64,000 nt of DNA from Rhynchopus sp. YZ270_cl-10 (lineage: Eukaryota > Euglenozoa > Diplonemea > Diplonemida > Diplonemidae): contig OZ037922.1 in the NCBI GenBank assembly GCA_964035575.1, positions 248,001 through 312,000 of the forward strand. Reading direction: 5' to 3'. Shown one piece after another: positions 1 to 64,000 of this stretch. Made by a program: the position numbers and the translations under genes. The notes beneath the pieces were generated by a model. The model saw only the letters and a list, made by a program, of their open reading frames with translations. It was not told the DNA's origin and searched no databases. Positions within the stretch are counted from its first letter, which is position 1. Each line of letters begins with the position of its first letter.

Positions 1-739
1 AGTGTTGTGGTGGGGAAAAGTCAGAATCAACAGTTTGTGGTTCTGTTCTCGGATACTGACGTGTCTCTGCCATGTGTTCCCATGTCGCACGCATTGAGAG
101 AAGTGTGTTGCGCAAGAGTTCTTTTTCTGCTGAATCAGTGCAATCAGTGAATCGCTGAATCAGTTCTGCCTGCATTTCCTCCTGCATGCTGACAACTTCA
201 CGCAGTGTGTTGGAGCCTCGTGTGTTTGCCACATCTGTTCTGGAAACATCGGAATCAACAGTTTGTGTTTCTGTTCTCGGATGCTGACGTGTCTCTGCCA
301 TGTGTTCCCATGTCGCACGCATTGAGGGTAGTGTGTTGCGCAAGAGTTCTTTTTCTGCTGAATCTGCGCAATCAGTGAATCGCTGAATCAGTTCTTCCTG
401 CACTTCCTCCTGCATGCTGACAACTTCACTCAGTGTGTTGGAGCCTCCTGTGTTTGTCACATCTGTTCTGGATACATCGGCAGCAACTAGTTGTGGTTCT
501 GCTTCTGGATGCTGACGTGACTCTGCCATGTGTTCCCATGTCGCACGCATTGAGAGAAGTGTGTTGCGCAAGAGTTCTTTTTCTGCTGAATCTGTGCAAT
601 CAGTGAATCGCTGGATCAGTTCTTCCTGCACTTCCTCCTGCATGCTGACAACTTCACGCAGTGTGTTTGCCACATCTGTTCTGGAAACATCGGCATCAAC
701 AGGTTGTGGTTCTGCTCCAAAATCAATGCCCTTGCACAT
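1..739 (-). CDS. Left-truncated repeat protein, unknown function
   Basis: The minus strand is open from an ATG at 737-739 to the left edge, with an in-frame stop a few codons upstream of that ATG. The reading frame is built of about three tandem units of roughly 240 bp (80 residues). Each unit holds a block with EVVSMQEE, then LIQRFTDC, then EKELLRNTL, then MRATWEHMAE. The units differ at scattered residues and by small in-frame gaps, which supports real coding rather than chance. The residue pattern is acidic and helix-prone, like a coiled or helical repeat. I recognise no family. A short GTAACG...CTGCAG segment just upstream could be a small intron, so the true start may lie further right. 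The product continues beyond the window, so its length and domains are unknown. Confidence 0.6.
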   Translation of the reverse strand, partial: MCKGIDFGAEPQPVDADVSRTDVANTLREVVSMQEEVQEELIQRFTDCTDSAEKELLRNTLLSMRATWEHMAESRQHPEAEPQLVAADVSRTDVTNTGGSNTLSEVVSMQEEVQEELIQRFTDCADSAEKELLRNTLPSMRATWEHMAETRQHPRTETQTVDSDVSRTDVANTRGSNTLREVVSMQEEMQAELIQRFTDCTDSAEKELLRNTLLSMRATWEHMAETRQYPRTEPQTVDSDFSPPQH

Positions 740-1650
740 CGAACCCTGCAGTCTTGTGGTATTTAAGTGTTTGCGTTACCTGAGCATTGCCGAGTGTTGT
801 TGTGAGTGTGACAAACGCATCTATAAAACCCAGTTCCCCGTTTCTTACGCGAGGAACCTTCTGGATCAGAGGTAATAACTCACGTGGGGCGGGGCGGGGC
901 GGGGTGGCTGGTGCAGTGGTTTCGCTTTCACTTTAGACCCCAGAAGACCATGCTGTGGCCACTCAAATGACAACATACACCGTGCAATGTTCTACAAATT
1001 TGCAAAGATATTTTCTATATTTCGAACCACCCCTTAGTAAGGCTTAGCTTGCCAAAGAAGTAAAAAATGAAAACCCTTTGAGAGACTCTGTTATCCTATC
1101 AGATTGCACATTCTAGTTTGCGCCTTCAGTGTCAGTACCGAGAAGGTAGTTGGAAGAATGAGCGGAAGCACGCCGTACAAATGCAGGGTCATGTCAGACA
1201 GTCTTTGTTTGCTTTCGTTTTGGTTCTTTGTTTTTTCTGCATCTCGTGCGCTGCTGCATTGCACCCCAAAGCAAGCGAGGTAGACCCAGCGCACAGGACA
1301 TATAACGTCGTACAGCTATGTTCAGTTCGGACGAAATGAATAAGAATCAGAATTAACAAAGCATCGCAACTGCTCAAAAAATAATACATCCGAGCTTGCT
1401 GCAGGGAAAACATGCTGCCTGCGTGTCCGGTGTGGCATTTCAGGGAACCATGTGATCATGAAGTACAAAAACAAAATTGCAAAATACAAATTCACAAGTT
1501 AAAACGTAACTGAGGGGGGTAGAGAGATCTTTTTTTTCTTAAGCTGATCATATCAGATATGGGAATAGGGGAACTCTTTTTTTTATTCTGGAAGGCAAAG
1601 GCGGTCAGAAAGGATGGCCTACCCAGGTTTAGTTCCCCCACTTTTTTTCT

Positions 1651-1698
1651 GAAAAGTTGGCAGTATTAGTGACACCCGAGGATGAGCTCCACTATACG
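1651..1698 (-). repeat. Module A copy
   Basis: Variant with centre ACACCCGAGGATGAGCTC between TAGTG and CACTA. Same variant as at 6338 and 13023, because the host spacers are duplicates. Confidence 0.65.
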
Positions 1699-2304
1699 TT
1701 CTTTCCTTCATTCATGGAGCCTGCAGGGCTCTGCATTGTGCAGAGGCATTGGCTGTAATAGGTTCACTCAAAAGCAATACAAATGTTCACTCATGCAAGC
1801 CTTGACACCCCCCTTCACCACTCCCACAGTCATTTGTCTGTTGTGGTTTCTTTTTGGTACCGAACAATCACAGAACCAAGAGGCGGGTGGTCTGTAGTCT
1901 GTACTGCAAAGTGCAACTTCTCTAATTCTCCAAAAGCGTCACCCGAAGGCAGCGAAAGGAGCTCCAGACAAGCACACCTCACAAGAGTGATTATTTTTTT
2001 TCAACACAATTTGTTGGGTTTTTTGGGGGGTGGTTGCTGATTTAATTGTATGTTTGCCTTTTTTTTTCTGGTTTGTTTTATATTTGTTGCTTGGGGCGAG
2101 GTTTTGTCTGGTTCATTGTTTGACTCCTCGACACTCCAAGCGCGAAATATGAAATAAAAATCGTGTTCATAAAAAATAGTGAGAAAAGAAAAACAAAATA
2201 CAACAAGGAAAGGGGATTGTCTGCGGAATGATGGTGGCATTGTGTTTTGTCTCAGTCATCTGTCGAAACAAAAAACAAAAACAGAAACAAAAGAGTTTTT
2301 TTAA

Positions 2305-2336
2305 AGATGAAGTTAAGCCTCATGTTTAGTCACCTT
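2305..2336 (-). repeat. Module C copy
   Basis: Plus strand reads AGTTAAGCCTCATGTTTAGT: stem TTAA/TTTAG style with a shortened loop. A divergent copy shared only partly with the later spacers. Confidence 0.5.
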
Positions 2337-3050
2337 GATTTTGACAAAAAACAATCGGTCTTGAGGATGGTAGGAAAAAGAGAAATCACAAAAAAAGACA
2401 AAAAAAAAAAAATGGGGTACATGCTAGTACGTCGTGGGGCAACAACAGGTCATCCTATCAGAACTCTGGAGGGATACGACGCTGGTACAAAGGACCAGGT
2501 TATCCTAAGCAAGGTTTTGAATTTTGTGGGGTCTCTGAAGGAATGCAAGCAGACGTCTGCGCGGGGGGGGCTAGTCAAGGGGTACTGCTAGCGAGATTTC
2601 TCTCCCGCAAGATGCCCTTATATCCAAATGGGGAGAAGAGGATGAAAACGACAAAGCTTGCGGGTACCATCCCTTCGTTTCGAGTTATTTTTGGCGAAGA
2701 AAAGAAAGATGATTAGCGAACAATGGTGTAGTTGAATGGGGGGCGCAAAAAAGTGCGCAAAAAAGGTGCAAATCACCCCCCTTAAGCCACACCAAACAAA
2801 ACAAAAATGTTCTCTTATTTCTTTGTATTGCTACAGACAAAAACATGACAACGCTAGCCACCACTGGAGAAGGGGTCCCTCACGGTTCATTGGTCGAGGG
2901 ATCTTAACCCTATCTCCACTCCGTCAAAACAAATAAAGGACAAGGATACCAGGGCCCTACGGTGTGATGAAAAACCCGGTTTTCAAAAAAAAAATTAGGT
3001 TGGGGGAAAAAACCGGACACTGTATATTCCGTGTGCGGCTAAAAGTGAGG

Positions 3051-3240
3051 GTTTAAAGCAACGTTTGAAAGGGTGTGGGATAACGCTGAAGAACCCACTA
3101 GGCCGCACAGAACACTCTCCATGGGGGAGCAACACGTAAGTCACCTCATCGGAACCTGGAGGATGTGATGCTGGTGAGGGCCAGTTTGTTCGCGTGTCCT
3201 ACCCTCTGCACAAATGCATCAAATAAGCAGCTTCGCATGA
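3051..3240. other. Conserved 190-bp spacer block, copy 1
   Basis: About 190 bp that is almost identical in all three spacers of the tandem family, while sequence on both sides has diverged. On the minus strand it holds a 30-codon open frame starting MRSCLFDAF and ending at the same stop in all copies. It may be a 3' UTR element, a non-coding RNA or a small exon; nothing in the sequence decides. Confidence 0.55.
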
Positions 3241-3405
3241 CAAAAAGTTGTGATAAATGCAAAGAACCAGATGTTCCTTATTTGGGTCTAAAACACCTAC
3301 GCGGGTTGGTACTGTACTGAGGCAGACTAGAGTGGTGTTTTTTCTTTTTTGCATATCTTTACTACAAAGGCAACAAAAAGGACGTACACGATTTGCTCAA
3401 GGGGT

Positions 3406-3461
3406 GTCGCTAATTCTGGGTTGAAAAAAGTCGGGGGCCCTGACCCCGAATTAGCGACGTG
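3406..3461. repeat. Short inverted repeat (foldback)
   Basis: GTGTCGCTAATTC on the left is matched by GAATTAGCGAC on the right around a loop of about 28 bp. It resembles a miniature foldback element, but no target duplication is clear. Confidence 0.4.
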
Positions 3462-3688
3462 CCTGGATTTGGGCAAAAAAAAGTACTTTTGGAAGAGCAA
3501 CTATTGAGCCAAAATTTTCAATTGTTTTAGTGTTTTCCACCCTCGTGAGGGAATGGGTGTGTGGCACACATCTCTCGAGTAAAGACTAAAACACTAAGGT
3601 GTTTGAAAATTTTGTGAATCAAAATATATATAAAAAAGGACAAACAATAAAAACACACTGGTCCACAACTAAAACACACACTTTCATC

Positions 3689-3853
3689 AAAACTCTGACA
3701 GGTAGAACGGGGAAAACAAGGTTTTTTTTCCGTTTACCTGCTCCATTACCCTGTTGGGGGAAATCTCTACTGTATCGGAACAAGCTTGCAGGTACAAATA
3801 AACATCATCTTCCCCCTCTCCCCGAATAAAAGGGATTGGTATGCTTTATTGAG
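3689..3853. repeat. Dispersed repeat H, copy 1
   Basis: About 165 bp running from AACTCTGACAGGTA through ACCCTGTTGGGG and CTTGCAGGT to ATGCTTTATTGA. A second copy lies at 17921-18085 in the same orientation. Confidence 0.6.
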
Positions 3854-4030
3854 AGTGAACAATCATTACTGGGGGGGGGGAAACGATGTTTGCCGACAAC
3901 CCCTGCAGTTTAGGGGGGAAACACTGTAAAATAAAAACGCACTCCCTTCTTCTCCGTTGTACGCAGGGTGGAGTCCGCCGGCTCAGACTCAATCTACGTC
4001 GGACTCACCCTTGAGACCACCTGTGGACTC

Positions 4031-5881
4031 TTAGAACTGATTCGTACTGCATAACGGTTGATCATGCTCAGGGTCCTGCAGTTTAGGACACGACCTCTGC
4101 CCGTTGAGTCTTCTGATGAACAAAAATGACGCTACCCCAGCCAACAATACAAGGATACCAACGCCAATAAAGACAAAAGGGAGAACTGTAGGGGATGACT
4201 CTTCAGTCCCAACTGTCGCCGGTGCCTGTCTCTGCCCTGCACACCTGTACTCAAACGACACCTGAGAGCTCGCGCCTGTGCTGTTCCAGTAAGCATACGT
4301 GTCGAACGTCACACGGACTGGGCCAGCCAGCGAAATGTCGACACCCACCCAACGTGAAACATCACTGGTGAGGGTACGGTTTGCACCCCCTGCCACCGTG
4401 CTCCTGAAATCCACTGTGTACGGGAAGTCTCGCGAAAAGGGGAAGTTTCCGGAGAAGTGCGTCATTGTGACCACAACTGCCTCCTCACACACGATGTTCC
4501 AGCACGCAGTGTTGCGCTTCTCGTAGTTGACGTACGTCACGTTCCCGACAGCGTCGGTCAGGTCCTCACAGATGACAGCTGGTGTTGGAGTTGACGTGGA
4601 CGGCGCTGGTCTTGGAGTTGGTACATCTGTGGTGAGTGCCTCTGTCTGCCCTGCACACCTGTACTCAAACGACACCTGAGAGCTCGCGCCTGTGCTGTTC
4701 CAGTAAGCATACGTGTCGAACGTCACACGGACTGGGCCAGCCAGCGAAATGTCGACACCCACCCAACGTGAAACATCACTGGTGAGGGTACGGTTTGCAC
4801 CTCCTGCCACCGTGCTCCTGAAATCCACTGTGTACGGGAAGTCTCGCGAAAAGGGGAAGTTTCCGGAGAAGTGCGTCATTGTGACCACAACTGCCTCCTC
4901 ACACACGATGTTCCAGCACGCAGTGTTGCGCTTCTCGTAGTTGACATACGTCACGTTCCCGACAGCGTCGGTCAGGTCTTCGCAGATGACAGCTGGTGTT
5001 GGAGTTGACGTGGACGGCGCTGGTCTTGGAGTTGGTACATCTGTGGGCAGCGGTGTAGGTGCTCTGCATTCGTAGCTGAAATCCACATACGACCACACAG
5101 TCCCTGCGTAAATAGTGCTTCTGAACTGCACCAAGGCAGGGCCACTCACGACAACTTCGACACCACCAGTTTGGACACTCCTCTCAAACACGAAACCAGT
5201 GCCGTTCCCAGACGCGTTCCCTGAGCTGTACACGTCAACAGAGGAGGCGTACAGTTGGATGTGCGTGAACGAAAGCACCACATCGTGCTCACACGCAATC
5301 TCCCAGCACTCCACGTGGTAGGTGTCGTTGCCCGCATAGCTCACGTTCCCAGCATCAGTCAGAACGGTGTGCACGTCGCAGTCGACCCCTGGTGCAAACG
5401 GGGCATCTGTGGACGGCGCTGGTGTCTCGGCAGTCGTGCACACATAGTCAAACGTAAGGTACGATCTGGCTGAGCTGGCACTCGGGTAGGCTGATGTAAC
5501 GAACGTCACAAAGACAGGGCCACGCAACACCATGTCGGTGCCCTTCCAGTTGTTGAAGTGACGGTCGAATGAGTGGTTCTTGCCTGTCGACAAGCTGCGG
5601 AAATCCACTGAGTAGGGGGTGACTCTGTTGGAGCTCGAGAAGGAGCTTCCAAAGGACGTCATCCTGATCACAACTGTCTCCTCGCACTCAATGGTCCAGC
5701 ACTCTGTGTGGGTGTTGTCAGCGTTCACGTACTCCACCTCCCCAGCACTCTGGTTCACGCTGTTCAGTCCCTGGCACTGCTGCACTGGGGCTGGAATAAG
5801 TGTGGACGGCGCTGGTGTTGGCGTGGCAGCCACGCTCCCACACAGCAGCACCACCAGGCCTGTGCGCAATATATTATGCAT
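4031..5881 (-). CDS. Type I membrane protein with four CUB-like domains
   Basis: The 616-residue product starts at an ATG whose first 19 residues form a signal peptide (LVVLLCG core). Four CUB-like beta-sandwich domains of about 105-113 residues follow, joined by TP-rich linkers. The approximate spans are alpha type 36-148, beta type 168-272, and two gamma types to about 545. Each has a first Cys, then a CW-x-I-x-C-E strand about 25 residues on, and ends in a YxC strand. The two gamma domains are nearly identical and their coding repeat is 414 bp. A hydrophobic segment near 575-595 (VFIGVGILVLLAG core) is followed by RR and a short polar tail, so the protein is probably anchored with the domains outside. 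Many NxS/T sites fit glycosylation. CUB assignment is from pattern only; the ligand is unknown. It is the most distal member of a three-gene tandem family and has no WD40 part. Confidence 0.8.
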   Translation of the reverse strand: MHNILRTGLVVLLCGSVAATPTPAPSTLIPAPVQQCQGLNSVNQSAGEVEYVNADNTHTECWTIECEETVVIRMTSFGSSFSSSNRVTPYSVDFRSLSTGKNHSFDRHFNNWKGTDMVLRGPVFVTFVTSAYPSASSARSYLTFDYVCTTAETPAPSTDAPFAPGVDCDVHTVLTDAGNVSYAGNDTYHVECWEIACEHDVVLSFTHIQLYASSVDVYSSGNASGNGTGFVFERSVQTGGVEVVVSGPALVQFRSTIYAGTVWSYVDFSYECRAPTPLPTDVPTPRPAPSTSTPTPAVICEDLTDAVGNVTYVNYEKRNTACWNIVCEEAVVVTMTHFSGNFPFSRDFPYTVDFRSTVAGGANRTLTSDVSRWVGVDISLAGPVRVTFDTYAYWNSTGASSQVSFEYRCAGQTEALTTDVPTPRPAPSTSTPTPAVICEDLTDAVGNVTYVNYEKRNTACWNIVCEEAVVVTMTHFSGNFPFSRDFPYTVDFRSTVAGGANRTLTSDVSRWVGVDISLAGPVRVTFDTYAYWNSTGASSQVSFEYRCAGQRQAPATVGTEESSPTVLPFVFIGVGILVLLAGVASFLFIRRLNGQRSCPKLQDPEHDQPLCSTNQF

Positions 5882-5970
5882 TGTTTGTAGAATACCTGTG
5901 TGGTGTGTGGGATGATGTTAGGTAGGCTGCAAGGTGCACGTGGCACACGTAGCGGAAGCATGACGGTTTG
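5882..5970 (-). promoter_or_regulatory. Conserved 5' flank of the CUB-like genes, copy 1
   Basis: The same 88-90 bp precede the ATG of all three paralogues. On the sense strand it runs to CACACCACACAG, then about 20 bases to the ATG. The CACACAG could be a splice acceptor (cis or trans) for the 5' leader. Beyond this block the flanks diverge. Confidence 0.45.
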
Positions 5971-6337
5971 GGGCAGGAAACTCCGATGACTTTCGTTCAC
6001 CAGAGTCAAAATGGGAATAGAACAAAAGAGTGGTGCTTGTCAGGCAAAGGGATTGAGAACTGTAGTGCATAACAGAGAGCGGGCTACACAGCGAACCACT
6101 AGGGTTGTTGCGCAAGAAGGTCATTTGAGAGAACGCTGTGGTTCAGTGCACAATTACAAAAATGAAGTTGCAAAATACCAAATGCAGAAGTTAAAACATA
6201 ACTGAGAGGGTTAGGGGATCTTTCTTCTTTTCCTTAAGCTGATCATATCAGATGTGGGTACATAGGAAACTGGAAGGCAAAGGCAGTCAGAAAGGATGGC
6301 CTACCCAGGTTTAGTTCCCGCCCCTCTTTTTTTTTCT

Positions 6338-6388
6338 GAAAAGTTGGCAGTATTAGTGCAGACACCCGAGGATGAGCTCCACTATACG
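6338..6388 (-). repeat. Module A copy
   Basis: Starts GAAAAGTTGGCAGTATTAGTG on the plus strand and ends CTCCACTATACG. Nearly identical to the copies at 1651 and 13023. Confidence 0.65.
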
Positions 6389-7020
6389 TTCTTTCCTTCT
6401 TTCATGGAGCCTGCAGGGCTCTGCATTGTGCAGAGGCATTGGCTGTAATAAGTTCACTCAAAAGCAATACAAATGTTCACTCATGCAAGCCTTGACACCC
6501 CCCTTCACCACTCCCACAGTCATTTGTCTGTTGTGGTTTCTTTTTGGTACCGAACAATCACAGACCCAAGAGGCGGGTGGTCTGTAGTCTGTACTGCAAA
6601 GTGCAACTTCTCTAATTCTCCAAAAGCGTCGCTCGAAGGCAGCGAAAGGAGCCCCAGACAAGCACACCTCACAAGAGTGTGACCATTGATTATTTTTTAA
6701 AGTTTGTTGGATTTTTTTGGGGGGGTGTTTGCTGATTTGATTATTTTGCCTTTTTTTTTTTCTGGTTTGTGGTATTTGTTGCTTGGGGAAAGGTTTTGTC
6801 TGGTTCATTGTCGATTCCTAGACACTCCAAGCGCGAAATACGTAAAAAAAAATAATGTTCATAAAAAATAGTGAGAAAAGCACAACAAAGTGAAAAAAAA
6901 CAACAACAGCAAAAGAGGAAAGGGGGTTGTCTGTGAGATGAGGGTGAGCCTTGTGTGTCTCAGTCATCTGTGGGACAAGAGAGGGGAAAAGGCAAAACAA
7001 AAAAAAAAAAAAGCTGTTTG

Positions 7021-7060
7021 AAGATTACCCTAAGTCTCTTCATGCTTGGTCTGATTAGAT
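7021..7060 (-). repeat. Module C copy, degenerate
   Basis: CCTAAGTCTCTTCATGCTTGG keeps only part of the stem. Recognisable mainly by position and loop. Confidence 0.3.
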
Positions 7061-7604
7061 CATTCTTTGGTTTATTCATCAGTCATTTGTTTTTTTGTGT
7101 GTGTTATTGCCACTCGTGGGTGGCAATTTGTTTTAAGTAAGGCTTGGGGGGGGGGGGGGGAACAGGGGGAAGGATCATGCTGAGTCACCTTGATTTGACA
7201 AAAAAAACAAAAAACAAAAAACAATCGGTCTTGAGGATGGTAGGAAAAAGAGAAATCACAAAAAAAAAAGACAAAAAAAAAAAAAAAAAAAATGGGGGAA
7301 TTGCAAGGACGTCGTGGGGCAACAACAGGTCATCCTATCAGAACTCTGGAGGGATACGACGCTGGTACAAAGGACCAGGTTATCCGAAGCAAGGTTTTGA
7401 ATTTTGTGGGGTCTCTGAAGGAATGCAAGCAGACGTCTGCGCGGGGGGGCTAGTCAAGGGGTACTGCTAGCGATATTTCTCTCCCGCAAGATGCGCTTAT
7501 ATCCAAATGGGGAGGGAAATGGATGAAAACAACAAAGCTTGCGGGTACCATCCCTTCGTTTCGATTTCTTTTTTTAGCTGTTTTTTTTTTTGACAAAAAA
7601 GTAA

Positions 7605-7720
7605 AGTATTGAAATACAAAGCCCTCTCGTGAACAGTGTACCTTGGTACATGACCGGTGCATCGGGGTGGACACCCAACCATGCAGTGCTACAATCCATT
7701 TCGTGGTTTACATCTGATAT
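7605..7720 (-). repeat. Module F copy, near full length
   Basis: Family F reads on the plus strand ATACAAAGCCCTCTCGTGAACAG, a TGTACC/GGTACA hairpin, then a GGTGGACACCC block, ATGCAGT, and TTCGTGGTTTACATCTGATAT. The best copies are here, at 18120 and at 61310. The CCTCTCGTG piece is shared with the loop of family C. Confidence 0.65.
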
Positions 7721-8151
7721 GGAAAAAAAAAAGAAAAATGATGATCAAAGGAAAAGAAAAAAGTTCTCTTATTTGTATTGCTGCAGTCGAACATGACAAC
7801 GCTAGCTAACATTGCCTAGGCAAAGAGGGGGTCCCTCATGGTTGACTGGTTGAGGGATCTTAAGCCTCTCTCCACTGCTTGGTCACTGAGGGTGGTAAGA
7901 ATGATTAAGATATTCTATTCAATCGAAAGATGGAGTTTTCCACCAGCGTCTCCTCTTTTTTTGTCTTTATTTTTTTTTGTTTTTTTGCAACTGAACAAAT
8001 AGGGTACAGCCAGTACACCTTTCCCTAATTGTGTAGCAGTAAAGAAAAAAAAATAAAAGACTAAATTCATAAAAGACAAAAAAAAAGGATACCAGGTGAT
8101 GTAAAATTGGACGAGAACACCGACACTGCACATCATGTGTGCGGAGGTGGG

Positions 8152-8345
8152 GGTTTAAAGCCACTTTTGAAAGGGTGTGGGATAACGCTGAAGAACCCAC
8201 TAGGCCGCACAGAACACTCTCCATGGGGGAGCAACACGTAAGTCACCTCATCGGAACCTGGAGGATGTGATGCTGGTGAGGGCCAGTTTGTTCGCGTGTC
8301 CTACCCTATGCACAAATGCATCAAATAAGCAGCTTCGCATGACAA
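8152..8345. other. Conserved 190-bp spacer block, copy 2
   Basis: Near-identical to 3051-3240. The match runs some 25 bp further to the right here (through TTGTGATAAATGCAAAGAA), shared with copy 1. Confidence 0.55.
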
Positions 8346-8823
8346 AAAGTTGTGATAAATGCAAAGAAGTTAGACACATGTTCCTTTTCTTTAGCAAAGG
8401 GGGGTACACTTTATACTTTGTGGTGGGCTTTTTGGCCGGGTAATATGCATGGTCCAAAAACAACAGCAATTGCGTTTTTGGAATCCGTCGTCCAGTAGTG
8501 GGGTCACTTTGCCTAAATGGACAAGTTCTGAGTACATACGTAGACACGTACACTGAGTGACTTCACCATCGTGTCGTCACTTAGTCAGCAAGCCAACACG
8601 GGAAAAATGCGGAAAAGTGCAGAAAAAATGCGAATCCCCCCCTTTAGCCCACCAGCTAAGGTGTATTAAAAATTGGTGCATCAAAAAACAAAAAAGAGCA
8701 ACCCATAAAAACACACTGGTCCACAACTAGAACACACACTTTCCTCAAGAAAATAAAAATAAAAATAAAACACACACACACAGAACAACAACAAAATGGA
8801 CCTGACAGCGTGCCCATTTACAT

Positions 8824-11800
8824 TCACAGCTTCCACACCACAAGGGTGCCATCGTGACTCACAGTTGCCAGACGCGTGCCATCGGGGGAGAAGTCCAGGC
8901 GTGACAGGACAGCCTGCGAGTGTCCCAACAGCTCGTGCAGCACAGACCCGTCGTGTGACCACACCATCACGTCCCCCTCGCCCACAGCAGCAATCTTCTT
9001 CCCGTCACGTGAGAACTTGCTGTCGCGCACAGACCCTGAAAACATGCTCAGAGACACACCGTCCACAGCACTGCCGTCACCAATCGAGTCCCCGGGCAGG
9101 TGCGACACGAGGATCGTCCCGTCGCTCATCCCACGCAGGAGCGCGTTCCCACCAAAGGACGAGAAGGACAGCGCCGTCACACGTGCACCCACAGAGGGCA
9201 GCTCAACAGCAGACGTCCCGTCCAGTGTCCACACACTCGTTACCTCGTCCACCTCAGTGCCACGCACTGTCGCAAGGTGTGCACCGTCCACAGAGAACGC
9301 CACATCGCGTGCATGGTGGTCGAGTACAGACGACGCGTTCGTCATGTCCGAAGAGAGAAGGTCGAAGATACGTGTGCGGCTGTCACTTCCACCTCCACTC
9401 ACCGCGTAGCGCCCGTCCCTCGTGAACTCCACGCGGTGCACAGGTGTGCTCCCTGACGCAGACATGTCCATCAGGGTTGCCTCCAGCACACCCGTCGCAG
9501 CGTTGCACACAACCACACGCCCGCCATCCCCAGCAAGCGCCACCAGGTTGTTGTCTGTCGAGAACGCAATGTCGTGCACCTTGAAGTCAGCACATCCCAG
9601 CTGCGACACCTGCACACCTGTGCGTGCGTCAAACACACGCACAACACTATCCATCGCTCCTGTCGCCACACGACGCCCGTCACCCGAGAACGCCACCGAC
9701 AGCAGACGTGCAGGGTGTCTCACCTCAAATGCACACGCACGCGACGTCCCCCGCCCACAACGCTGCGGCACTGTGTCTCCCAGGCACTGCTGCTGCTGTG
9801 GCGGCGGTGTAGGTGCTCTGCACTCGTAGCTGAAATCCACATACGACCACACAGTCCCTGCGTAAATAGTGCTTCTGAACTGCACCAAGGCAGGGCCACT
9901 CACGACAACTTCGACACCACCAGTTTGGACACTCCTCTCAAACACGAAACCAGTGTAATTCCCAGACGCGTTCCCTGAGCTGTACACGTCAACAGAGGAG
10001 GCGTACAGTTGGATCTGCGTGAACGAAAGCACCACATCGTGCTCACACGCAATCTCCCAGCACTCCACGTAGTAGGTGTCGTTGCCCGCATAGCTCACGT
10101 TCCCAGCATCAGTCAGAACGGTGTGCACGTCGCAGTCGACCCCTGGTGCAAACGGGGCATCTGTGGACGGCGCTGGTGTCTCGGCAGTCGTGCACACATA
10201 GTCAAACGTAAGGTACGATCTGGCTGAGCTGGCACTCGGGTAGGCTGATGTAACGAACGTCACAAAGACAGGGCCACGCAACACCATGTCGGTGCCCTTC
10301 CAGTTGTTGAAGTGACGGTCGAATGAGTGGTTCTTACCTGTCGACAAGCTGCGGAAATCCACTGAGTATGGGGAGACTCTGTTGGAGCTCAAGAAGGAGC
10401 TTCCAAAGGACGTCATCCTGATCACAACTGTCTCCTCGCACTCAATGGTCCAGCACTCTGTGTGGGTGTTGTCAGCGTTCACGTACTCCACCTCCCCAGC
10501 ACTCTGGTTCACGCTGTTCAGTCCCTGACACTGCTGCACTGGGGCTGGAATAAGTGTGGCAGGCGGAGCCTCTGTCTGCCCTGCACACCTGTACTCAAAC
10601 GACACCTGAGAGCTCGCGCCTGTGCTGTTCCAGTAAGCATACGTGTCGAACGTCACACGGACTGGGCCAGCCAGCGAAATGTCGACACCCACCCAACGTG
10701 AAACATCACTGGTAAGGGTACGGTTTGCACCCCCTGCCACCGTGCTCCTGAAATCCACTGTGTACGGGAAGTCTCGCGAAAAGGGGAAGTTTCCGGAGAA
10801 GTGCGTCATTGTGACCACAACTGCCTCCTCACACACGATGTTCCAGCACGCAGTGTTGCGCTTCTCGTAGTTGACGTACGTCACGTTCCCGACAGCGTCG
10901 GTCAGGTCCTCACAGATGACAGCTGGTGTTGGAGTTGACGTGGACGGCGCTGGTCTTGGAGTTGGTACATCTGTGGGCAGCGGTGTAGGTGCTCTGCACT
11001 CGTAGCTGAAATCCACATACGACCACACAGTCCCTGCGTAAATAGTGCTTCTGAACTGCACCAAGGCAGGGCCACTCACGACAACTTCGACACCACCAGT
11101 TTGGACACTCCTCTCAAACACGAAACCAGTGTAATTCCCAGACGCGTTCCCTGAGCTGTACACGTCAACAGAGGAGGCGTACAGTTGGATCTGCGTGAAC
11201 GAAAGCACCACATCGTGCTCACACGCAATCTCCCAGCACTCCACGTAGTAGGTGTCGTTGCCCGCATAGCTCACGTTCCCAGCATCAGTCAGAACGGTGT
11301 GCACGTCGCAGTCGACCCCTGGTGCAAACGGGGCATCTGTGGACGGCGCTGGTGTCTCGGCAGTCGTGCACACATAGTCAAACGTAAGGTACGATCTGGC
11401 TGAGCTGGCACTCGGGTAGGCTGATGTAACGAACGTCACAAAGACAGGGCCACGCAACACCATGTCGACATCCACCCAGTTGTTGAAGTGACGGTCGAAT
11501 GAGTGGTTCTTGCCTGTCGACAAGCTGCGGAAATCCACTGAGTATGGGGAGACTCTGTTGGAGCTCGAGAAGGAGCTTCCAAAGGACGTCATCCTGATCA
11601 CAACTGTCTCCTCGCACTCAATGGTCCAGCACTCTGTGTGGGTGTTGTCAGCGTTAACGTACTCCACCTCCCCAGCACTCTGGTTCACGCTGTTCAGTCC
11701 CTGACACTGCTGCACTGGGGCTGGAATAAGTGTGGCTGGTGCAAGTGTCGGCGGTGTCTCTGTCTGCCATGCGCACCTGTACTCAAACGACATCTGAGAG

Positions 11801-12150
11801 CCCGCGTCTGTGCTGTTCCAGTAACCATCAGTTTTGAACGACACGTGGAGCGGGCCCACCAGCGCAATTCCGACACCCACCCAATTTGAGAGATAGGTGA
11901 GTGTACGGTTTTGACCCCCTGCCGCCGTGGTCCTGTACTCCATTCTGTACGGGTAGCCTCGCGAATAGGCGGAGAAGTGCGTCATTGTGACCACAACTGC
12001 CTCCTCACACACGATGTTCCAGCACGCAGTGTTGCGCTCCTCGTCATTGACATATGTCGCGTTCCCGACAGCGTCGGTCAGGTCTTCGCAGATGGCAGCC
12101 ACGCTCCCACACAGCAGCACCACCAGGCCTGTGCGCAATATATTATGCAT
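8824..12150 (-). CDS. Secreted protein: six CUB-like domains plus C-terminal WD40 propeller
   Basis: The 1108-residue product begins with the same 19-residue signal peptide as its neighbours. Six CUB-like domains follow in the order gamma, alpha, beta, gamma, alpha, beta, separated by TP-rich linkers. A PPP/QQQQ linker near residue 790 leads into about 310 residues of WD40-type repeats, with LLSVAFSGDGRRVATG, VHDIAFSTDNN, LSRLDFSPDGTRLATVSHDG and a final VVWKL as clear blade strands. There are about seven blades, enough for one closed propeller. No membrane segment follows, so the whole protein should be exported. WD40 propellers are usually intracellular, so this fusion is unusual. The first gamma domain is the most diverged; the others are almost identical to copies in the neighbouring gene, which suggests gene conversion or recent duplication. 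The function is unknown; adhesion or ligand binding at the surface is inferred. Confidence 0.8.
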   Translation of the reverse strand: MHNILRTGLVVLLCGSVAAICEDLTDAVGNATYVNDEERNTACWNIVCEEAVVVTMTHFSAYSRGYPYRMEYRTTAAGGQNRTLTYLSNWVGVGIALVGPLHVSFKTDGYWNSTDAGSQMSFEYRCAWQTETPPTLAPATLIPAPVQQCQGLNSVNQSAGEVEYVNADNTHTECWTIECEETVVIRMTSFGSSFSSSNRVSPYSVDFRSLSTGKNHSFDRHFNNWVDVDMVLRGPVFVTFVTSAYPSASSARSYLTFDYVCTTAETPAPSTDAPFAPGVDCDVHTVLTDAGNVSYAGNDTYYVECWEIACEHDVVLSFTQIQLYASSVDVYSSGNASGNYTGFVFERSVQTGGVEVVVSGPALVQFRSTIYAGTVWSYVDFSYECRAPTPLPTDVPTPRPAPSTSTPTPAVICEDLTDAVGNVTYVNYEKRNTACWNIVCEEAVVVTMTHFSGNFPFSRDFPYTVDFRSTVAGGANRTLTSDVSRWVGVDISLAGPVRVTFDTYAYWNSTGASSQVSFEYRCAGQTEAPPATLIPAPVQQCQGLNSVNQSAGEVEYVNADNTHTECWTIECEETVVIRMTSFGSSFLSSNRVSPYSVDFRSLSTGKNHSFDRHFNNWKGTDMVLRGPVFVTFVTSAYPSASSARSYLTFDYVCTTAETPAPSTDAPFAPGVDCDVHTVLTDAGNVSYAGNDTYYVECWEIACEHDVVLSFTQIQLYASSVDVYSSGNASGNYTGFVFERSVQTGGVEVVVSGPALVQFRSTIYAGTVWSYVDFSYECRAPTPPPQQQQCLGDTVPQRCGRGTSRACAFEVRHPARLLSVAFSGDGRRVATGAMDSVVRVFDARTGVQVSQLGCADFKVHDIAFSTDNNLVALAGDGGRVVVCNAATGVLEATLMDMSASGSTPVHRVEFTRDGRYAVSGGGSDSRTRIFDLLSSDMTNASSVLDHHARDVAFSVDGAHLATVRGTEVDEVTSVWTLDGTSAVELPSVGARVTALSFSSFGGNALLRGMSDGTILVSHLPGDSIGDGSAVDGVSLSMFSGSVRDSKFSRDGKKIAAVGEGDVMVWSHDGSVLHELLGHSQAVLSRLDFSPDGTRLATVSHDGTLVVWKL

Positions 12151-12238
12151 TGTTTGTAGAATACCTGTGTGGTGTGTGGGATGATGTTAGGTAGGCTGCA
12201 AGGTGCACGTGGCACACGTAGCGGAAGCATGACGATGC
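12151..12238 (-). promoter_or_regulatory. Conserved 5' flank of the CUB-like genes, copy 2
   Basis: Matches 5882-5970 base for base over most of its length, then diverges where that copy has GGTTTGGGG and this one GATGCAGAGG. Confidence 0.45.
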
Positions 12239-12639
12239 AGAGGGTGCCGTCCCCACCGGAGGCCCCGCGTTTATCGAACGGTTGTTACGCGACTTTCCTC
12301 CTTCTCTTTCGACAGGACTATGTTTTCGTCCATCCAACTGCCGTGAGGTGATCCGAAACAGCTCAATTGTATCCCAGCTCAATTGTATCCCTCAGATTTG
12401 CTACAGAGATCGCCCCAAGGTGCACCGGCAACTCCGACGACTTTCGTTGACCCGATTCAAAAAGAACAAAAAAAACAAGGTCCTTGTCAGGGAAAGGGAT
12501 TGAGAGCTGTAGTACATAACAGAGAGCGGGCTACACAGCGAACCACTAGGGTTTTTGCGCAAGAAGGTCATTTGAGAGAACAATGTGGTTCAGTGCAACA
12601 AGTACAAAAATAAAGTTGCAAAATACCAAATACATACAG

Positions 12640-12812
12640 TGACTGTGTTACCCCGGTAACAACTAACGGTACCAGGTTATTTCATAGCCAAGTTGAATAT
12701 GAAACCACGTTGCTACATGCTTGTTACCACCTGGAAAACACATGTTACCAAAGTAACATGATACCACACATCTTACCCTCGCTTGTCACCGGGGTAACCG
12801 GGCCACCGCGTA
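12640..12812. mobile_element. Miniature TIR element absent from the sister spacers
   Basis: The sister spacers run directly from AAAATACCAAAT or similar into AAGTTAAAACGTAACTGAG, while this copy has about 170 extra bases between them. The insert has inverted ends GTTACCCCGGT (12647) and ACCGGGGTAAC (to 12798) and several internal GTTACC/GGTAAC pairs. This fits a MITE. No coding capacity; the exact ends and target duplication are unclear. Confidence 0.5.
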
Positions 12813-12901
12813 GGTTTAAACGTATCTGAGGGGGTTAGGGGATCTTTCTTTTTTCCCTTAAACTCATATCAGATGTGGGTACATGGGGAAACTCTTTTTT
12901 T

Positions 12902-12947
12902 GAAAACTTGTTGTATTGGTGTAGCCACCCTACAGTGTGTTTCAATA
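12902..12947 (-). repeat. Module A copy
   Basis: GAAAACTTGTTGTATTGGTG followed by TAGCCACCCTACAGTGTG; the 3' end is eroded (no CTCCACTATA). Confidence 0.55.
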
Positions 12948-13022
12948 TTTTTTTTGTTTCTGGAAGGCAAAGGCAGTCAGAATGGATGGCCTACCCAGGT
13001 TTCCTTCCACCCCTTTTTTTCT

Positions 13023-13073
13023 GAAAAGTTGGCAGTATTAGTGCAGACACCCGAGGATGAGCTCTACTATACG
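13023..13073 (-). repeat. Module A copy
   Basis: ACACCCGAGGATGAGCTC variant, with CTCTACTATA in place of CTCCACTATA. Confidence 0.65.
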
Positions 13074-13404
13074 TTCTTTCCTTCTTTCATGGAGCCTGCA
13101 GGGCTCTGCATTGCGCAGAGGCATTGGCTGTAATAAGTTCACTCAAAAGCAAGAAGAAGAAAAAAAGAAAAATGTTCATAAAAAATGGAAAAACAAAAAC
13201 CCCAAAGACGAAAGGGCGTTGTCTGCAGGATGAGGGTGGCCTTACGTCTCCGTCATCTGTGGAAAGAACAAAACAAAAATAAAAAACCAATTTTGGTGAC
13301 CCGAAAATTAGGACCCTTTTGGTCCATTCTTGGGATATGGTCCATTTTACATCATGGTACATAGGTAAGTAAAAACAAGAGAGTGACAACAGGATATAGA
13401 CGTC

Positions 13405-13590
13405 AAAGCAACGTTTGAAAGGGTGTGGGATAACGCTGAAGAACCCACTAGGCCGCACAGAACACTCTCCATGGGGGAGCAACACGTAAGTCACCTCATC
13501 GGAACCTGGAGGATGTGATGCTGGTGAGGGCCAGTTTGTTCGCGTGTCCTACCCTCTGCACAAATGCATCAAATAAGCAGCTTCGCATGA
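13405..13590. other. Conserved 190-bp spacer block, copy 3
   Basis: Near-identical to 3051-3240, then diverges after GCTTCGCATGAC where the other two copies continue AAAAAGTTGTG. This places the left-right limits of the conserved block. Confidence 0.55.
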
Positions 13591-13806
13591 CCCTGTCGCC
13601 GTGAGTATATAAAAAGAAATAGTTGCGATAATGCAAAGACGTTAGACACATGCTCCATATTTTGTGCATCAAAAATATAAAGGGAAATAAATATATACTG
13701 CGATGGAGAGCTCCACTACTGGAACACACAGTTTTCGTCAACTAAATAACAAAACAAAAAATAAAACAAAAAAAAGGGGGGGGCATGGCAACGTGCCCAT
13801 TTACAT

Positions 13807-15628
13807 TCACAGCTTCCACACCACAAGGGTGCCATCATGACTCACAGTTGCCAGACGCGTGCCATCGGGGGAGAAGTCCAGGCGTGACAGGACAGCCCTC
13901 GAGTGTCCCAACAGCTCGTGCAGCACAGACCCGTCGTGTGACCACACCATCACGTCCCCCTCGCCCACAGCAGCAATCTTCTGCCCGTCACGTGAGAACT
14001 TGCTGTCGCGCACGGACCCCGACAGCATGCTCAGAGACACACCGTCCACAGCACTGCCGTCACCAATCGAGTCCCCGGGCAGGTGCGACACAAGGATCCT
14101 CCCGTCGCTCATCCCGCGCAGGAGCGCGTTCCCACCAAAGGACGAGAAGGACAGTGCCGTCACACGTGCACCCACAGAGGGCAGCTCAACAGCAGACGTC
14201 CCGTCCAGTGTCCACACACTCGTTACCTCGTCCACCTCAGTGCCACGCACTGTCGCAAGGTGTGCACCGTCCACAGAGAACGCCACATCGCGTGCATGGT
14301 GGTCGAGTACAGACGACGCGTTCGTCATGTCCGAAGAGAGAAGGTCGAAGATACGTGTGCGGCTGTCACTTCCACCTCCACTCACCGCGTAGCGCCCGTC
14401 CCTCGTGAACTCCACGCGGTGCACAGGTGTGCTCCCTGACGCAGACATGTCCATCAGGGTTGCCTCCAGCACACCCGTCGCAGCGTTGCACACAACCACA
14501 CGCCCGCCATCCCCAGCAAGCGCCACCAGGTTGTTGTCTGTCGAGAACGCAATGTCGTGCACCTTGAAGTCAGCACATCCCAGCTGCGACACCTGCACAC
14601 CTGTGCGTGCGTCAAACACACGCACAACACTATCCATCGCTCCTGTCGCCACACGACGCCCGTCACCCGAGAACGCCACCGACAGCAGACGTGCAGGGTG
14701 TCTCACCTCAAATGCACACGCACGCGACGTCCCCTGCCCGCAACGCTGCGGCACTGTGTCTTCCAGGCTGCTGCTGTGGCGGCGGTGTAGGTGCTCTGCA
14801 CTCGTAGCTGAAATCCACATACGACCACACAGTACCTGCGTAAATAGTGCTTCTGAACTGCACCAAGGCAGGGCCACTCACGACAACTTCGACACCACCA
14901 GTCTGGACACTCCTCTCAAACACGAAACCAGTGTCATTCCCAGACGCGTTCCCTGAGCTGTACACGTCAACAGAGGAGGCGTACAGTTGGATCTGCGTGA
15001 ACGAAAGCACCACATCGTGCTCACACGCAATCTCCCAGCACTCCACGTAGTAGGTGTCGTTGCCCGCATAGCTCACGTTCCCAGCATCAGTCAGAACGGT
15101 GTGCACGTCGCAGTCGACACCTGGTGCAAACGGGGCATCTGTGGACGGCGCTGGTGTCTCGGCAGTCGTGCACACATAGTCAAACGTAAGGTACGATCTG
15201 GCTGAGCTGGCACTCGGGTAGGCTGATGTAACGAACGTCACAAAGACAGGGCCACGCAACACCATGTCGACATCCACCCAGTTGTTGAAGTGACGGTCGA
15301 ATGAGTGGTTCTTACCTGTCGACAAGCTGCGGAAATCCACTGAGTAGGGGGTGACTCTGTTGGAGCTCAAGAAGGAGCTTCCAAAGGACGTCATCCTGAT
15401 CACAACTGTCTCCTCGCACTCAATGGTCCAGCACTCTGTGTGGGTGTTGTCAGCGTTGACGTACTCCACCTCCCCAGCACTCTGGTTCACGCTGTTCAGT
15501 CCCTGACACTGCTGCACTGGGGCTGGAATAAGTGTGGCTGGTGCAAGTGTGGACGGCGCTGGTGTGGGCGTGGCAGCCACGCTCCCACACAGCAGCACCA
15601 CCAGGCCTGTGCGCAATATATTATGCAT
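13807..15628 (-). pseudogene. CUB-like/WD40 paralogue with a frameshift
   Basis: Two overlapping frames. From the ATG at 15628 a signal peptide is followed by one alpha and one beta CUB-like domain; this frame stops at 14708 after a PPPQQQ linker. The WD40 region lies in another frame, from about 14780 down to the stop at 13807, and is almost identical to that of the gene at 8824-12150. Against that gene, the CAG tract at the junction is five bases shorter here, which shifts the frame. Either the gene now makes a short secreted CUB-like protein, or it is a recent pseudogene, or the base count is an assembly error. The WD40 part shows no other stop, so any loss is recent. Confidence 0.65.
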
Positions 15629-15716
15629 TGTTTGTAGAATACCTGTGTGGTGTGTGGGATGATGTTAGGTAGGCTGCAAGGTGCACGTGGCACACGTAGC
15701 GGAAGCATGACGGTTC
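15629..15716 (-). promoter_or_regulatory. Conserved 5' flank of the CUB-like genes, copy 3
   Basis: Third copy of the 88-bp flank; unlike copies 1 and 2 it is followed by unrelated sequence, marking the right end of the tandem array. Confidence 0.45.
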
Positions 15717-16220
15717 AGAGGGTGGAGCACACACAGAGGAGGGGTGAGAGGTGACACAAACGCAAAAGGTGTGGGTCAGGAATGGGGCCGATTGTTGCTT
15801 TCTTACTTTCTTTTTGCTACGCGTTGCTGTGTAGAAGACACGGAAACACTAACAAATGTGGAAAAAAAATGGGAGAGAAACAACACCAAGTGTAGGCTTT
15901 TGGCATAGCTGTGGTTTTAAATAATCTGAAAACGGCCAAAAAATGGTGTTTTTGTTTTCGTGCACATTTTGTATTTCAAGCAAAATTTCGACTAAAAGAG
16001 AGAAAAATCGAGGCGTGCAGCAGGCACACACAAGCACGCCACCTGTACTGATGACGAAACCCTCAACAAAAATAAAGCTCCCGAGGGCCCAAATAACGAA
16101 AAAAGTGGTCAGATGATGCCTAAGTAAGGCTTTATGTCACCTACGAGTAAACTACTAACTAACAAGATTGGCAAAACAAAACGTAACGAGCAAAGAAATA
16201 AATTCACAAATAATATTTTT
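15717..16220. other. Unannotated spacer
   Basis: AT-rich, no coherent reading frame and no repeat family recognised. Confidence 0.5.
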
Positions 16221-17828
16221 TTAACCCTATAAGAGCCAAGAGCCACTTTAATGGCTTTCGAAATGACGCCATGATTTTAGACAGGTTCAACTCATTTTCG
16301 TAAAAACATTTTTTTTATGTGGAAAAAATTTGCACCGATCTTTCAAAAGAAGCAAGAGTCGAAAACTTTTGTGCATCTGATATTAGTTTCGGTGCTGGGG
16401 GCTGGGGTGCTACTTTCACCAAAAGTGACGTTTTTTCACCCACACCCCAAATATGTACCTTTCGCGATACCCAATGCCTACAAGCCCTTAGTCGGGTTCT
16501 ACCCATTTTTGTGAACACATATTTTTATATATTTCGAAAGATTTTTCGCCGATCTTTCAAAATAAGCAAGAATCGAAAACTTTTATGCATCGGATATTAC
16601 TTTCGATGCTGGGGGGAGGCGGGGTGGGGGTGTGGGCACCCCTGTGACCCCCCCACATTCTAAAATCTGTAGGACAACGTGCTCTGACATAGGGTCTACT
16701 CATTTTCGTAAAAACACTTTTTTTATGTGGAAAGAATTTGCACCGATCTTTCAAAAGAAGCAAGAATCGAAAACTTTTATGCATCGGATAATACTTTCGA
16801 TGCTGGGGGAGTCGTGCCACTTTTCAAAGCCCTTTGGACGAGCACCCCCTATTCTGGTTCCTCAATGACACCCCATGCTCTGTATGAGGTTCTACTCGTT
16901 TTCGTTAAAATATTTTTATATATTTCAAAGATTTTGACACGAATCTTTCAAAAGAAACAAAAATCGAAAACTTTTACGCATCTGATTGCACTTTGGATCT
17001 GTGGACTGCTACCCACCCAAGAGGCACCCTTTCGACCCGAAGGACATGGTTATGGCTAAGGGTCATTATGATCTGATAATGGGTCTGCTTGTTTTCGTAA
17101 AAATCCTTTAGTTTATGGGGAAACTATTTGACTCAAATCTTTTAAAATAAGCAAAAATCGAAAACCTTTGTGCATCTGTTTGCCATTTGGATGCTGGGGC
17201 GAGTTGCCACCAAAACCACAAAAACACCCCACACACACGACCTATGCAGAGCACACAGTAAGCCGAATTTTCACTGTTTTTTTCGTATTTCGGGGTGCTT
17301 TTTTCATGGATTTTCGGGTCACAGGGTCGTTCCGACCCATTCTGGGGGCTTTCGACCTCAGGAGATGCCCAAATTGTGAAAAATCGCCCCTTTTTTACGT
17401 TTTTAGCCATGTTTCAGTGTAAATCGTTAAGGAAATCAGTTTTAGACATGGCTGCTAACAGAGCTGCACTCATATAAGTTGGGTTCTACTAGGACTTTTT
17501 GCTCGATTTTTTTTTCTTTGAAAAGATTTTGTGATCAATCTTTCAAATAACGCCATTTTCGGACAGAAATAATTTACGTGTTTTTCCTCGGCCTGCCGAA
17601 TTAGTAAAAACCCAAAAAGTGGATTTTATGCTCACCTCATTTTGGGGATAACATTTTTTTTCGAGAAAAAACTTAAAAAAATGGAATTGAAAGCCGTGTT
17701 CAAAATCTTTCAATTGCGGCCAGGTACGATTAAAAATTTGCATCTGGGGTCCCTTTACCGGTTGGAGAGCCCCAAAAACCAAAACTCAAAAGTGGCTTGA
17801 AAATATGGCTTGGCTCTTATAGGGTTAA
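16221..17828. mobile_element. piggyBac-like non-autonomous DNA transposon
   Basis: TTAA target duplications at 16221-16224 and 17825-17828 enclose perfect inverted ends CCCTATAAGAGCCAAG (16225-16240) and its complement (17809-17824). TTAA plus CCC-starting ends is the hallmark of the piggyBac superfamily. The flanking T7 and A7 runs extend the symmetry to 25 bp. The interior has no transposase; it is filled by about six degenerate units of roughly 200 bp, each starting near a TTTTCGTAAAAA motif (about 16295, 16503, 16700, 16890, 17090, 17490) and containing a GATCTTTCAAAA and a CGAAAACTTTT motif. The intact ends suggest it could be mobilised by an enzyme encoded elsewhere. Confidence 0.85.
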
Positions 17829-17920
17829 AAAAAGCGCCCCCTTTTTTGCGAGGAATTGAAACCCTAAACCTCCCCCCACAGACCCTGTTTGTCTCCCCGA
17901 AGCAGTAGCAAATCGTTAGC

Positions 17921-18085
17921 AAAACTCTGACAGGTAAGTAAGGGGAAAAAATCATTTTTCGTCGAGAGCTCAATTACCCTGTTGGGGCGATTGGCGACCG
18001 TATCGGAGGAACTACGCTTGCAGGTGCAAATAAATATCATCTTCCCACTCTACCCGAATAAAGGGGTTGAGATGCTTTATTGACA
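17921..18085. repeat. Dispersed repeat H, copy 2
   Basis: Second copy of the repeat at 3689-3853, about 80 percent alike by eye, ending CCGAATAAAGGGGTTG and ATGCTTTATTGA. Confidence 0.6.
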
Positions 18086-18119
18086 GCTATCAAAAACTCA
18101 CAAAAAAAAAGCAGAGGTG

Positions 18120-18231
18120 AAATACAACGCCCTCTCGTGAACAGTGTACCTTGGTACATGACCGGCTGTACCGAGGTGGACACCCAAACCATGCAGTTCT
18201 ACAATCCATTTCGTGGTTTACATCTGATATA
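18120..18231 (-). repeat. Module F copy, near full length
   Basis: Almost the same as 7605-7720, with GGCTGTACCGAGGTGG in place of GGTGCATCGGGGTGG in the middle block. Confidence 0.65.
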
Positions 18232-18273
18232 AAAAAAGATCGGGTCTTTGTTTGTGCGCTCAAGCGGGCGAAA

Positions 18274-18309
<36 letters not shown>

Positions 18310-18507
18310 AAAAAGAGTAAAAACTGCATTGTATTTGATAACGAATAGGGGTAATTCTTGCGCAGAATATGGCCCCAAGGTGTTGGTGTGAATCAAAGTG
18401 AATCAAACGTATCACAAAAAACGTGCGTTTTTTTTTATTTCCGTTTTTTGCTTCCCAAAGCACCGCCTCAAATCTTAGTACTGAAAACGAAAAGATGTTG
18501 GTATAAA

Positions 18508-19247
18508 CAGGGCGTTCGCCCCGGGGCGAAAAATATTTTTTTTCGTTAAAAATTTTTTTTCCTGAAAAAATGACGTTTTATTTCGCCCCAGGGCTTCGCC
18601 CCACCGGGGCGAAACCCTGTATAAATAAATAAATAAATAAATAAAGGGGGAAAAAAAGAGAGAGAGAGAGAGAGATTTCTCCCCACCACCCTGTAGACCC
18701 CTCCGGGGGTCGCAGAGGGGTGTCCACTGTACTCAAAATCATCCGTAAACCCGCCTGCCGTGAGAGGAAGTTTCCCCAGCACTCCCGCTCGCTCCTCAAT
18801 CCTGCAGTCTGCTGAAGGTGTACCGTACCCCCTGTTATAGAAGGTGTCACTGCTCGTGTCAACTCTATCTTCAATGGCAGAGAGTTGAAAATAATCAAAA
18901 TAAGGATGAAGTCTCATATGACGGATGCCTCTCTCTTGTACATCTGCTTGATTAAACAACACAAAGAGACCCTCAGTGAGGGGGGATTGATGAAATTCTT
19001 CATCGTTTTGCTGGTTTTAGTATCAGGAAAGTTCAGCTGTAATATCACTTGTGCTGGGGAAGGGATCACGCGCAAATCGCAATTTTTTTTTGACCATTCA
19101 GTACCAGGGATTCACCCACGAACTAACTTCTCTCCGGCGGGAAAATTTTTTTGACCTATTTTAAGCACTAGTAAAAAAACGAAAATTTCGGGGTTTTTGG
19201 CATTTCGCCACGATCAGGAAAAAACGATGGCGATAGCGAACGCCCTG
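18508..19247. mobile_element. hAT-like non-autonomous DNA transposon
   Basis: The 740-bp element starts CAGGGCGTTCGC and ends with the complement GCGAACGCCCTG. It is flanked by a perfect 8-bp duplication GGTATAAA at 18500-18507 and 19248-19255. CAGGG ends with 8-bp duplications are typical of hAT. No transposase frame is present. An inner palindrome at about 18588-18625 (CAGGGCTTCGCCCC ... GGGGCGAAACCCTG) and a TAAA microsatellite suggest an older end or nested insertion. A sequence like the empty site, GTCGGTATAAACAAGAA, is at about 52211. Confidence 0.85.
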
Positions 19248-19400
19248 GGTATAAACAAGAAAAAAAAGGGAGGCCTGCCTTTTTCGGGCGGACCCCACCA
19301 TGCGATGGTCACTTTATTACAATCCACTTTTTTGGGGCATTCTTAGTCGTCCTCAGTTTTGTTTTATTTTTATTTTTGCTTCTACATGCATTTTGACCAC

Positions 19401-21061
19401 TTACTCAAAGGGCGTCTGCGCTTCGTCCACTTCGAAGGTGAGGTTTGTTGTGGTGCGGGAGGAGCGCGTAATGAGGAAGCCGTCGAGCTCAGCGAGGTTC
19501 ACTTCTTCGAGCTTCTTACGCTTTGCTACGGAATGCCCCATGATGCCTGCGAGCGCAATCGCGAAGGCATTGATGTACGGCGTCTGGCCGACTATGAGCA
19601 CCAGGTCGTCGTCACTGTTGTTGCCCTGACGCAGCTGCTGCAGCGCTTGTTTGTTATCCGTCGCGAGCGACTCCGTCAGGCTGAACACACATTGTTGCGT
19701 ATACCGTACCACCGACGAACGCGCCGGTTTCCCCTGCACCTTGCACTCATACAACGTCTGCAAATCGCATTCATTCGTCCCAATCTGCGACAACGCCTCC
19801 TGCAGCACCTCGCAATGCTTCGTCGCAGCGACTCTACCGTTGTCCCGCACAATGCCGTACTGCGACATACACTCCAACGGTGTGATGCGCGAGCACCGCA
19901 GTGCTTTCCGGTCCGCTTTGTTGAATTCACTTCCGATCTGTAAATAAATATTTTTCCCCCAAAACAAACACATCTGGGACACTCTCTTTGCAGAGATGGG
20001 CCAGGGTGGAGGGGAGAGGAGGGGAGGGGAGGGGGCAGTGTTGGTTTAGTACAGTTTATCTGCATAAACCTGGCAAGACTGGAGGAAGGTTAGGTGGGGG
20101 GGGGCATACCATTAGCAGCTCCCGCGAGGTCTCAAGGCACCGTGCGGTGCTCGCGGAGTAGCAGGCAACGACGCGTTGGAGGTACTTCTCGTAGCGGGTG
20201 TCGCGTGCACGCTTGACCTGCGAGGTGCCGCGCAGGGTGAGGGGCGACTCGATGTTGCCGATGCGGTGCTCCTGCAGCACTTCCTCACGGTCCTGAGGTT
20301 TGGTGGTGGTGGTGGTGGTGGGGTGTCAGAAGAAATCCTCTTTTGAACGACGAATGTTGCCTTCACAAATGGGAGCGTGCAGCATACCACATCTTCTGGG
20401 GAAGGATAGTCCACAGGGCCCGGCTCTGCGTACGCACAGTTCAGAAGAAGGTAGGAGACCTTATGATGTCCGTCTCGGGGTTCGCCTGGCAGCAGATTCT
20501 GTGGTTGGGTTGTATTTTTGTTTTTTTGAAAAACTTCGTTATTAGATTAGTGTACGCCACCCTAGAGTGTACTCCACTGTGGTGATGCAAGGTCGTAGAA
20601 GGTAATTTCAGCCGGTGTTCATTCGCATATGAAGGCATGACGTGCACTCCGTGCGTACACACATCACAGCTTCGGGTTAGTATTATCAGCTTTTACGCTT
20701 ACCCCTAAAGGGATGTGACCCTAGATGGTATTTCACAATATTTGAAAACTTTGTTGTATTAGTGTAGCCACCCTACAGTGTGCTCCCACTATAACAGTGC
20801 ACAATATTTCTTTTTTTTTGGCTCAGAGCAGCGTAAATAGAGTAGTTCGTTTACTGGGTTCTGAAACCAGCAAAAAAAAGCACTCAAGCTATTCCCCTGG
20901 GTTGTACGGTCTACTATCCTTCGACATACCTGCTCAAATCGCACCTCCTTTGACTGATGCGCCTTGATGTCAGCTGAGCGCCGCATGCAAATGTACATGA
21001 GAGCACCAATGACAAGCGCCACAAGACATAGGATGATGGCAACCGGCAGTGCGGCTGCCAT
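19401..21061 (-). CDS. Membrane-anchored histidine-phosphatase-fold protein, probably catalytically dead
   Basis: Four exons fit together in phase 0: 20930-21061, 20388-20498, 20110-20292 and 19401-19937, giving 320 residues. All introns begin GTATG and end CAG. Residues 6-26 are a single hydrophobic helix (VAIILCLVALVIGAL core) followed by RR, so the rest is probably cytosolic. The remainder follows the histidine phosphatase (phosphoglycerate-mutase-like) order: a first beta strand VSYLLLNCAYAEP, then PLTLRGTSQ, then SASTARCLETSRE, and late LVLIVGQTPYINA. In active members the first strand ends in RHG and the late motif is GH; here they read LNC (63-65) and GQ (Q260). Only the middle Arg (R132) is kept. 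I infer a pseudo-enzyme with a binding role. Intron 1 contains two family A modules. The upstream start is the first ATG before the hydrophobic helix. Confidence 0.75.
20528..20580 (-). repeat. Module A copy inside an intron
   Basis: In intron 1 of the histidine-phosphatase-fold gene, ending about 30 bases before the CAG acceptor. Its sense-strand ACACTAATCTAATAAC could serve as branch point. Confidence 0.7.
20744..20794 (-). repeat. Second module A copy inside the same intron
   Basis: About 250 bases from the acceptor, so two copies occupy one 431-base intron. CCACCCTACAGTGTG centre. Confidence 0.7.
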
Positions 21062-21287
21062 CCCTTTTTTTTACCGTGTGTGTTGTGCTGTGGCTTTTGT
21101 GTGTTTTGTGTATTGCCCTGTTGCCCTATGTCGGTAGGTGTAGGTGTGGGGAGAGGACGCCAAAGGCATTTCACAGAAGGTGAAGGTACAAAAAAAAGGA
21201 GGAGGGGGAGGGCCTAAGGTGTGCTAACGGTAAGAGGTCCCGTTTTCGTTCGTTGTACATTGTTTCGTAGAAAACCCAAAAAACCCC

Positions 21288-22450
21288 TTATTGCTGGACA
21301 CCTGCACCGTAACAGGCAGAACACACCAGCCTGCCGCTGTGGTGCCCTTGGTCCTCGGCTTCTATCGACACTTGCTGTCCTGTTTTTTTGGTTTTTTTTG
21401 ATGTTTTTGGGTGATTTATTTTTTGTACTCTATTCATCATATTGTATCAACAACCCACCAAGAGACTCTGTACAACAAAATGTTACCCAAAGAGAAAAAG
21501 AAAGAAAAAAAAAATGCTGTGACACAGTGTGACACACTTATCTTAAATTGTATTGCAGGGATGAGGCAATTCGGAAAGCTCCTCTGGCCTTTATTTGCCC
21601 TCATTTTGATAAATACACACTAGAAATACGCCCCCAAAAAACGTTCATTTAAATTTAGGACAAAACACATACCAACTATTAAAGACTTGCCATCAATCAC
21701 CCTCTTTGGCACATAAATGTCTGCCCCACCGTCTTCTGGGGAGACAAACCCGTACCCCTTGTCGTCCATCCACTTCGTCACCGTCGCGGTAAACTCACCT
21801 CGCGCGACCTTTTGTGGGTGCAACCTAGAGGGTTTCTGTACTACCACGTTGGCACCACCCCCACCCACCACCACCACCTTCTTTGGTACTGCAGCCACCA
21901 CCTTGACAGCAGGCGGCGGTGGTGGGGGTACCTGCGGCACGACCACTTCCTCCCTCGCCCTCTTCCTTGGCCTATCCCGCGGTGTGAAGCTGACCATATC
22001 CTCCGCATCCATCAGCCTCACCCCATGACCATGCAACCGGACGTTCCACCCCTGCAGCCCCAACCCGCCTCCTTCAAATCTGTCCACCACCACCCCCACA
22101 CCCCACTCCGTCGCAACAGTCGTGCCAGGTGGATGCGGGTCCGCTGCCTCCTCCTCCACATCACTGTCAGGTTCGTCCTCTTGGGTCCGCAAATAGGAAG
22201 GCGGCTGGACAACAGGAACGGTATGTGGAATGGAAGCGACCACCTGGGGTGAGTGGACGGGTGGGGGTGGGGCAAGGGGGACCACAGGGCGGGGGGCAGG
22301 GCGGACGACCTTAGCGGTTTGAGTGTGGGGTGGTGCTAGTGATGGTGTTGGTGTTGGTGTTGGGATAGCAGTGGATGCCATCATCGCCGTTGTCGTTGCC
22401 TGGCAGCATTCCGCGCTTCCAGCACGCTTCCCGCAGTCGCCACAGAACAT
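21288..22450 (-). CDS. Cold-shock-domain protein with N-terminal Cys motif
   Basis: Two exons (21673-22450 and 21288-21379) joined across a 293-base GTATGT...CAG intron in phase 1 give 289 residues. The ATG at 22450 opens MFCGDCGKRAGSAECC, a possible zinc-binding knuckle. A long low-complexity region rich in P, T and V follows. Around 110-160 is a compact stretch GTTVATEWGVGVVVDRF that looks like a small beta-barrel. A basic run PRKRAREE could be a nuclear signal. A cold-shock domain fills about 215-289, with TVTKWMDDKGYGFVSPEDGG carrying the KGYGFV RNP1-like motif; RNP2 reads ADIYVP instead of the usual DIFVH. The intron falls inside this domain and the second exon completes it, which is strong support for the splice. 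Expected role: RNA or single-strand DNA binding. Confidence 0.75.
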
Positions 22451-22535
22451 TGTTGCTGTTGTTGTTATTTCTCCCCTCCCCTCTGGGTTGTTGAGGTGTG
22501 TGGAGAGGGAGGGGAAGGGGGGAGATAAAAAGGAA

Positions 22536-22584
22536 GATGACTTAAAATACAGAGCCCTCTTCGTGAACAGTGCACCTAAAGTGC
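22536..22584 (-). repeat. Module F fragment split by a transposon
   Basis: AAAATACAGAGCCCTCTTCGTGAACAG begins a family F copy that is interrupted by the element at 22585. Lies about 90 bases upstream of the cold-shock gene start. Confidence 0.5.
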
Positions 22585-24593
22585 CAGGCCTGACGCTAAC
22601 TTTTCGATTTTTGGGAAATCGTGGGATGATGGTCGAATATGGGGGGGGGGGAAAGCTAAAAAAAAATTTTTCCGCGCCTGTTTTTTTTGACCTCACGCAA
22701 CACTCCACACCATTGACAAAAACACACGATTTTATTTTTTGAAAACTTGGTCAGCCCCGCCGCCAGGATTTTGGGTTTGAAAAAATTCTGTTGATGGTCA
22801 AAAAATATTTTTCGCGCTTCGCGCGAAAACCCCTGCAAAGCTCCTTCTCGTGGCCTCCGGCGGAGAGACGCATGTTCCCCAAGCCCGGTCAGAGTTCCTC
22901 CGAATCAGCGACATTTGCTCTTTCCCTGTGCATTGTACTCTTCGGTGGCCAGTGCAGGTGGCCGTCCAGAATCCGCATTGGGTGTCAGCCTTCTTATCGG
23001 TAAAGCAGCGGTCATGGTACCCAAAGGTTCCTGGCGAAGCCACGGTACGCAACATTTCTAAAAAATGTTCCCATAAAATGGAACTGCGTTGGTGGGATAC
23101 ATACTTGCGCCGCAGGCGCACGGTACGCAACTTTTTCCATCATGTCATCATGTCATCATGTCATCATGTCATCATGTCATCATGCCATCATGCCATCATG
23201 CCATCATGCCATCATGCCATCATGCCATCATGCCATCATGCCATCATGCCATCATGCCATCATGCCATCATGTCATCATGCCATCATGCCATCATGCCAT
23301 CATGCCATCATGCCATCATGCCATCATGCCATCATGCCATCATGCCATCATGCCATCATGCCATCATGCCATCATGCCATCATGCCATCATGCCATCATG
23401 CCATCATGCCATCATGCCATCATGCCATCATGCCATCATGCCATCATGCCATCATGCCATCATGCCATCATGCCATCATGCCATCATGCCATCATGCCAT
23501 CATGCCATCATGCCATCATGCCATCATGCCATCATGCCATCATGCCATCATGCCATCATGCCATCATGCCATCATGCCATCATGCCATCATGCCATCATG
23601 CCATCATGCCATCATGCCATCATGCCATCATGCCATCATGCCATCATGCCATCATGCCATCATGCCATCATGTCATCATGCCATCATGCCATCATGCCAT
23701 CATGCCATCATGCCATCATGCCATCATGCCATCATGCCATCATGCCATCATGCCATCATGCCATCATGCCATCATGCCATCATGCCATCATGCCATCATG
23801 CCATCATGCCATCATGCCATCATGTCATCATGCCATCATGCCATCATGCCATCATGCCATCATGCCATCATGCCATCATGCCATCATGCCATCATGCCAT
23901 CATGCCATCATGCCATCATGCCATCATGCCATCATGCCATCATGCCATCATGCCATCATGCCATCATGCCATCATGCCATCATGCCATCATGCCATCATG
24001 CCATCATGCCATCATGCCATCATGCCATCATGCCATCATGCCATCATGCCATCATGCCATCATGCCATCATGCCATCATGCCATCATGCCATCATGCCAT
24101 CATGCCATCATGCCATCATGCCATCATGCCATCATGCCATCATGCCATCATGCCATCATGCCATCATGCCATCATGCCATCATGCCATCATGCCATCATG
24201 CCATCATGCCATCATGCCATCATGCCATCATGCCATCATGCCATCATGCCATCATGCCATCATGCCATCATGCCATCATGCCATCATGCCATCATGCCAT
24301 CATGCCATCATGCCATCATGCCATCATGCCATCATGCCATCATGCCATCATGCCATCATGCCATCATGCCATCATGCCATCATGCCATCATGCACTCCAC
24401 GTGGGATGATGGTGGCGGAAAAAAAAAATCTCCGTGTGGGAGGATGGCCTGCAAACAACACAGAAAAAAAAAAATTTTTTTTTTTGAAAAAAAATGGGTA
24501 TTTTTGGTGGGTTGATGGTGGGATGATGGTTTATGGTAGGGGGGGGAAAGCCATTTTCGGTGGGTTGATGGTTGATGGTTAGCGTCAGGCCTG
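22585..24593. mobile_element. Non-autonomous TIR element with 9-bp duplication, carrying an octamer array
   Basis: Inverted ends CAGGCCTGACGCTAAC (22585-22600) and GTTAGCGTCAGGCCTG (to 24593) are perfect. A perfect 9-bp duplication CTAAAGTGC flanks them (22576-22584 and 24594-24602). A 9-bp duplication points to the Mutator-like group, though the CAGG end also recalls hAT. No transposase is present. The interior holds a GCGAAGCCACGGTACGCAAC segment also seen at 39032 and 39158, and the octamer array at 23137. A partial relative starts at 38659. Confidence 0.8.
23137..24392. repeat. Octamer minisatellite (CATCATGC), about 157 units
   Basis: About 1256 bp of an 8-bp unit. Most units read ATCATGCC; a minority read ATCATGTC, clustered at the left end and scattered singly at about 23273, 23672 and 23825. 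Because 8 is not a multiple of 3, all three plus frames read the same eight-residue peptide (HHAIMPSC) and none has a stop, so long open frames here are not evidence of a gene. Confidence 0.95.
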
Positions 24594-24831
24594 CTAAAGT
24601 GCTGAGGTGTGGAGGGGGGGGGGGGGGACCTCTAAGATACATGGGTGTTCCGTATTCCGGGGGTTTTCGGGGGGAAATCCTTTTTATTTTTTTTTGCCTG
24701 CGTCGCCATTTTTCATTTTTTGCTCTGCAAAAAAAGGGTTCGTTAGAAGCTGGGTGTGAGAAGATTTTTACACCGTACCCAAAAATTTTGCCTGCGGCGC
24801 CATTTATATTTTTGCTCCGCAAACAGAGAAG

Positions 24832-24890
24832 TGCAAACGCAAGCACTGGTGCCACGGGTTATCGAACCCCAGAGAGCACTTCATTGGCAT
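24832..24890 (-). repeat. Module E copy, divergent
   Basis: GTGCAAACGCAAGCACTGGTGCCAC followed by GGGTTATCGAACCCC. Keeps the GTGC/GCAC stem and the T-arm-like hairpin with a different connecting part. Confidence 0.5.
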
Positions 24891-25708
24891 GCGCACGGTT
24901 ACCACGAGGGAGGGTGTATGCAGGTACATAATCACTGCCCCATCCAAATAATATTCCCAACGTCTTGGGGATCCCCTTGCATTTTGCAGCCAAAAATGCA
25001 ACTAGACCAAAGCTGCAAAAAGTTCCGCGCGCGTGTAGCGCGCCCGGGTTTGGGACCCCTTTTTGAATTTCGAGGGGCGGTTAAAGTGGGCCCAGAATCA
25101 CAGTTCTGACACTCATTTAGCATTGTGAGCAACTCACAAGCGGTAGTGACCAAAATTTGTATCAATCAAGAACTCGTCCATTTTCTCGAAATGACCCCAC
25201 TACAGTCAGTCCAGGAGGGTAGAGCTCGGAAAGCCCGAAAAAGGGCAAAAAAAAAACCCCCCACCCAAAAAAAGGGGAAAAAAACGGGAACATAAATCCA
25301 GAATTTGCTGTTTTTTCCGGAGAGAGCAGAACCCTGATTTTTTTTTTTTTTTCAAAGCAGTTCTCATCACCCTCAGCAAAGTGGTGATGCAGAAAAAAAA
25401 AAAAATGTTGAGAAATAACTCTCTCCATTTCATTTTTTTTTTTTCCCCAACCCGACAACAAAGATAAAGCGTGAAGACAATAGATAAAAGCAAAGAAGAA
25501 GTAATTTTAGGTTTTGTGAGGCACTCAGCGAGTGTGCCGGCTCTGTGGCGTCACGGAGCCACCAACACTCCCCAGTCATTTTTCCTGAGCATCCAGGAAA
25601 ACTCGCAGTAAGCGACTAGGATGGGACTAGGGAGTGCAGGATTTTTGCTGCTAAAGTAGATAAAGCGTTCAAGACCAAGTCCTGGTACGCACTGAAAACA
25701 CAACATTG
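24891..25708. other. Unannotated spacer
   Basis: Mixed composition with long homopolymer runs. Nothing recognised. Confidence 0.4.
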
Positions 25709-25918
25709 GTTCCGGTCCACTAAGGCCAGCTAAGCCCTACGCATGGAACACACTGAAGCATTGAAGCAAAGAAGGTTGAAAGGAGGTTGGTTCCGGCCCA
25801 CTAAGGCCAGCTAAGCCCTGCGCATGGAACACACTGAAGCACTGAAGCAAAGAAGGTTGAAAGGAGGTTGGTTCACTAAGGCCAACTACGGACCCTACGC
25901 ATGGAACACTGAAGCAAA
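25709..25918. repeat. Three-unit tandem repeat, about 80 bp
   Basis: Units start GGTTCCGGTCCACTAAGGCC at 25709, GGTTCCGGCCC at 25790, and a shortened GGTTCACTAAGGCC at 25870. Located 150-360 bases beyond the stop of the leucine-rich-repeat gene, perhaps in its 3' UTR. Confidence 0.75.
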
Positions 25919-26074
25919 AGACACAAAATCGGGAGGGAGGGAGGGAAACGAAAAAATTTTTCTTCACAGTAACAAAGTGTGAGGAAGAAGAAAAGAAAGC
26001 GAATAAAAACGAAAAAAACAATCTCACCTCTGTTAGTGGATAGCGCACTCTGAAAGGTAGGCGTGTCTCCGTCG

Positions 26075-27430
26075 TCATTGTGCGTGTCTCTGTCGCCTCT
26101 GGCTTTGCTCGGGAGATTCGTCTCTGCTTCGTTTCGGACGTGCTTCAACCACAAGCCCACCCAGCGCGCCATTCCTCACATCGTTGGACACAACACTGCT
26201 GCAGCCGGAAAGGTAAATGCTCGTCAACGAAGTGCAGCCTCCAGCAAAACCCAAATTTCCCATAGACACAGAAATCTTCGTCACGTTGCTGAGTGGTGAC
26301 AAATCCAGGGTCGTTAAGCTGCTGCAGTTCTGAAGGAAGCGACCAACTTCCGTCACATTGGTGAGTGGAGACAAATCCAGGGTCGTTAAGCTCCTGCAGT
26401 TGGCAAGGAAGCCCGTACCAACCCGTATCACATTGCTGAGTGGAGATAAGTCCAGAGTCGTTAAGCTGTTGCATCCGTCAAGAAAGTTTTCATCAATCTG
26501 CGTAATCCTGCTGAGTGGCGACAACTCGAGGGTCGTTAAGCTGCTGCAGCTCGCAAGGAAGCACTCACCAACCTGCACCACATTGCTGAGTGGAGATAAA
26601 GTGAGGGTCGTTAAGCTCTCGCATCCGTTAAGAAAGTTGTCATCAATCTGCGTAATCCTGCTGAGTGGCGACAACTCGAGGGTCGTTAAGCTGCTGCAGC
26701 TCGCAAGGAAGCACGCACCGACCTGCACCACATTGCTGAGTGGCGACAAATCCAGGGTCGTTAAGCTGCTGCAGCTCGCAAGGAAGCACGCACCGACCTG
26801 CACCACATTGCTGAGTGGCGACAAATCCAGGGTCGTTAAGCTGCTGCATCCGTTAAGAAAGTTTTCATCAAGCTGCGTAATCCTGCTGAGTGGCGACAAA
26901 TCCAGGGTCGTTAAGCTGCTGCATTTGTAAAGGAATGCCGCACCAACCTGCGTCACATTGCTCAACCCAGAGAGGTTGATACTTGTTAACGAGGTGCAGT
27001 ATGACAGGAAGCTGCCTCCGATGTGAGTCACAATGGACTCAGCACTGAGATCAAGTCTCGTCAACGAAGTGCGTCCCAAGAACCTAAACGGAATGACAGT
27101 CGCAACCTCCGCCTGCAGAAGCAAACACGCCACCTCAGGATCCTTCACACTCTTCAACTTCTCGGCTGTGATGTCGGTCACACCCAACGCATGAAGCTCT
27201 GCAATGGCTTGTTGCTTCTTCGTCTTCGTGAGGATGATTGTGTCACCAGCACTCAGCTGCGTCAAGTCCGCTCCTTCTCCCATCGCTTCGCCTCCAAAAC
27301 TCATGCAAAAGCCGTCTTCAGGCAACCCCACTGCAGACGCCACCTTCCGCCGCAAGACCTCCACTGTGTCATCTGCACCCACCTCGACTGTGTGCTGATT
27401 CGCTCTGAAATCCTCGAAGTGCACGTCCAT
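26075..27430 (-). CDS. Ubiquitin-like domain plus leucine-rich repeats
   Basis: A single open frame of 451 residues. Residues 1-70 have ubiquitin-like spacing: HTVEVGADDTVEVLRRKVA, then LPEDGFCMSFGGEAM, then LTQLSAGDTIILT. A helical linker to about 115 is followed by roughly thirteen leucine-rich repeats of 23-24 residues with the theme SSLTTLDLSPLSNVVQVGxxFL, typical of the BspA-like class. The last repeat ends LTSIYLSGCSSV, followed by a basic, polar C-terminus (RPKRSRDESPEQ). No signal peptide or membrane helix, so it is probably intracellular. Several neighbouring repeats are nearly identical at DNA level, implying recent unit duplication. On the sense strand CACACAG lies about 30 bases before the ATG, a possible leader acceptor. 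Partners are unknown; a protein-interaction scaffold is inferred. Confidence 0.8.
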   Translation of the reverse strand: MDVHFEDFRANQHTVEVGADDTVEVLRRKVASAVGLPEDGFCMSFGGEAMGEGADLTQLSAGDTIILTKTKKQQAIAELHALGVTDITAEKLKSVKDPEVACLLLQAEVATVIPFRFLGRTSLTRLDLSAESIVTHIGGSFLSYCTSLTSINLSGLSNVTQVGAAFLYKCSSLTTLDLSPLSRITQLDENFLNGCSSLTTLDLSPLSNVVQVGACFLASCSSLTTLDLSPLSNVVQVGACFLASCSSLTTLELSPLSRITQIDDNFLNGCESLTTLTLSPLSNVVQVGECFLASCSSLTTLELSPLSRITQIDENFLDGCNSLTTLDLSPLSNVIRVGTGFLANCRSLTTLDLSPLTNVTEVGRFLQNCSSLTTLDLSPLSNVTKISVSMGNLGFAGGCTSLTSIYLSGCSSVVSNDVRNGALGGLVVEARPKRSRDESPEQSQRRQRHAQ

Positions 27431-27734
27431 TTGTTTGTTGTGGTTTTGTGTTCTGATCTCTGTGTGTGATATGGGGTGAGGAGGACAACAAGCCTGCCGT
27501 CGCTTTCAAGAACCTCGCCCAACAACACTGTGGGGATTGTGATCGGTTGTGTGCACTTGTGTGTCGAACGTATGACTAACATAGGCACAGTTCAGGTGAA
27601 ATAAGGGCCAGGTGTGCCGGTTGGTTAGGGGTAACGGTACATATCATCCTCATAAATAAGGCAACAACGGAACACCGAAATGACAACCCCGTAAACGTTG
27701 TCTCAGCACACATCCAAGGATATACAACACAACG

Positions 27735-28148
27735 ATGTCCACTGTCCCTCTCCCCGACCCACAACCCCCGACTTCAGATCTCACCTCTCCATCCCCTCTC
27801 CCTGAACCAGCGCCCTTCACAGACGTTCCCTCCTCACGAAAGCAAACCCACCTTCTCCTGCCCCTCTCACGCACCGTTACCTACCCCGTTCTGCACAAGA
27901 AACCCGCACAGCCTACGCTGTCTCTACCCACCCCACGCAAGGAAGAACGCCAAAGGTGCTCTCGTGCTGCAACCACAGCGAGGTGCCAGACAAACCCCAC
28001 CGCCAGACACAGCTTCCCCTCCCATCATCACCACAAACGATCGAGGGAAGCGCCACACCCAAACCCCCCCCCACACTCACAACACTGTGCACCTCCACCT
28101 CCCACACCCAAGGACGGTCCCTCCCTTCCACCCCCTTGTACGAAATAA
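27735..28148 (+). CDS. Doubtful proline-rich frame
   Basis: An ATG-started 137-residue frame, very rich in P, S and H, in a C-rich stretch between two minus-strand genes. No domain, no homologue recognised, and the opposite strand is equally open in places. Composition alone can explain it. It would be the only gene here on this strand away from the right edge. Confidence 0.15.
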   Translation: MSTVPLPDPQPPTSDLTSPSPLPEPAPFTDVPSSRKQTHLLLPLSRTVTYPVLHKKPAQPTLSLPTPRKEERQRCSRAATTARCQTNPTARHSFPSHHHHKRSREAPHPNPPPHSQHCAPPPPTPKDGPSLPPPCTK

Positions 28149-28492
28149 TGGGGAAAAGGGGCTGAAGCGGGTGGGGGTTACTTTTTTTTTTCCTTTCATT
28201 TTCCTTTCCAACAAAACATCTACTGACGGCGCAGTCCACACCGCTCTCTCTTTGTGATCTGCATTGTGTGTCTCCACACCGCCACCCTGTATGCCATTTC
28301 CCCTCTCTTCTGCTTCTTACCCACGCACTGCTGCATACTGAACTGCCAAGTGGCCAGCCCTAAGGCATAGGTACCCTAAGGATGATATACACAGTTCTTT
28401 GAGTCTACCCGGTCTGCAAAAAAAGTGGTCAAAAAAAAAAAAAGTTTTTTCACCTCCGGCAAAAATGTCCCGGAAAAACCGCTGCATCATTT

Positions 28493-29296
28493 TTAGTTAT
28501 CATTCACCTCGATCAGATCTTCCCGCATCGTATAAAACACTACACTGGTCCGGTAGTCTTTTGTTATGTTCTTTTCGAGGGGTGGGAAGAAGGTGGATGT
28601 CTCGCAGGGGATCTCATGACGCCAGGATGTCACCGCTGCACCGTCGAAGCACGCGAGCGATCGTTCCGGGAGGAGCACCAACGCTTCGTGCCCGCCAAGA
28701 CGCGAGAAGCGGAGCACCGCAGGGCTTTCAAGGGAGAGCACTGCAAAGGCGTTGCCCTGCCATTTGGGGTCGTTGTGGAGGAGGGTGCCACCTTCTGCTT
28801 CGTATTCGTTCATCCGAAAGGAGTTGGGTGGTTCCGCAAAGACACCTGCCTCATAGATCTGCGCACATTGCCGTAAACACCGTGGAGCATGCATCACCGC
28901 AACGCTGTCAATGTATTCCTTATCGTTTTCTAGAAGCGACACCCGAGTAGTCCCTTGATGCGTCGATTTACCGTAGAAATTCAAAAAATGACGAAGTGGC
29001 TTTTTATTCGCAGAGCGATACCCTCCCCATCGTACCGCATGCTTCGACGCAGCGAACCCTTGCACTTCGTCACTCAAAAACGCAGCCTCGCTTCGACTAA
29101 CAAAATCACGGAAGACCTTCGCACCCTGCAGCACCTCCCCACTTACATGATGTACACAGGATGCATCGGGGGTCAGCGTAAGAGCAGGGGGAGGGCCCAC
29201 ACCGAACTTCTCCCGTTGTACTGGCCTGCGGATGTCTTCGATGCTGACCAAGAGGGGTTTGGTTAGCGAAACCAGAAGGCCGCGGGTGGGAAGCAT
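28493..29296 (-). CDS. AlkB-type 2-oxoglutarate/Fe(II) dioxygenase
   Basis: A single open frame of 267 residues from an ATG at 29296. The core fits the AlkB family: GAKVFRDFVSRSEAAFL near 58-74 as the usual first helix, MNEYEAEGGTLLHNDPK at 162-178 with the iron ligands H174 and D176, SWRHEIP with the third ligand H227, and DYRTSVVFY with R249 as 2-oxoglutarate-binding Arg. The H-x-D ... H ... R order and spacing are intact, so catalysis is plausible. Family members repair alkylated DNA/RNA or modify RNA and protein; the sequence does not tell which. No targeting signal is obvious. A CAG 37 bases upstream of the ATG could be a leader acceptor. The residues before about 45 match no domain. Confidence 0.8.
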   Translation of the reverse strand: MLPTRGLLVSLTKPLLVSIEDIRRPVQREKFGVGPPPALTLTPDASCVHHVSGEVLQGAKVFRDFVSRSEAAFLSDEVQGFAASKHAVRWGGYRSANKKPLRHFLNFYGKSTHQGTTRVSLLENDKEYIDSVAVMHAPRCLRQCAQIYEAGVFAEPPNSFRMNEYEAEGGTLLHNDPKWQGNAFAVLSLESPAVLRFSRLGGHEALVLLPERSLACFDGAAVTSWRHEIPCETSTFFPPLEKNITKDYRTSVVFYTMREDLIEVNDN

Positions 29297-30325
29297 TTCT
29301 TACTCGCTCTCTGTTGTGTTGATGCGTGATCTGCACATGATGCAGGATCCGGTTCACAGTAACATCGATGGTGGAACCCGTGTGCGCATGGTATACGCGT
29401 AGACGCTTTCGGCACCAATGAAGGAACCTACTCACAGGGTGCCATTACCATCGTTGATAGAGTGGTCTTGATGTAAGATGTTTGACCCACAGCCAACGCT
29501 ATGACATTACGCCATCACGAAAAACCGTGGCACCTTACAACTTAAGCTCTGGATCAAAAGAGCAGGTGACCCTCTGCCAAGAGAAGCTATAATAGAGCAC
29601 AATCCCTGAGGCGCTAATCCGGTCGGGGGGAAAAAAATAATAGGGAAAGAGAAAGGAGCGAAAGAGGAGAGCAAACAAAAAATCTTTTTTTTAAATAATT
29701 TTTCTTTTATTTCTGTCCAGTAGGTCGGTACCCTTTTGAGTCTTTTTTTTTTTTGGGGGGGTATTTTTTGAAGTATCGCTTGTGGGCTTTGTGTTTATAA
29801 CACAGGGGTGCTTCAAAAAGGGTCAAAAGGGGGTCATATTTTGGGGGTCAATAATCTTGGCGGGGCTATGGGGTGAAGAGAGGGAGAGTTTTCAGCTTCA
29901 CCTGAGACGCTCTTTTTTTCAATAAAAAAAAGACTTTTCAGCGAAACATACATTTCACATACTTTCCTTATCAAAAGAAGAGAAAGTACACAACGGACAG
30001 TATATTAAAAAAAAAAAACGTGAGATGCAAAGGGAACCACAAAGAAGAATCATCATTTTCAAAAAAAATGACACACACACAAAAAAAGGGGTGGTAAATA
30101 AATACTACTCCCAATGAAGTATATCGTGGATATCTCGCTGAATGTATGAATTTGCGAGAAATATTTTTTGCTTTCTTTTTAAAGTACAAAGACAAAAACA
30201 TCATCAAAGTAAGCACTCGGTTACTTTGTCATGACCCCCTCCCACCCCACCCGCAGAACAGTCGCAACAACCACGTCGAGATTTTTTTTCGCGCAGTGAA
30301 ACAGTGTGGATCAACAGGACAAGCC
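29297..30325. other. Unannotated spacer
   Basis: AT-rich with homopolymer runs and no module that I recognise. It includes the downstream region of the LIM gene. Confidence 0.5.
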
Positions 30326-31087
30326 TCAACGCCCGTCGACAGGCTTGTAGGATCCACCACACTTCATGCAGATTGGCTTGTCACCTTCGTCGTGGAATTT
30401 GTCATTGTCACGCATGCCGTCGCCACACTTCGCGCACTGTATAAGGGTTTGTAAGTTTGTTTTGTTTTGTTTTTGAAAACTTGGTTAGTGTAGCCACCCT
30501 AGAGTGTGCTCCACTATAGTTTTTGTTTTTTTGTTTTTGTTTGTCACTGTATAGGAAAGAACGCGTATTTGGTACTTATTTCTCCCTTATTTTGATTTTT
30601 TTTGTGGCTTGAATAAGCGCTGCTTTGGCCTTCATGTGAAGGAAACGACGATGCATTGATATCATAGCCATACCTTGAAGCACGTGAGATGGAATTTGAT
30701 GATCTTGCCCTTCCATGGCACCTCCTTGCACTGCCCCTTCACCTCCTTCTGGCAGTTGAAGCAGTGCGCCGCAATGTGGTTGTTGAACTCCTTCGTGGGC
30801 TTCACCTTGTAGCCCCCACGGACGGTCGTCTTCGCCTGCTGGTCGAGGTACGACATCGAGCACGCTGCGTGCATTGGACGGTCCACGCCGTCCTTGCATT
30901 TGTGGATCGCAAAGATACGCTCGCCGCTTGCGTCCAGCTCAAACTCCTTTGCACAGTTGTAGCACCGGAAGCAGTGCACATGCCAGTCATAGTCAAGGGC
31001 CTCCATAATCTTTTCACCCTCATCGAACTCAAGATGGCATCCATTACATCTGTCTGTGCCCTGGTCAAATGCGTTAACAGTCGCCAT
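30326..31087 (-). CDS. Two-LIM-domain protein
   Basis: Two exons, 30674-31087 and 30326-30436, joined in phase 0 across a 237-base GTATGG...CAG intron, give 174 residues. LIM 1 has C14, C17, H36, C39, C42 and C45 with later ligands in HKCKDG and HAAC. LIM 2 has C109, C112, H133, C136, C139, C142, C161 and C164. The intron separates C136 from C139, so the splice is needed to complete the zinc site, which strongly supports it. LIM domains are zinc-binding protein-interaction modules often tied to the cytoskeleton. No other domain is present; the protein resembles short LIM-only or CRP-like proteins. A T-rich tract and CAG 25-30 bases before the ATG could be a leader acceptor. The intron carries a family A module. 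Confidence 0.85.
30475..30518 (-). repeat. Module A copy inside the LIM intron
   Basis: Ends about 40 bases before the acceptor. Sense strand gives CTACACTAACCAAG, close to an ideal branch-point context. Confidence 0.75.
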
Positions 31088-31167
31088 TTTTAGTGTGTCT
31101 TTCGACGCGTGTCTTTCTGGAAAAGTTGAAGAAAAAAAAAAAATACATCAGGCACTCCGCTAGGTAC

Positions 31168-31197
31168 TAAAGTTCTGTTGATTGTCAACAGAACTTT
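31168..31197. repeat. Perfect 13-bp inverted repeat
   Basis: AAAGTTCTGTTGA, a three-base loop, then the exact complement. About 80 bases upstream of the LIM start. Could be a foldback remnant or an RNA hairpin. Confidence 0.6.
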
Positions 31198-31704
31198 TTG
31201 AAAATGGGGAAAAAAAGAAAAAAAAAAAAAGTTCTGCTAAGTGGTTCAGACCCGTTCTACCTGTCAAAAAAGCTCAGGAGAAGAAGATATGGAGAGGTGA
31301 GTGCTCAAACGTCCCAAAAAAGTCAAAATCGGGCGTTGGTAAAAAAAAAAGTTGCGTACCGTGCGCCTGCGGCGCAAGCATGTACCCCACCAACGTGGAC
31401 CATCAACAGAATATTTTCAAAATCGGAAATCCTAGCGGAGAGCCTGAAATACATTCATAAAAAAAAAAAAAAAAAAAAAAAAAACTTGAAAAGTGTGTTG
31501 GGCAAGGCTATACAGTTGGAAGAGTGTGAGTACAACAGATGCAGGCAGCAGGTCTGAGCAAGCCAACTGCAGGGCTAGGCGACCATCAAGAGGAGAAAAG
31601 ATGGAGAGTGAAAGAGAGAGAGGAGGGAAGCGTTTTTTTCGTTTTAAAAAAAGTAAATCGACGTAGCACACAATGAAAGAATGCACCCACAAAAAAATAA
31701 AAAT

Positions 31705-31778
31705 GGTAAGTTGCTGATGCAGGCACACCTCCCGTTGACCTACATATATATGCCGGCTATCTGGATGAAAACACAAAA
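31705..31778 (-). repeat. Module D copy
   Basis: Divergent copy: GATGCAGGCACACCTCCC, then TATATATGCCGGCTATCTGGATG. The CCGG(A)T core is altered but the spacing is kept. Confidence 0.55.
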
Positions 31779-32192
31779 CACACATACACACACAAAGGAC
31801 AAGGGTTCTGCGCACACAAAAGAAGAAGAAAATTATCAGAATGAACTGAGCCTCTCTGTGCATAGTCTCCTTGCACAAAAAAAAATGGGTTTTTTGAAGA
31901 AACCCAGATGACAACAAAAGAGAGCTTTACCACCCGACCCCACCCTCAAATCCCAAACTATAAGAAAAAGAAACTAAAAAATGAAATAAAATAAAACCTT
32001 GAACACATGCTACCCACTACCCACACTGGGGGGAAAAACACACACACATTTTATTTTAAAATTGACGTTTCTAACTGACTTCCGCACATACAAGGTATGG
32101 GAAAAAAATGTGGAGGAAAAAAAGGGAGGGGGGAGGAAAGCTGGAAACTGTGTTCTTCTCGTGAAACACATCTGAATAAGTATGAAAAATAA

Positions 32193-32271
32193 AGTGAAGT
32201 TGATAGTGCAAAAACGCCTCTGGGACGCAAGGCACTGACACTCCGCGGGGTTATCGAACCCCCGGAGTGTT
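32193..32271 (-). repeat. Module E copy, full length
   Basis: Family E: GAAGTTGATAGTGC, a GC-rich loop CGCCTCTGGGACGC, GGCACTG closing the GTGC/GCAC stem, then a long hairpin CACTCCGCGGGG around TTATCGA. On the sense strand the last part reads GGGGTTCGATAACCCC, like a tRNA T arm. Confidence 0.7.
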
Positions 32272-32452
32272 GCAAATAAAAACAAAAAAACAACCAGTGA
32301 TAATAATGGTACCCAATCCAGCACACAAAAACGTTGAAGAGAGAGAAAGAAAGTATTTTCATCATATGCAATCAATAAATTGATAGTATATGGTGAGGGA
32401 TCAACAAAAATGGTCCCAGAAAGAAAAAAAAAAAAGAGAGAAAACTGTAGTT

Positions 32453-32512
32453 GTTTGATGCAGGCACCTCCGCGACTGACACACTGTACGATGCCATCCG
32501 GAGGAAAGCACA
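32453..32512 (-). repeat. Module D copy
   Basis: GATGCAGGCACCTCCGCGACTG, CACTGTACGATGCC, ATCCGGAGGAAAGCAC. Confidence 0.65.
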
Positions 32513-32576
32513 AGAAAAAGGGGAAGGGAGCAATCTGAATGGTGAATGAGCTGCTCTTTCCATACCAGAGAGGGGT

Positions 32577-32694
32577 CAGGGTTTGGCCTAACTTTCGGGT
32601 TTTTGGGTAGCCCTGTGGCATGATGGGTGGGGGGAAGGCTTTCGGGGGTTTTTTTTTGGTGATATTATTGGATGATGGCTAGGCCAAGTCCTGT
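32577..32694. mobile_element. Miniature element with CAGG ends
   Basis: Starts CAGGGTTTGGCCTAAC and ends CTAGGCCAAGTCCTG, an imperfect inverted pair over about 118 bp. The inner text resembles the left end of the element at 22585. No clear target duplication. Confidence 0.4.
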
Positions 32695-33128
32695 AAGGGG
32701 GAGGAGGGGGGGTGGGAAAACACTCTCGCCCTGCACTGTCTTGAATATCGAGAAGTTTGGGCAAAGAAATTGCTGTGTCCAAAAGGTACCGTGGCACTGT
32801 ATGTCAAAACCTTCTTCAAAAATCGAGTTTTTTCCCCCTTTTTTTTCCAAAATCGGCTCAAAGACCCTCAATACTATTTCAATTGTATTTGTCGCAAAAA
32901 GCTGATTAACATTGATTCTTTGGTGCATCTTCTCACCCCTTGCATTTCCCTCACCTCCAAAAAGCGTTTTGAACAATCAAAGAGCCGATTCAGTAAAAAA
33001 GCAAAAGGAAACAACAACAAAAAACGATTTTTTTTTCTTTTTTGACAACAACGCTCTCTTCTGTAATCTAGCGAAGAGAACTTATGCGCACGGATACTTC
33101 TGACAAAAAAAAAGGGGGGTTTTTTTTG

Positions 33129-33239
33129 TAAGCCTAAAAGCCTAAAAGCCTAAAAGCCTAAAAGCCTAAAAGCCTAAAAGCCTAAAAGCCTAAAAGCCTA
33201 AAAGCCTAAAAGCCTAAAAGCCTAAAAGCCTAAAAGCCT
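33129..33239. repeat. Octamer microsatellite (AAAAGCCT), about 14 units
   Basis: Uninterrupted 8-bp tandem array; no variant units. Confidence 0.95.
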
Positions 33240-33775
33240 CACTGTGCTTTGTCACCTTGAAAGAACCCTTTCGACGGATGACTCAGCCCTCTCTCCGAGC
33301 ACACATCTAAAGTGAAGTTGATAAGGGGAATAAAGTGGAATGTCGGCTCCTCCACAGGAGGGGGGCGCTAAGGCATCTGTGTGTGGGTTGTTGAATACCC
33401 GCAAAAAAAAAGGGGGCTATTTTTTGTGTTGTGTCGACAGGTACCCCTATAAACCCACCTTGGATGGGCATCTAGGGTCTGTGAATGTCGGAAACCTTTT
33501 GTGCGACACAAAGGTGTAACAAAAAAATTTGGTTTAGTGGTGTGGCTGAATGGGGGTGCAAAAAGTGCGCAGAAGTGCGAATCAGCCCTTGAATTTTTTT
33601 TGGTGTGGGGTGAATAAAAAAATGTGCGCAAAACAAGTGCAAATCACCCCTCCCCTTCAGGCACGCCATTTTTTGGTGTAGCTGTACACAGAGTCTTGGT
33701 TCACCCTTTTTTATTGTTTTCTCTTCCTTTTAGTAAATTTACGCATTTAATGGGATTTTCCAATTTTTTGTAGTT

Positions 33776-33833
33776 TCGACAATCACCTGTCCGAGGACGG
33801 GTTCTGTACACAAAGTCGCCCGAAGGCTAATGA
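33776..33833 (-). repeat. Module G copy
   Basis: TCGACAATCA, stem CCTGTCC/GGACGGG, then TTCTGTACACAAAGTCGCCC. Outer CGAC/GTCG pairing. Confidence 0.65.
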
Positions 33834-33894
33834 ATTTCAAAGGTATAGATGCAGATCAGCCTCAACCCAAAGAAATTACTTTTTCCTTTTTTTT

Positions 33895-33945
33895 GATAAA
33901 TTGTTTGGAGTAGTGTAGTTGCCTCGGGTTGTGTTGCCACAGTTT
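33895..33945 (-). repeat. Module B copy, 3' part lost
   Basis: GATAAATTGTTTGGAGTAGTG, TAGTTGCCTCGGGTTGTG, TTGCCACAG; the GCAATCTCCACT end is missing. Confidence 0.6.
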
Positions 33946-34351
33946 CTGTATTTTTTTTATATATACCTACAAGCGTAGCTTAAAGGAGAAATAGTTCCTC
34001 AGATACGGTCATCAATCACCCCTCCAACAGGGTTAATTGTGCAATCAACGAAAAAACCTTTTTTTCCCCTTTTACTTACCTATCAGAGTTACTATTTTTT
34101 CAAAGCACGGTGATTACTTTGAAACGAAAGAGGGGGAAATAAAAGGGGTTCTGTCCGAATGTTATTGGAAATATGAATTGTTTTCGAAAAATCAAAACTG
34201 TGGTGGGGTGAATAAAAACAATAAGTTGAAATCTATGTAAGGGGGGTTGGGTTGATAATGGTTAATATGATATTTTACTTTTATTGTGAACAACAGAATG
34301 GAACGTCTCCAACGTTGTGTCCTCGTCTTTTTATCCTTTTTTTTCTTCTTT

Positions 34352-34413
34352 GATAAATTGTTTGGAGTAGTGTAGTTGCCGGTTGTGTTGCCACAGTTGG
34401 TGCAATCTCCACT
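34352..34413 (-). repeat. Module B copy, full length
   Basis: Family B: GATAAATTGTTTGGAGTAGTG, TAGTTGC, a GTTGTGTTGCCACAG hairpin, then GCAATCTCCACT. Outer GGAG/CTCC and TTGC/GCAA pairs flank the GTG/CAC hairpin. This copy lacks CTC in the left arm. Confidence 0.7.
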
Positions 34414-34480
34414 TTCCCTTTTTTTGATAGCTGAAACGATGAACATAAGCCTCGCTTAATGACGCTACCTTCTAAAATGG

Positions 34481-34520
34481 AAGTTAGTGCAGAACGCCTC
34501 CCCTCGACACCAGGCACTGA
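34481..34520 (-). repeat. Module E copy, short form
   Basis: AGTTAGTGCAGAACGCCTCC, CCTCGACACC, AGGCACTGA: only the first stem-loop, without the T-arm-like hairpin. Confidence 0.5.
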
Positions 34521-34612
34521 AGAAAAAGAACTCTTGAAGAAAGCTGCACTGCATCCATCACTGCTGTGCACAGACATCAAATAAAAAAAAGAAAAAAAAG
34601 AAAAAAAAGTGA

Positions 34613-34675
34613 AGTTATTAATGCAGGCACCTCCGACTGACCCACGTACGATGCCAGCCATCCGGATGAAAGCAC
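34613..34675 (-). repeat. Module D copy, reference
   Basis: Family D: AATGCAGGCACCTCCGACTG, ACCCACGTACGATGCCAGCC, ATCCGGATGAAAGCAC. The CATCCGGATG palindrome and the spacing are conserved in most copies. Confidence 0.7.
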
Positions 34676-34973
34676 AAGTACCCTGCGGCCAACAACAGAA
34701 GATGTAAAAGGAAACCTAATGACTGGCCCGTACCGTAAGAGAACGAGGGCGGTTCACAACCGCTCGACAGCCGGCGGCCCACCTTCCGTTGAAGAGTTGT
34801 GAGCTTACAGGTACTGCAGTTCGCTGCACCCAACGCTTGATGCACGATAGTCTACACAAGAGAGCAGAAACCCAAAAACACAAAAAGGGGTGGGCGGGGG
34901 GGGTCACAACATCTCTCTCTTGGCGCCCCATGCTGTACCGAAAAAAAAGAAAAAAAAGAAGAGAAAGGTTCAT

Positions 34974-35010
34974 AAGATGCTATCCTAAGCCTTTCGTGCT
35001 AAGTCACCTT
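34974..35010 (-). repeat. Module C copy
   Basis: CCTAAGCCTTTCGTGCTAAG: stem and loop intact with a one-base change in the loop. Confidence 0.6.
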
Positions 35011-35120
35011 TTAAAAAAAGGGGGGTGAAGATTGATGGTTTGCGTAGACCTTTTAAGGATACAATATTGCCTCACAAAAGCAAAGAGTTGAAAACCGGGT
35101 TTCGGAAAGTTACGTTTTTT

Positions 35121-35183
35121 GATAAATTGTTGGATTAGTGTAGTTGCCTCGGTTGTGTTGCCACAGTTGTACAATATCCACTG
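35121..35183 (-). repeat. Module B copy
   Basis: GATTAGTG in place of GAGTAGTG; ACAATATCCACTGT end. Confidence 0.65.
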
Positions 35184-36197
35184 TTTTTTTTTCCACCCTG
35201 AATACCCTGAACGATACCAGTTGAAAGTTGAACAATTTCATAACAAAAAAGAGTAGCTGACATATGCTAAGACACATCTCAATAGAGAGCTCAATGCAAA
35301 GGGTGGTTCCGTACCGTTAAGAGAAAACGGAGGCGGTTCACAACCGCTCGGCGAATCATGACCTCTTTTATACCCCCCAGCCCTATTTAACGGCCAAAAA
35401 AGTTGCGTCTCTTTTGTCTTCACATTTCGTGTTGCATTGAAGCATCCACATTTTTTTTTTCTATTCGTATTTTCCCGAATTTCCCAGAAAAACCCCTTGT
35501 TGTCTATGTGGTATGAAGCTGGCGTAGAGCAGAGAAAGTTTTGAAGGAACTGGGTACTTGGTTAACTCATAATAGTGCCAAAGTAATTTATGATTCCTTC
35601 ATTTGTGCACAGAAAGTTTTTTTGTTTTTTTCTGGTTTTTGGGTTTCGTTCTTAGGGGGGTTTGAATGAAAGTTGTTGTTTTTGCTTTGTGCTCTTTTTT
35701 GGTGGTCTTTAAAAATGTACTATTTGCTTTTTTGTTTTGTTGTTGCTTTTGTGTTTTGGATCCATGAGATCCATGGGGGTCAATTTGAAATAATAGACAA
35801 AATTTTGACGCCTCCAGAAAATTTTTTTTTGTTGATTTTTGACGGGTTTGCGGGTTGACTATTTTTCATTCGAGATCAGACACTTAGGCACTCATTAAAA
35901 AAAAAGAGTAAAAATGAGCCTTTCGTGCATACTACGGAATAGTCACAAAAAAGGAGGGGAAGAGAGGGGAAGAAAAATATAAGACCCTCATACTGCGTTC
36001 ACAAGGAATGGATAAACAGAGTTGTTATAGTCTGTAGAGAAAGAGAGAGAGAGAGAGAGAGAGCATTTAGTGTTGCCTTTTTCGCAAGAGCACGACAATG
36101 TATTTTTTTTTTCTTTTCGTGGTATTGGAGGCAACCAATAAAGAGCATAATAAAGAGAAATTTTTTTGAAAGAAACAAAGAAAGGGAAAAAAAGGGA

Positions 36198-36273
36198 ATT
36201 TAGTGCAAAACGCCTCTGGGACGCAGGCACACTGACACTTCCGCGGGGTTATCGAACCCCCGGAGTGTTGCAC
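36198..36273 (-). repeat. Module E copy, full length
   Basis: CACTTCCGCGGGG hairpin arm; first stem has an extra CA (GGCACACTG). Confidence 0.7.
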
Positions 36274-36622
36274 ATTGGGAGTTGCCTGGCAGGGGAAAAC
36301 TGTAAGCAGGTATACAATATTAGTCACTTAGTCACCTTCGTCTGAATAAATCCTGGACCTAAAAACGCTGAAACAGAGGCGTGAAGTTTGACGAAGAAAA
36401 GAAAAGGCACACACTTCAATAAAATTTCAAAAAGACGGATATACCTTGCAACCTCTAAAAATGCTAAACGCAGCTCAGTCGGGGAGGGGAAAAAAAAAAC
36501 ACAAAAGTAACTAAAAGAGAAGCCTTTCTTCATTAAATGCTCAGAGAAGCATTTCATGTCGTAAGACGGCTCTCTGTACATGCACATCTAGGGGTCGCTA
36601 CCGAAAATCATTTGACTCCATG

Positions 36623-36722
36623 ACAAAGCCCTCTCATGACAGTGTACCTTTGGTACAACAACCGGTACATCGTGGCTGGGCCCATGCAATCCTACATACA
36701 TTTTCGTGGGTTTACATCTGGA
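36623..36722 (-). repeat. Module F copy
   Basis: GCCCTCTCATGACAGTGTACC, GGTACAACAACCGGTACATC, and TTTTCGTGGGTTTACATCTG. More diverged than the 7605 copy. Confidence 0.6.
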
Positions 36723-36738
36723 AAAAAAAAAAAAAATG

Positions 36739-36816
36739 GTAAGTTGCTGATGCAGGCACACACCTCCGACTGACACTCACACTACTGCCAGCTATCTGGA
36801 TGAACGCACAAATTGA
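36739..36816 (-). repeat. Module D copy
   Basis: GATGCAGGCACACACCTCCG, ACTGCCAGCTATCTGGATGA. A module F copy ends only about 17 bases before it. Confidence 0.6.
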
Positions 36817-36859
36817 AGAAAAAAAGGGGGGGAAAAAAGCACATTTTTTTTTTTTTTTT

Positions 36860-36925
36860 GAAAAAAATGTTGGAGTAGTTGTAGTTGCCTCGGGTTGTGT
36901 TGCCACAGTTTGTGCAATCTCCACT
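36860..36925 (-). repeat. Module B copy
   Basis: TTGGAGTAGTTGTAGTTGCC, TTGTGCAATCTCCACT. The GATAAATTG start is replaced by GAAAAAAATG. Confidence 0.65.
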
Positions 36926-37666
36926 TAATCTCCACTGTATTTTTTTTTTTTGTTGTACAAGACAATGTTCATGACAGCAGGTGTATACTTTGCGTAACAG
37001 GGCTGCCCAACTTGTACAGTTCATGGAATACAATGCAGATGCCACACCGCATAATTGCCTAATGTACGCATTAAATACGAATTCTGTCTATTTGTAGACC
37101 TATTTAGCGCATAGCAATACTATATAGGTGGCAATCCATGAAATAAAGAAATAGAAACTTAACACTCATCACACGATAAAACCCATGGGAGAGGTTGTGG
37201 TGAAACGCACACACCTCGACCTGTTTGGTGAGGAGTGGCTCTGCAGCGCGGTTCGTCCCTAGAACCGCGAGTGTGTTCAAAATGCTTTGTTTCTATTTCC
37301 TCCTTCATTTCATGAGGTGACAAGAAAAAAAAGGTACGAAAAAAGATACACCCAAGCCAGTTGTGTTTAAGTCACCCTGAAGGGGGGAGAGAGGGAGGGA
37401 CGAGAAAATAAATGATAAGATGGGCTGCGAGAGGAACACAAAAATTAAAAAAAAAAAAAAGACAAAATCAACCGAGCGGGATAAGTACATGCAGGGGTGT
37501 TAAATCAAAAGATATAACGTTGTAACGTTATAACATTTGATGTGCGTCGGTGCATGTAGATATAGTGAACAAATAATTTTTGACTGAGATAACAGGAACG
37601 TGTCCTGCCACTGCTTTTTTTTTTTGAAAGAAAAAAATATGAAAAAGAAAAAGGAGGGGGGGGAAG

Positions 37667-37708
37667 TGAAGTTGGATAGTGCAAACACCTCTGGGGATAG
37701 GCACTGAA
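37667..37708 (-). repeat. Module E copy, short form
   Basis: GTTGGATAGTGCAAACACC, TCTGGGGATAGGCACTG. Confidence 0.5.
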
Positions 37709-37883
37709 AATAAACAAAAAACAAAAAAGAAAAAAAGAAGACAGGCAAACTCTCCTTTCTAGGAGCTTTATTCACTACAAAATATTTCAAAATGAAAACA
37801 AAAAAAATAAAATGAAATACAAACCTAATAATGTGGCAACTAACGTTCCGATGATCGAGAGATGAAAAACGGAAAAAAGAAAT

Positions 37884-37953
37884 GGTAATTGTTGATGCAG
37901 GCACACCTCCGACTGACCCACGGTACAATGCCAGCCTTCCGGATGAACGCACA
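37884..37953 (-). repeat. Module D copy
   Basis: GATGCAGGCACACCTCCGAC, CGGTACAATGCCAGCC, TTCCGGATGAACGCAC. Confidence 0.65.
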
Positions 37954-38083
37954 ATGAAAAGAAAGGCAGGGTGTACCCCTATTCCTTTGTCGCTCGAGCT
38001 GTTCTGAGTTTTCTTGCTTTCTTTCTCGCAAAATATTGTGGGAAAAAAACAAAACAAAAACAAAAAAAACAAGCAATTGAAAG

Positions 38084-38151
38084 TGCTCCGGGAGGGGTCG
38101 ATATTGACACGTCGCTGACAGGTCGTTGACCGACTTCCGAAAGCACCAGCA
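38084..38151. repeat. Short GTGCTCC...GAAAGCAC element
   Basis: GTGCTCCGGGAGGGGTCGAT, GACACGTCGCTGACAGG, ACTTCCGAAAGCACC with imperfect inverted ends. The same element occurs in reverse at 59232-59285, and a longer relative is near 41275-41375. Unlike the modules, it is found in both orientations. Confidence 0.55.
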
Positions 38152-38557
38152 ATTGCAATAATCTTCCCGTCATTTTTGGTTTTCCTTCAGGCCGGGATCT
38201 TTTGTGATCATTTTTTTTTGTCAAGAACTTTGTGCAAAAAGGTTTTGCAAAAGATTTTACTTTGACGATGATTTTCTTTTGCCGTCGGGTTTAAAGAACA
38301 AAAACAAAACCTTGTCAGATGAATGTACCCCACTCATGAACACACCTTTTTAAAAGAAGATAATAAACGTGTACTTTTAAAATTTGTGGTGGCGCATCTC
38401 AAGAAAAAAGGGGGATTTTTTATCGAATGCAAAGGCAAAAAAAAATCTTTTGTTTGGTTATAGACAACATAAAGTCGCTAGCTATTAATGAGAGCTGCTT
38501 TTTGAATGGCAAAAAAACATCAAAAAAAGCTACGAGATTATTTTGTTACCTTTTTTC

Positions 38558-40093
38558 CAGGGTAGATCCTTATTTTCGCTAAAAACGCTAAAAATCCCAG
38601 ATTTATTTTCGTTTTTTTCCTTTTTTTTTTCTCTCCCATTTTTGAAATTTTTCCGCGCAGGCCTGACGCTAACTTTCAGGTTTTTGGGAAATCGTGGGGG
38701 TTGATGGTTTGTCCGCGAGCGCAGCGAGCGGAAAAATAGAGTGACAGTCTAAAAAAAAATCCAACAAGCAGGTTGGTACTGTACTGAGGCAGAACAGCGG
38801 TGTTTTTTTTACACATCTCAGCTGTCGTAGAACTAAACCCCAGGGGATAATATAGGTTTTGGGGTTTTTCGCTGAAACTCGGTCGAGCCCAACCCAGCTC
38901 GTTAGGGCCTCCGGCGGAATGTGAGAATTCCTCGGTTATCCCACTGCGGAGTTCGGCACTGTATTGATATTTGCACCAGGCACACGCAGTGACCTCAGTA
39001 TATTTACAAAAAGAAACGGCGGTCGTGGCACCCATGGCGAAGCCACGGTACGCAACATTTCTGAAAATGCTGCCATAAAACGGCACTGTAGTTGGTAATT
39101 ATCAACAGTTACCGTAAATTTTACTTCCAGATTTTGCTGAAACGAAAGTTTCTGGCGAAGCCACGGTACGCAACATTTCAAAAAATTGCGCTCAAAATTG
39201 CACATTTTTACTGCCAAACTAGTCATGGGAAGGGTGGGTTGCAATCTTGCGCCGCAGGCACGGTACGCTACTTTTCTCCTTTCGCATGCTTCCTTTTCCT
39301 TCGGCATTTGACCAATTATATCGCATTCTGGCTGTGACCCTTGTCGGACACTGCGCCCTCTGACAAGGGTAATACTTTCTAGAAACATTCTGAAAAAAAG
39401 TGGTAGTGCCCGGTATTAGAAAGAAAAATTTCAAAATTAAATAGGTAGTGCCGATGCACCGGCAGTTTGGGTAGGCGAGACCGCATTGGGTGACCTCCGC
39501 GAGCGCAGCGAGCGGAAATTTTTTTCTGCAGTTTTTGGGCAAAGTTCAAAATCCCACCAAAAATTAAGTGGGGATTTTCGACAACAATACTGGGGCCTTA
39601 TGGGTTTTTGAAGTCTTTATTATTGGATCTCATACTCCGTACAGGTGACTCATACCCGACCTTTAACACACACTTCTTCGAAACCTCCACCCTCAGCACC
39701 AACCCTTTTACAATGGTCCGCTTTGCGGGTTTGTGGACATAGTAATTGTGTTCTTCAAAAATATGCTTCAAAATTGTCTTATGCAAGGTGACACTGAGCA
39801 TTGACACTCATTGGTCCTTGTCTTATGAAGTGAAGACAAATATTAAAGGGGCATTAAGGGGCGGGCCGAAGGCCAGCCAAAAAAACGGTAGCGAACTTTT
39901 ATTTTTTTTTTCCTTTTGGTTTCCCCCTTATTTTGACTTTCCGGATCGATCGCGGACCGTGGTGGTGCCACTCTGTGGCTGGAAATTAGTAGGTAACCAA
40001 AAAAATGGGCCAGAGAAAAAAGGGAAAAAAAAAAGGAAAAAAAAATAAAAAATCTCGAATCCTTATTTTCACTTTCGCTAAGGATCTACCCTG
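38558..40093. mobile_element. hAT-like non-autonomous DNA transposon
   Basis: Ends CAGGGTAGATCCTTA and its exact complement enclose 1536 bp. A perfect 8-bp duplication CTTTTTTC lies at 38550-38557 and 40094-40101; because it is low in complexity it is weaker proof than the others, but it abuts both ends exactly. No transposase frame. The interior includes the left end of the 22585-type family at 38659 and two GCGAAGCCACGGTACGCAAC segments. Confidence 0.75.
38659..39260. mobile_element. Partial relative of the 22585 element, nested
   Basis: CAGGCCTGACGCTAAC at 38659 is identical to the 22585 end and the next 30 bases are close. GCGAAGCCACGGTACGCAAC recurs at 39032 and 39158. I find no matching right end, so the copy is truncated; its right limit is approximate. 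Confidence 0.5.
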
Positions 40094-40233
40094 CTTTTTT
40101 CTCAAACTTTTTTTTTTTGTGTCTCTTTTCGGAAATGGGGGGAGTCGACAAACAATTTAAAACAAAAGAATGAAACACATTCTCGAAAAGATGACAGGAT
40201 CTAACGAGGTGGTCTTTTTTTTCTTTTTTCTTT

Positions 40234-40296
40234 GATAAATTGTTGGAGTAGTGTAGTTGCCTCGGTTGTGTTGCCACAGTTGTGCAATCTCCACTG
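40234..40296 (-). repeat. Module B copy, reference
   Basis: GATAAATTGTTGGAGTAGTG, TAGTTGCCTCGGTTGTGTTG, CCACAGTTGTGCAATCTCC, ACTGT. The commonest form. Confidence 0.7.
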
Positions 40297-40878
40297 TCGA
40301 TCTTTTGTTTTCGTTTTTTCTCTTTGCTGTCATGCTTTGGAATGGGGTAGTGGGGAGGGTGGGGAAGGGGGTAGGCTTTTGTTTGCCACATCCTGGGGGA
40401 CAAAAAGATAAAGAAACACCACGTTACCAGAATGAAGAAGAAGAAGAAAAAGCTGTAAACTTCCAAGATAAATATGCGTCACGTGGCCATACACATCTTT
40501 GAAAATACAGGAGGGGGGGGCACATGGTCCATCTCAGGAGTAATACCGCACATCACATTATTGGTTTTCAAACACAGGAAAAAAAGCGATTTTATTTTTT
40601 TTGAAAGAAACGAAAGAAACAAAAACGTACAGGAAAAAGAAAAAAAAAATATTTTTTGGAAAGGAACAAAAGGGGGCAACCCCGAAGGGGGGAGAGGGAG
40701 GAACAGGTGGAGGGGGAAATTACGTATCAGAAACGTAGGGCGATACGCAGAGCACGTAAATAAAAGGTGAATGTAGGTTTCTCGGTGCACAAACAAACAT
40801 GCAGAAAAAAGTGAAAGTCCCTCTTCTGTCTTGCTCTGGTGGCACGAAACCGAATCCATTCAGTAATTTTATTTTATT

Positions 40879-40927
40879 GAAAACTTGGTTGTATTAGTGT
40901 AGCCACCCGAGGATGAACTCCACTATT
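40879..40927 (-). repeat. Module A copy
   Basis: CACCCGAGGATGAACTC centre, differing from the CACCCTAGAGTGTGCTC centre of other copies while TAGTG and CACTA are kept. A module G follows after 6 bases. Confidence 0.7.
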
Positions 40928-40932
40928 TTATT

Positions 40933-40988
40933 GTTGTATCGACAATCACCTACTGAGGTAGGATCTGTACACAATGTCGCCCTAAGGC
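40933..40988 (-). repeat. Module G copy
   Basis: TCGACAATCA, stem CCTAC/GTAGG, ATCTGTACACAATGTCGCCC. Outer CGACA/TGTCG. Confidence 0.65.
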
Positions 40989-41051
40989 TTTGTACTTAAT
41001 CGGTATGGACGGAGGCCATCCTCAACCCTAGAAATTTATTTTTACTTTTTT

Positions 41052-41115
41052 GATAGATTGTTGGAGTAGTGTAGTTTGCCTCGGTTGTGTTGCCACAGTT
41101 GTGCACTCTCCACTG
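41052..41115 (-). repeat. Module B copy
   Basis: GATAGATTGTTGGAGTAGTG start and GTGCACTCTCCACTGT end; followed within 20 bases by module A. Confidence 0.65.
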
Positions 41116-41133
41116 TCCAACAATTTTTTTTTT

Positions 41134-41179
41134 GAAAACTTGGTATTAGTGTAGACACCCGAGGGATGAACACCACTAT
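41134..41179 (-). repeat. Module A copy
   Basis: Shortened start (GAAAACTTGGTATTAGTG) and centre ACACCCGAGGGATGAACAC. Confidence 0.65.
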
Positions 41180-41731
41180 TCTTTTCTCTCTCTCGATGCT
41201 GGGACTAATGTAGTCTAGCCCACGCAAATTTGGCTGTACTGTTTTGCTTCTTTCCCCCCTCCCTCCTTCTGGTGTTACCGAAGTCCTGTCGGGGACCTGT
41301 CAGTTTCGGGGGTTGTTACCATTAAAAATGGACCCCCCCTTGTGTCGGGGACCTGTCAGTATTGGCACTTTCGGGAACACCGTCTAAGACAAAATGCTTT
41401 TATTTTACTGCGCATTTTTAGAACCCAAGGACGAGCACAGTAGGGGAAGTATGCTATCACAGCAGGAGGTTTGAACTCAAGTAAAATTGTCTTTTTTTTT
41501 TCAAATCCAAATAAATCAGAAAACCCTTCGGTCTTCAGAGGAAAAAAGAGTGGGCAACTTTAAAAAATCGTGTATTTTCGCAGAAAAAGAATGAAAAAAA
41601 AAGAAAAATAATAATAAAAGAACTCGCGAAAAAGAAGGAATGAGCACCGGGCTACATACCCCCAAAATAATTTTTTTTTTTGAATGAAATTGACACGCAC
41701 AGCTCTTGAAAGGAAAAAAGAAGAAAAAGAA

Positions 41732-41775
41732 AAGTGAAAAACGCCTCACCCTTCATCGGCGGACGCAGACACTGG
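41732..41775 (-). repeat. Module E copy, short form
   Basis: ACGCCTCACCCTTCATCGGC then GGACGCAGACACTGG: inner CGCC/GGCG pairing, no outer GTGC. Confidence 0.5.
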
Positions 41776-41804
41776 AGAAAAAAAAAATTCTTTTTTTTTT
41801 TTGA

Positions 41805-41832
41805 AAGATGAATGTGCCTCTCGTGCACAAAC
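41805..41832 (-). repeat. Module C copy, alternative stem
   Basis: GATGAATGTGCCTCTCGTGC ACA: stem TGTGC/GCACA replaces CTAAGC/GCTTAG around the same loop. Confidence 0.5.
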
Positions 41833-42059
41833 GCCTACAAAAATAAAAAGGACTAGGTAGAGATTTGGTTGTGAACCCCAGATGCATTACTTTCCATGGA
41901 AGGGGCTGCATTGTGTGAACTGTATCACTTCAGCACAACTAACAACGACAACAACAAAAATCCCACCTGGCTTTTGCCTGGGATTTGGTGGACTTTAAAT
42001 ACCATCAAGCTCCATCAAATTTCAGGCAAAATCAGGTTGGAAAATAATTTTTTTTTTTC

Positions 42060-42124
42060 GATAAATTGTTGGAGTAGTGTAGTTGCCTCGGGTTGTGTTG
42101 TCACAGTTTGTGCAATCTCCACTG
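42060..42124 (-). repeat. Module B copy
   Basis: As 40234 but TTGTCACAG in the hairpin. Confidence 0.7.
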
Positions 42125-42233
42125 TTTTTAAAAAAAAAACCTGTACGGAACCCTTTGTGGAAAACCATGATTGGGTATGAGCCCCTCTTTTCATGCATCG
42201 CTCTAAAAGTAAAAAAGAAAAAAGAAAATTTGT

Positions 42234-42262
42234 AAGATGAATGTGTCTCTAGTGCACACATA
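42234..42262 (-). repeat. Module C copy, alternative stem
   Basis: GATGAATGTGTCTCTAGTGC ACACA: paired TGTGT/ACACA arms. Confidence 0.4.
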
Positions 42263-42714
42263 CACACACACACACATTGATGGGGCCATATTCTGCGCAA
42301 GAATTACCCCTAAATATGGTTACCAAACATACACACATACACACACAAAAGGTTATATTCCGACAGGAATAACCCACACCTGTTCTCAAAACACACACAA
42401 ACACATCTTTTTACCACTATCGAAAAAACTAATAAAAGAAAAGTTTTTATCCTGATGAACTACCTCAGCCCCTCTCTGTGCTCAGGCGCTTTTCAAACAA
42501 AACATCCAAGGTTTACGTTCTTTTCCTAACGCGGGTCAGAGTTTGTTACTTTAAAAAAACGTCAAAAAAAAAAAAAAAACACAAAAAAACCCCCACCCCC
42601 ACTCAGAACAAAAAATGTTCGAAATATAAGTTGTATTTTGTGCACAGCGAGATCCTCTATATTAGCCGCCACTCGAGGATTATGTACACTTTTTTTTTTT
42701 TGTTCTTCTTTTGT

Positions 42715-42764
42715 GAAAACTTGCGTAGGGTATAGGGTACACACCCGAAGATGAACACCACTAT
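42715..42764 (-). repeat. Module A copy, divergent
   Basis: GAAAACTTGCGTAGGGTATA then GGGTACACACCCGAAGATG and AACACCACTATA. Lies just beyond the stop of the receptor gene. Confidence 0.55.
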
Positions 42765-42829
42765 ATTTTTTTTTTTTGCCAAACACTAAAGAACCACTAC
42801 AAAACCCCGCATTCACTCCTCCGCCCAAT

Positions 42830-45800
42830 TCAGTCAGAACAGGCAGTGGTCAGACTCTGTTCCGCACACTCTTCATCCTCGGTCATAACACGGCCTTGGA
42901 AGGTGAGCCTGGCTTTGTATCGCAACGTGGTACCTGGCGGCACATCGTGAGTGAACGGAACCGTTTTCAGCTGTTCCATCACAGCGGTTGCGACCGGGTC
43001 GTCTGTCGAAGCTGCCTTGATCTTTGCGTGGATTTCCTCTAAATCCTCAGCATTGGTGCTGGTTTCATAGAGACGGAAGACAATTTCATGCAGTAAATCC
43101 GTCGCTGTGGTGCGCTTCTCCATTTCCTCTAGCTGGTACATCCATTCCGCCTCACCTACCTGCAATGGCTGCAGCATCTGCGACACCAGCAACAACCCTG
43201 TTGAAGACACCTCAAGCACATTCAACGCTCGTGTACGAATTCTGCTAGAACATGCCTTAATGATCACCGGAGTCGCCACCACAACCGATGCCCTCGCTGT
43301 CTGCGCCAACGCGCAGGCGTACTGATCCACAAGCTTAGCTTCTGCCGCACCTTTCCCGATAATTCCAAAACCACGTACCCTGTCGGTACCCATATTCCCC
43401 GATTTGATTTCACCTTGATGAAGCGTCACCGAAACGAGAAGCGTCTTTCTGACAATCAAAGGAAGCTTCATAATATGGAAGGCAACGAACGTAGCTTTGT
43501 CGATGCAGATGGACGTCGCTCGGGTGCTTGTTAGACCGAAGGAGACGACAATGGTTTCGGGAGACACTGCGTTGAAGATGTGCAACACTCCATTTGCCTT
43601 GCTGCAGAGCTGCTCAAGCGACTCGAAGAACTCTGTGTACGTCGCGCCTTTATAGAGTGCACCAGGGTTTGCGACACTGCAGATGAGCAACGTGCCTTTA
43701 CTGTCCTTCATGTTGTGCGGAAAGGATACTGCAAGCGCCTTCCGCGACTCATGCAGCGACGCTACAGACGACGTCACGCTGTTGCTCTCAAAGCTCCCCA
43801 ACGACTCCCGCACTGGAGGGTTCTCCTGAACAGACTCCTCATCAGTATCCTGCGCGGGGAAGATGTACTGCGGCAGAAACGTCTTGTACTGTTTGAGCAG
43901 CTCCGCCATCGCACGAAAGCCCTCCTGCAAGGCTCGCGTCTCTGCCAGGTACGACCCTGCCACGTAGTGCTCATCAAACACCATAACGCGAGCCATCTCC
44001 ATGTGGTGGGACACACCAATAAGGGGCCGTGTGATAAGCGTGGCAAAGGCGGTGACAATGAGGATCGCAAGAAGTGAAGCGAGAATCCCGTAGTTGCGTG
44101 CAGCGTTCAGACTGTCCGTCGCCTCGCCCATGACCGCAGATACAGGCACGATGTATACAATGTGCCACGGCATGGTGTCGACGCTCTTCACGTTCACGAA
44201 GTACTCCTGGTCCGCACTCAGGGTGTGCTGCTTCTTCGGGTCGAAGAGGAGGTCCTGGGTTAGCTTCCAATCGAACTCTTGTAGGAAGGCGTGCAGCACT
44301 TCGCTTACCTTTGTGCCGTCTGGAGGTGCGTTGATAGGGAGGAAGACGTGCTCCTTTTGCACGGAGTTGTCTGTTGACATGAGGACCTGCACCTCTTCGT
44401 TTGCATGGTCGTAGGTCAATGTGAATATGAGTGCATCCTGCTCGGCCTCGAGCTGCGACACCCAATGCATCATGAGGGAGAGTGCGATGCGGCGGCGCTG
44501 TGTCTCGCTGAGGAGCGGGTTGCTGAGGTCGTCGCTGTGCAGGGTCGACTGCACGGAGGAGAGCGCAGCGACACGGAGCCGCAGGGCAAGGTCTTCGGAG
44601 ATGCTGCGTGCCTTGGTGTCCATCGTGGTGAGGAGGATGCTGCACACCGCTGCCAAGGAGATCGCTGTGACCAGACCAAGCATTGCGGAGACAGGAACCT
44701 TGAAGCCTACCCTACGCAGCTTCTTCAGCGAGAACCGTACGTACATCGCCATCAACGCAAAAAGCACCGACACTACAGAGGCGCCAACAAGCAGCGCCAC
44801 CCAGCTCGCCTTCGCCTCTTCAGACGCAGGCGAGGTGTCCTGCAGGTTGACCGCACCAAGCAGCTTCTTCAGCCCCACCTCCACATCCGACACTGCAGTC
44901 TCCAGGTCTGTGTCGCCGTGCACATAGCCCTTCATCAGATGGTGTGCGAGGAGCTGCACGCATTCGCTGTAGAGCGCGCCACAGCCCTTCGAGGGGCGGT
45001 ACGAAAGCTTTGTGTGGTAGTCTGTGTAGGTGTCGTAGGATTCGCAGTACATCGGCACCTTGGCGCACCACTCCGCACGGCGGGTGGGGTTGTCCATGAC
45101 ACCAGACCATATGGGGACAAGGTGGTTGGAGTGCATCGTAATGTTGTACATATAGGGTATCATCTCCTTCACAATGGCGACACCTGACTCTTTGTTACGC
45201 ATCGCTTTGTTGAGGCCGAGGTGCCAGCTCCCGTCCATTCCGTGTTCACCACCAAGGCTGCCGCCAATTTTAATGGTAGTCCAATTCCATCGTTTGTTTT
45301 TTTGTTCGTAGTCAACAATAGAGTCACTCCAGGTTTGAAACATAAGAAACGTTCCATTGTCAAACCCAACATGCGGGTCCTCGCGGATCTGTGCAGAAGG
45401 TAGCATAATATCTGAGTTGATCCATCTCTTCATGGTCACCAATGCCTTTCGGAGCTGTGGGGTGTCGACGTTGACGACTCCACCAGGCAGTACCAAATCC
45501 GCCCCACCATCAACGCTTGCCATTTCAGAGATATAAGAAGAAAAATGGTTTGTATCTTGCGAATCGATGTTCCAGTCGAGACACCAGAAGGTCTTTCCCA
45601 AGGCACGTTCACCTTTCACAACAGTTTCACATAGCGCCTCGAACTCATCCCATGAGGTAGGCCATTTAACGCCGTATTTTTCAAAGAGGTCGTGCCGGTA
45701 ATAGTTTAGCCGGTAGTTCGCTTTGACTGGGACGGTTATGAGGTCGCCGTTTGAGTCTTCTTGGACGGTTTTGGGGAAGAAAGAGCCGCGGAGGGTAGGC

Positions 45801-46174
45801 GAGAGTTGGATAGGCTCAAGGTAGTTTTGGATGCTTTGTATCCATGGTGCGTCGAGCCAGAGGAATTCGATGTCCGTCTCCTTGTAGTGGAGCATCTGTG
45901 CGTGCAGCCACAGCTTATATGTCCCGCTGGGGAGAGAGACCGGGTCGTCACCCCCAACCAGGTAGGTGTGGTCCGTCAACGTGATGTTCACCTCAGGGTG
46001 CCGTGCCAGCGCCTGCTGGTACTGTGTGCAGAGGGGGGTGAGGAACGATGTGTGTACGTTTGCGTCCACGTTGATGGCCGCATAGCCGCCTTTGCCTTCG
46101 TGCGCGCACCGTTCAGGGGAGACATCACAAAACCGGACGGCAAGGCTTAATAACGCTAGCCATGCGGATCGCAT
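42830..46174 (-). CDS. Receptor with sugar-binding-protein-like ectodomain and degenerate nucleotide cyclase domain
   Basis: A single open frame of 1114 residues. I chose the ATG at 46174, which directly opens a signal peptide (AWLALLSLAV core). Residues about 35-450 resemble family 1 ABC sugar-binding proteins: YRLNYYRHDLFEKYGVKWPTSWDEF, then FDNGTFLMFQTWSDSI, then GSWHLGLNKA. Membrane helices follow near 458-480 and 494-515. A second ectodomain, Cache-like (VDTMPWHIVYIVP near its end), leads to a third helix near 696-720. The cytosolic part from about 825 follows the class III cyclase order: a first strand LLICSVAN, VVSFG, and SGNMGTDRVRGFGIIGKGAA near 928. The two metal-binding Asp expected in the first strand and in the GD hairpin are absent, and the late Asn/Arg are not evident, so cyclase activity is unlikely. 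I infer a sensor whose cyclase fold now serves binding or dimerisation. Confidence 0.75.
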   Translation of the reverse strand: MRSAWLALLSLAVRFCDVSPERCAHEGKGGYAAINVDANVHTSFLTPLCTQYQQALARHPEVNITLTDHTYLVGGDDPVSLPSGTYKLWLHAQMLHYKETDIEFLWLDAPWIQSIQNYLEPIQLSPTLRGSFFPKTVQEDSNGDLITVPVKANYRLNYYRHDLFEKYGVKWPTSWDEFEALCETVVKGERALGKTFWCLDWNIDSQDTNHFSSYISEMASVDGGADLVLPGGVVNVDTPQLRKALVTMKRWINSDIMLPSAQIREDPHVGFDNGTFLMFQTWSDSIVDYEQKNKRWNWTTIKIGGSLGGEHGMDGSWHLGLNKAMRNKESGVAIVKEMIPYMYNITMHSNHLVPIWSGVMDNPTRRAEWCAKVPMYCESYDTYTDYHTKLSYRPSKGCGALYSECVQLLAHHLMKGYVHGDTDLETAVSDVEVGLKKLLGAVNLQDTSPASEEAKASWVALLVGASVVSVLFALMAMYVRFSLKKLRRVGFKVPVSAMLGLVTAISLAAVCSILLTTMDTKARSISEDLALRLRVAALSSVQSTLHSDDLSNPLLSETQRRRIALSLMMHWVSQLEAEQDALIFTLTYDHANEEVQVLMSTDNSVQKEHVFLPINAPPDGTKVSEVLHAFLQEFDWKLTQDLLFDPKKQHTLSADQEYFVNVKSVDTMPWHIVYIVPVSAVMGEATDSLNAARNYGILASLLAILIVTAFATLITRPLIGVSHHMEMARVMVFDEHYVAGSYLAETRALQEGFRAMAELLKQYKTFLPQYIFPAQDTDEESVQENPPVRESLGSFESNSVTSSVASLHESRKALAVSFPHNMKDSKGTLLICSVANPGALYKGATYTEFFESLEQLCSKANGVLHIFNAVSPETIVVSFGLTSTRATSICIDKATFVAFHIMKLPLIVRKTLLVSVTLHQGEIKSGNMGTDRVRGFGIIGKGAAEAKLVDQYACALAQTARASVVVATPVIIKACSSRIRTRALNVLEVSSTGLLLVSQMLQPLQVGEAEWMYQLEEMEKRTTATDLLHEIVFRLYETSTNAEDLEEIHAKIKAASTDDPVATAVMEQLKTVPFTHDVPPGTTLRYKARLTFQGRVMTEDEECAEQSLTTACSD

Positions 46175-46256
46175 CACGAAACACAACGCGTAATAGTATT
46201 GTGTCCCCCCTCCTCCTTCTGTAGGGTGTGTGTAGGTAGGAAAAAGGAAAAGGTAG

Positions 46257-46370
46257 AGTTGAAATACAAAAGCCCAACCATGCAGTCTTACAATCCAGTT
46301 CGTGGTTTACATCTGATATGCCCTACTCCCGCTTCCACTCATCAGCCAGATGAACGGGGATTCATTGCGA
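46257..46370 (-). repeat. Module F copy, truncated start
   Basis: ATACAAAAGCCCAACCATGC, TTCGTGGTTTACATCTGATA, and a CTTCCACTCATCAGCCAGAT tail shared only with 61310-61469. Lies 80-200 bases upstream of the receptor start. Confidence 0.6.
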
Positions 46371-46777
46371 ACACGGGGTAATTAGGCCTGTGTCAATGTA
46401 GGGTCCGGTTGGGGTCCCGTTTCGCAGTGTGGGAAAGAAAAAGTTTATAAAAGAGGACCTACAGCCTCTCTCGGTTATCTCACAGTATCAGCTGTATGGA
46501 ATTGCACGCCAGAGTTCGCAATTATTGGGACATACAAAATGTGGCAAAGAGAGAAGAGTACAGAAAGGGGATAAAATGGCTTTTTTTTGTTACTTGGTAC
46601 TGAGGGGGTTATACTGGAGGGGAGGGGCTTTTTGTGTGGAGACCAAAAAGAGAAAAATAGAAAACGTACTTTGGAAGCAGGGGAGTTTGAACAGAAGAAA
46701 CCTGTTGTGTACTTCTGCATAAATAAAAAATAAAACGAAGGCAAACACCAAAGGGCACAACAGAAGAAAGGGATATA
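46371..46777. other. Unannotated spacer
   Basis: Between the receptor gene and the kinesin 3' end. AT-rich; nothing recognised before the module C at 46778. Confidence 0.4.
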
Positions 46778-46809
46778 AGATGACCCTAAGCCTCTCCTGC
46801 TTAGTCACC
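46778..46809 (-). repeat. Module C copy
   Basis: GATGACCCTAAGCCTCTCCT GCTTAGTCACC; downstream of the last kinesin exon. Confidence 0.65.
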
Positions 46810-46880
46810 AAAAATATAAAAAAAACCTCCCCACTCGAGGCATAGTCGTAATACTGTCATAAATTCACCTCCCTTTGTTT

Positions 46881-49800
46881 TCATCCTACGGTCATGTGTC
46901 GCTTGCGGACCTCCCATCTGTGGTTTGTTTGGTTTTTTTTGGTTTTTGTTGGGTATTATTTTTTCTGAAAACTTGGTTGTATTAGTGTAGTGTCCCTAGA
47001 GTGTGCTGCCACTATTTTTTTTTCTTTCTTTTTGGCAATGTGCTGCTCCTTTCCCTTTTCCTCCCCAAAGCAGATTCCCCACATACCTTTCCTTCAGCGA
47101 CAACGCCCGCTCAGGCGATGCCGATACACTCTCCCCCCTCACATCACCCCGAACCGGAAGCGTCTGGGCGAGGGGCACATGCCCTGCTTCAGTGTCATCA
47201 TAAGCCCCGTCCCCTGCCTCTGCGAGAAATTCTTGCAAACCCAGCAGTGCGAGGGGCGGCGAGAGCTGTGTATTTGGGTATTAAAGCAATGAAAACCAAC
47301 GCAAAAAAAAACGCAAGATAAATGACATCGTTACCACACCGGAACACAACAAAAAAAGGCTCAAAGAAAAAGACGCACCTCCAGATTGATACCACATCTA
47401 TAAGAAATCCCCATACCATATCCAACGTCTCTTCACACTCCTCACTCGCCAACGGAATCGTACTTGCAGTTGAGTTCCGCCGCGGGTCGCACAGCAGCAC
47501 TGAGAGCATGCCACTGCCATCACCACCACCACCACCACCACCACCACCACCCTCTCTCCCCTTCGACAGCACACTCCCACCCCCTTTGCACGGACTCGTC
47601 TGAGGACATGACGCAGAGGATGGTGCGAGGGGAGGTGTCCCTCTGAGACCACATCCCCCACCTCCCCCACCCCCACCACTCCTCGCCGACAGCGATGGCA
47701 ACGGGGAGAGCGACAGCGACGACTCATCTGTCCTCGCATCGTCGTCATCCTCCAGCTCTGTTGCCGCTGGGATGGTTAGCGGGAAGCGGGTTGCCGAAGG
47801 GCTCTGCGGACGCACAGGACATGGCCCCAGACTGCACGCCGCCACCGCATCCAACAACGCACTCCTCGCACCCTCCACACCACACGCACGTTCCCTCCAC
47901 TCTGCCAGCTTTTTGTTGTATTTCGCAGCCAACCCCTGCAACGCCGCCTTTAACGCCATATTTTCCACCTGAAGCGGCCGAATCCTATCAACTTCCTCCC
48001 CATTTAACGCCGAAAGCCGTTCTACACACAACGATATTTCATTTGGATCCGGGTCGCCATCTTCATCAAAATTCGACTCCATCGCACTGCGTGGCGAGCT
48101 TTCGAGACTGCTGAGAGAGGTCCGCCGTTTCGCTGCCTTCTTTTCTGTCTCTGCAGTGCGAAACGCGGTGGCAACTTTTAACGTTTCCTGCGCCACTATG
48201 ACATCCATATTCACCGGAGAAACCACGCCTCCAGCAGCATTATGCATCTCCGCGAGCAAATGCGCTGCCGTTCTCAGCCTTGCGCTGAGCTCTTGACAGC
48301 GTAACCTCCATTCATTCGTTTCACACCATTGCCTCGCTTCGCTTCGCTCTAATGTTTCACATCGTGCCGACAATCTTGCAACCTCCTCCCTTAATCGCAC
48401 CATCTCCGCTTTGTTCGCGACATTCTCTGCTTTCAATCCACGCCTCTCCAATCGTAGTGAATCTCTTTCAATCAATCCATCCTTCAATGCTCGTACTGCA
48501 CGCTCTGCTTCTCCTCGTAACGCATCATGTGTACTCTCAATTCGGTCGCGATGAGTGGCATGCAGATTTTCCACCTCTTTTTGCAAATCAACGATCTGCT
48601 GTTGATAGTGCACAGAGTCCTGCCGCCGATGCGATTCTAATCGAATATGCTCTTCCTCCATCACCTCGGTGAGATGCCGGGTTTCTCGAGAGATTTGAGG
48701 CGGGCTGGAATGGAGTAATAGCTGAGCGGGAGGGGGGAGTGGGAGTGGGGGGATTCGCACCGCCTTGCAGGCGGTGAGCTCCTCTTGTAGGTTGGTGATG
48801 GTTTGGTTGAGGCGTAGAGCGTCGCTGGCTCTTTGTTTGTCGCATTCTTCGGATTTCGCTTCTGCGGCGCTGAGAGCTAGTCGTAGGGTTAAGACTTCTT
48901 CGAGATAGAGGTCTTCGAGGTCGTGTCGTAGGGAGGCGTGTTCTCCTGCATGGCGAAATGCAGCGTCGTGCATGGAAGAGTGGTGCTGCTGGCGTTGTCG
49001 TTCTCCTTCTTCGGTGAGGCGGATGACATGTGCGGTGAGGGTCCCTACTTCGCCGAGGGCTTCGCTCAAATCGCGCTCCAATTTGTCGATTTCGCTGCGG
49101 GTTGCGCGCTCGCGTTCTCTTTCTCGTTCGCGGGTGAAAAGGCAGGTTACATCCCGTCGGAGGCCGTCACGTTGTTGGCGAAGGGAGGCTTCGAGGAGGG
49201 TGAGTCGTTCTATGTCTTCTTTGGTTTGGTGTTGTACACGGAGAAGGTTTTTGTGTGCGGTGTCGACTCTGACGCGGCGTTCGTGGATTTGGGCACGTTC
49301 TGTGGCGGAGACGGCGACCTGTTGTGCGAGGTCACGTTGCTGCATCCGGAGCAATGCGGCTTCTTGTTCGTGCTTCGCCTGCTTCGAAATGAGTTTTATA
49401 TAGTCCTGCTCCACCTTATGATGCTGACGCTGCGATTTATGCTCTTCATTGACAATTCTAACTCGCGTTCGATGTTCTGAAAACGCGCCTTCATTGAATT
49501 TCGCGTGGTTTCGAAGATGTTTTGCACGGTCTGCGAATCGCAATGCGTTCACCGTTTGCCCTGCGTCTGCCAATGCTGGACTGATTGTCACTAATATCGT
49601 TGCCTTGCTGTTTCCACCCAAGCTCTCCTTGAGCAGCTTCGTCAACGCCGAACCACGAAACGAAATGATACCGTTCGGTGCAAGCAGAACACTGTCCGTC
49701 CTCTCCATGTCTGCATTCGACCTCGGGGATATCGATGGTGCAACAGACGGTGTATCAAAGGTCGACTCTGCATCATTGTGAAACGTGCTTTCATTTTCCA

Positions 49801-50911
49801 CGACCTGCTCCACAACCTTGCCTAGCTCCATGAGACTAAGATTGATATTGCTTGCCTGCACCAGTTGCGCCCCTTTTACAGCACTTTGCTTCACATTTTC
49901 ACTCCCAGCGAGGTCAACAATAGTAATCTTCGAGGACGACGCTTTGCTGTTCACATCTGACACCAATTTTCTGACGTACACCTCAATAATAGTGTGTGCC
50001 CTGCTGCTCGAGCTGTTTAACAGTGTAGCTGCAACTACCTTTTGTGAATTTCCTACTGCAAGGATCTGCGCGACTGCTGCAAACGTTTTGACCCGTTTTT
50101 TTGACAGCCGTTCTGCGAAAAACCCAAGCTCATTAGTACCTCGGAGGTCAAGAGGCGCTCTGCCGCGGAGCAAATCATAGACCCTTTCAAGATACACCTC
50201 GAGCATCGCAATCTCTATAATATAATCGTCCTTTTTGTCTTCATCAATTCGCGCAAAGATGTCGTGGAAGACACGTGGTACCATTCCTGACTCAGGGTGC
50301 ACTGCGCCATCAGGGCCCAACGCATAGAGCTCTGCACTCGAGAGTTCGTGTGGTCCAAATACGGAAAAGGTTTTCCCACTGCCGGTCTGCCCATAAGCAA
50401 GAAGAGAGGAGTTGTAGCCGTTCCATGCATTGTCTACTAGACCACGTCCTATAGCCGCGTAGACGTCGTGTTGTGAACGATCATGTGGGATAGCGTGGTC
50501 GAGGGTGACGGTTGTGCTTTTGTGTTTGCCGTGGCGTGCGGGGCCGCGGATATGGCAGGAGTTTTCTTTGACAGCAACGCAGGTAGGTTCTTGCGCAGCT
50601 TCTTCTCGGGCAAGCATGGGGCGGGTGCGCACTGCGACGATAACCGAGTCGGAGTGGCGTGGGGTGGTCTGCGTCGGGTACGCCTTCCGTCGTTGCCTCC
50701 TCCGACGCGCAGTCCCAGTACTCCCCACCCCTGCACTACCATGTCTCCGGAGCGGTGCTGGAAGGCATCCTGGCTGTGGTGACAACGACAGCGAGGAGAC
50801 TTCCGATGCGGCAGATGGAGCAATATTCTGCGAAATCAAATTCCCCTGCGCAAAACAAGACGCAGGAAGCGAAGACAACCCTGCAGGACTTGTCGAAGAC
50901 TGCCGAGACAT
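46881..50911 (-). CDS. Kinesin with N-terminal motor and coiled-coil stalk
   Basis: Three exons, 47417-50911, 47087-47265 and 46881-46917, give 1236 residues; both introns read GTATG...CAG and the phases match (0 and 2). The ATG at 50911 is the first in frame. A polar N-terminal extension of about 85 residues precedes the motor (about 88-470). It has the P-loop GQTGSGKT near 172, switch I NSSSSRAHT, switch II DLAGSE near 331, and a Ser/Pro/Asp-rich insertion soon after. The stalk to about 900 is heptad-like and rich in E, R and L, so dimerisation is expected. The tail is low-complexity with runs of Gly encoded by a CAC-type microsatellite on the plus strand. The motor motifs are intact, so microtubule movement is plausible. 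The subfamily cannot be set by eye. Without the splices the frame would run into hydrophobic, non-conserved text, which argues for the introns. Intron 2 carries a family A module. Confidence 0.85.
46967..47015 (-). repeat. Module A copy inside kinesin intron 2
   Basis: TAGTGTAGTGTCCCTAGAGTG centre; ends about 50 bases before the acceptor. Sense strand gives ACACTAATACAACC. Confidence 0.75.
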
Positions 50912-50957
50912 AAGAGACAAGAGAAGATCGCCAGAAAAAAAAAAGAAAAGTTTATAA

Positions 50958-50990
50958 GATGACCCTAAGCCTCTCGTGCTTAGTCACCTT
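50958..50990 (-). repeat. Module C copy, reference
   Basis: Family C: GATGACCCTAAGC, loop CTCTCGT, GCTTAGTCACC. About 50 bases upstream of the kinesin start, on the same sense strand. Confidence 0.7.
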
Positions 50991-51835
50991 AGAACCGTAG
51001 GAAAGAAAGGTGTATCCCCTCAAGACACTACTTAGAGGGGTGGTCAAAAAAGAGGGTGTTTTTTTTGTCAGAGGGCTGCAAAGGACATTGTGTGTTGGAG
51101 GGGGAATGGAGGTATAGTGTGTGTTCCCCTGTTGTGTGCTTGTAGGATGGTTGTGAGGGAGGGTGGAGCGAGGGGGGGAGGTTTTTGGGTGGTATAAAAA
51201 GTATCATTTTGTTTGGTATCAATAGTATCGATCAATCCTCTCAAGAGAGAGGATAGGTTATACCGTATTGGTACAAAAAATTATTATTATCGACCGTAAA
51301 AAAAGGTCGAACTTCGAGAAAAATCCTGAATAATCCTGAAAAGGTCGAACATACGGTCGATAATTTTTTTGTTGTACGAATACGGTAAGTTAATGTACTC
51401 AGTTGGTCATCAAAAAAAAAAAAAAAAAAAAAAAAAAAGGAAAAAATACATTCATGGAGGCAGGAAAAAAGAAAAAATATGATGGAAGGATGCTCACGAA
51501 TGGCATGAAATAGCGTAGTTCACGAGCCCCAATAAGCGTTGCAATCAAAAAAAAAAAGAAGTTGAAAAAAAAAGTGCAAAAGACGTCCTCTCGGTTCATA
51601 GCACTCAGTTCTCTGGGGAAAAAAAAATATCAAATGTGTGCAGCCTCTAGACGCTTGCACCGCTCCCTTTTTTTTTATTATCGAATTGGCAATAAACCTA
51701 CGGGCATCCTCTCATCTCACAGTCTAGAAAACTGCGAAATAGAACAGAGAATTGTTTGGGTTGTTTTGTTACTAATTTTTTTTGAAAAAAGATGAAGGGA
51801 TCAGCGTGGAGGGCAAAACAAAAAAAAAAGTTGAG

Positions 51836-51872
51836 TTGAAAATACAAAGCCCTCTCGTGAACAGTGTACCCA
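51836..51872 (-). repeat. Module F fragment
   Basis: AAATACAAAGCCCTCTCGTG AACAGTGTACC only; the rest is absent. Confidence 0.5.
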
Positions 51873-53070
51873 AAAAATAGAAAACGACTTCAGGATATGA
51901 CAGTTAAATGAAATGAAGAACACACTTTTTTGTTTGTCGCGCAAAAGGTTTGTGTTTTTCACTGATGAATTGTGAGTGATGTTAGTGGAAAACCAATACG
52001 CTAAAGCGGGCACGCACCATCCGTCGTTTTCCATTTCTATTCGTCAATTGATAACACACAAAAAACCTAGGTCTGAACCCACAAGGTCTGAACTGTCTAA
52101 AGTGCAAACCTTGTGGATCTGAATTGTCTTTATCGAAACCTTGTGGGTTTGAATTGTCCAAAAGTCACACTTGGGGGTACCAGAATGTCCTTACCCCAAA
52201 AAAAAAAATATGTCGGTATAAACAAGAAGTAGTGGGAATACAACTTCGAACGACTGTATCATTTGCTTTCATAATAATGATAAAAACGGTCTTCTCCTTT
52301 TGACCCTCTTTTTTTTGTCTTTGATGGGAGAGAAATGAGGACCTTTTTTATAAAACTATAATTTGTAGGTTCTGTCTGGGGTATCGAAAAATACGAAATT
52401 TTCATGTTCAATTCACGACGTTTCACAAAAACAAAAACATGACATATACTATGTTGTGAAGAGTCGTGGAGATATGTGAAGTCCCATATCCCACGGAACA
52501 CACCAACTTGGTCCGTTCTGCTTGGAAGGCAGAGGGTCACATTTGTAATGATTAATGTGTGAATGCCCTGTCGTATCGGACAACCCGAAGGTGTAGACGA
52601 TGCAGACGTACACCAACGAGCACATCTCATCCCTGAGATGTGTGGACACAACTACAAAGTTCCATTGTTTTCTTGCTCGCAAAAAAAAAAGTGGAGCCAC
52701 AGCAGATCGGAGATGACCTTCAGGAAAGATAAACAAAAAGACCTCTTCAAAACCAACACACGAAAACGATGGTGCTCATGGTCCACGTGGCAGTTCAAAG
52801 GAGAAAAAAAGCAAAATCCCAGCACAACATAGCAGATCTTTGGGGGGAAAGTGCCTCGTATCGTATCCAAGACAACTGTCCAGAGAAAGTGGTACTCAAG
52901 GTACAGGACGGATGGGATACTGAACGGAACGGCACTACCTCGTTCTTGAGGGGGTTTTGTTTGTTTTTTTGTCGGCGATCTTATGCAAGAGGGGGGGTGT
53001 TTTGTCTGGGTGCTGATTACAGTATGTTGAAGGAACAAAAGTTGGGGAGGGAGAGGGAGAGAGAGAGAGA

Positions 53071-53120
53071 GAAGTTGAATGGTGCAAACGCCACCACCGT
53101 GGATAGGCGGACGCAGAGCG
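53071..53120 (-). repeat. Module E copy, short form
   Basis: GGTGCAAACGCCACCACCGT then GGATAGGCGGACGCAGAGCG. CGCC/GGCG inner pair retained with a different loop. Confidence 0.45.
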
Positions 53121-53161
53121 GTTACTGCTTCTCTGAATCAAAAAAAAAATGAAAAGTGAAG

Positions 53162-53416
53162 GTTGATAGTGCAAAACAACCCTAGGCATACCCCGAAGGC
53201 GAATCCGTATTCGCCCTTTTTTCGGATCCGAATATTGGCGAATACGAAATTCGCCTTTTAGGTATGTCTAGGCATACCCCGGAGTCGAATTTCGTATTCG
53301 CCCTATACGGATCCCAAAATCCCTGGGCCATATTCGCCCTATATTCGGATCCGAATATAGGCCGAATACGAATTCGCCTTCGGGGTATGCCTAGGAGTGT
53401 GCAGGCACTGAAGGAA
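53162..53416 (-). repeat. Module E copy interrupted by a foldback element
   Basis: GTTGATAGTGCAAAACAAC on the left and AGTGTGCAGGCACTGAAGG on the right are the two arms of a family E module; the element at 53181-53395 sits where its inner loop should be. Confidence 0.6.
53181..53395. mobile_element. Foldback element, 215 bp, perfect 24-bp inverted ends
   Basis: Ends start CCTAGGCATACCCCGAAGG and are matched exactly on the right (53372-53395). The interior is almost wholly made of smaller inverted repeats (GCGAATAC/GTATTCGC, TTCGGATCCGAA), so it can fold into one long hairpin. A CTAG at each tip could be a target duplication. No coding capacity. Confidence 0.75.
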
Positions 53417-53525
53417 TGAAAAGTTGACAGGTGCGTTTGCATCTTGAAAAAAGGGGGTGAAGTTATTGGTGTGCACACCTTAACAGGTTGTTGTCAATGT
53501 AAGTTTTGTTGGTGAGTGTACTCAG

Positions 53526-53588
53526 CAGTTGTTGCTGCAGGCACACCTCCGTGACCCACTGTACGATGCAGCTGGATGAAAAGCACAA
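53526..53588 (-). repeat. Module D copy
   Basis: CTGCAGGCACACCTCCGTGA, CACTGTACGATGCAGCTGGA: a shortened copy lacking the CCGG palindrome. Confidence 0.55.
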
Positions 53589-53986
53589 AGTACCTTTGCG
53601 GCCAACAACAGAAGATGTAAAGAGTGAATATGTGACTCTCTCGTGCACAGATTCCCAAATTTTCAAAAAAAAAAACACATTAAAATACAAATTGAAAAAA
53701 TGAGACACCAGCAAGAGTCCATGCTGGTAATCGTAGTAAAAGCGGGTACCTGCATGTAGCTGTCGGTTGTCAAAGCTTGATTGAGAGTGAGATGGGGGCG
53801 GGATGGGGGTCGGTTCGAGCTACAAACACCAAGAAAACTTGCATAAGAGGACCCAACCTTAGACACCCTATTATTCACATCCGCTCAGGTGCATTATCGG
53901 ATCACCCGAACAGAGAAAGTTTCGTGAAGTTTTGGGAAAGGGATGGGTCTCAAGCCTTCTCGTGATGAGCCACGTACAAAATGAAA

Positions 53987-54049
53987 GGTACTGATGTGCA
54001 CACACCCGACTGACCCACCTACGATGCCAGCCATCCGGATGAAAGCACA
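53987..54049 (-). repeat. Module D copy
   Basis: GATGTGCACACACCCGACTG, CCTACGATGCCAGCC, ATCCGGATGAAAGCAC. Confidence 0.65.
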
Positions 54050-54831
54050 ACAAAATGAAGGGAACCTCTGAGCGACAAACGGAAAAGGAAGATAATTGAT
54101 GTGCTAGATACGCCTGCGGTATCAGCAGAAAAAAGCAATGAAAGGTAGGCTTTTTGGAAGGAAGAAAAAATGCTGCACAATGTGCACAAAAAAGCATATT
54201 CCAAAAAAATGGAAAAACAAAAAAACAGAAAGAAAAAAACAAAAATAGTGAAAAAGCGTTTCGATAAAAAAAAGCGCTTTTGAGATGTATGAAGAATTGT
54301 CTCTGTGCAGCCAACACGTTCTCTTGAACCGAGACTGCCAAAGGTAATCACATTGCGAAATACAAACGGAACAAAAAGGGACAAAAAAAAAAGGTGTCAA
54401 AATGAAATACTGGAAGTGCAAAAACGTCTCTTTAGACGAACACACACAGATGCCATTTGCTTCGAACAATCGAAAATGGAGGCAAAAAGGAGGGCAACTT
54501 CACACCATTCTGACCACCTCACACAATGATACGGTAGCGCGGTCTGCAGGGCACACACTTCAGGGTAAAATAATTTGAGCAGACTAAAGACAGTTTGCGC
54601 CCCGTTCCGATACAAAAAATTGAATAATTGGTTGGGTAACATAAAGAGAAATGAAGGGCTAACGTACACTGCCCCACCTAAGCTTGCAGCCTACAGCCTA
54701 TAAAACGAGAAAACAGATCAGCAGATGTTTCAATATGACACCCACAATGGTATGATATGATTTAAAAAAAAAAGGAATCGTAATGATGACTCAAAGCCAC
54801 CTTAGAAAAAGAAAAGAAAAGAAAAGTTTGT

Positions 54832-54869
54832 AAAATGATCCTAAGCCTCTCCTGCTTAGTTTAATCACA
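54832..54869 (-). repeat. Module C copy with paired base change
   Basis: AATGATCCTAAGC ... GCTTAGTTTAATCAC: the outer pair GTCA/TGAC type becomes ATCAT-compatible (GATC with AATCA), a change on both arms. Confidence 0.6.
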
Positions 54870-54880
54870 TAAAAAAAAAA

Positions 54881-54966
54881 GGTGAAGTTGATAGTGCAAA
54901 ACTCCTCTGAGACGCAGGGCACCTGACACTCCACGGGGGTTATCGAACCCCCCCTGGAGAGTGTTG
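54881..54966 (-). repeat. Module E copy, full length
   Basis: CACTCCACGGGGG arm pairs with CCCCCCCTGGAGAGTG; relative to 32193 the CCG/CGG pair has become CCA/TGG, changed on both sides. Confidence 0.7.
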
Positions 54967-55064
54967 GGAAGCTGTAGGGAAACTGTAGGCAGCTCCAAAA
55001 AAAGGGGGGATTATGTGATAGACCTAAGGCTCTATGATTACGTCATTGAGAAAAGAGTTTAACA

Positions 55065-56798
55065 TTAAGACATCGATGGTGTGCTCGCATTCACGGTGCC
55101 ACATCTGTCCTGTCCGCAGTGATTGCAGTCGCGGGGGATGAGACGGAGCATGAGGATATCCTTCTCGGCGTTCATATCTCTTGGTGAGAGGGTCAGCTTT
55201 GAGGAAATCGTTACTGCGCTTGGATCCACTACTTTGGGCGCAAAGTTTTGCAACAACACCGCTGCTGCAATCCCCATTTCGAGCAATGCCATATCCTTTC
55301 CAGGGCAAATCCTTCTCCCCGCTTTGAACATCGGAAAATTATATTGGTTTGGCTGCTTAAACGGGATCCACCTCTCCGGCTTAAACTCTTCCGCATCTTC
55401 CCCATACAACTCCTTCGATCTCCCTAAGGCATAGACAGAAAGCGCCATGCGGGTACCTTTTGGTACGGTCACCCCATCGGGGAGGGTGTCTTCCAGCTTG
55501 GAGGTGACCTGAATTTGGTAGCCAACCGGGTGAAGCCGCATGGTCTCCCACATGAGGGCTCTGAGGAAGGGGAGGTCGTTGAGGTCTTCGTGTGTAGGGG
55601 CTTCTCCCTGGAGCGTGGCGTGGAGTTCATCTTGGACGGTTTGGAGAAGAACCGCGTTTTCTTCGAGGCCAAGTTCATAGAACAGCCAGCTCAAGGTTTC
55701 CGCAGTGGTGTCCCTCCCTGCAACGATGAAGTGTTGGATGATGTCGCGAATCTCTTTGTCCGTCACAGCGTCTCCATCAATAGGGTTCTCCTGCAAATCA
55801 CGGAGCATATGCGCTAATAAATCTGCTTCAGCTCCTTCCTTGCCTTCTTTGATGTGTTGTCTTTTGGAGTCAATAAGCTTTTGGCTGTGGTTGTGTAGCG
55901 TTTCCATGTCCTGTTTTACTTCAGCCATAACCGGGCATCTCGAATCAATGAAGGTTTTCTGCACAAAGTCCCCCAAAGAGACCGGGAGAAGTTCTCGGAG
56001 AAGAAGAAATTTTATGTTGCGTTCGCCGAATTTGAGTGCGCTGTTGGTGACTCTATCGTAGGCGAGGGTGTAGTCGGAAGGCTTTCCCTCAACGCCACCA
56101 AGGTCGCTTCCAAACGCAAGTTTAACCAAAGAATCCATTGTTAAAACGTGCATCCAAAACTGAAAGTCCACTGCATTCTCCCCGCATTGTCCTACCTTTT
56201 GCTTCAGTGTTTCAACCAAGGTGAGGGAGTGGTGTTGGAACACTTCTTGATAGTAGTTTTTAAACAGAGAATGCGTCATGACCCCTACAATCAAACGGCG
56301 CTGAAGGTTCCACAGACGTCCACCATCGCGTGGGTATTCTGCGTACTCTCCGTGGTCTGCAAGGAAGATACCATGCCCCATGGACAACTCCACGGCAGTT
56401 GTGTACCGCCCGCCTACATGCGACTTCGACCAAATCTCAAACCGGTCCTGGAGAACGTGCTTGACCATTTTTGGGTCCGCGGAGACCAATTCATTTCCTG
56501 ACCCGGAAAAAGAGCGGAAAAAGAAGGGTGCGTACACCGCAAAACAGCCCTTTTCAGGTGTACAGTATTTCTTGACGTTTTCAAGGTGCCAATCGGCGAG
56601 GTTCACCCTGTTGCGTGCACGGTCCAAGATGTTCCCCCAAGGAAACAACGGGGCTGGGCCGTCATAAGCGGAGAGCATTTGCTGTGCACGTCTTTGTTCG
56701 ATCATGACAACAACAGCCTTCCCGAGGACGACGACGAAGAGGGCGATGGAACACACGGTGAAGCATGACCACAAAAACTCAAATAGAAGACTAAACAT
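55065..56798 (-). CDS. Cytochrome P450 (CYP86/CYP4-like)
   Basis: A single open frame of 577 residues from an ATG at 56798. An N-terminal membrane helix (about 10-30) fits anchoring in the endoplasmic reticulum. The fold's marks are all present: I-helix AGRDTTAET near 359, the K-helix ExxR in ETMRLHP near 416, PERW near 475, and the heme loop FKAGRRICPG with the thiolate Cys near 497. The length is somewhat above the usual 500 because of an extended N-terminal third and a polar, Cys-containing tail after LRLIPRD. By eye the heme loop and the KQPNQYNFPMFKAGRR context most resemble the CYP86/CYP704 fatty-acid hydroxylases and the CYP4 clan, so fatty-acid omega-hydroxylation is a guess. A reductase partner is not in the window. 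Confidence 0.9.
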   Translation of the reverse strand: MFSLLFEFLWSCFTVCSIALFVVVLGKAVVVMIEQRRAQQMLSAYDGPAPLFPWGNILDRARNRVNLADWHLENVKKYCTPEKGCFAVYAPFFFRSFSGSGNELVSADPKMVKHVLQDRFEIWSKSHVGGRYTTAVELSMGHGIFLADHGEYAEYPRDGGRLWNLQRRLIVGVMTHSLFKNYYQEVFQHHSLTLVETLKQKVGQCGENAVDFQFWMHVLTMDSLVKLAFGSDLGGVEGKPSDYTLAYDRVTNSALKFGERNIKFLLLRELLPVSLGDFVQKTFIDSRCPVMAEVKQDMETLHNHSQKLIDSKRQHIKEGKEGAEADLLAHMLRDLQENPIDGDAVTDKEIRDIIQHFIVAGRDTTAETLSWLFYELGLEENAVLLQTVQDELHATLQGEAPTHEDLNDLPFLRALMWETMRLHPVGYQIQVTSKLEDTLPDGVTVPKGTRMALSVYALGRSKELYGEDAEEFKPERWIPFKQPNQYNFPMFKAGRRICPGKDMALLEMGIAAAVLLQNFAPKVVDPSAVTISSKLTLSPRDMNAEKDILMLRLIPRDCNHCGQDRCGTVNASTPSMS

Positions 56799-56995
56799 TT
56801 ATTTTGGTCCTTTCTTCTTTGTCAAATATCTTAAAGGGGGAGGTGGATAAATGTGTGTGGTAGTATGGGAGACAAAAGGGGAGAGGAGAATGTGGTAATA
56901 TAAGAGAAAAGAGAAGGGGGGAATACACTTTTTTTTTCTCCATTTTTTTAAACGAAAAGTGCATTTTTCGTATCAACTTTTTTTAGTCAGTTTTT

Positions 56996-57042
56996 TGTTG
57001 TATCGACAATCACGTTATACCTACTGGTATAACGATCTGTAC
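56996..57042 (-). repeat. Module G copy, stem replaced
   Basis: TCGACAATCAC, stem GTTATACC/GGTATAAC, GATCTGTAC; the last GTCG arm is missing. Confidence 0.55.
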
Positions 57043-57083
57043 TAATTTTTTTTTTTTTTTTTTTTTGTGCGAAAAACAAAGAA

Positions 57084-57118
57084 TAGTTATTGATGCAGGC
57101 ACCTCTGGACCTACGTAC
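57084..57118 (-). repeat. Module D fragment
   Basis: TATTGATGCAGGCACCTCTG then GACCTACGTAC; cut short. Confidence 0.45.
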
Positions 57119-57448
57119 AAAAAAAAGAAAAAGAGAAAAAAAAAAAAAGAAAAAAATGGGGGTAATCCCGTTTATACCCAAATACCTAACTCAGTCAAGG
57201 TGGCTGGGATGTATTTTTCGATTCCCCCTTCCATTCCCCCAACAACAATAAAACAATAAAAAAAAATCAACAGCTTTTAATGAAATGTGCATCTCGGACG
57301 TACAAATCATAAGTCGGCAAGATGAGTCGGGCTGATACACCTGGAGAAAAAAAGGGGGCACAAAGTAGTTCGCACTGTTACCATCTAGACATCAGAGGGC
57401 GGGGCTGTAAGGCTTTTTTGGAGCCCATGAAGATAAGAAAAAAGTGAA

Positions 57449-57500
57449 AGAAATTAAAAAAAACGCCTCACCGTTCATCCGGCGGACGCAGAGGCACTGG
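57449..57500 (-). repeat. Module E copy, short form
   Basis: ACGCCTCACCGTTCATCC then GGCGGACGCAGAGGCACTGG. Confidence 0.5.
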
Positions 57501-57593
57501 AAGAATAGAAACCTTTGGAAGATGCAATGTACATCTCCTACATACACCCACACACACATCTGTAAAGAAACAAAGAACGTTCCTTCTTATTTT

Positions 57594-57656
57594 TCTTGTA
57601 CGACAATCACCCTGTCTAAGGAAAGGGTTCTGTACACAAGGTCGCCCGAAGGGCTA
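57594..57656 (-). repeat. Module G copy
   Basis: TACGACAATCACCCTGTC, AAAGGGTTCTGTACACAAGG, TCGCCCGAAGGGC. Inner stem ACCCT/AGGGT. Confidence 0.6.
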
Positions 57657-57680
57657 AAAAAAATTTTTGGGTAAAAAAAA

Positions 57681-57713
57681 GGTGAACCTAAGTCTCGTGT
57701 TTTGACGCCACCT
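57681..57713 (-). repeat. Module C copy, degenerate
   Basis: GTGAACCTAAGTCTCGTGTT TTGACGCCACC. Confidence 0.35.
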
Positions 57714-57950
57714 CAAGAAATGTATCTTGGGGGAAAGGAGATAGGGGGAGTGTCTGGACAATACACCCTCCACTTATTTTTTGTTCGTTATTAGTCACGA
57801 GAAGGAGGGGTGGAACGGGGGCAGGTCCGATCCTCATTACCAGTACAGAAAGGTTACCCTTCCCAAAAAAAAAAGGTGCAGGCCATGGTAATGACTGCTT
57901 TCAAAGAGGTGTAGGAAGGTGTAAAAAAAAACAAAACAAAAAAAGAGAGA

Positions 57951-57999
57951 AGTTGAAAGTGCAAACGCCTCACCGTTCATCGGCGGACGCATGCACTGT
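57951..57999 (-). repeat. Module E copy, short form, best paired
   Basis: AGTTGAAAGTGCAAACGCC, TCACCGTTCATC, GGCGGACGCATGCACTG: AGTGC/GCACT outer and CGCC/GGCG inner stems both intact. Confidence 0.6.
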
Positions 58000-58130
58000 A
58001 AACAAAAACACATAGGTTTCGCAAGATGGGCTTAAGTCACCAAAACAAACCAGGGCGTCACACGAGATTCGCAGGTAAAAATATAATGCAGACACCAATG
58101 CAAGAGAAAAAAGAAAAAAGAAAAAAAAGG

Positions 58131-58172
58131 TGAAGTTGAAAAACGTGCAGACACCTCTTGGATGCAGGCACA
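58131..58172 (-). repeat. Module E copy, short form
   Basis: GTGAAGTTGAAAAACGTGC, AGACACCTCTTGGAT, GCAGGCAC. Confidence 0.45.
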
Positions 58173-58580
58173 AATAAAAAGGCAAAAACAAAAAAAAAAA
58201 AAAAAAAAAAAAAAATACTCTCCGATAAAAGTTCTTTAATAATTCTCATATTAAGGTGTTGTGTTTGGGGATATTTAAGGTTATCGACCCACTCTTTGGA
58301 ACATAGAAAAAAAGCTGATATTTTAACTATGTTCTTGCCAAGGGGTCTGGGTGGGGTGGGGGGCAGGCACGCCTCCGTTACGTAAATAAACGTAACGTAA
58401 AGAAGCAAGCCTCTACCTAGATGCCCTCAACTCATATTGAGGGAACCATACCACACGGTGGGAGTCTGCCTAAAATGGGCGGACCCTTTTGTGGGAGGAC
58501 TCCATCGTGCACCCCCCAAAAAAAGAAAAAAGAAAGAGAAAAGACAGTCATTGAAGACTTAGAAATGAAAAGTTTTATTT

Positions 58581-58613
58581 GGATGAACCGAAGCTTCTCG
58601 TGCTTAGTCACCT
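58581..58613 (-). repeat. Module C copy
   Basis: GATGAACCGAAGCTTCTCGT GCTTAGTCACC. Confidence 0.6.
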
Positions 58614-58902
58614 TGAAAGAGAGAGAGAGAAAAAAAACACCTAGTTTGTATAGCCGATAGCGCATCCTCGTAGGGTGGCTATGCATAATACAACGAAGGG
58701 AGGGAGGGAGGGGCTAGAGTAATAAAGGAAAAGAAATTAGATTCATATACTTTCAGTTCACAGAATTGAAAGTATCTTCAAAATTTCTTCTGATTTACAA
58801 AAAGTGCGCTCCGTACCCAAAGCAGTCCGGATATATTGTACTTTCGCACTGCCGGGGGAAAAAAACAAAAAAAGGGGAGGGAAAGAAAGAAGAAAATTGT
58901 TA

Positions 58903-58934
58903 TCAGATGACCCTAAGCCGGTGTTTAGTCATCT
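58903..58934 (-). repeat. Module C copy, different loop
   Basis: GATGACCCTAAGCCGGTGTT TAGTCATC: loop altered but both arms, including the outer GATGAC/GTCATC, pair perfectly. Confidence 0.6.
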
Positions 58935-59231
58935 TGAATTGAGAAAAAAAAAAGGGGGGGAACTTGAAAAGCTGAAAATGTCCTTCTCGTGTTACACATA
59001 TCAAGAAAGAAAGACTTGGTGCAACATACGATACAGAAGGTTTCGTGCTTTTTTCAGTCACATCATTAAAGGGCAGGAGAAAAACAAGAAAACAAAACAA
59101 AAAAAAACACCCCCCACCTGTGCGGTGTTCCCTATCGCCAAAACTAACTGGGACGGGAAGATAAACACAGGGATACTGGGAGGGACAAAAAAAACCCCCC
59201 GCCCCCCCTTCAATGGTGCTATGGGAAATCG

Positions 59232-59285
59232 GACAACGACCTGTCAGCGACCTGTCAATATCGACCCCTTCCGGAGGCACCATTC
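59232..59285. repeat. Reverse copy of the element at 38084
   Basis: CGACCTGTCAGCGACCTGTC, AATATCGACCCCTTCCGGAGG, CACC: the complement of 38084-38151. Confidence 0.5.
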
Positions 59286-59563
59286 AATAATTAAAAATTA
59301 TATAAATGTCCGTGTGGTCACCCGACAAAACTCTTTGTTTTAAAAAAGACCCGCACTTTTTTTGAGAAAAAAAAAATTTAAACAAATTTGTTAAAAGCAA
59401 TATATGGGGAGGGATACCAGGTGTCGTTTTGTTATTTTAAATTTGACAAAAAAAGAGGGGTGGGGGGAAAAGGACGCCATATAAAAAAAAAAATGGGTGG
59501 AAGAGTTTCGACCGGGACCTGAAATAACAACCAGGTTCCCTATTCCGCTTTTTTTTAATTTTT

Positions 59564-59613
59564 GAAAACTTGGTTGTATTAGTGTAGCCACCCTAGAGCG
59601 TGCTCCACTATAC
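59564..59613 (-). repeat. Module A copy, reference
   Basis: Family A: GAAAACTTGGTTGTATTAGTG, TAGCCACCCTAGAGCGTG, CTCCACTATA; outer TAGTG/CACTA, inner CCAC with GTG. Confidence 0.7.
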
Positions 59614-60079
59614 TTATTTTTTTTTTTTTTTGTCAAATTCAAGTATTATTCAACTCCTTTTGCGCTTCAAGGATAACCTTCGTCAAAAGACAGGTTTCTT
59701 CAAGCAAAATGACGGTTTTTTTTTTTTAGTTTTTTTTTAAAATTTGCCTTACCAGAAGAAGGGGGCATTTTATTAATTATTTACTCGTTGCTTTTTTAAC
59801 AGAAAAAAAAAAAACAGAAAACAAGAGAGAGACAGAAAAAAAAAAAAAAAAAAAAAATGTCGACAGCATCGCCTTGCGGCAGCACAGACCAATACAAATT
59901 CAGAAACGAAAAATGGTAGTTGAACAAAAAAAACTGGTTGCTGTTTATTTCAAAGGACAAGGAAGCAGCAGAACTTGAAGGGAGATGGGGAAGGGGGCGA
60001 ATATCATTGAGTGTAAAAAGGCATCTTCCGGCCCAGATTGTGATATCTTTTGTGTGTTTTTTTTTTAAAAAAAAAGGGC

Positions 60080-60156
60080 TGATAACAAAAAGCACCGCCC
60101 TCTGAAACGCAGGCAGCTGTGGGGCTATTGAAGCAATCCCCTGGTAGCGCTGCACT
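60080..60156 (-). repeat. Module E copy, strongly diverged
   Basis: AAAGCACCGCCCTCTGAAAC, GCAGGCAGC, GGGGCTATTGAAGCAATCCCC: the second hairpin keeps the GGGG/CCCC stem with an enlarged loop. Confidence 0.45.
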
Positions 60157-60459
60157 ACGCCTTTCTCTCTCGGTGCTTATGTCAGTTGACCTAAAGGAGG
60201 TGCAAAAAATAAATGAGAATTTTTTTTTTCGGCGAGGTGTAAAATGCAGGGCGCGATCTCCTCTCACGAAAAAAAAGCACGCACCACCGCCACGCAAGGA
60301 TAAAGGTCCTTGTATGATCATAGAAGAAAGAAAAGGAGACAATTTATTTTACGTTCTATTCTACTGAATAGAAGGTATAATCGGGTGCACTAAATGTACC
60401 CAGAAAAGAAGAAGAAACAAATTCATATACTTTCAAATAAAATTTGAAAGCATTAGGGA

Positions 60460-60660
60460 AGTGCACACCTATGCATGCAGTTGGTCCAGTGGGGACTGTC
60501 CTCGCCGCCTCCCGCAGATGTGGCGTGAGTTGGGACCCTGAGATGAAGGCAGTGACGTCTACGTCTGCAACCGCGAAGACTACCCCCATCATCGAGACAG
60601 ACAAAGCCAAGAGGGCCCATGAAGTGCGAGTTCTGGCGCGTACGGCGGTATGGGTGTATA
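60460..60660 (-). other. GC-richer island, possible exon
   Basis: About 200 bp of balanced composition in AT-rich surroundings. One minus frame reads SWALLALSVSMMGVVFAVADV then TAFISGSQLTPHLREAART, like a signal peptide and mature start, with no in-frame stop. No start or flanking exon could be placed, so it is only a candidate. Confidence 0.25.
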
Positions 60661-60701
60661 AAAAACAACAACAACCCATCTTTTTGAGAAGAAAAAAATA
60701 G

Positions 60702-60751
60702 TTGCGGATGCAGGTACCTCCGACTGACCCGCTGCACGAAAAAAACACAAG
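60702..60751 (-). repeat. Module D copy, 3' part lost
   Basis: TTGCGGATGCAGGTACCTCC, GACTGACCCGCTGCACG, then A-tract and ACACAA. Confidence 0.5.
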
Positions 60752-61079
60752 AAAAAAAAGTCGAACTGTACAAAAAAATAGGGGGGCACACAGGAGGAAA
60801 CGTTGTAAGAGAGATAAAACCTTCTTTTTTTTGGGGGTTCTGTGTCTTCCGTTACTTTGTTTGATATTACGACTCATCCAACCATCCCAGAAGAAAAGGG
60901 TTCTTACTTGCTATGTTTGGTTTTTTTTTATTTTTTTATTTGGCCGCTAAATTATTGAACCTAATACTCTGACCTACTAAAAAATAAATCTCATGCGGTC
61001 AGGGTCCGAAAACCCTCCTCAGTCATCAGAGAGCAAGAGGTTAAGGAAAGAAAAGGGGGTTTTGCTTTATTATTTCGTT

Positions 61080-61271
61080 TTTTGTTTTCGTAACGCCAAA
61101 CTCTTTAACTTTTTGTTTGTTTGCTTGAGCTTACCGAATCGCTCAACTGCGATGGGAAGAATCGTGCGTGTTTTGATCTCGTCACTGGAATTCTTTCAGA
61201 TGGAATTCGAGATCTGAACCGCTACGATAATTTGAGAAATCCAGAAAGCTTCAGAGATAATGAAATCCCCA
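61080..61271. repeat. 192-bp direct repeat, left copy
   Basis: Identical to 63752-63943. It includes the start of the plus-strand exon seen there, but is followed here by GGGTGGGCGCG and a family F module, so the exon is not continued. Confidence 0.9.
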
Positions 61272-61309
61272 GGGTGGGCGCGAAAAACGGAATTCAAATA
61301 AGACTTGAC

Positions 61310-61469
61310 TTGAAATACAACAGACCACTCGTGAACAGTGAACCATGGTATGTGACCGGCTGTACCGGGGGGTGGACTCCAACCATGCAATCCTACAATC
61401 CATTTCGTGGTTTACATCTGATATGTACTACATCGGCTTCCACTCATCAGCCAGATGAACGTATAAAAT
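61310..61469 (-). repeat. Module F copy, longest
   Basis: GAAATACAACAGACCACTCG TG, GTGAACCATGGTATGTGACC, TTCGTGGTTTACATCTGATA, CACTCATCAGCCAGATGAAC. Defines the full length of about 160 bp together with 46257. Confidence 0.65.
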
Positions 61470-61499
61470 GACGAAGCCGGTAAGCCACGAAACGAGGCA

Positions 61500-63740
61500 T
61501 CTAGCATCCTGACATATTGAATGCCTCGACGGCCCTAATCCGTTTGAGCGCAGTCGGGGGGGGGGGGCATCCGTGGGAATGTCTTGCAGAGGTCACTTCA
61601 CTGCTCCGGAGCAGGAAGACGTCTGCCAGTGCATAGCGGAACACGGAGTCGTGAAGAGATGGATTTCGATCTCTCCGTAAAGAAAAATCTTGTGTCACGC
61701 ACAGCAGAAAAGAAACGGAGCCCGACGAAGTTCTAGCAGCGAACGCAGCTCTCATTTAAGCGACCACGCGACCGAGGGGAATGCTGAAGAGCGGGGCCTT
61801 CTACCCAGAGAAAGCACTCTACAGCTAGCCTCTGGCCGGCCTGCATTAGGACACTCTTACCTTTCCGGTTGATCTTAACCGCAGGGATTATGATGACAAC
61901 CTCTTAGAAGAAGCCTCATCACTCCCTCTTGTCCGTGCAGACTGGATTCGCTCACACCCCATAGCTTCGGGTCTGCGGGTCCTTCTAAACAACTCAGTAT
62001 TCCTCCTTTGGGTCTTTCTCGCAAAGCATTGGAATGAGCCACAATGGAATGCACCGTATGGGTTACTACCGGTTGGAGTGTTTTAGCGAAGGCCACTGAA
62101 CTCTGGAGTATAAAGGAGCTATGAAGAACTGCGGTCATGGCAAACTTAGTCAGGGTCGCGGTCCTGTATAAAGGGGTTCTTGCCTGCCGGCATCAGCGGA
62201 ACCACAAGCACAGTAGGAATGACGTGCCTCTCAAGACGTGATGTAGAAAGAAAGTGGTTCGTTTTCTTAGAGACCTTACCAAAGGCAAGTAAACACGACG
62301 CATGCGACAGCAACACAGACCTTTGCCCATCTGCGCCTTATTTTCAACTAAGCCGCCATCACCTAGCGCCTTCGCCATACTGCTAAGCTACTCAAGAACA
62401 AGAACGCAGTGCTCAGACGATACCTATCCAAACCCTCTGGCGATACCTTGCCTCTGCACTTCGTAGGTGTGGTCGGTCAGCAACTAGCAGTCACGCATCT
62501 CGGGGAGGAGTGCAAGCCGACCATCAGTGATCAGCCAGTGCACATAGCCTCGAAGTAGCGCATCACCTCCAGGTAGATCGTGGTAAGGACCGCCTGCTCC
62601 TGTGGCGGCAGTGATGTGGACTGCGCAAAACCCGACTGCCACACATTCACGAGCTGTGGAAGAAGAGGTGTCGGCATCTTATCCGTGCACCCTAGATGAA
62701 CGCGCCACCCTACAGTAGGGACGAATGTGAAGTGAAGCTGTGGCCAGAAAGTTGTGTGACGTTGACAGAGAAGACGTGGAGAAGCGCTGCAACAGGGCAC
62801 AGGCGGCGTGCATGACTGAGGCGTCCTGAGAGAAGGATTGATATTGCAAGCCTTTGATCGGATGGCAAACGTTCTCTTCTTACACACACAGTACGAAAAA
62901 CACCGCAGCAGCAGCAGCAGCAGCAGCAGCAATCCTACAGTGACGGGTAGAATCTTGCACCCAGGGATCAGCCTCACCACGAGACGTCCATTGCTAGGCT
63001 GTGTCGTTTGGGTAGGCACATGGAGAAGGAGGGCTTACGCAGGTTGGTACATGGTCCAGCTAAACACCCGCACAGCGTCCAAACTCAGCGAAGACTGCGG
63101 AGTATACCGTCAGCACCTGCGCTGACGACCAGCCGTACACGAGGATGGACAGCGTGGTGTTCATCATCACTATGAATACGCCCAGTGCAAACGACCTCTA
63201 CGGCGCCGAGCGGGGGTCTCCGTCCCGACTGTCTGGCACCCGTCCCGCAGGTCATCTTAAGCAGTGTAGGCCAGGTGCGAGGATGGAAGCCAGCGTTGCC
63301 GTCAAGGTATATAACGAGCGTTGACCACCCACAAGATCACTATGAAGTGCAGGAGGAAGCGGTGAGGTGCATGGAGGGCAGATGAAGAGAGGGCAGACAT
63401 AACGACCTAGTCAGGGAGGGTGTGCCCAGCAACTAAGGGAATAACGACGGTGTCCGTCATTCCCAAGACAGTGTCGCAGGCCGAAGCTACAAGGCCTTGG
63501 TGTCATTGCGTGACTGCCCCACGAGGGCTGCAAGGATAAACGTGAACCACGATACCGTAGAGAGTTACTCAGGAGCGGGTGGGTGGGAGAAATTTTAATG
63601 TCATGGTCACGTTTGCATAACATCAGAAATCATATCGCATGATTTTGGAATCGGTTGCAGAAATCATCTCTCATGATTTCTGAATCGGTTGCAGAGTTGG
63701 CTAGCCGAAAACAAAAAGGCTGATATTTGGTTGCACAAAA
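61500..63740. other. Segment of different composition, possibly decayed genes
   Basis: About 2.2 kb of balanced composition, without the homopolymer runs that fill the rest of the spacers. Short frames on the minus strand look protein-like (162 codons at 62531-63019; a hydrophobic FIVMMNTTLSILVYGWSS patch near 63120-63170) but no intact gene can be read. It may hold a gene with unseen introns or a decayed one. A CAG run is at 62904-62930. Confidence 0.3.
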
Positions 63741-63751
63741 TATAATCCTTC

Positions 63752-63943
63752 TTTTGTTTTCGTAACGCCAAACTCTTTAACTTTTTGTTTGTTTGCTTGA
63801 GCTTACCGAATCGCTCAACTGCGATGGGAAGAATCGTGCGTGTTTTGATCTCGTCACTGGAATTCTTTCAGATGGAATTCGAGATCTGAACCGCTACGAT
63901 AATTTGAGAAATCCAGAAAGCTTCAGAGATAATGAAATCCCCA
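63752..63943. repeat. 192-bp direct repeat, right copy
   Basis: Identical to 61080-61271, 2.67 kb away. Here it runs on into an open reading frame. Confidence 0.9.
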
Positions 63944-64000
63944 ACGCAGATCTCTGGCTTTCATATCCCAACGCAGGTGAGGAGTTCATCGGGATGAAGA
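63802..64000 (+). CDS. Partial plus-strand exon, unknown protein
   Basis: A T-rich tract ending TTGCTTGAG precedes an open frame starting at 63802 that reads LTESLNCDGKNRACFDLVTG, ILSDGIRDLNRYDNLRN, then ADLWLSYPNAGEEFIGMK to the window edge. There is a stop upstream in frame and no ATG, so it would be an internal exon. The amino-acid mix is ordinary for a soluble protein. GCAGGTGAG at about 63974 could be a donor. No family recognised. If real, it is the first gene on the other strand and marks a strand switch. Confidence 0.4.

Follow-up and report, generated by a model that had tools for sequence, protein, structure and literature searches.

Why should dozens of short repeats in the noncoding DNA of a diplonemid nearly all face the same way as the surrounding genes? 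The window considered here is a stretch of 64,000 nt from Rhynchopus sp. YZ270_cl-10, and the span under study within it runs from 30475 to 61469. A sequence-only reading had described there some 60 structured modules of seven families (A–G) and had offered three origins for their uniform polarity, namely processing signals, structured small RNAs within a long transcript, or a strand-biased copying mechanism. We have followed up these suggestions by modelling the families, tracing their relatives and determining their orientation genome-wide.

Module families in the window

Family models (nhmmer) were iterated from seven seeds read in the window over 264 kb, comprising the window and four further blocks of 50 kb from this assembly, and this training sequence was the same 264 kb that was later scored. 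At E<0.01 the matches numbered 24 for A, 19 for B, 21 for C, 15 for D, 13 for E, 38 for F and 24 for G, and since the A and B models cross-match, some of these overlap. When redundancy was removed, 55 copies of approximately 30–110 nt were left in the window, 43 of them inside the span (Table 1). All seven families proved to be real by these models, which gave no match on the reversed, uncomplemented sequence. The minus strand carried 151 of the 154 matches; this is the gene-sense strand in the window, as it is in three of the four blocks; two of the 151 lie in a gene-poor block (C2) where minus cannot be equated with gene-sense. Within the window 54 of the 55 non-redundant copies are gene-sense, so that the claim that every copy shares the polarity of the genes holds apart from a weak antisense B at 58659. 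A separate transposed element, represented at 38084 and 59232 and said to occur both ways, does so (210 forward, 203 reverse).

The common design proposed for the modules was borne out in part. The named arms are present, but clear structure in individual copies is confined to C (z −4.6) and F (z −3.1), the scores of the other families being −1.6 (A), −1.25 (B), −0.6 (D), +0.25 (E) and +0.6 (G). The tail thought to be similar throughout instead divides the families into two flank classes, the downstream flank being A-rich in A, B and E and T-rich in C, D, F and G; each of the latter four has a terminal AAC motif, beyond which the sequence is rich in pyrimidines.

Table 1. Non-redundant module copies in the window, all detected by nhmmer, with E values where given
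Family	Position	Strand	E value	Remarks
B	1651..1695	-	2e-12	outside span
F	2304..2336	-	5.4e-07	outside span
B	6338..6385	-	4e-15	outside span
F	7021..7051	-	8.3e-05	outside span
G	7611..7716	-	1e-31	outside span
B	12902..12948	-	1.6e-10	outside span
B	13023..13070	-	4.2e-14	outside span
G	18119..18226	-	1.5e-31	outside span
B	20530..20580	-	1.9e-10	outside span
B	20744..20792	-		outside span; 10-nt direct repeat AAATATTGTG on both flanks
G	22545..22595	-	1e-06	partial; outside span
C	24836..24871	-	4.1e-06	partial; outside span
B	30475..30517	-	2.6e-12	in apparent intron of LIM-like gene (gene and intron judged by eye)
D	31710..31774	-	5.9e-14	
F	31841..31872	-	2.3e-05	degenerate
C	32205..32265	-	2.2e-15	
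D	32455..32511	-	1.3e-13	
F	33234..33258	-	2.9e-04	partial
E	33776..33828	-	1.8e-15	
A	33896..33943	-	9.5e-11	
A	34353..34404	-	4.5e-10	
D	34614..34675	-	1.5e-21	
F	34972..35010	-	7.5e-09	
A	35122..35173	-	2.6e-14	
C	36202..36263	-	4.1e-15	
G	36623..36720	-	1e-18	
D	36743..36809	-	2.7e-15	
A	36862..36916	-	1.3e-11	
D	37889..37952	-	3.8e-18	
A	40235..40286	-	8.6e-15	
B	40879..40926	-	3.8e-17	
E	40939..40989	-	7.4e-17	
A	41053..41105	-	4.7e-14	
B	41134..41179	-	1.5e-11	
A	42061..42114	-	5.2e-12	
B	42715..42764	-	6.5e-08	
G	46273..46315	-	2.1e-09	partial; directly 5' of ORF with solute-binding-protein domain (domain search)
F	46775..46809	-	2.5e-11	
B	46967..47015	-	7.3e-13	
F	50954..50990	-	1.1e-13	near 5' end of 1240-aa ORF (kinesin-like by eye)
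G	51840..51870	-	1.7e-06	partial
D	53528..53581	-	2e-10	
D	53988..54048	-		10-nt direct repeat on flanks
F	54831..54860	-	1.8e-07	
C	54893..54953	-	7.6e-13	
D	57086..57120	-	7.1e-06	partial
E	57601..57652	-	4.7e-12	
F	57680..57712	-	9.4e-03	weak
C	57958..57998	-	2.5e-04	partial
F	58582..58614	-	5.7e-10	
B-like	58659..58698	+	6.2e-04	weak; sole antisense copy in window
F	58902..58935	-	4.8e-07	
B	59564..59611	-	1.2e-15	
D	60701..60739	-	5.8e-07	partial
G	61312..61420	-	7.3e-29	

The modules might be functional RNA signals (trans-splice acceptors, poly(A) signals or cis-regulatory hairpins), kept in the sense orientation because they work in the transcript. The AAC motif and pyrimidine-rich ending of C, D, F and G would suit such a role, as would the placement of some modules, which immediately precede a called exon or sit towards the 3' end of an intron. 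Selection on the stems should leave an excess of paired changes, and E, with two-sided changes at four of eight pairs in nine sequences (RNAalifold), gave the sole result in this direction, although subfamilies could produce the same pattern. However, the 29 F copies, examined at 11 pairs, had no two-sided changes, and the 18 B copies, examined at 9 pairs, had them in a single cell; neither family did better than shuffles. Selection on the stems of individual F and B copies is thus refuted, and these copies decay without compensation. RNAalifold predicted weak common structures for C and D and none for F, B or G. Exons called by a crude procedure that misses small ones had no significant excess of modules nearby when compared with random noncoding positions: 11 class II modules lay 250 nt or less from exon starts (7.6 at random, p=0.12) and 5 class I modules lay as close to exon ends (3.1 at random, p=0.21). 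An Rfam scan of the window gave weak matches below, and none at, the gathering score. Together with the location of F, B and C at the 3' end of reverse transcriptase (RT) genes, described below, these results largely refute the functional-signal explanation, which we regard as very improbable, and the suggestion of processing signals is not supported.

Relationship of the modules to non-LTR retrotransposons

Family F is the 3' end of an endonuclease/RT element with a 1462-aa frame (RT1462). In two copies that are 96% identical, F starts 10 nt past the stop codon and homology between the copies stops 18 nt beyond the module; the frame contains endonuclease (PF03372, 3.3e-10) and RT (RVT_1, 1.5e-24) domains, and in the PDB it is matched in sequence by LINE-1 ORF2p and R2-type proteins. 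Family B is the 3' end of a second RT element, with a 1747-aa frame (RT1747) in which RVT_1 is present (read from the RT onward only); B starts 11 nt past its stop codon and an A22 tail is present. Family C is the 3' end of three related RT families, RT1476, RT1469 and RT1480, the stop codons of which lie inside the C hairpin. F, B and C therefore have a LINE tail in common with an autonomous partner, as SINEs do. A SINE-type head (tRNA, 5S or 7SL derived, with pol III boxes) was not found in the window, where ARAGORN detected no tRNA and Rfam gave no further indication; the GGTTCGATAACC stretch of C resembles a B box but is the LINE's own 3' end. No LINE partner emerged for A, D, E or G; eight other RT families, whose true 3' ends are undefined, were free of modules where their ORFs end. 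We infer that these four are the tails of further LINE families. The modules are thus most likely the 3' terminal hairpin-plus-tail of several diplonemid LINE families, as traced for F, B and C.

Many copies are stubs that start at the base of the hairpin: 12 of 19 DNA matches to RT1747 begin 72–77 nt from the 3' end, and 13 of 20 matches to RT1462 begin 57–66 nt from it. Because so many stubs begin at this point, it is possible that small hairpin RNAs are templates for retrotransposition. We also identified 15 5'-truncated copies (11 of RT1462, 4 of RT1747), the 3' ends of which coincide to within 4 nt; the 5' flank was read in 14 of them, and T-runs were present on both sides in 7 of the 10 RT1462 copies so read. 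Whole and 5'-truncated copies alike adjoin T-runs (RT1462) or A-runs (RT1747). In a test of the flanks, target repeats reached significance around the modules of B (p=0.003) and around those of D (p=0.014; neither value is corrected for the seven tests), and stubs of A, C, E, F and G gave no significant result. Among the truncated copies of RT1747, those at C5 and C29 show repeats of AAAAATCGC- and AAAAAC-like targets, and the one at C34 has no obvious repeat.

Target-site repeats and LINE 3' ends together indicate insertion into DNA, and this bears on a further possibility, that reverse splicing into RNA has spread the modules as introners or as non-conventional introns of the Euglena type. 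Reverse splicing would predict strict sense polarity, the modules have a branch-point-like tail, and structured non-canonical introns have been reported in two hemistasiid diplonemids (PMC12621601). However, the coding exons called by our crude procedure contain 0 of 137 modules, and the GTATG...AG ends of several introns read here fall outside the modules. We consider this origin extremely improbable.

Orientation relative to genes

Genome-wide polarity was determined for the five families A, B, C, D and F at the first 100 places listed per family, scored on both contig strands, with gene direction taken from kinase and helicase markers and the surrounding direction from a 100 kb reference that excluded the family itself. 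The polarity was upheld, the two orientations being far from equal in number. Among the matches listed, 48/48 F, 42/42 C and 40/40 D copies, or 130/130, were sense within 100 kb, as were 60/65 A and 54/62 B. Collapsing same-family neighbours less than 40 kb apart left F 36/36, C 38/38 and D 36/36 sense among the matches listed; extension to 200 kb gave 65/67, 59/60 and 53/56 for these, with single exceptions; and by the nearest kinase or helicase gene alone the counts, again among the matches listed, were F 13/13, C 34/34, D 21/22, A 28/32 and B 16/22. The T-run families (C, D and F) are therefore near-absolutely sense and the A-run families (A and B) about 90% so.

Whole elements scored within 200 kb were sense in 15/16 (RT1462), 13/13 (RT1476) and 5/5 (RT1469) cases, but in only 6/9 for RT1747. 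Other RT families are mixed or lean antisense (3/13 sense for RT1364, 2/7 for RT1320 and 7/12 for RT1862), and others in which no module was found lean sense (9/11 for RT1597/1900 and 3/3 for RT1057). On the sense strand, with exons and modules excluded, T-runs of at least 8 nt outnumber A-runs by 232 to 166 and pyrimidine tracts of at least 15 nt outnumber purine tracts by 172 to 57, an asymmetry too small to account for a polarity of 130:0. Polarity this constant points to an insertion process able to distinguish the DNA strands.

The same LINE tails might alternatively insert both ways, with antisense copies then quickly lost, for example because in polycistronic RNA they pair with sense copies and provoke RNA interference or mis-processing. 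Homologues of Dicer, Argonaute and Piwi have been reported in Diplonema papillatum (PMC10161547), and antisense A, B or E copies would place T-tracts in the RNA; some antisense copies are tolerated in A and B, so the loss would be graded. However, the listed C, D and F places are near-identical (no mismatches in F and D, 0–1 in C), and hence probably young, yet 130/130 are sense, as are 15 of 16 whole RT1462 copies with 97–100% identical protein. RT1364 and RT1320 copies sit antisense in the same kind of unit, and an antisense F stub of about 50 nt would present no obvious signal. We judge such loss unlikely, if less so than the explanations dismissed above.

The strand-biased copying mechanism, the third of the original suggestions, is supported by the LINE 3' ends and by the one-way polarity. 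Our preferred explanation, which we think probable, is that the modules are LINE 3' tails whose polarity is set at insertion by target-primed reverse transcription that starts nearly always from one strand. As in stringent-type LINEs, the RT would bind hairpin and tail, and an RNA the size of the hairpin could serve as template in the manner of a minimal SINE. Reverse transcription would be primed almost solely from the DNA strand that serves as the transcription template, so that the inserted sense strand is the same as that of the polycistronic RNA; the nascent lagging strand might be the primer instead, if replication is co-directional with transcription. Several observations count against this explanation: the four families for which no LINE partner was found, the stubs of A, C, E, F and G with no significant target repeats, the modest sense share of RT1747, the sense lean of RT1597/1900 and RT1057, and the few exceptions that appear within 200 kb. 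We give even odds to a stronger version, in which the insertion machinery senses the direction of transcription or replication so rigorously that, across long clusters of co-oriented genes, practically every C, D and F insertion is primed from one and the same strand, and in which hairpin-only RNAs of about 30–110 nt are mobilized as a minimal, tail-only SINE class of thousands of copies.

Implications and comparison with known systems

LINE insertion is usually held to be nearly strand-neutral genome-wide. A near-absolute natural polarity would be a readable genome-wide record of the strand that primes target-primed reverse transcription, making transcription- or replication-coupled LINE insertion directly testable, and tail-only stubs inform the minimum RNA that a LINE needs as template. 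The modules also offer a cheap means of charting the strand-switch regions and co-oriented gene clusters of such genomes, and they caution against taking hairpin repeats of introns and UTRs for regulatory RNAs without a test.

Co-oriented gene clusters, abundant dispersed repeats and LINE-1, R2, jockey and SLACS gene models are reported for Diplonema papillatum, in passages that mention no hairpin-stub families or orientation analysis (PMC10161547). Orientation of insertion is reported to track replication direction in Tn7 (through TnsE) and IS200/IS605 (PMC5371812); these are bacterial DNA transposons and serve solely as a model for how strand choice may arise. The stringent-type LINEs UnaL2 and ZfL2 resemble the elements described here in that each family has its own 3' stem-loop and tail, common to short partner elements (PMC4176376). 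Unlike those partner SINEs, the short elements here consist of the tail alone, with no separate SINE head found, and the passages describing them make no mention of strand polarity relative to transcription. A close parallel in Euglenozoa is with the Leishmania SIDER1 and SIDER2 elements, truncated retroposons of the ingi clade, which likewise occupy noncoding DNA of polycistronic units and are mostly sense: a 4-fold sense excess is reported in directional gene clusters (PMC2689281), and 82% of SIDER2 in 3'UTRs are sense (PMC11520807). That bias of about 4:1 is weaker than the polarity found here, and SIDER antisense copies are reported to be enriched between poly(A) and trans-splice sites, whereas C, D and F are near-absolutely sense. 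SIDERs are also larger, at about 0.55 kb (PMC2424063), than the modules, and are described as extinct, whereas several of the LINE families reported here have open full-length frames.

Orientation of the modules

The assembly comprises 152 Mb in 126 contigs, and the window (C90:248001-312000) carries most of its long ORFs on the minus strand; a P450 encoded there is 38% identical to its best match with a named source, from Diplonema papillatum, which makes a diplonemid origin most likely. For D. papillatum one report describes long co-oriented gene clusters, likely co-transcribed, with spliced-leader trans-splicing (PMC10161547). Models of the seven hairpin-bearing module families A-G gave 154 matches (E<0.01) in the window and four 50-kb blocks (264 kb together) and none in the reversed sequence of the same 264 kb. 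Of these matches, 151 lay on the minus strand, which is the gene-sense strand of the window and likewise of three among the four blocks. The window holds 55 non-redundant modules, 43 of them between 30475 and 61469, and one of these is antisense. The gene-poor, repetitive block on contig C2 contributed two modules only, copies of each other. The DNA downstream of A, B and E is A-rich, and that downstream of C, D, F and G is T-rich.

Pattern searches of the whole assembly returned 2206 places for F, 1278 for B, 826 for A, 665 for D and 226 for C, and genome-wide polarity was scored for these five families on the first 100 places listed of each. For F, 1114 matches are on the forward and 1092 on the reverse contig strand, but they lie in long one-way runs, with 10 strand switches in 91 neighbouring pairs (first 100 places listed). 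As markers of transcription we used 127 of 131 kinase and 131 of 132 helicase gene matches (11 helicase rows being one cluster), plus F, C and D places of other families; each place was compared with the majority of its three nearest markers within 100 kb, its own family being left out of the reference, and places that lacked a near marker or were tied dropped out. Tabulated in this way, the two orientations are far from equal, as the sequence-only reading had led us to expect: among the matches listed, C, D and F together stand at 130:0 in favour of sense within 100 kb. Some of the exceptions that appear at 200 kb lie near a strand switch (e.g. C1:2309 and C1:2446).

Agreement of module orientation with surrounding transcription, among the matches listed
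Scoring	F	C	D	A	B
Three nearest markers, <=100 kb	48/48	42/42	40/40	60/65	54/62
Same-family places <40 kb apart collapsed	36/36	38/38	36/36	51/56	51/57
Single nearest kinase/helicase gene, <=100 kb	13/13	34/34	21/22	28/32	16/22
Limit widened to 200 kb	65/67	59/60	53/56	73/80	67/82

An earlier tally (F 87/87, C 55/55, D 68/68) was set aside because same-family neighbours had vouched for each other; six D copies of one tandem array were among these neighbours. The transposed repeat at 38084/59232 was rejected as a neutral 50:50 control, since 17 of 58 copies were in the pattern sense, a 71% lean in the opposite direction.

Features of the window and of other contigs
Location	Feature	Further observation
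Window 23137-24393	Tandem repeat, period ~56 nt, 99% near-identical	Three open frames (457-519 codons) run through it on the plus strand, against gene direction
Window 26078-27430	ORF with ubiquitin-like match at N-terminus and leucine-rich repeats	
Window 33130-33238	Tandem array of a short AAGCCTAAAAGCCT-type unit	Adjoins an F fragment
Window 38084/59232	Transposed repeat, 413 matches genome-wide	41/58 scored copies against the pattern sense; moderately polar in its own right
Window ~41800-41835	Hairpin with loop CACGAGAGG and tail TTCATCTT as in F, stem different (by eye)	Perhaps an uncatalogued tail family
C2:1000001-1050000	Gene-poor, long repeats 93-99.98% identical (L014-L018)	Between F places on the plus strand (as far as contig position 807 kb) and D and F places on the minus strand (from position 1.10 Mb)
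C3:200457/200475	RT1747 relative	Stops 18 nt short of listed B place
C7:135526-159924	Six exact D copies, spacing exactly 4870 nt	D carried in tandem array there
C13:1502911-1528930	11 Helicase_C matches in 26 kb	Several equal in score
C14:1249269/1249287	RT1747 relative	Stops 18 nt short of listed B place

Retroelements ending in the modules and their short copies

Three of the families form the ends of reverse-transcriptase (RT) elements, which are named here by frame length in amino acids. In RT1462, read in two copies (L029 and L030) with 96% identity across 2422 nt, the F module starts 10 nt past the stop codon and homology stops 18 nt past the module, in T-rich DNA. In RT1747, the B module starts 11 nt past the stop codon and is followed by 22 A, and the C module terminates three related families (1476, 1469 and 1480 aa) whose stop codon lies within the C hairpin. 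RT1462 has an Exo_endo_phos endonuclease and an RT domain, and sequence matches in the PDB were to LINE-1 ORF2p and R2 proteins. For A, D, E and G no RT partner was found; in the stretches read from eight further RT families, no module lay where the ORF ends.

Set against the genome-wide pattern matches, coding-body matches number at least 14 of RT1747 type for the 1278 B places and at least 42 of RT1462 for the 2206 F places. Within the 264 kb, 12 of 19 DNA matches to RT1747 start 72-77 nt before the 3' end and 13 of 20 to RT1462 start 57-66 nt before it, in both cases near the hairpin base, the others being shorter pieces (some of them A-runs only), a few longer tails (135 nt at most) and a single fragment of the body. 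Given this excess of short copies and their shared start, the short copies do not resemble the last members of a graded series of 5' truncations; an RNA of hairpin size serving as template would be a natural, if unproven, explanation. The excess of paired changes anticipated in the stems did not materialize in F or B: in F, two-sided change was seen at 0 of 11 pairs and 15% of cells were unpaired, the same as in shuffled columns (29 copies), and in B there was one two-sided cell (18 copies). By RNAalifold, F, B and G lacked a common structure, C and D had weak ones, and E had eight pairs, four with two-sided changes; Rfam gave no match at gathering score and 12 weak ones below it.

In 16 copies of B (p=0.003) and 11 of D (p=0.014; both uncorrected, seven tests), direct repeats at the flanks matched better than permuted ones; the other five families (A, C, E, F, G) showed no such effect. 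Junctions were read for 15 truncated LINE copies, with the 5' flank covered in all but the one on C52. Seven of the 10 truncated RT1462 copies whose 5' flank was covered sit between T-runs, which are not obvious at C1, C7 and C12, and the four truncated RT1747 copies show clear repeats at C5 and C29, a position within an A-run at C86 and none obvious at C34. Self-alignment of the 264 kb for empty sites revealed no clean module insertion; the sole gap overlapping a module was a misalignment, both aligned copies holding F.

Called coding exons contained 0 of 137 modules, with ~42 expected by length, and modules were not significantly enriched at called exon starts or ends. Both results rest on crude calls from an exon caller trained on long ORFs, whose unfiltered antisense control passed threshold about as often as filtered sense calls; small exons are therefore missed and some calls are possibly shadows. 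The layout of the modules had prompted a reading as gene punctuation (class II as trans-splice acceptor, class I as 3'-end module), which was abandoned for lack of a significant association with called exon starts or ends, and the earlier suggestion of processing signals loses ground with it. An origin as introners by reverse splicing was rejected because of the absence from called exons, the target repeats and the LINE ends.

Cause of the polarity and comparison with known systems

RT elements were sorted into families using frame length and score, not a tree; 145 of 150 RT rows found a place in this way, and five were left out of the tallies. Whole F- and C-type elements are sense to the surrounding genes within 200 kb (RT1462 15/16, RT1476 13/13, RT1469 5/5, RT1480 1/1), as are truncated RT1462 copies (9/9; 15 rows, 14 entered, 9 scorable). 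Sense counts for the others were 6/9 for RT1747, 7/12 for RT1862, 5/8 for RT1505, 2/3 for RT3381, 9/11 for RT1597/1900, 4/6 for RT2034, 3/3 for RT1057 and 4/6 for RT986, so some families in which no module was found also lean sense. RT1364 (3/13) and RT1320 (2/7) lean antisense. Polarity therefore depends on the family and is not common to all retroelements in these units.

Base composition was considered as a cause and rejected. Outside exons and modules, runs of 8 nt or more on the sense strand number 232 for T and 166 for A (1.4:1), and tracts of 15 nt or more number 172 for pyrimidines and 57 for purines (3:1); neither asymmetry could give 130:0. The main rival explanation is that selection against antisense copies yields the polarity. 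The scored places, however, are identical or near-identical copies, so that the bias already marks copies of probably recent origin, which points to insertion as its source and favours the strand-biased copying mechanism among the earlier proposals. If insertion follows the chemistry of target-primed reverse transcription, a sense insertion would take as primer either the template strand of transcription or, were replication co-directional, the nascent lagging strand.

Among the open-access titles and abstracts listed on retroposon orientation in polycistronic units and on diplonemid SINEs, none described a polarity as close to absolute, or stubs made of a tail alone, in diplonemids. Stringent LINEs recognize stem-loop tails that they have in common with partner SINEs (PMC4176376). 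The SIDERs of Leishmania show the same sense tendency as the modules, yet theirs is put at ~4:1 or 82% in two reports (PMC2689281, PMC11520807), whereas that of the C, D and F modules is near-absolute.
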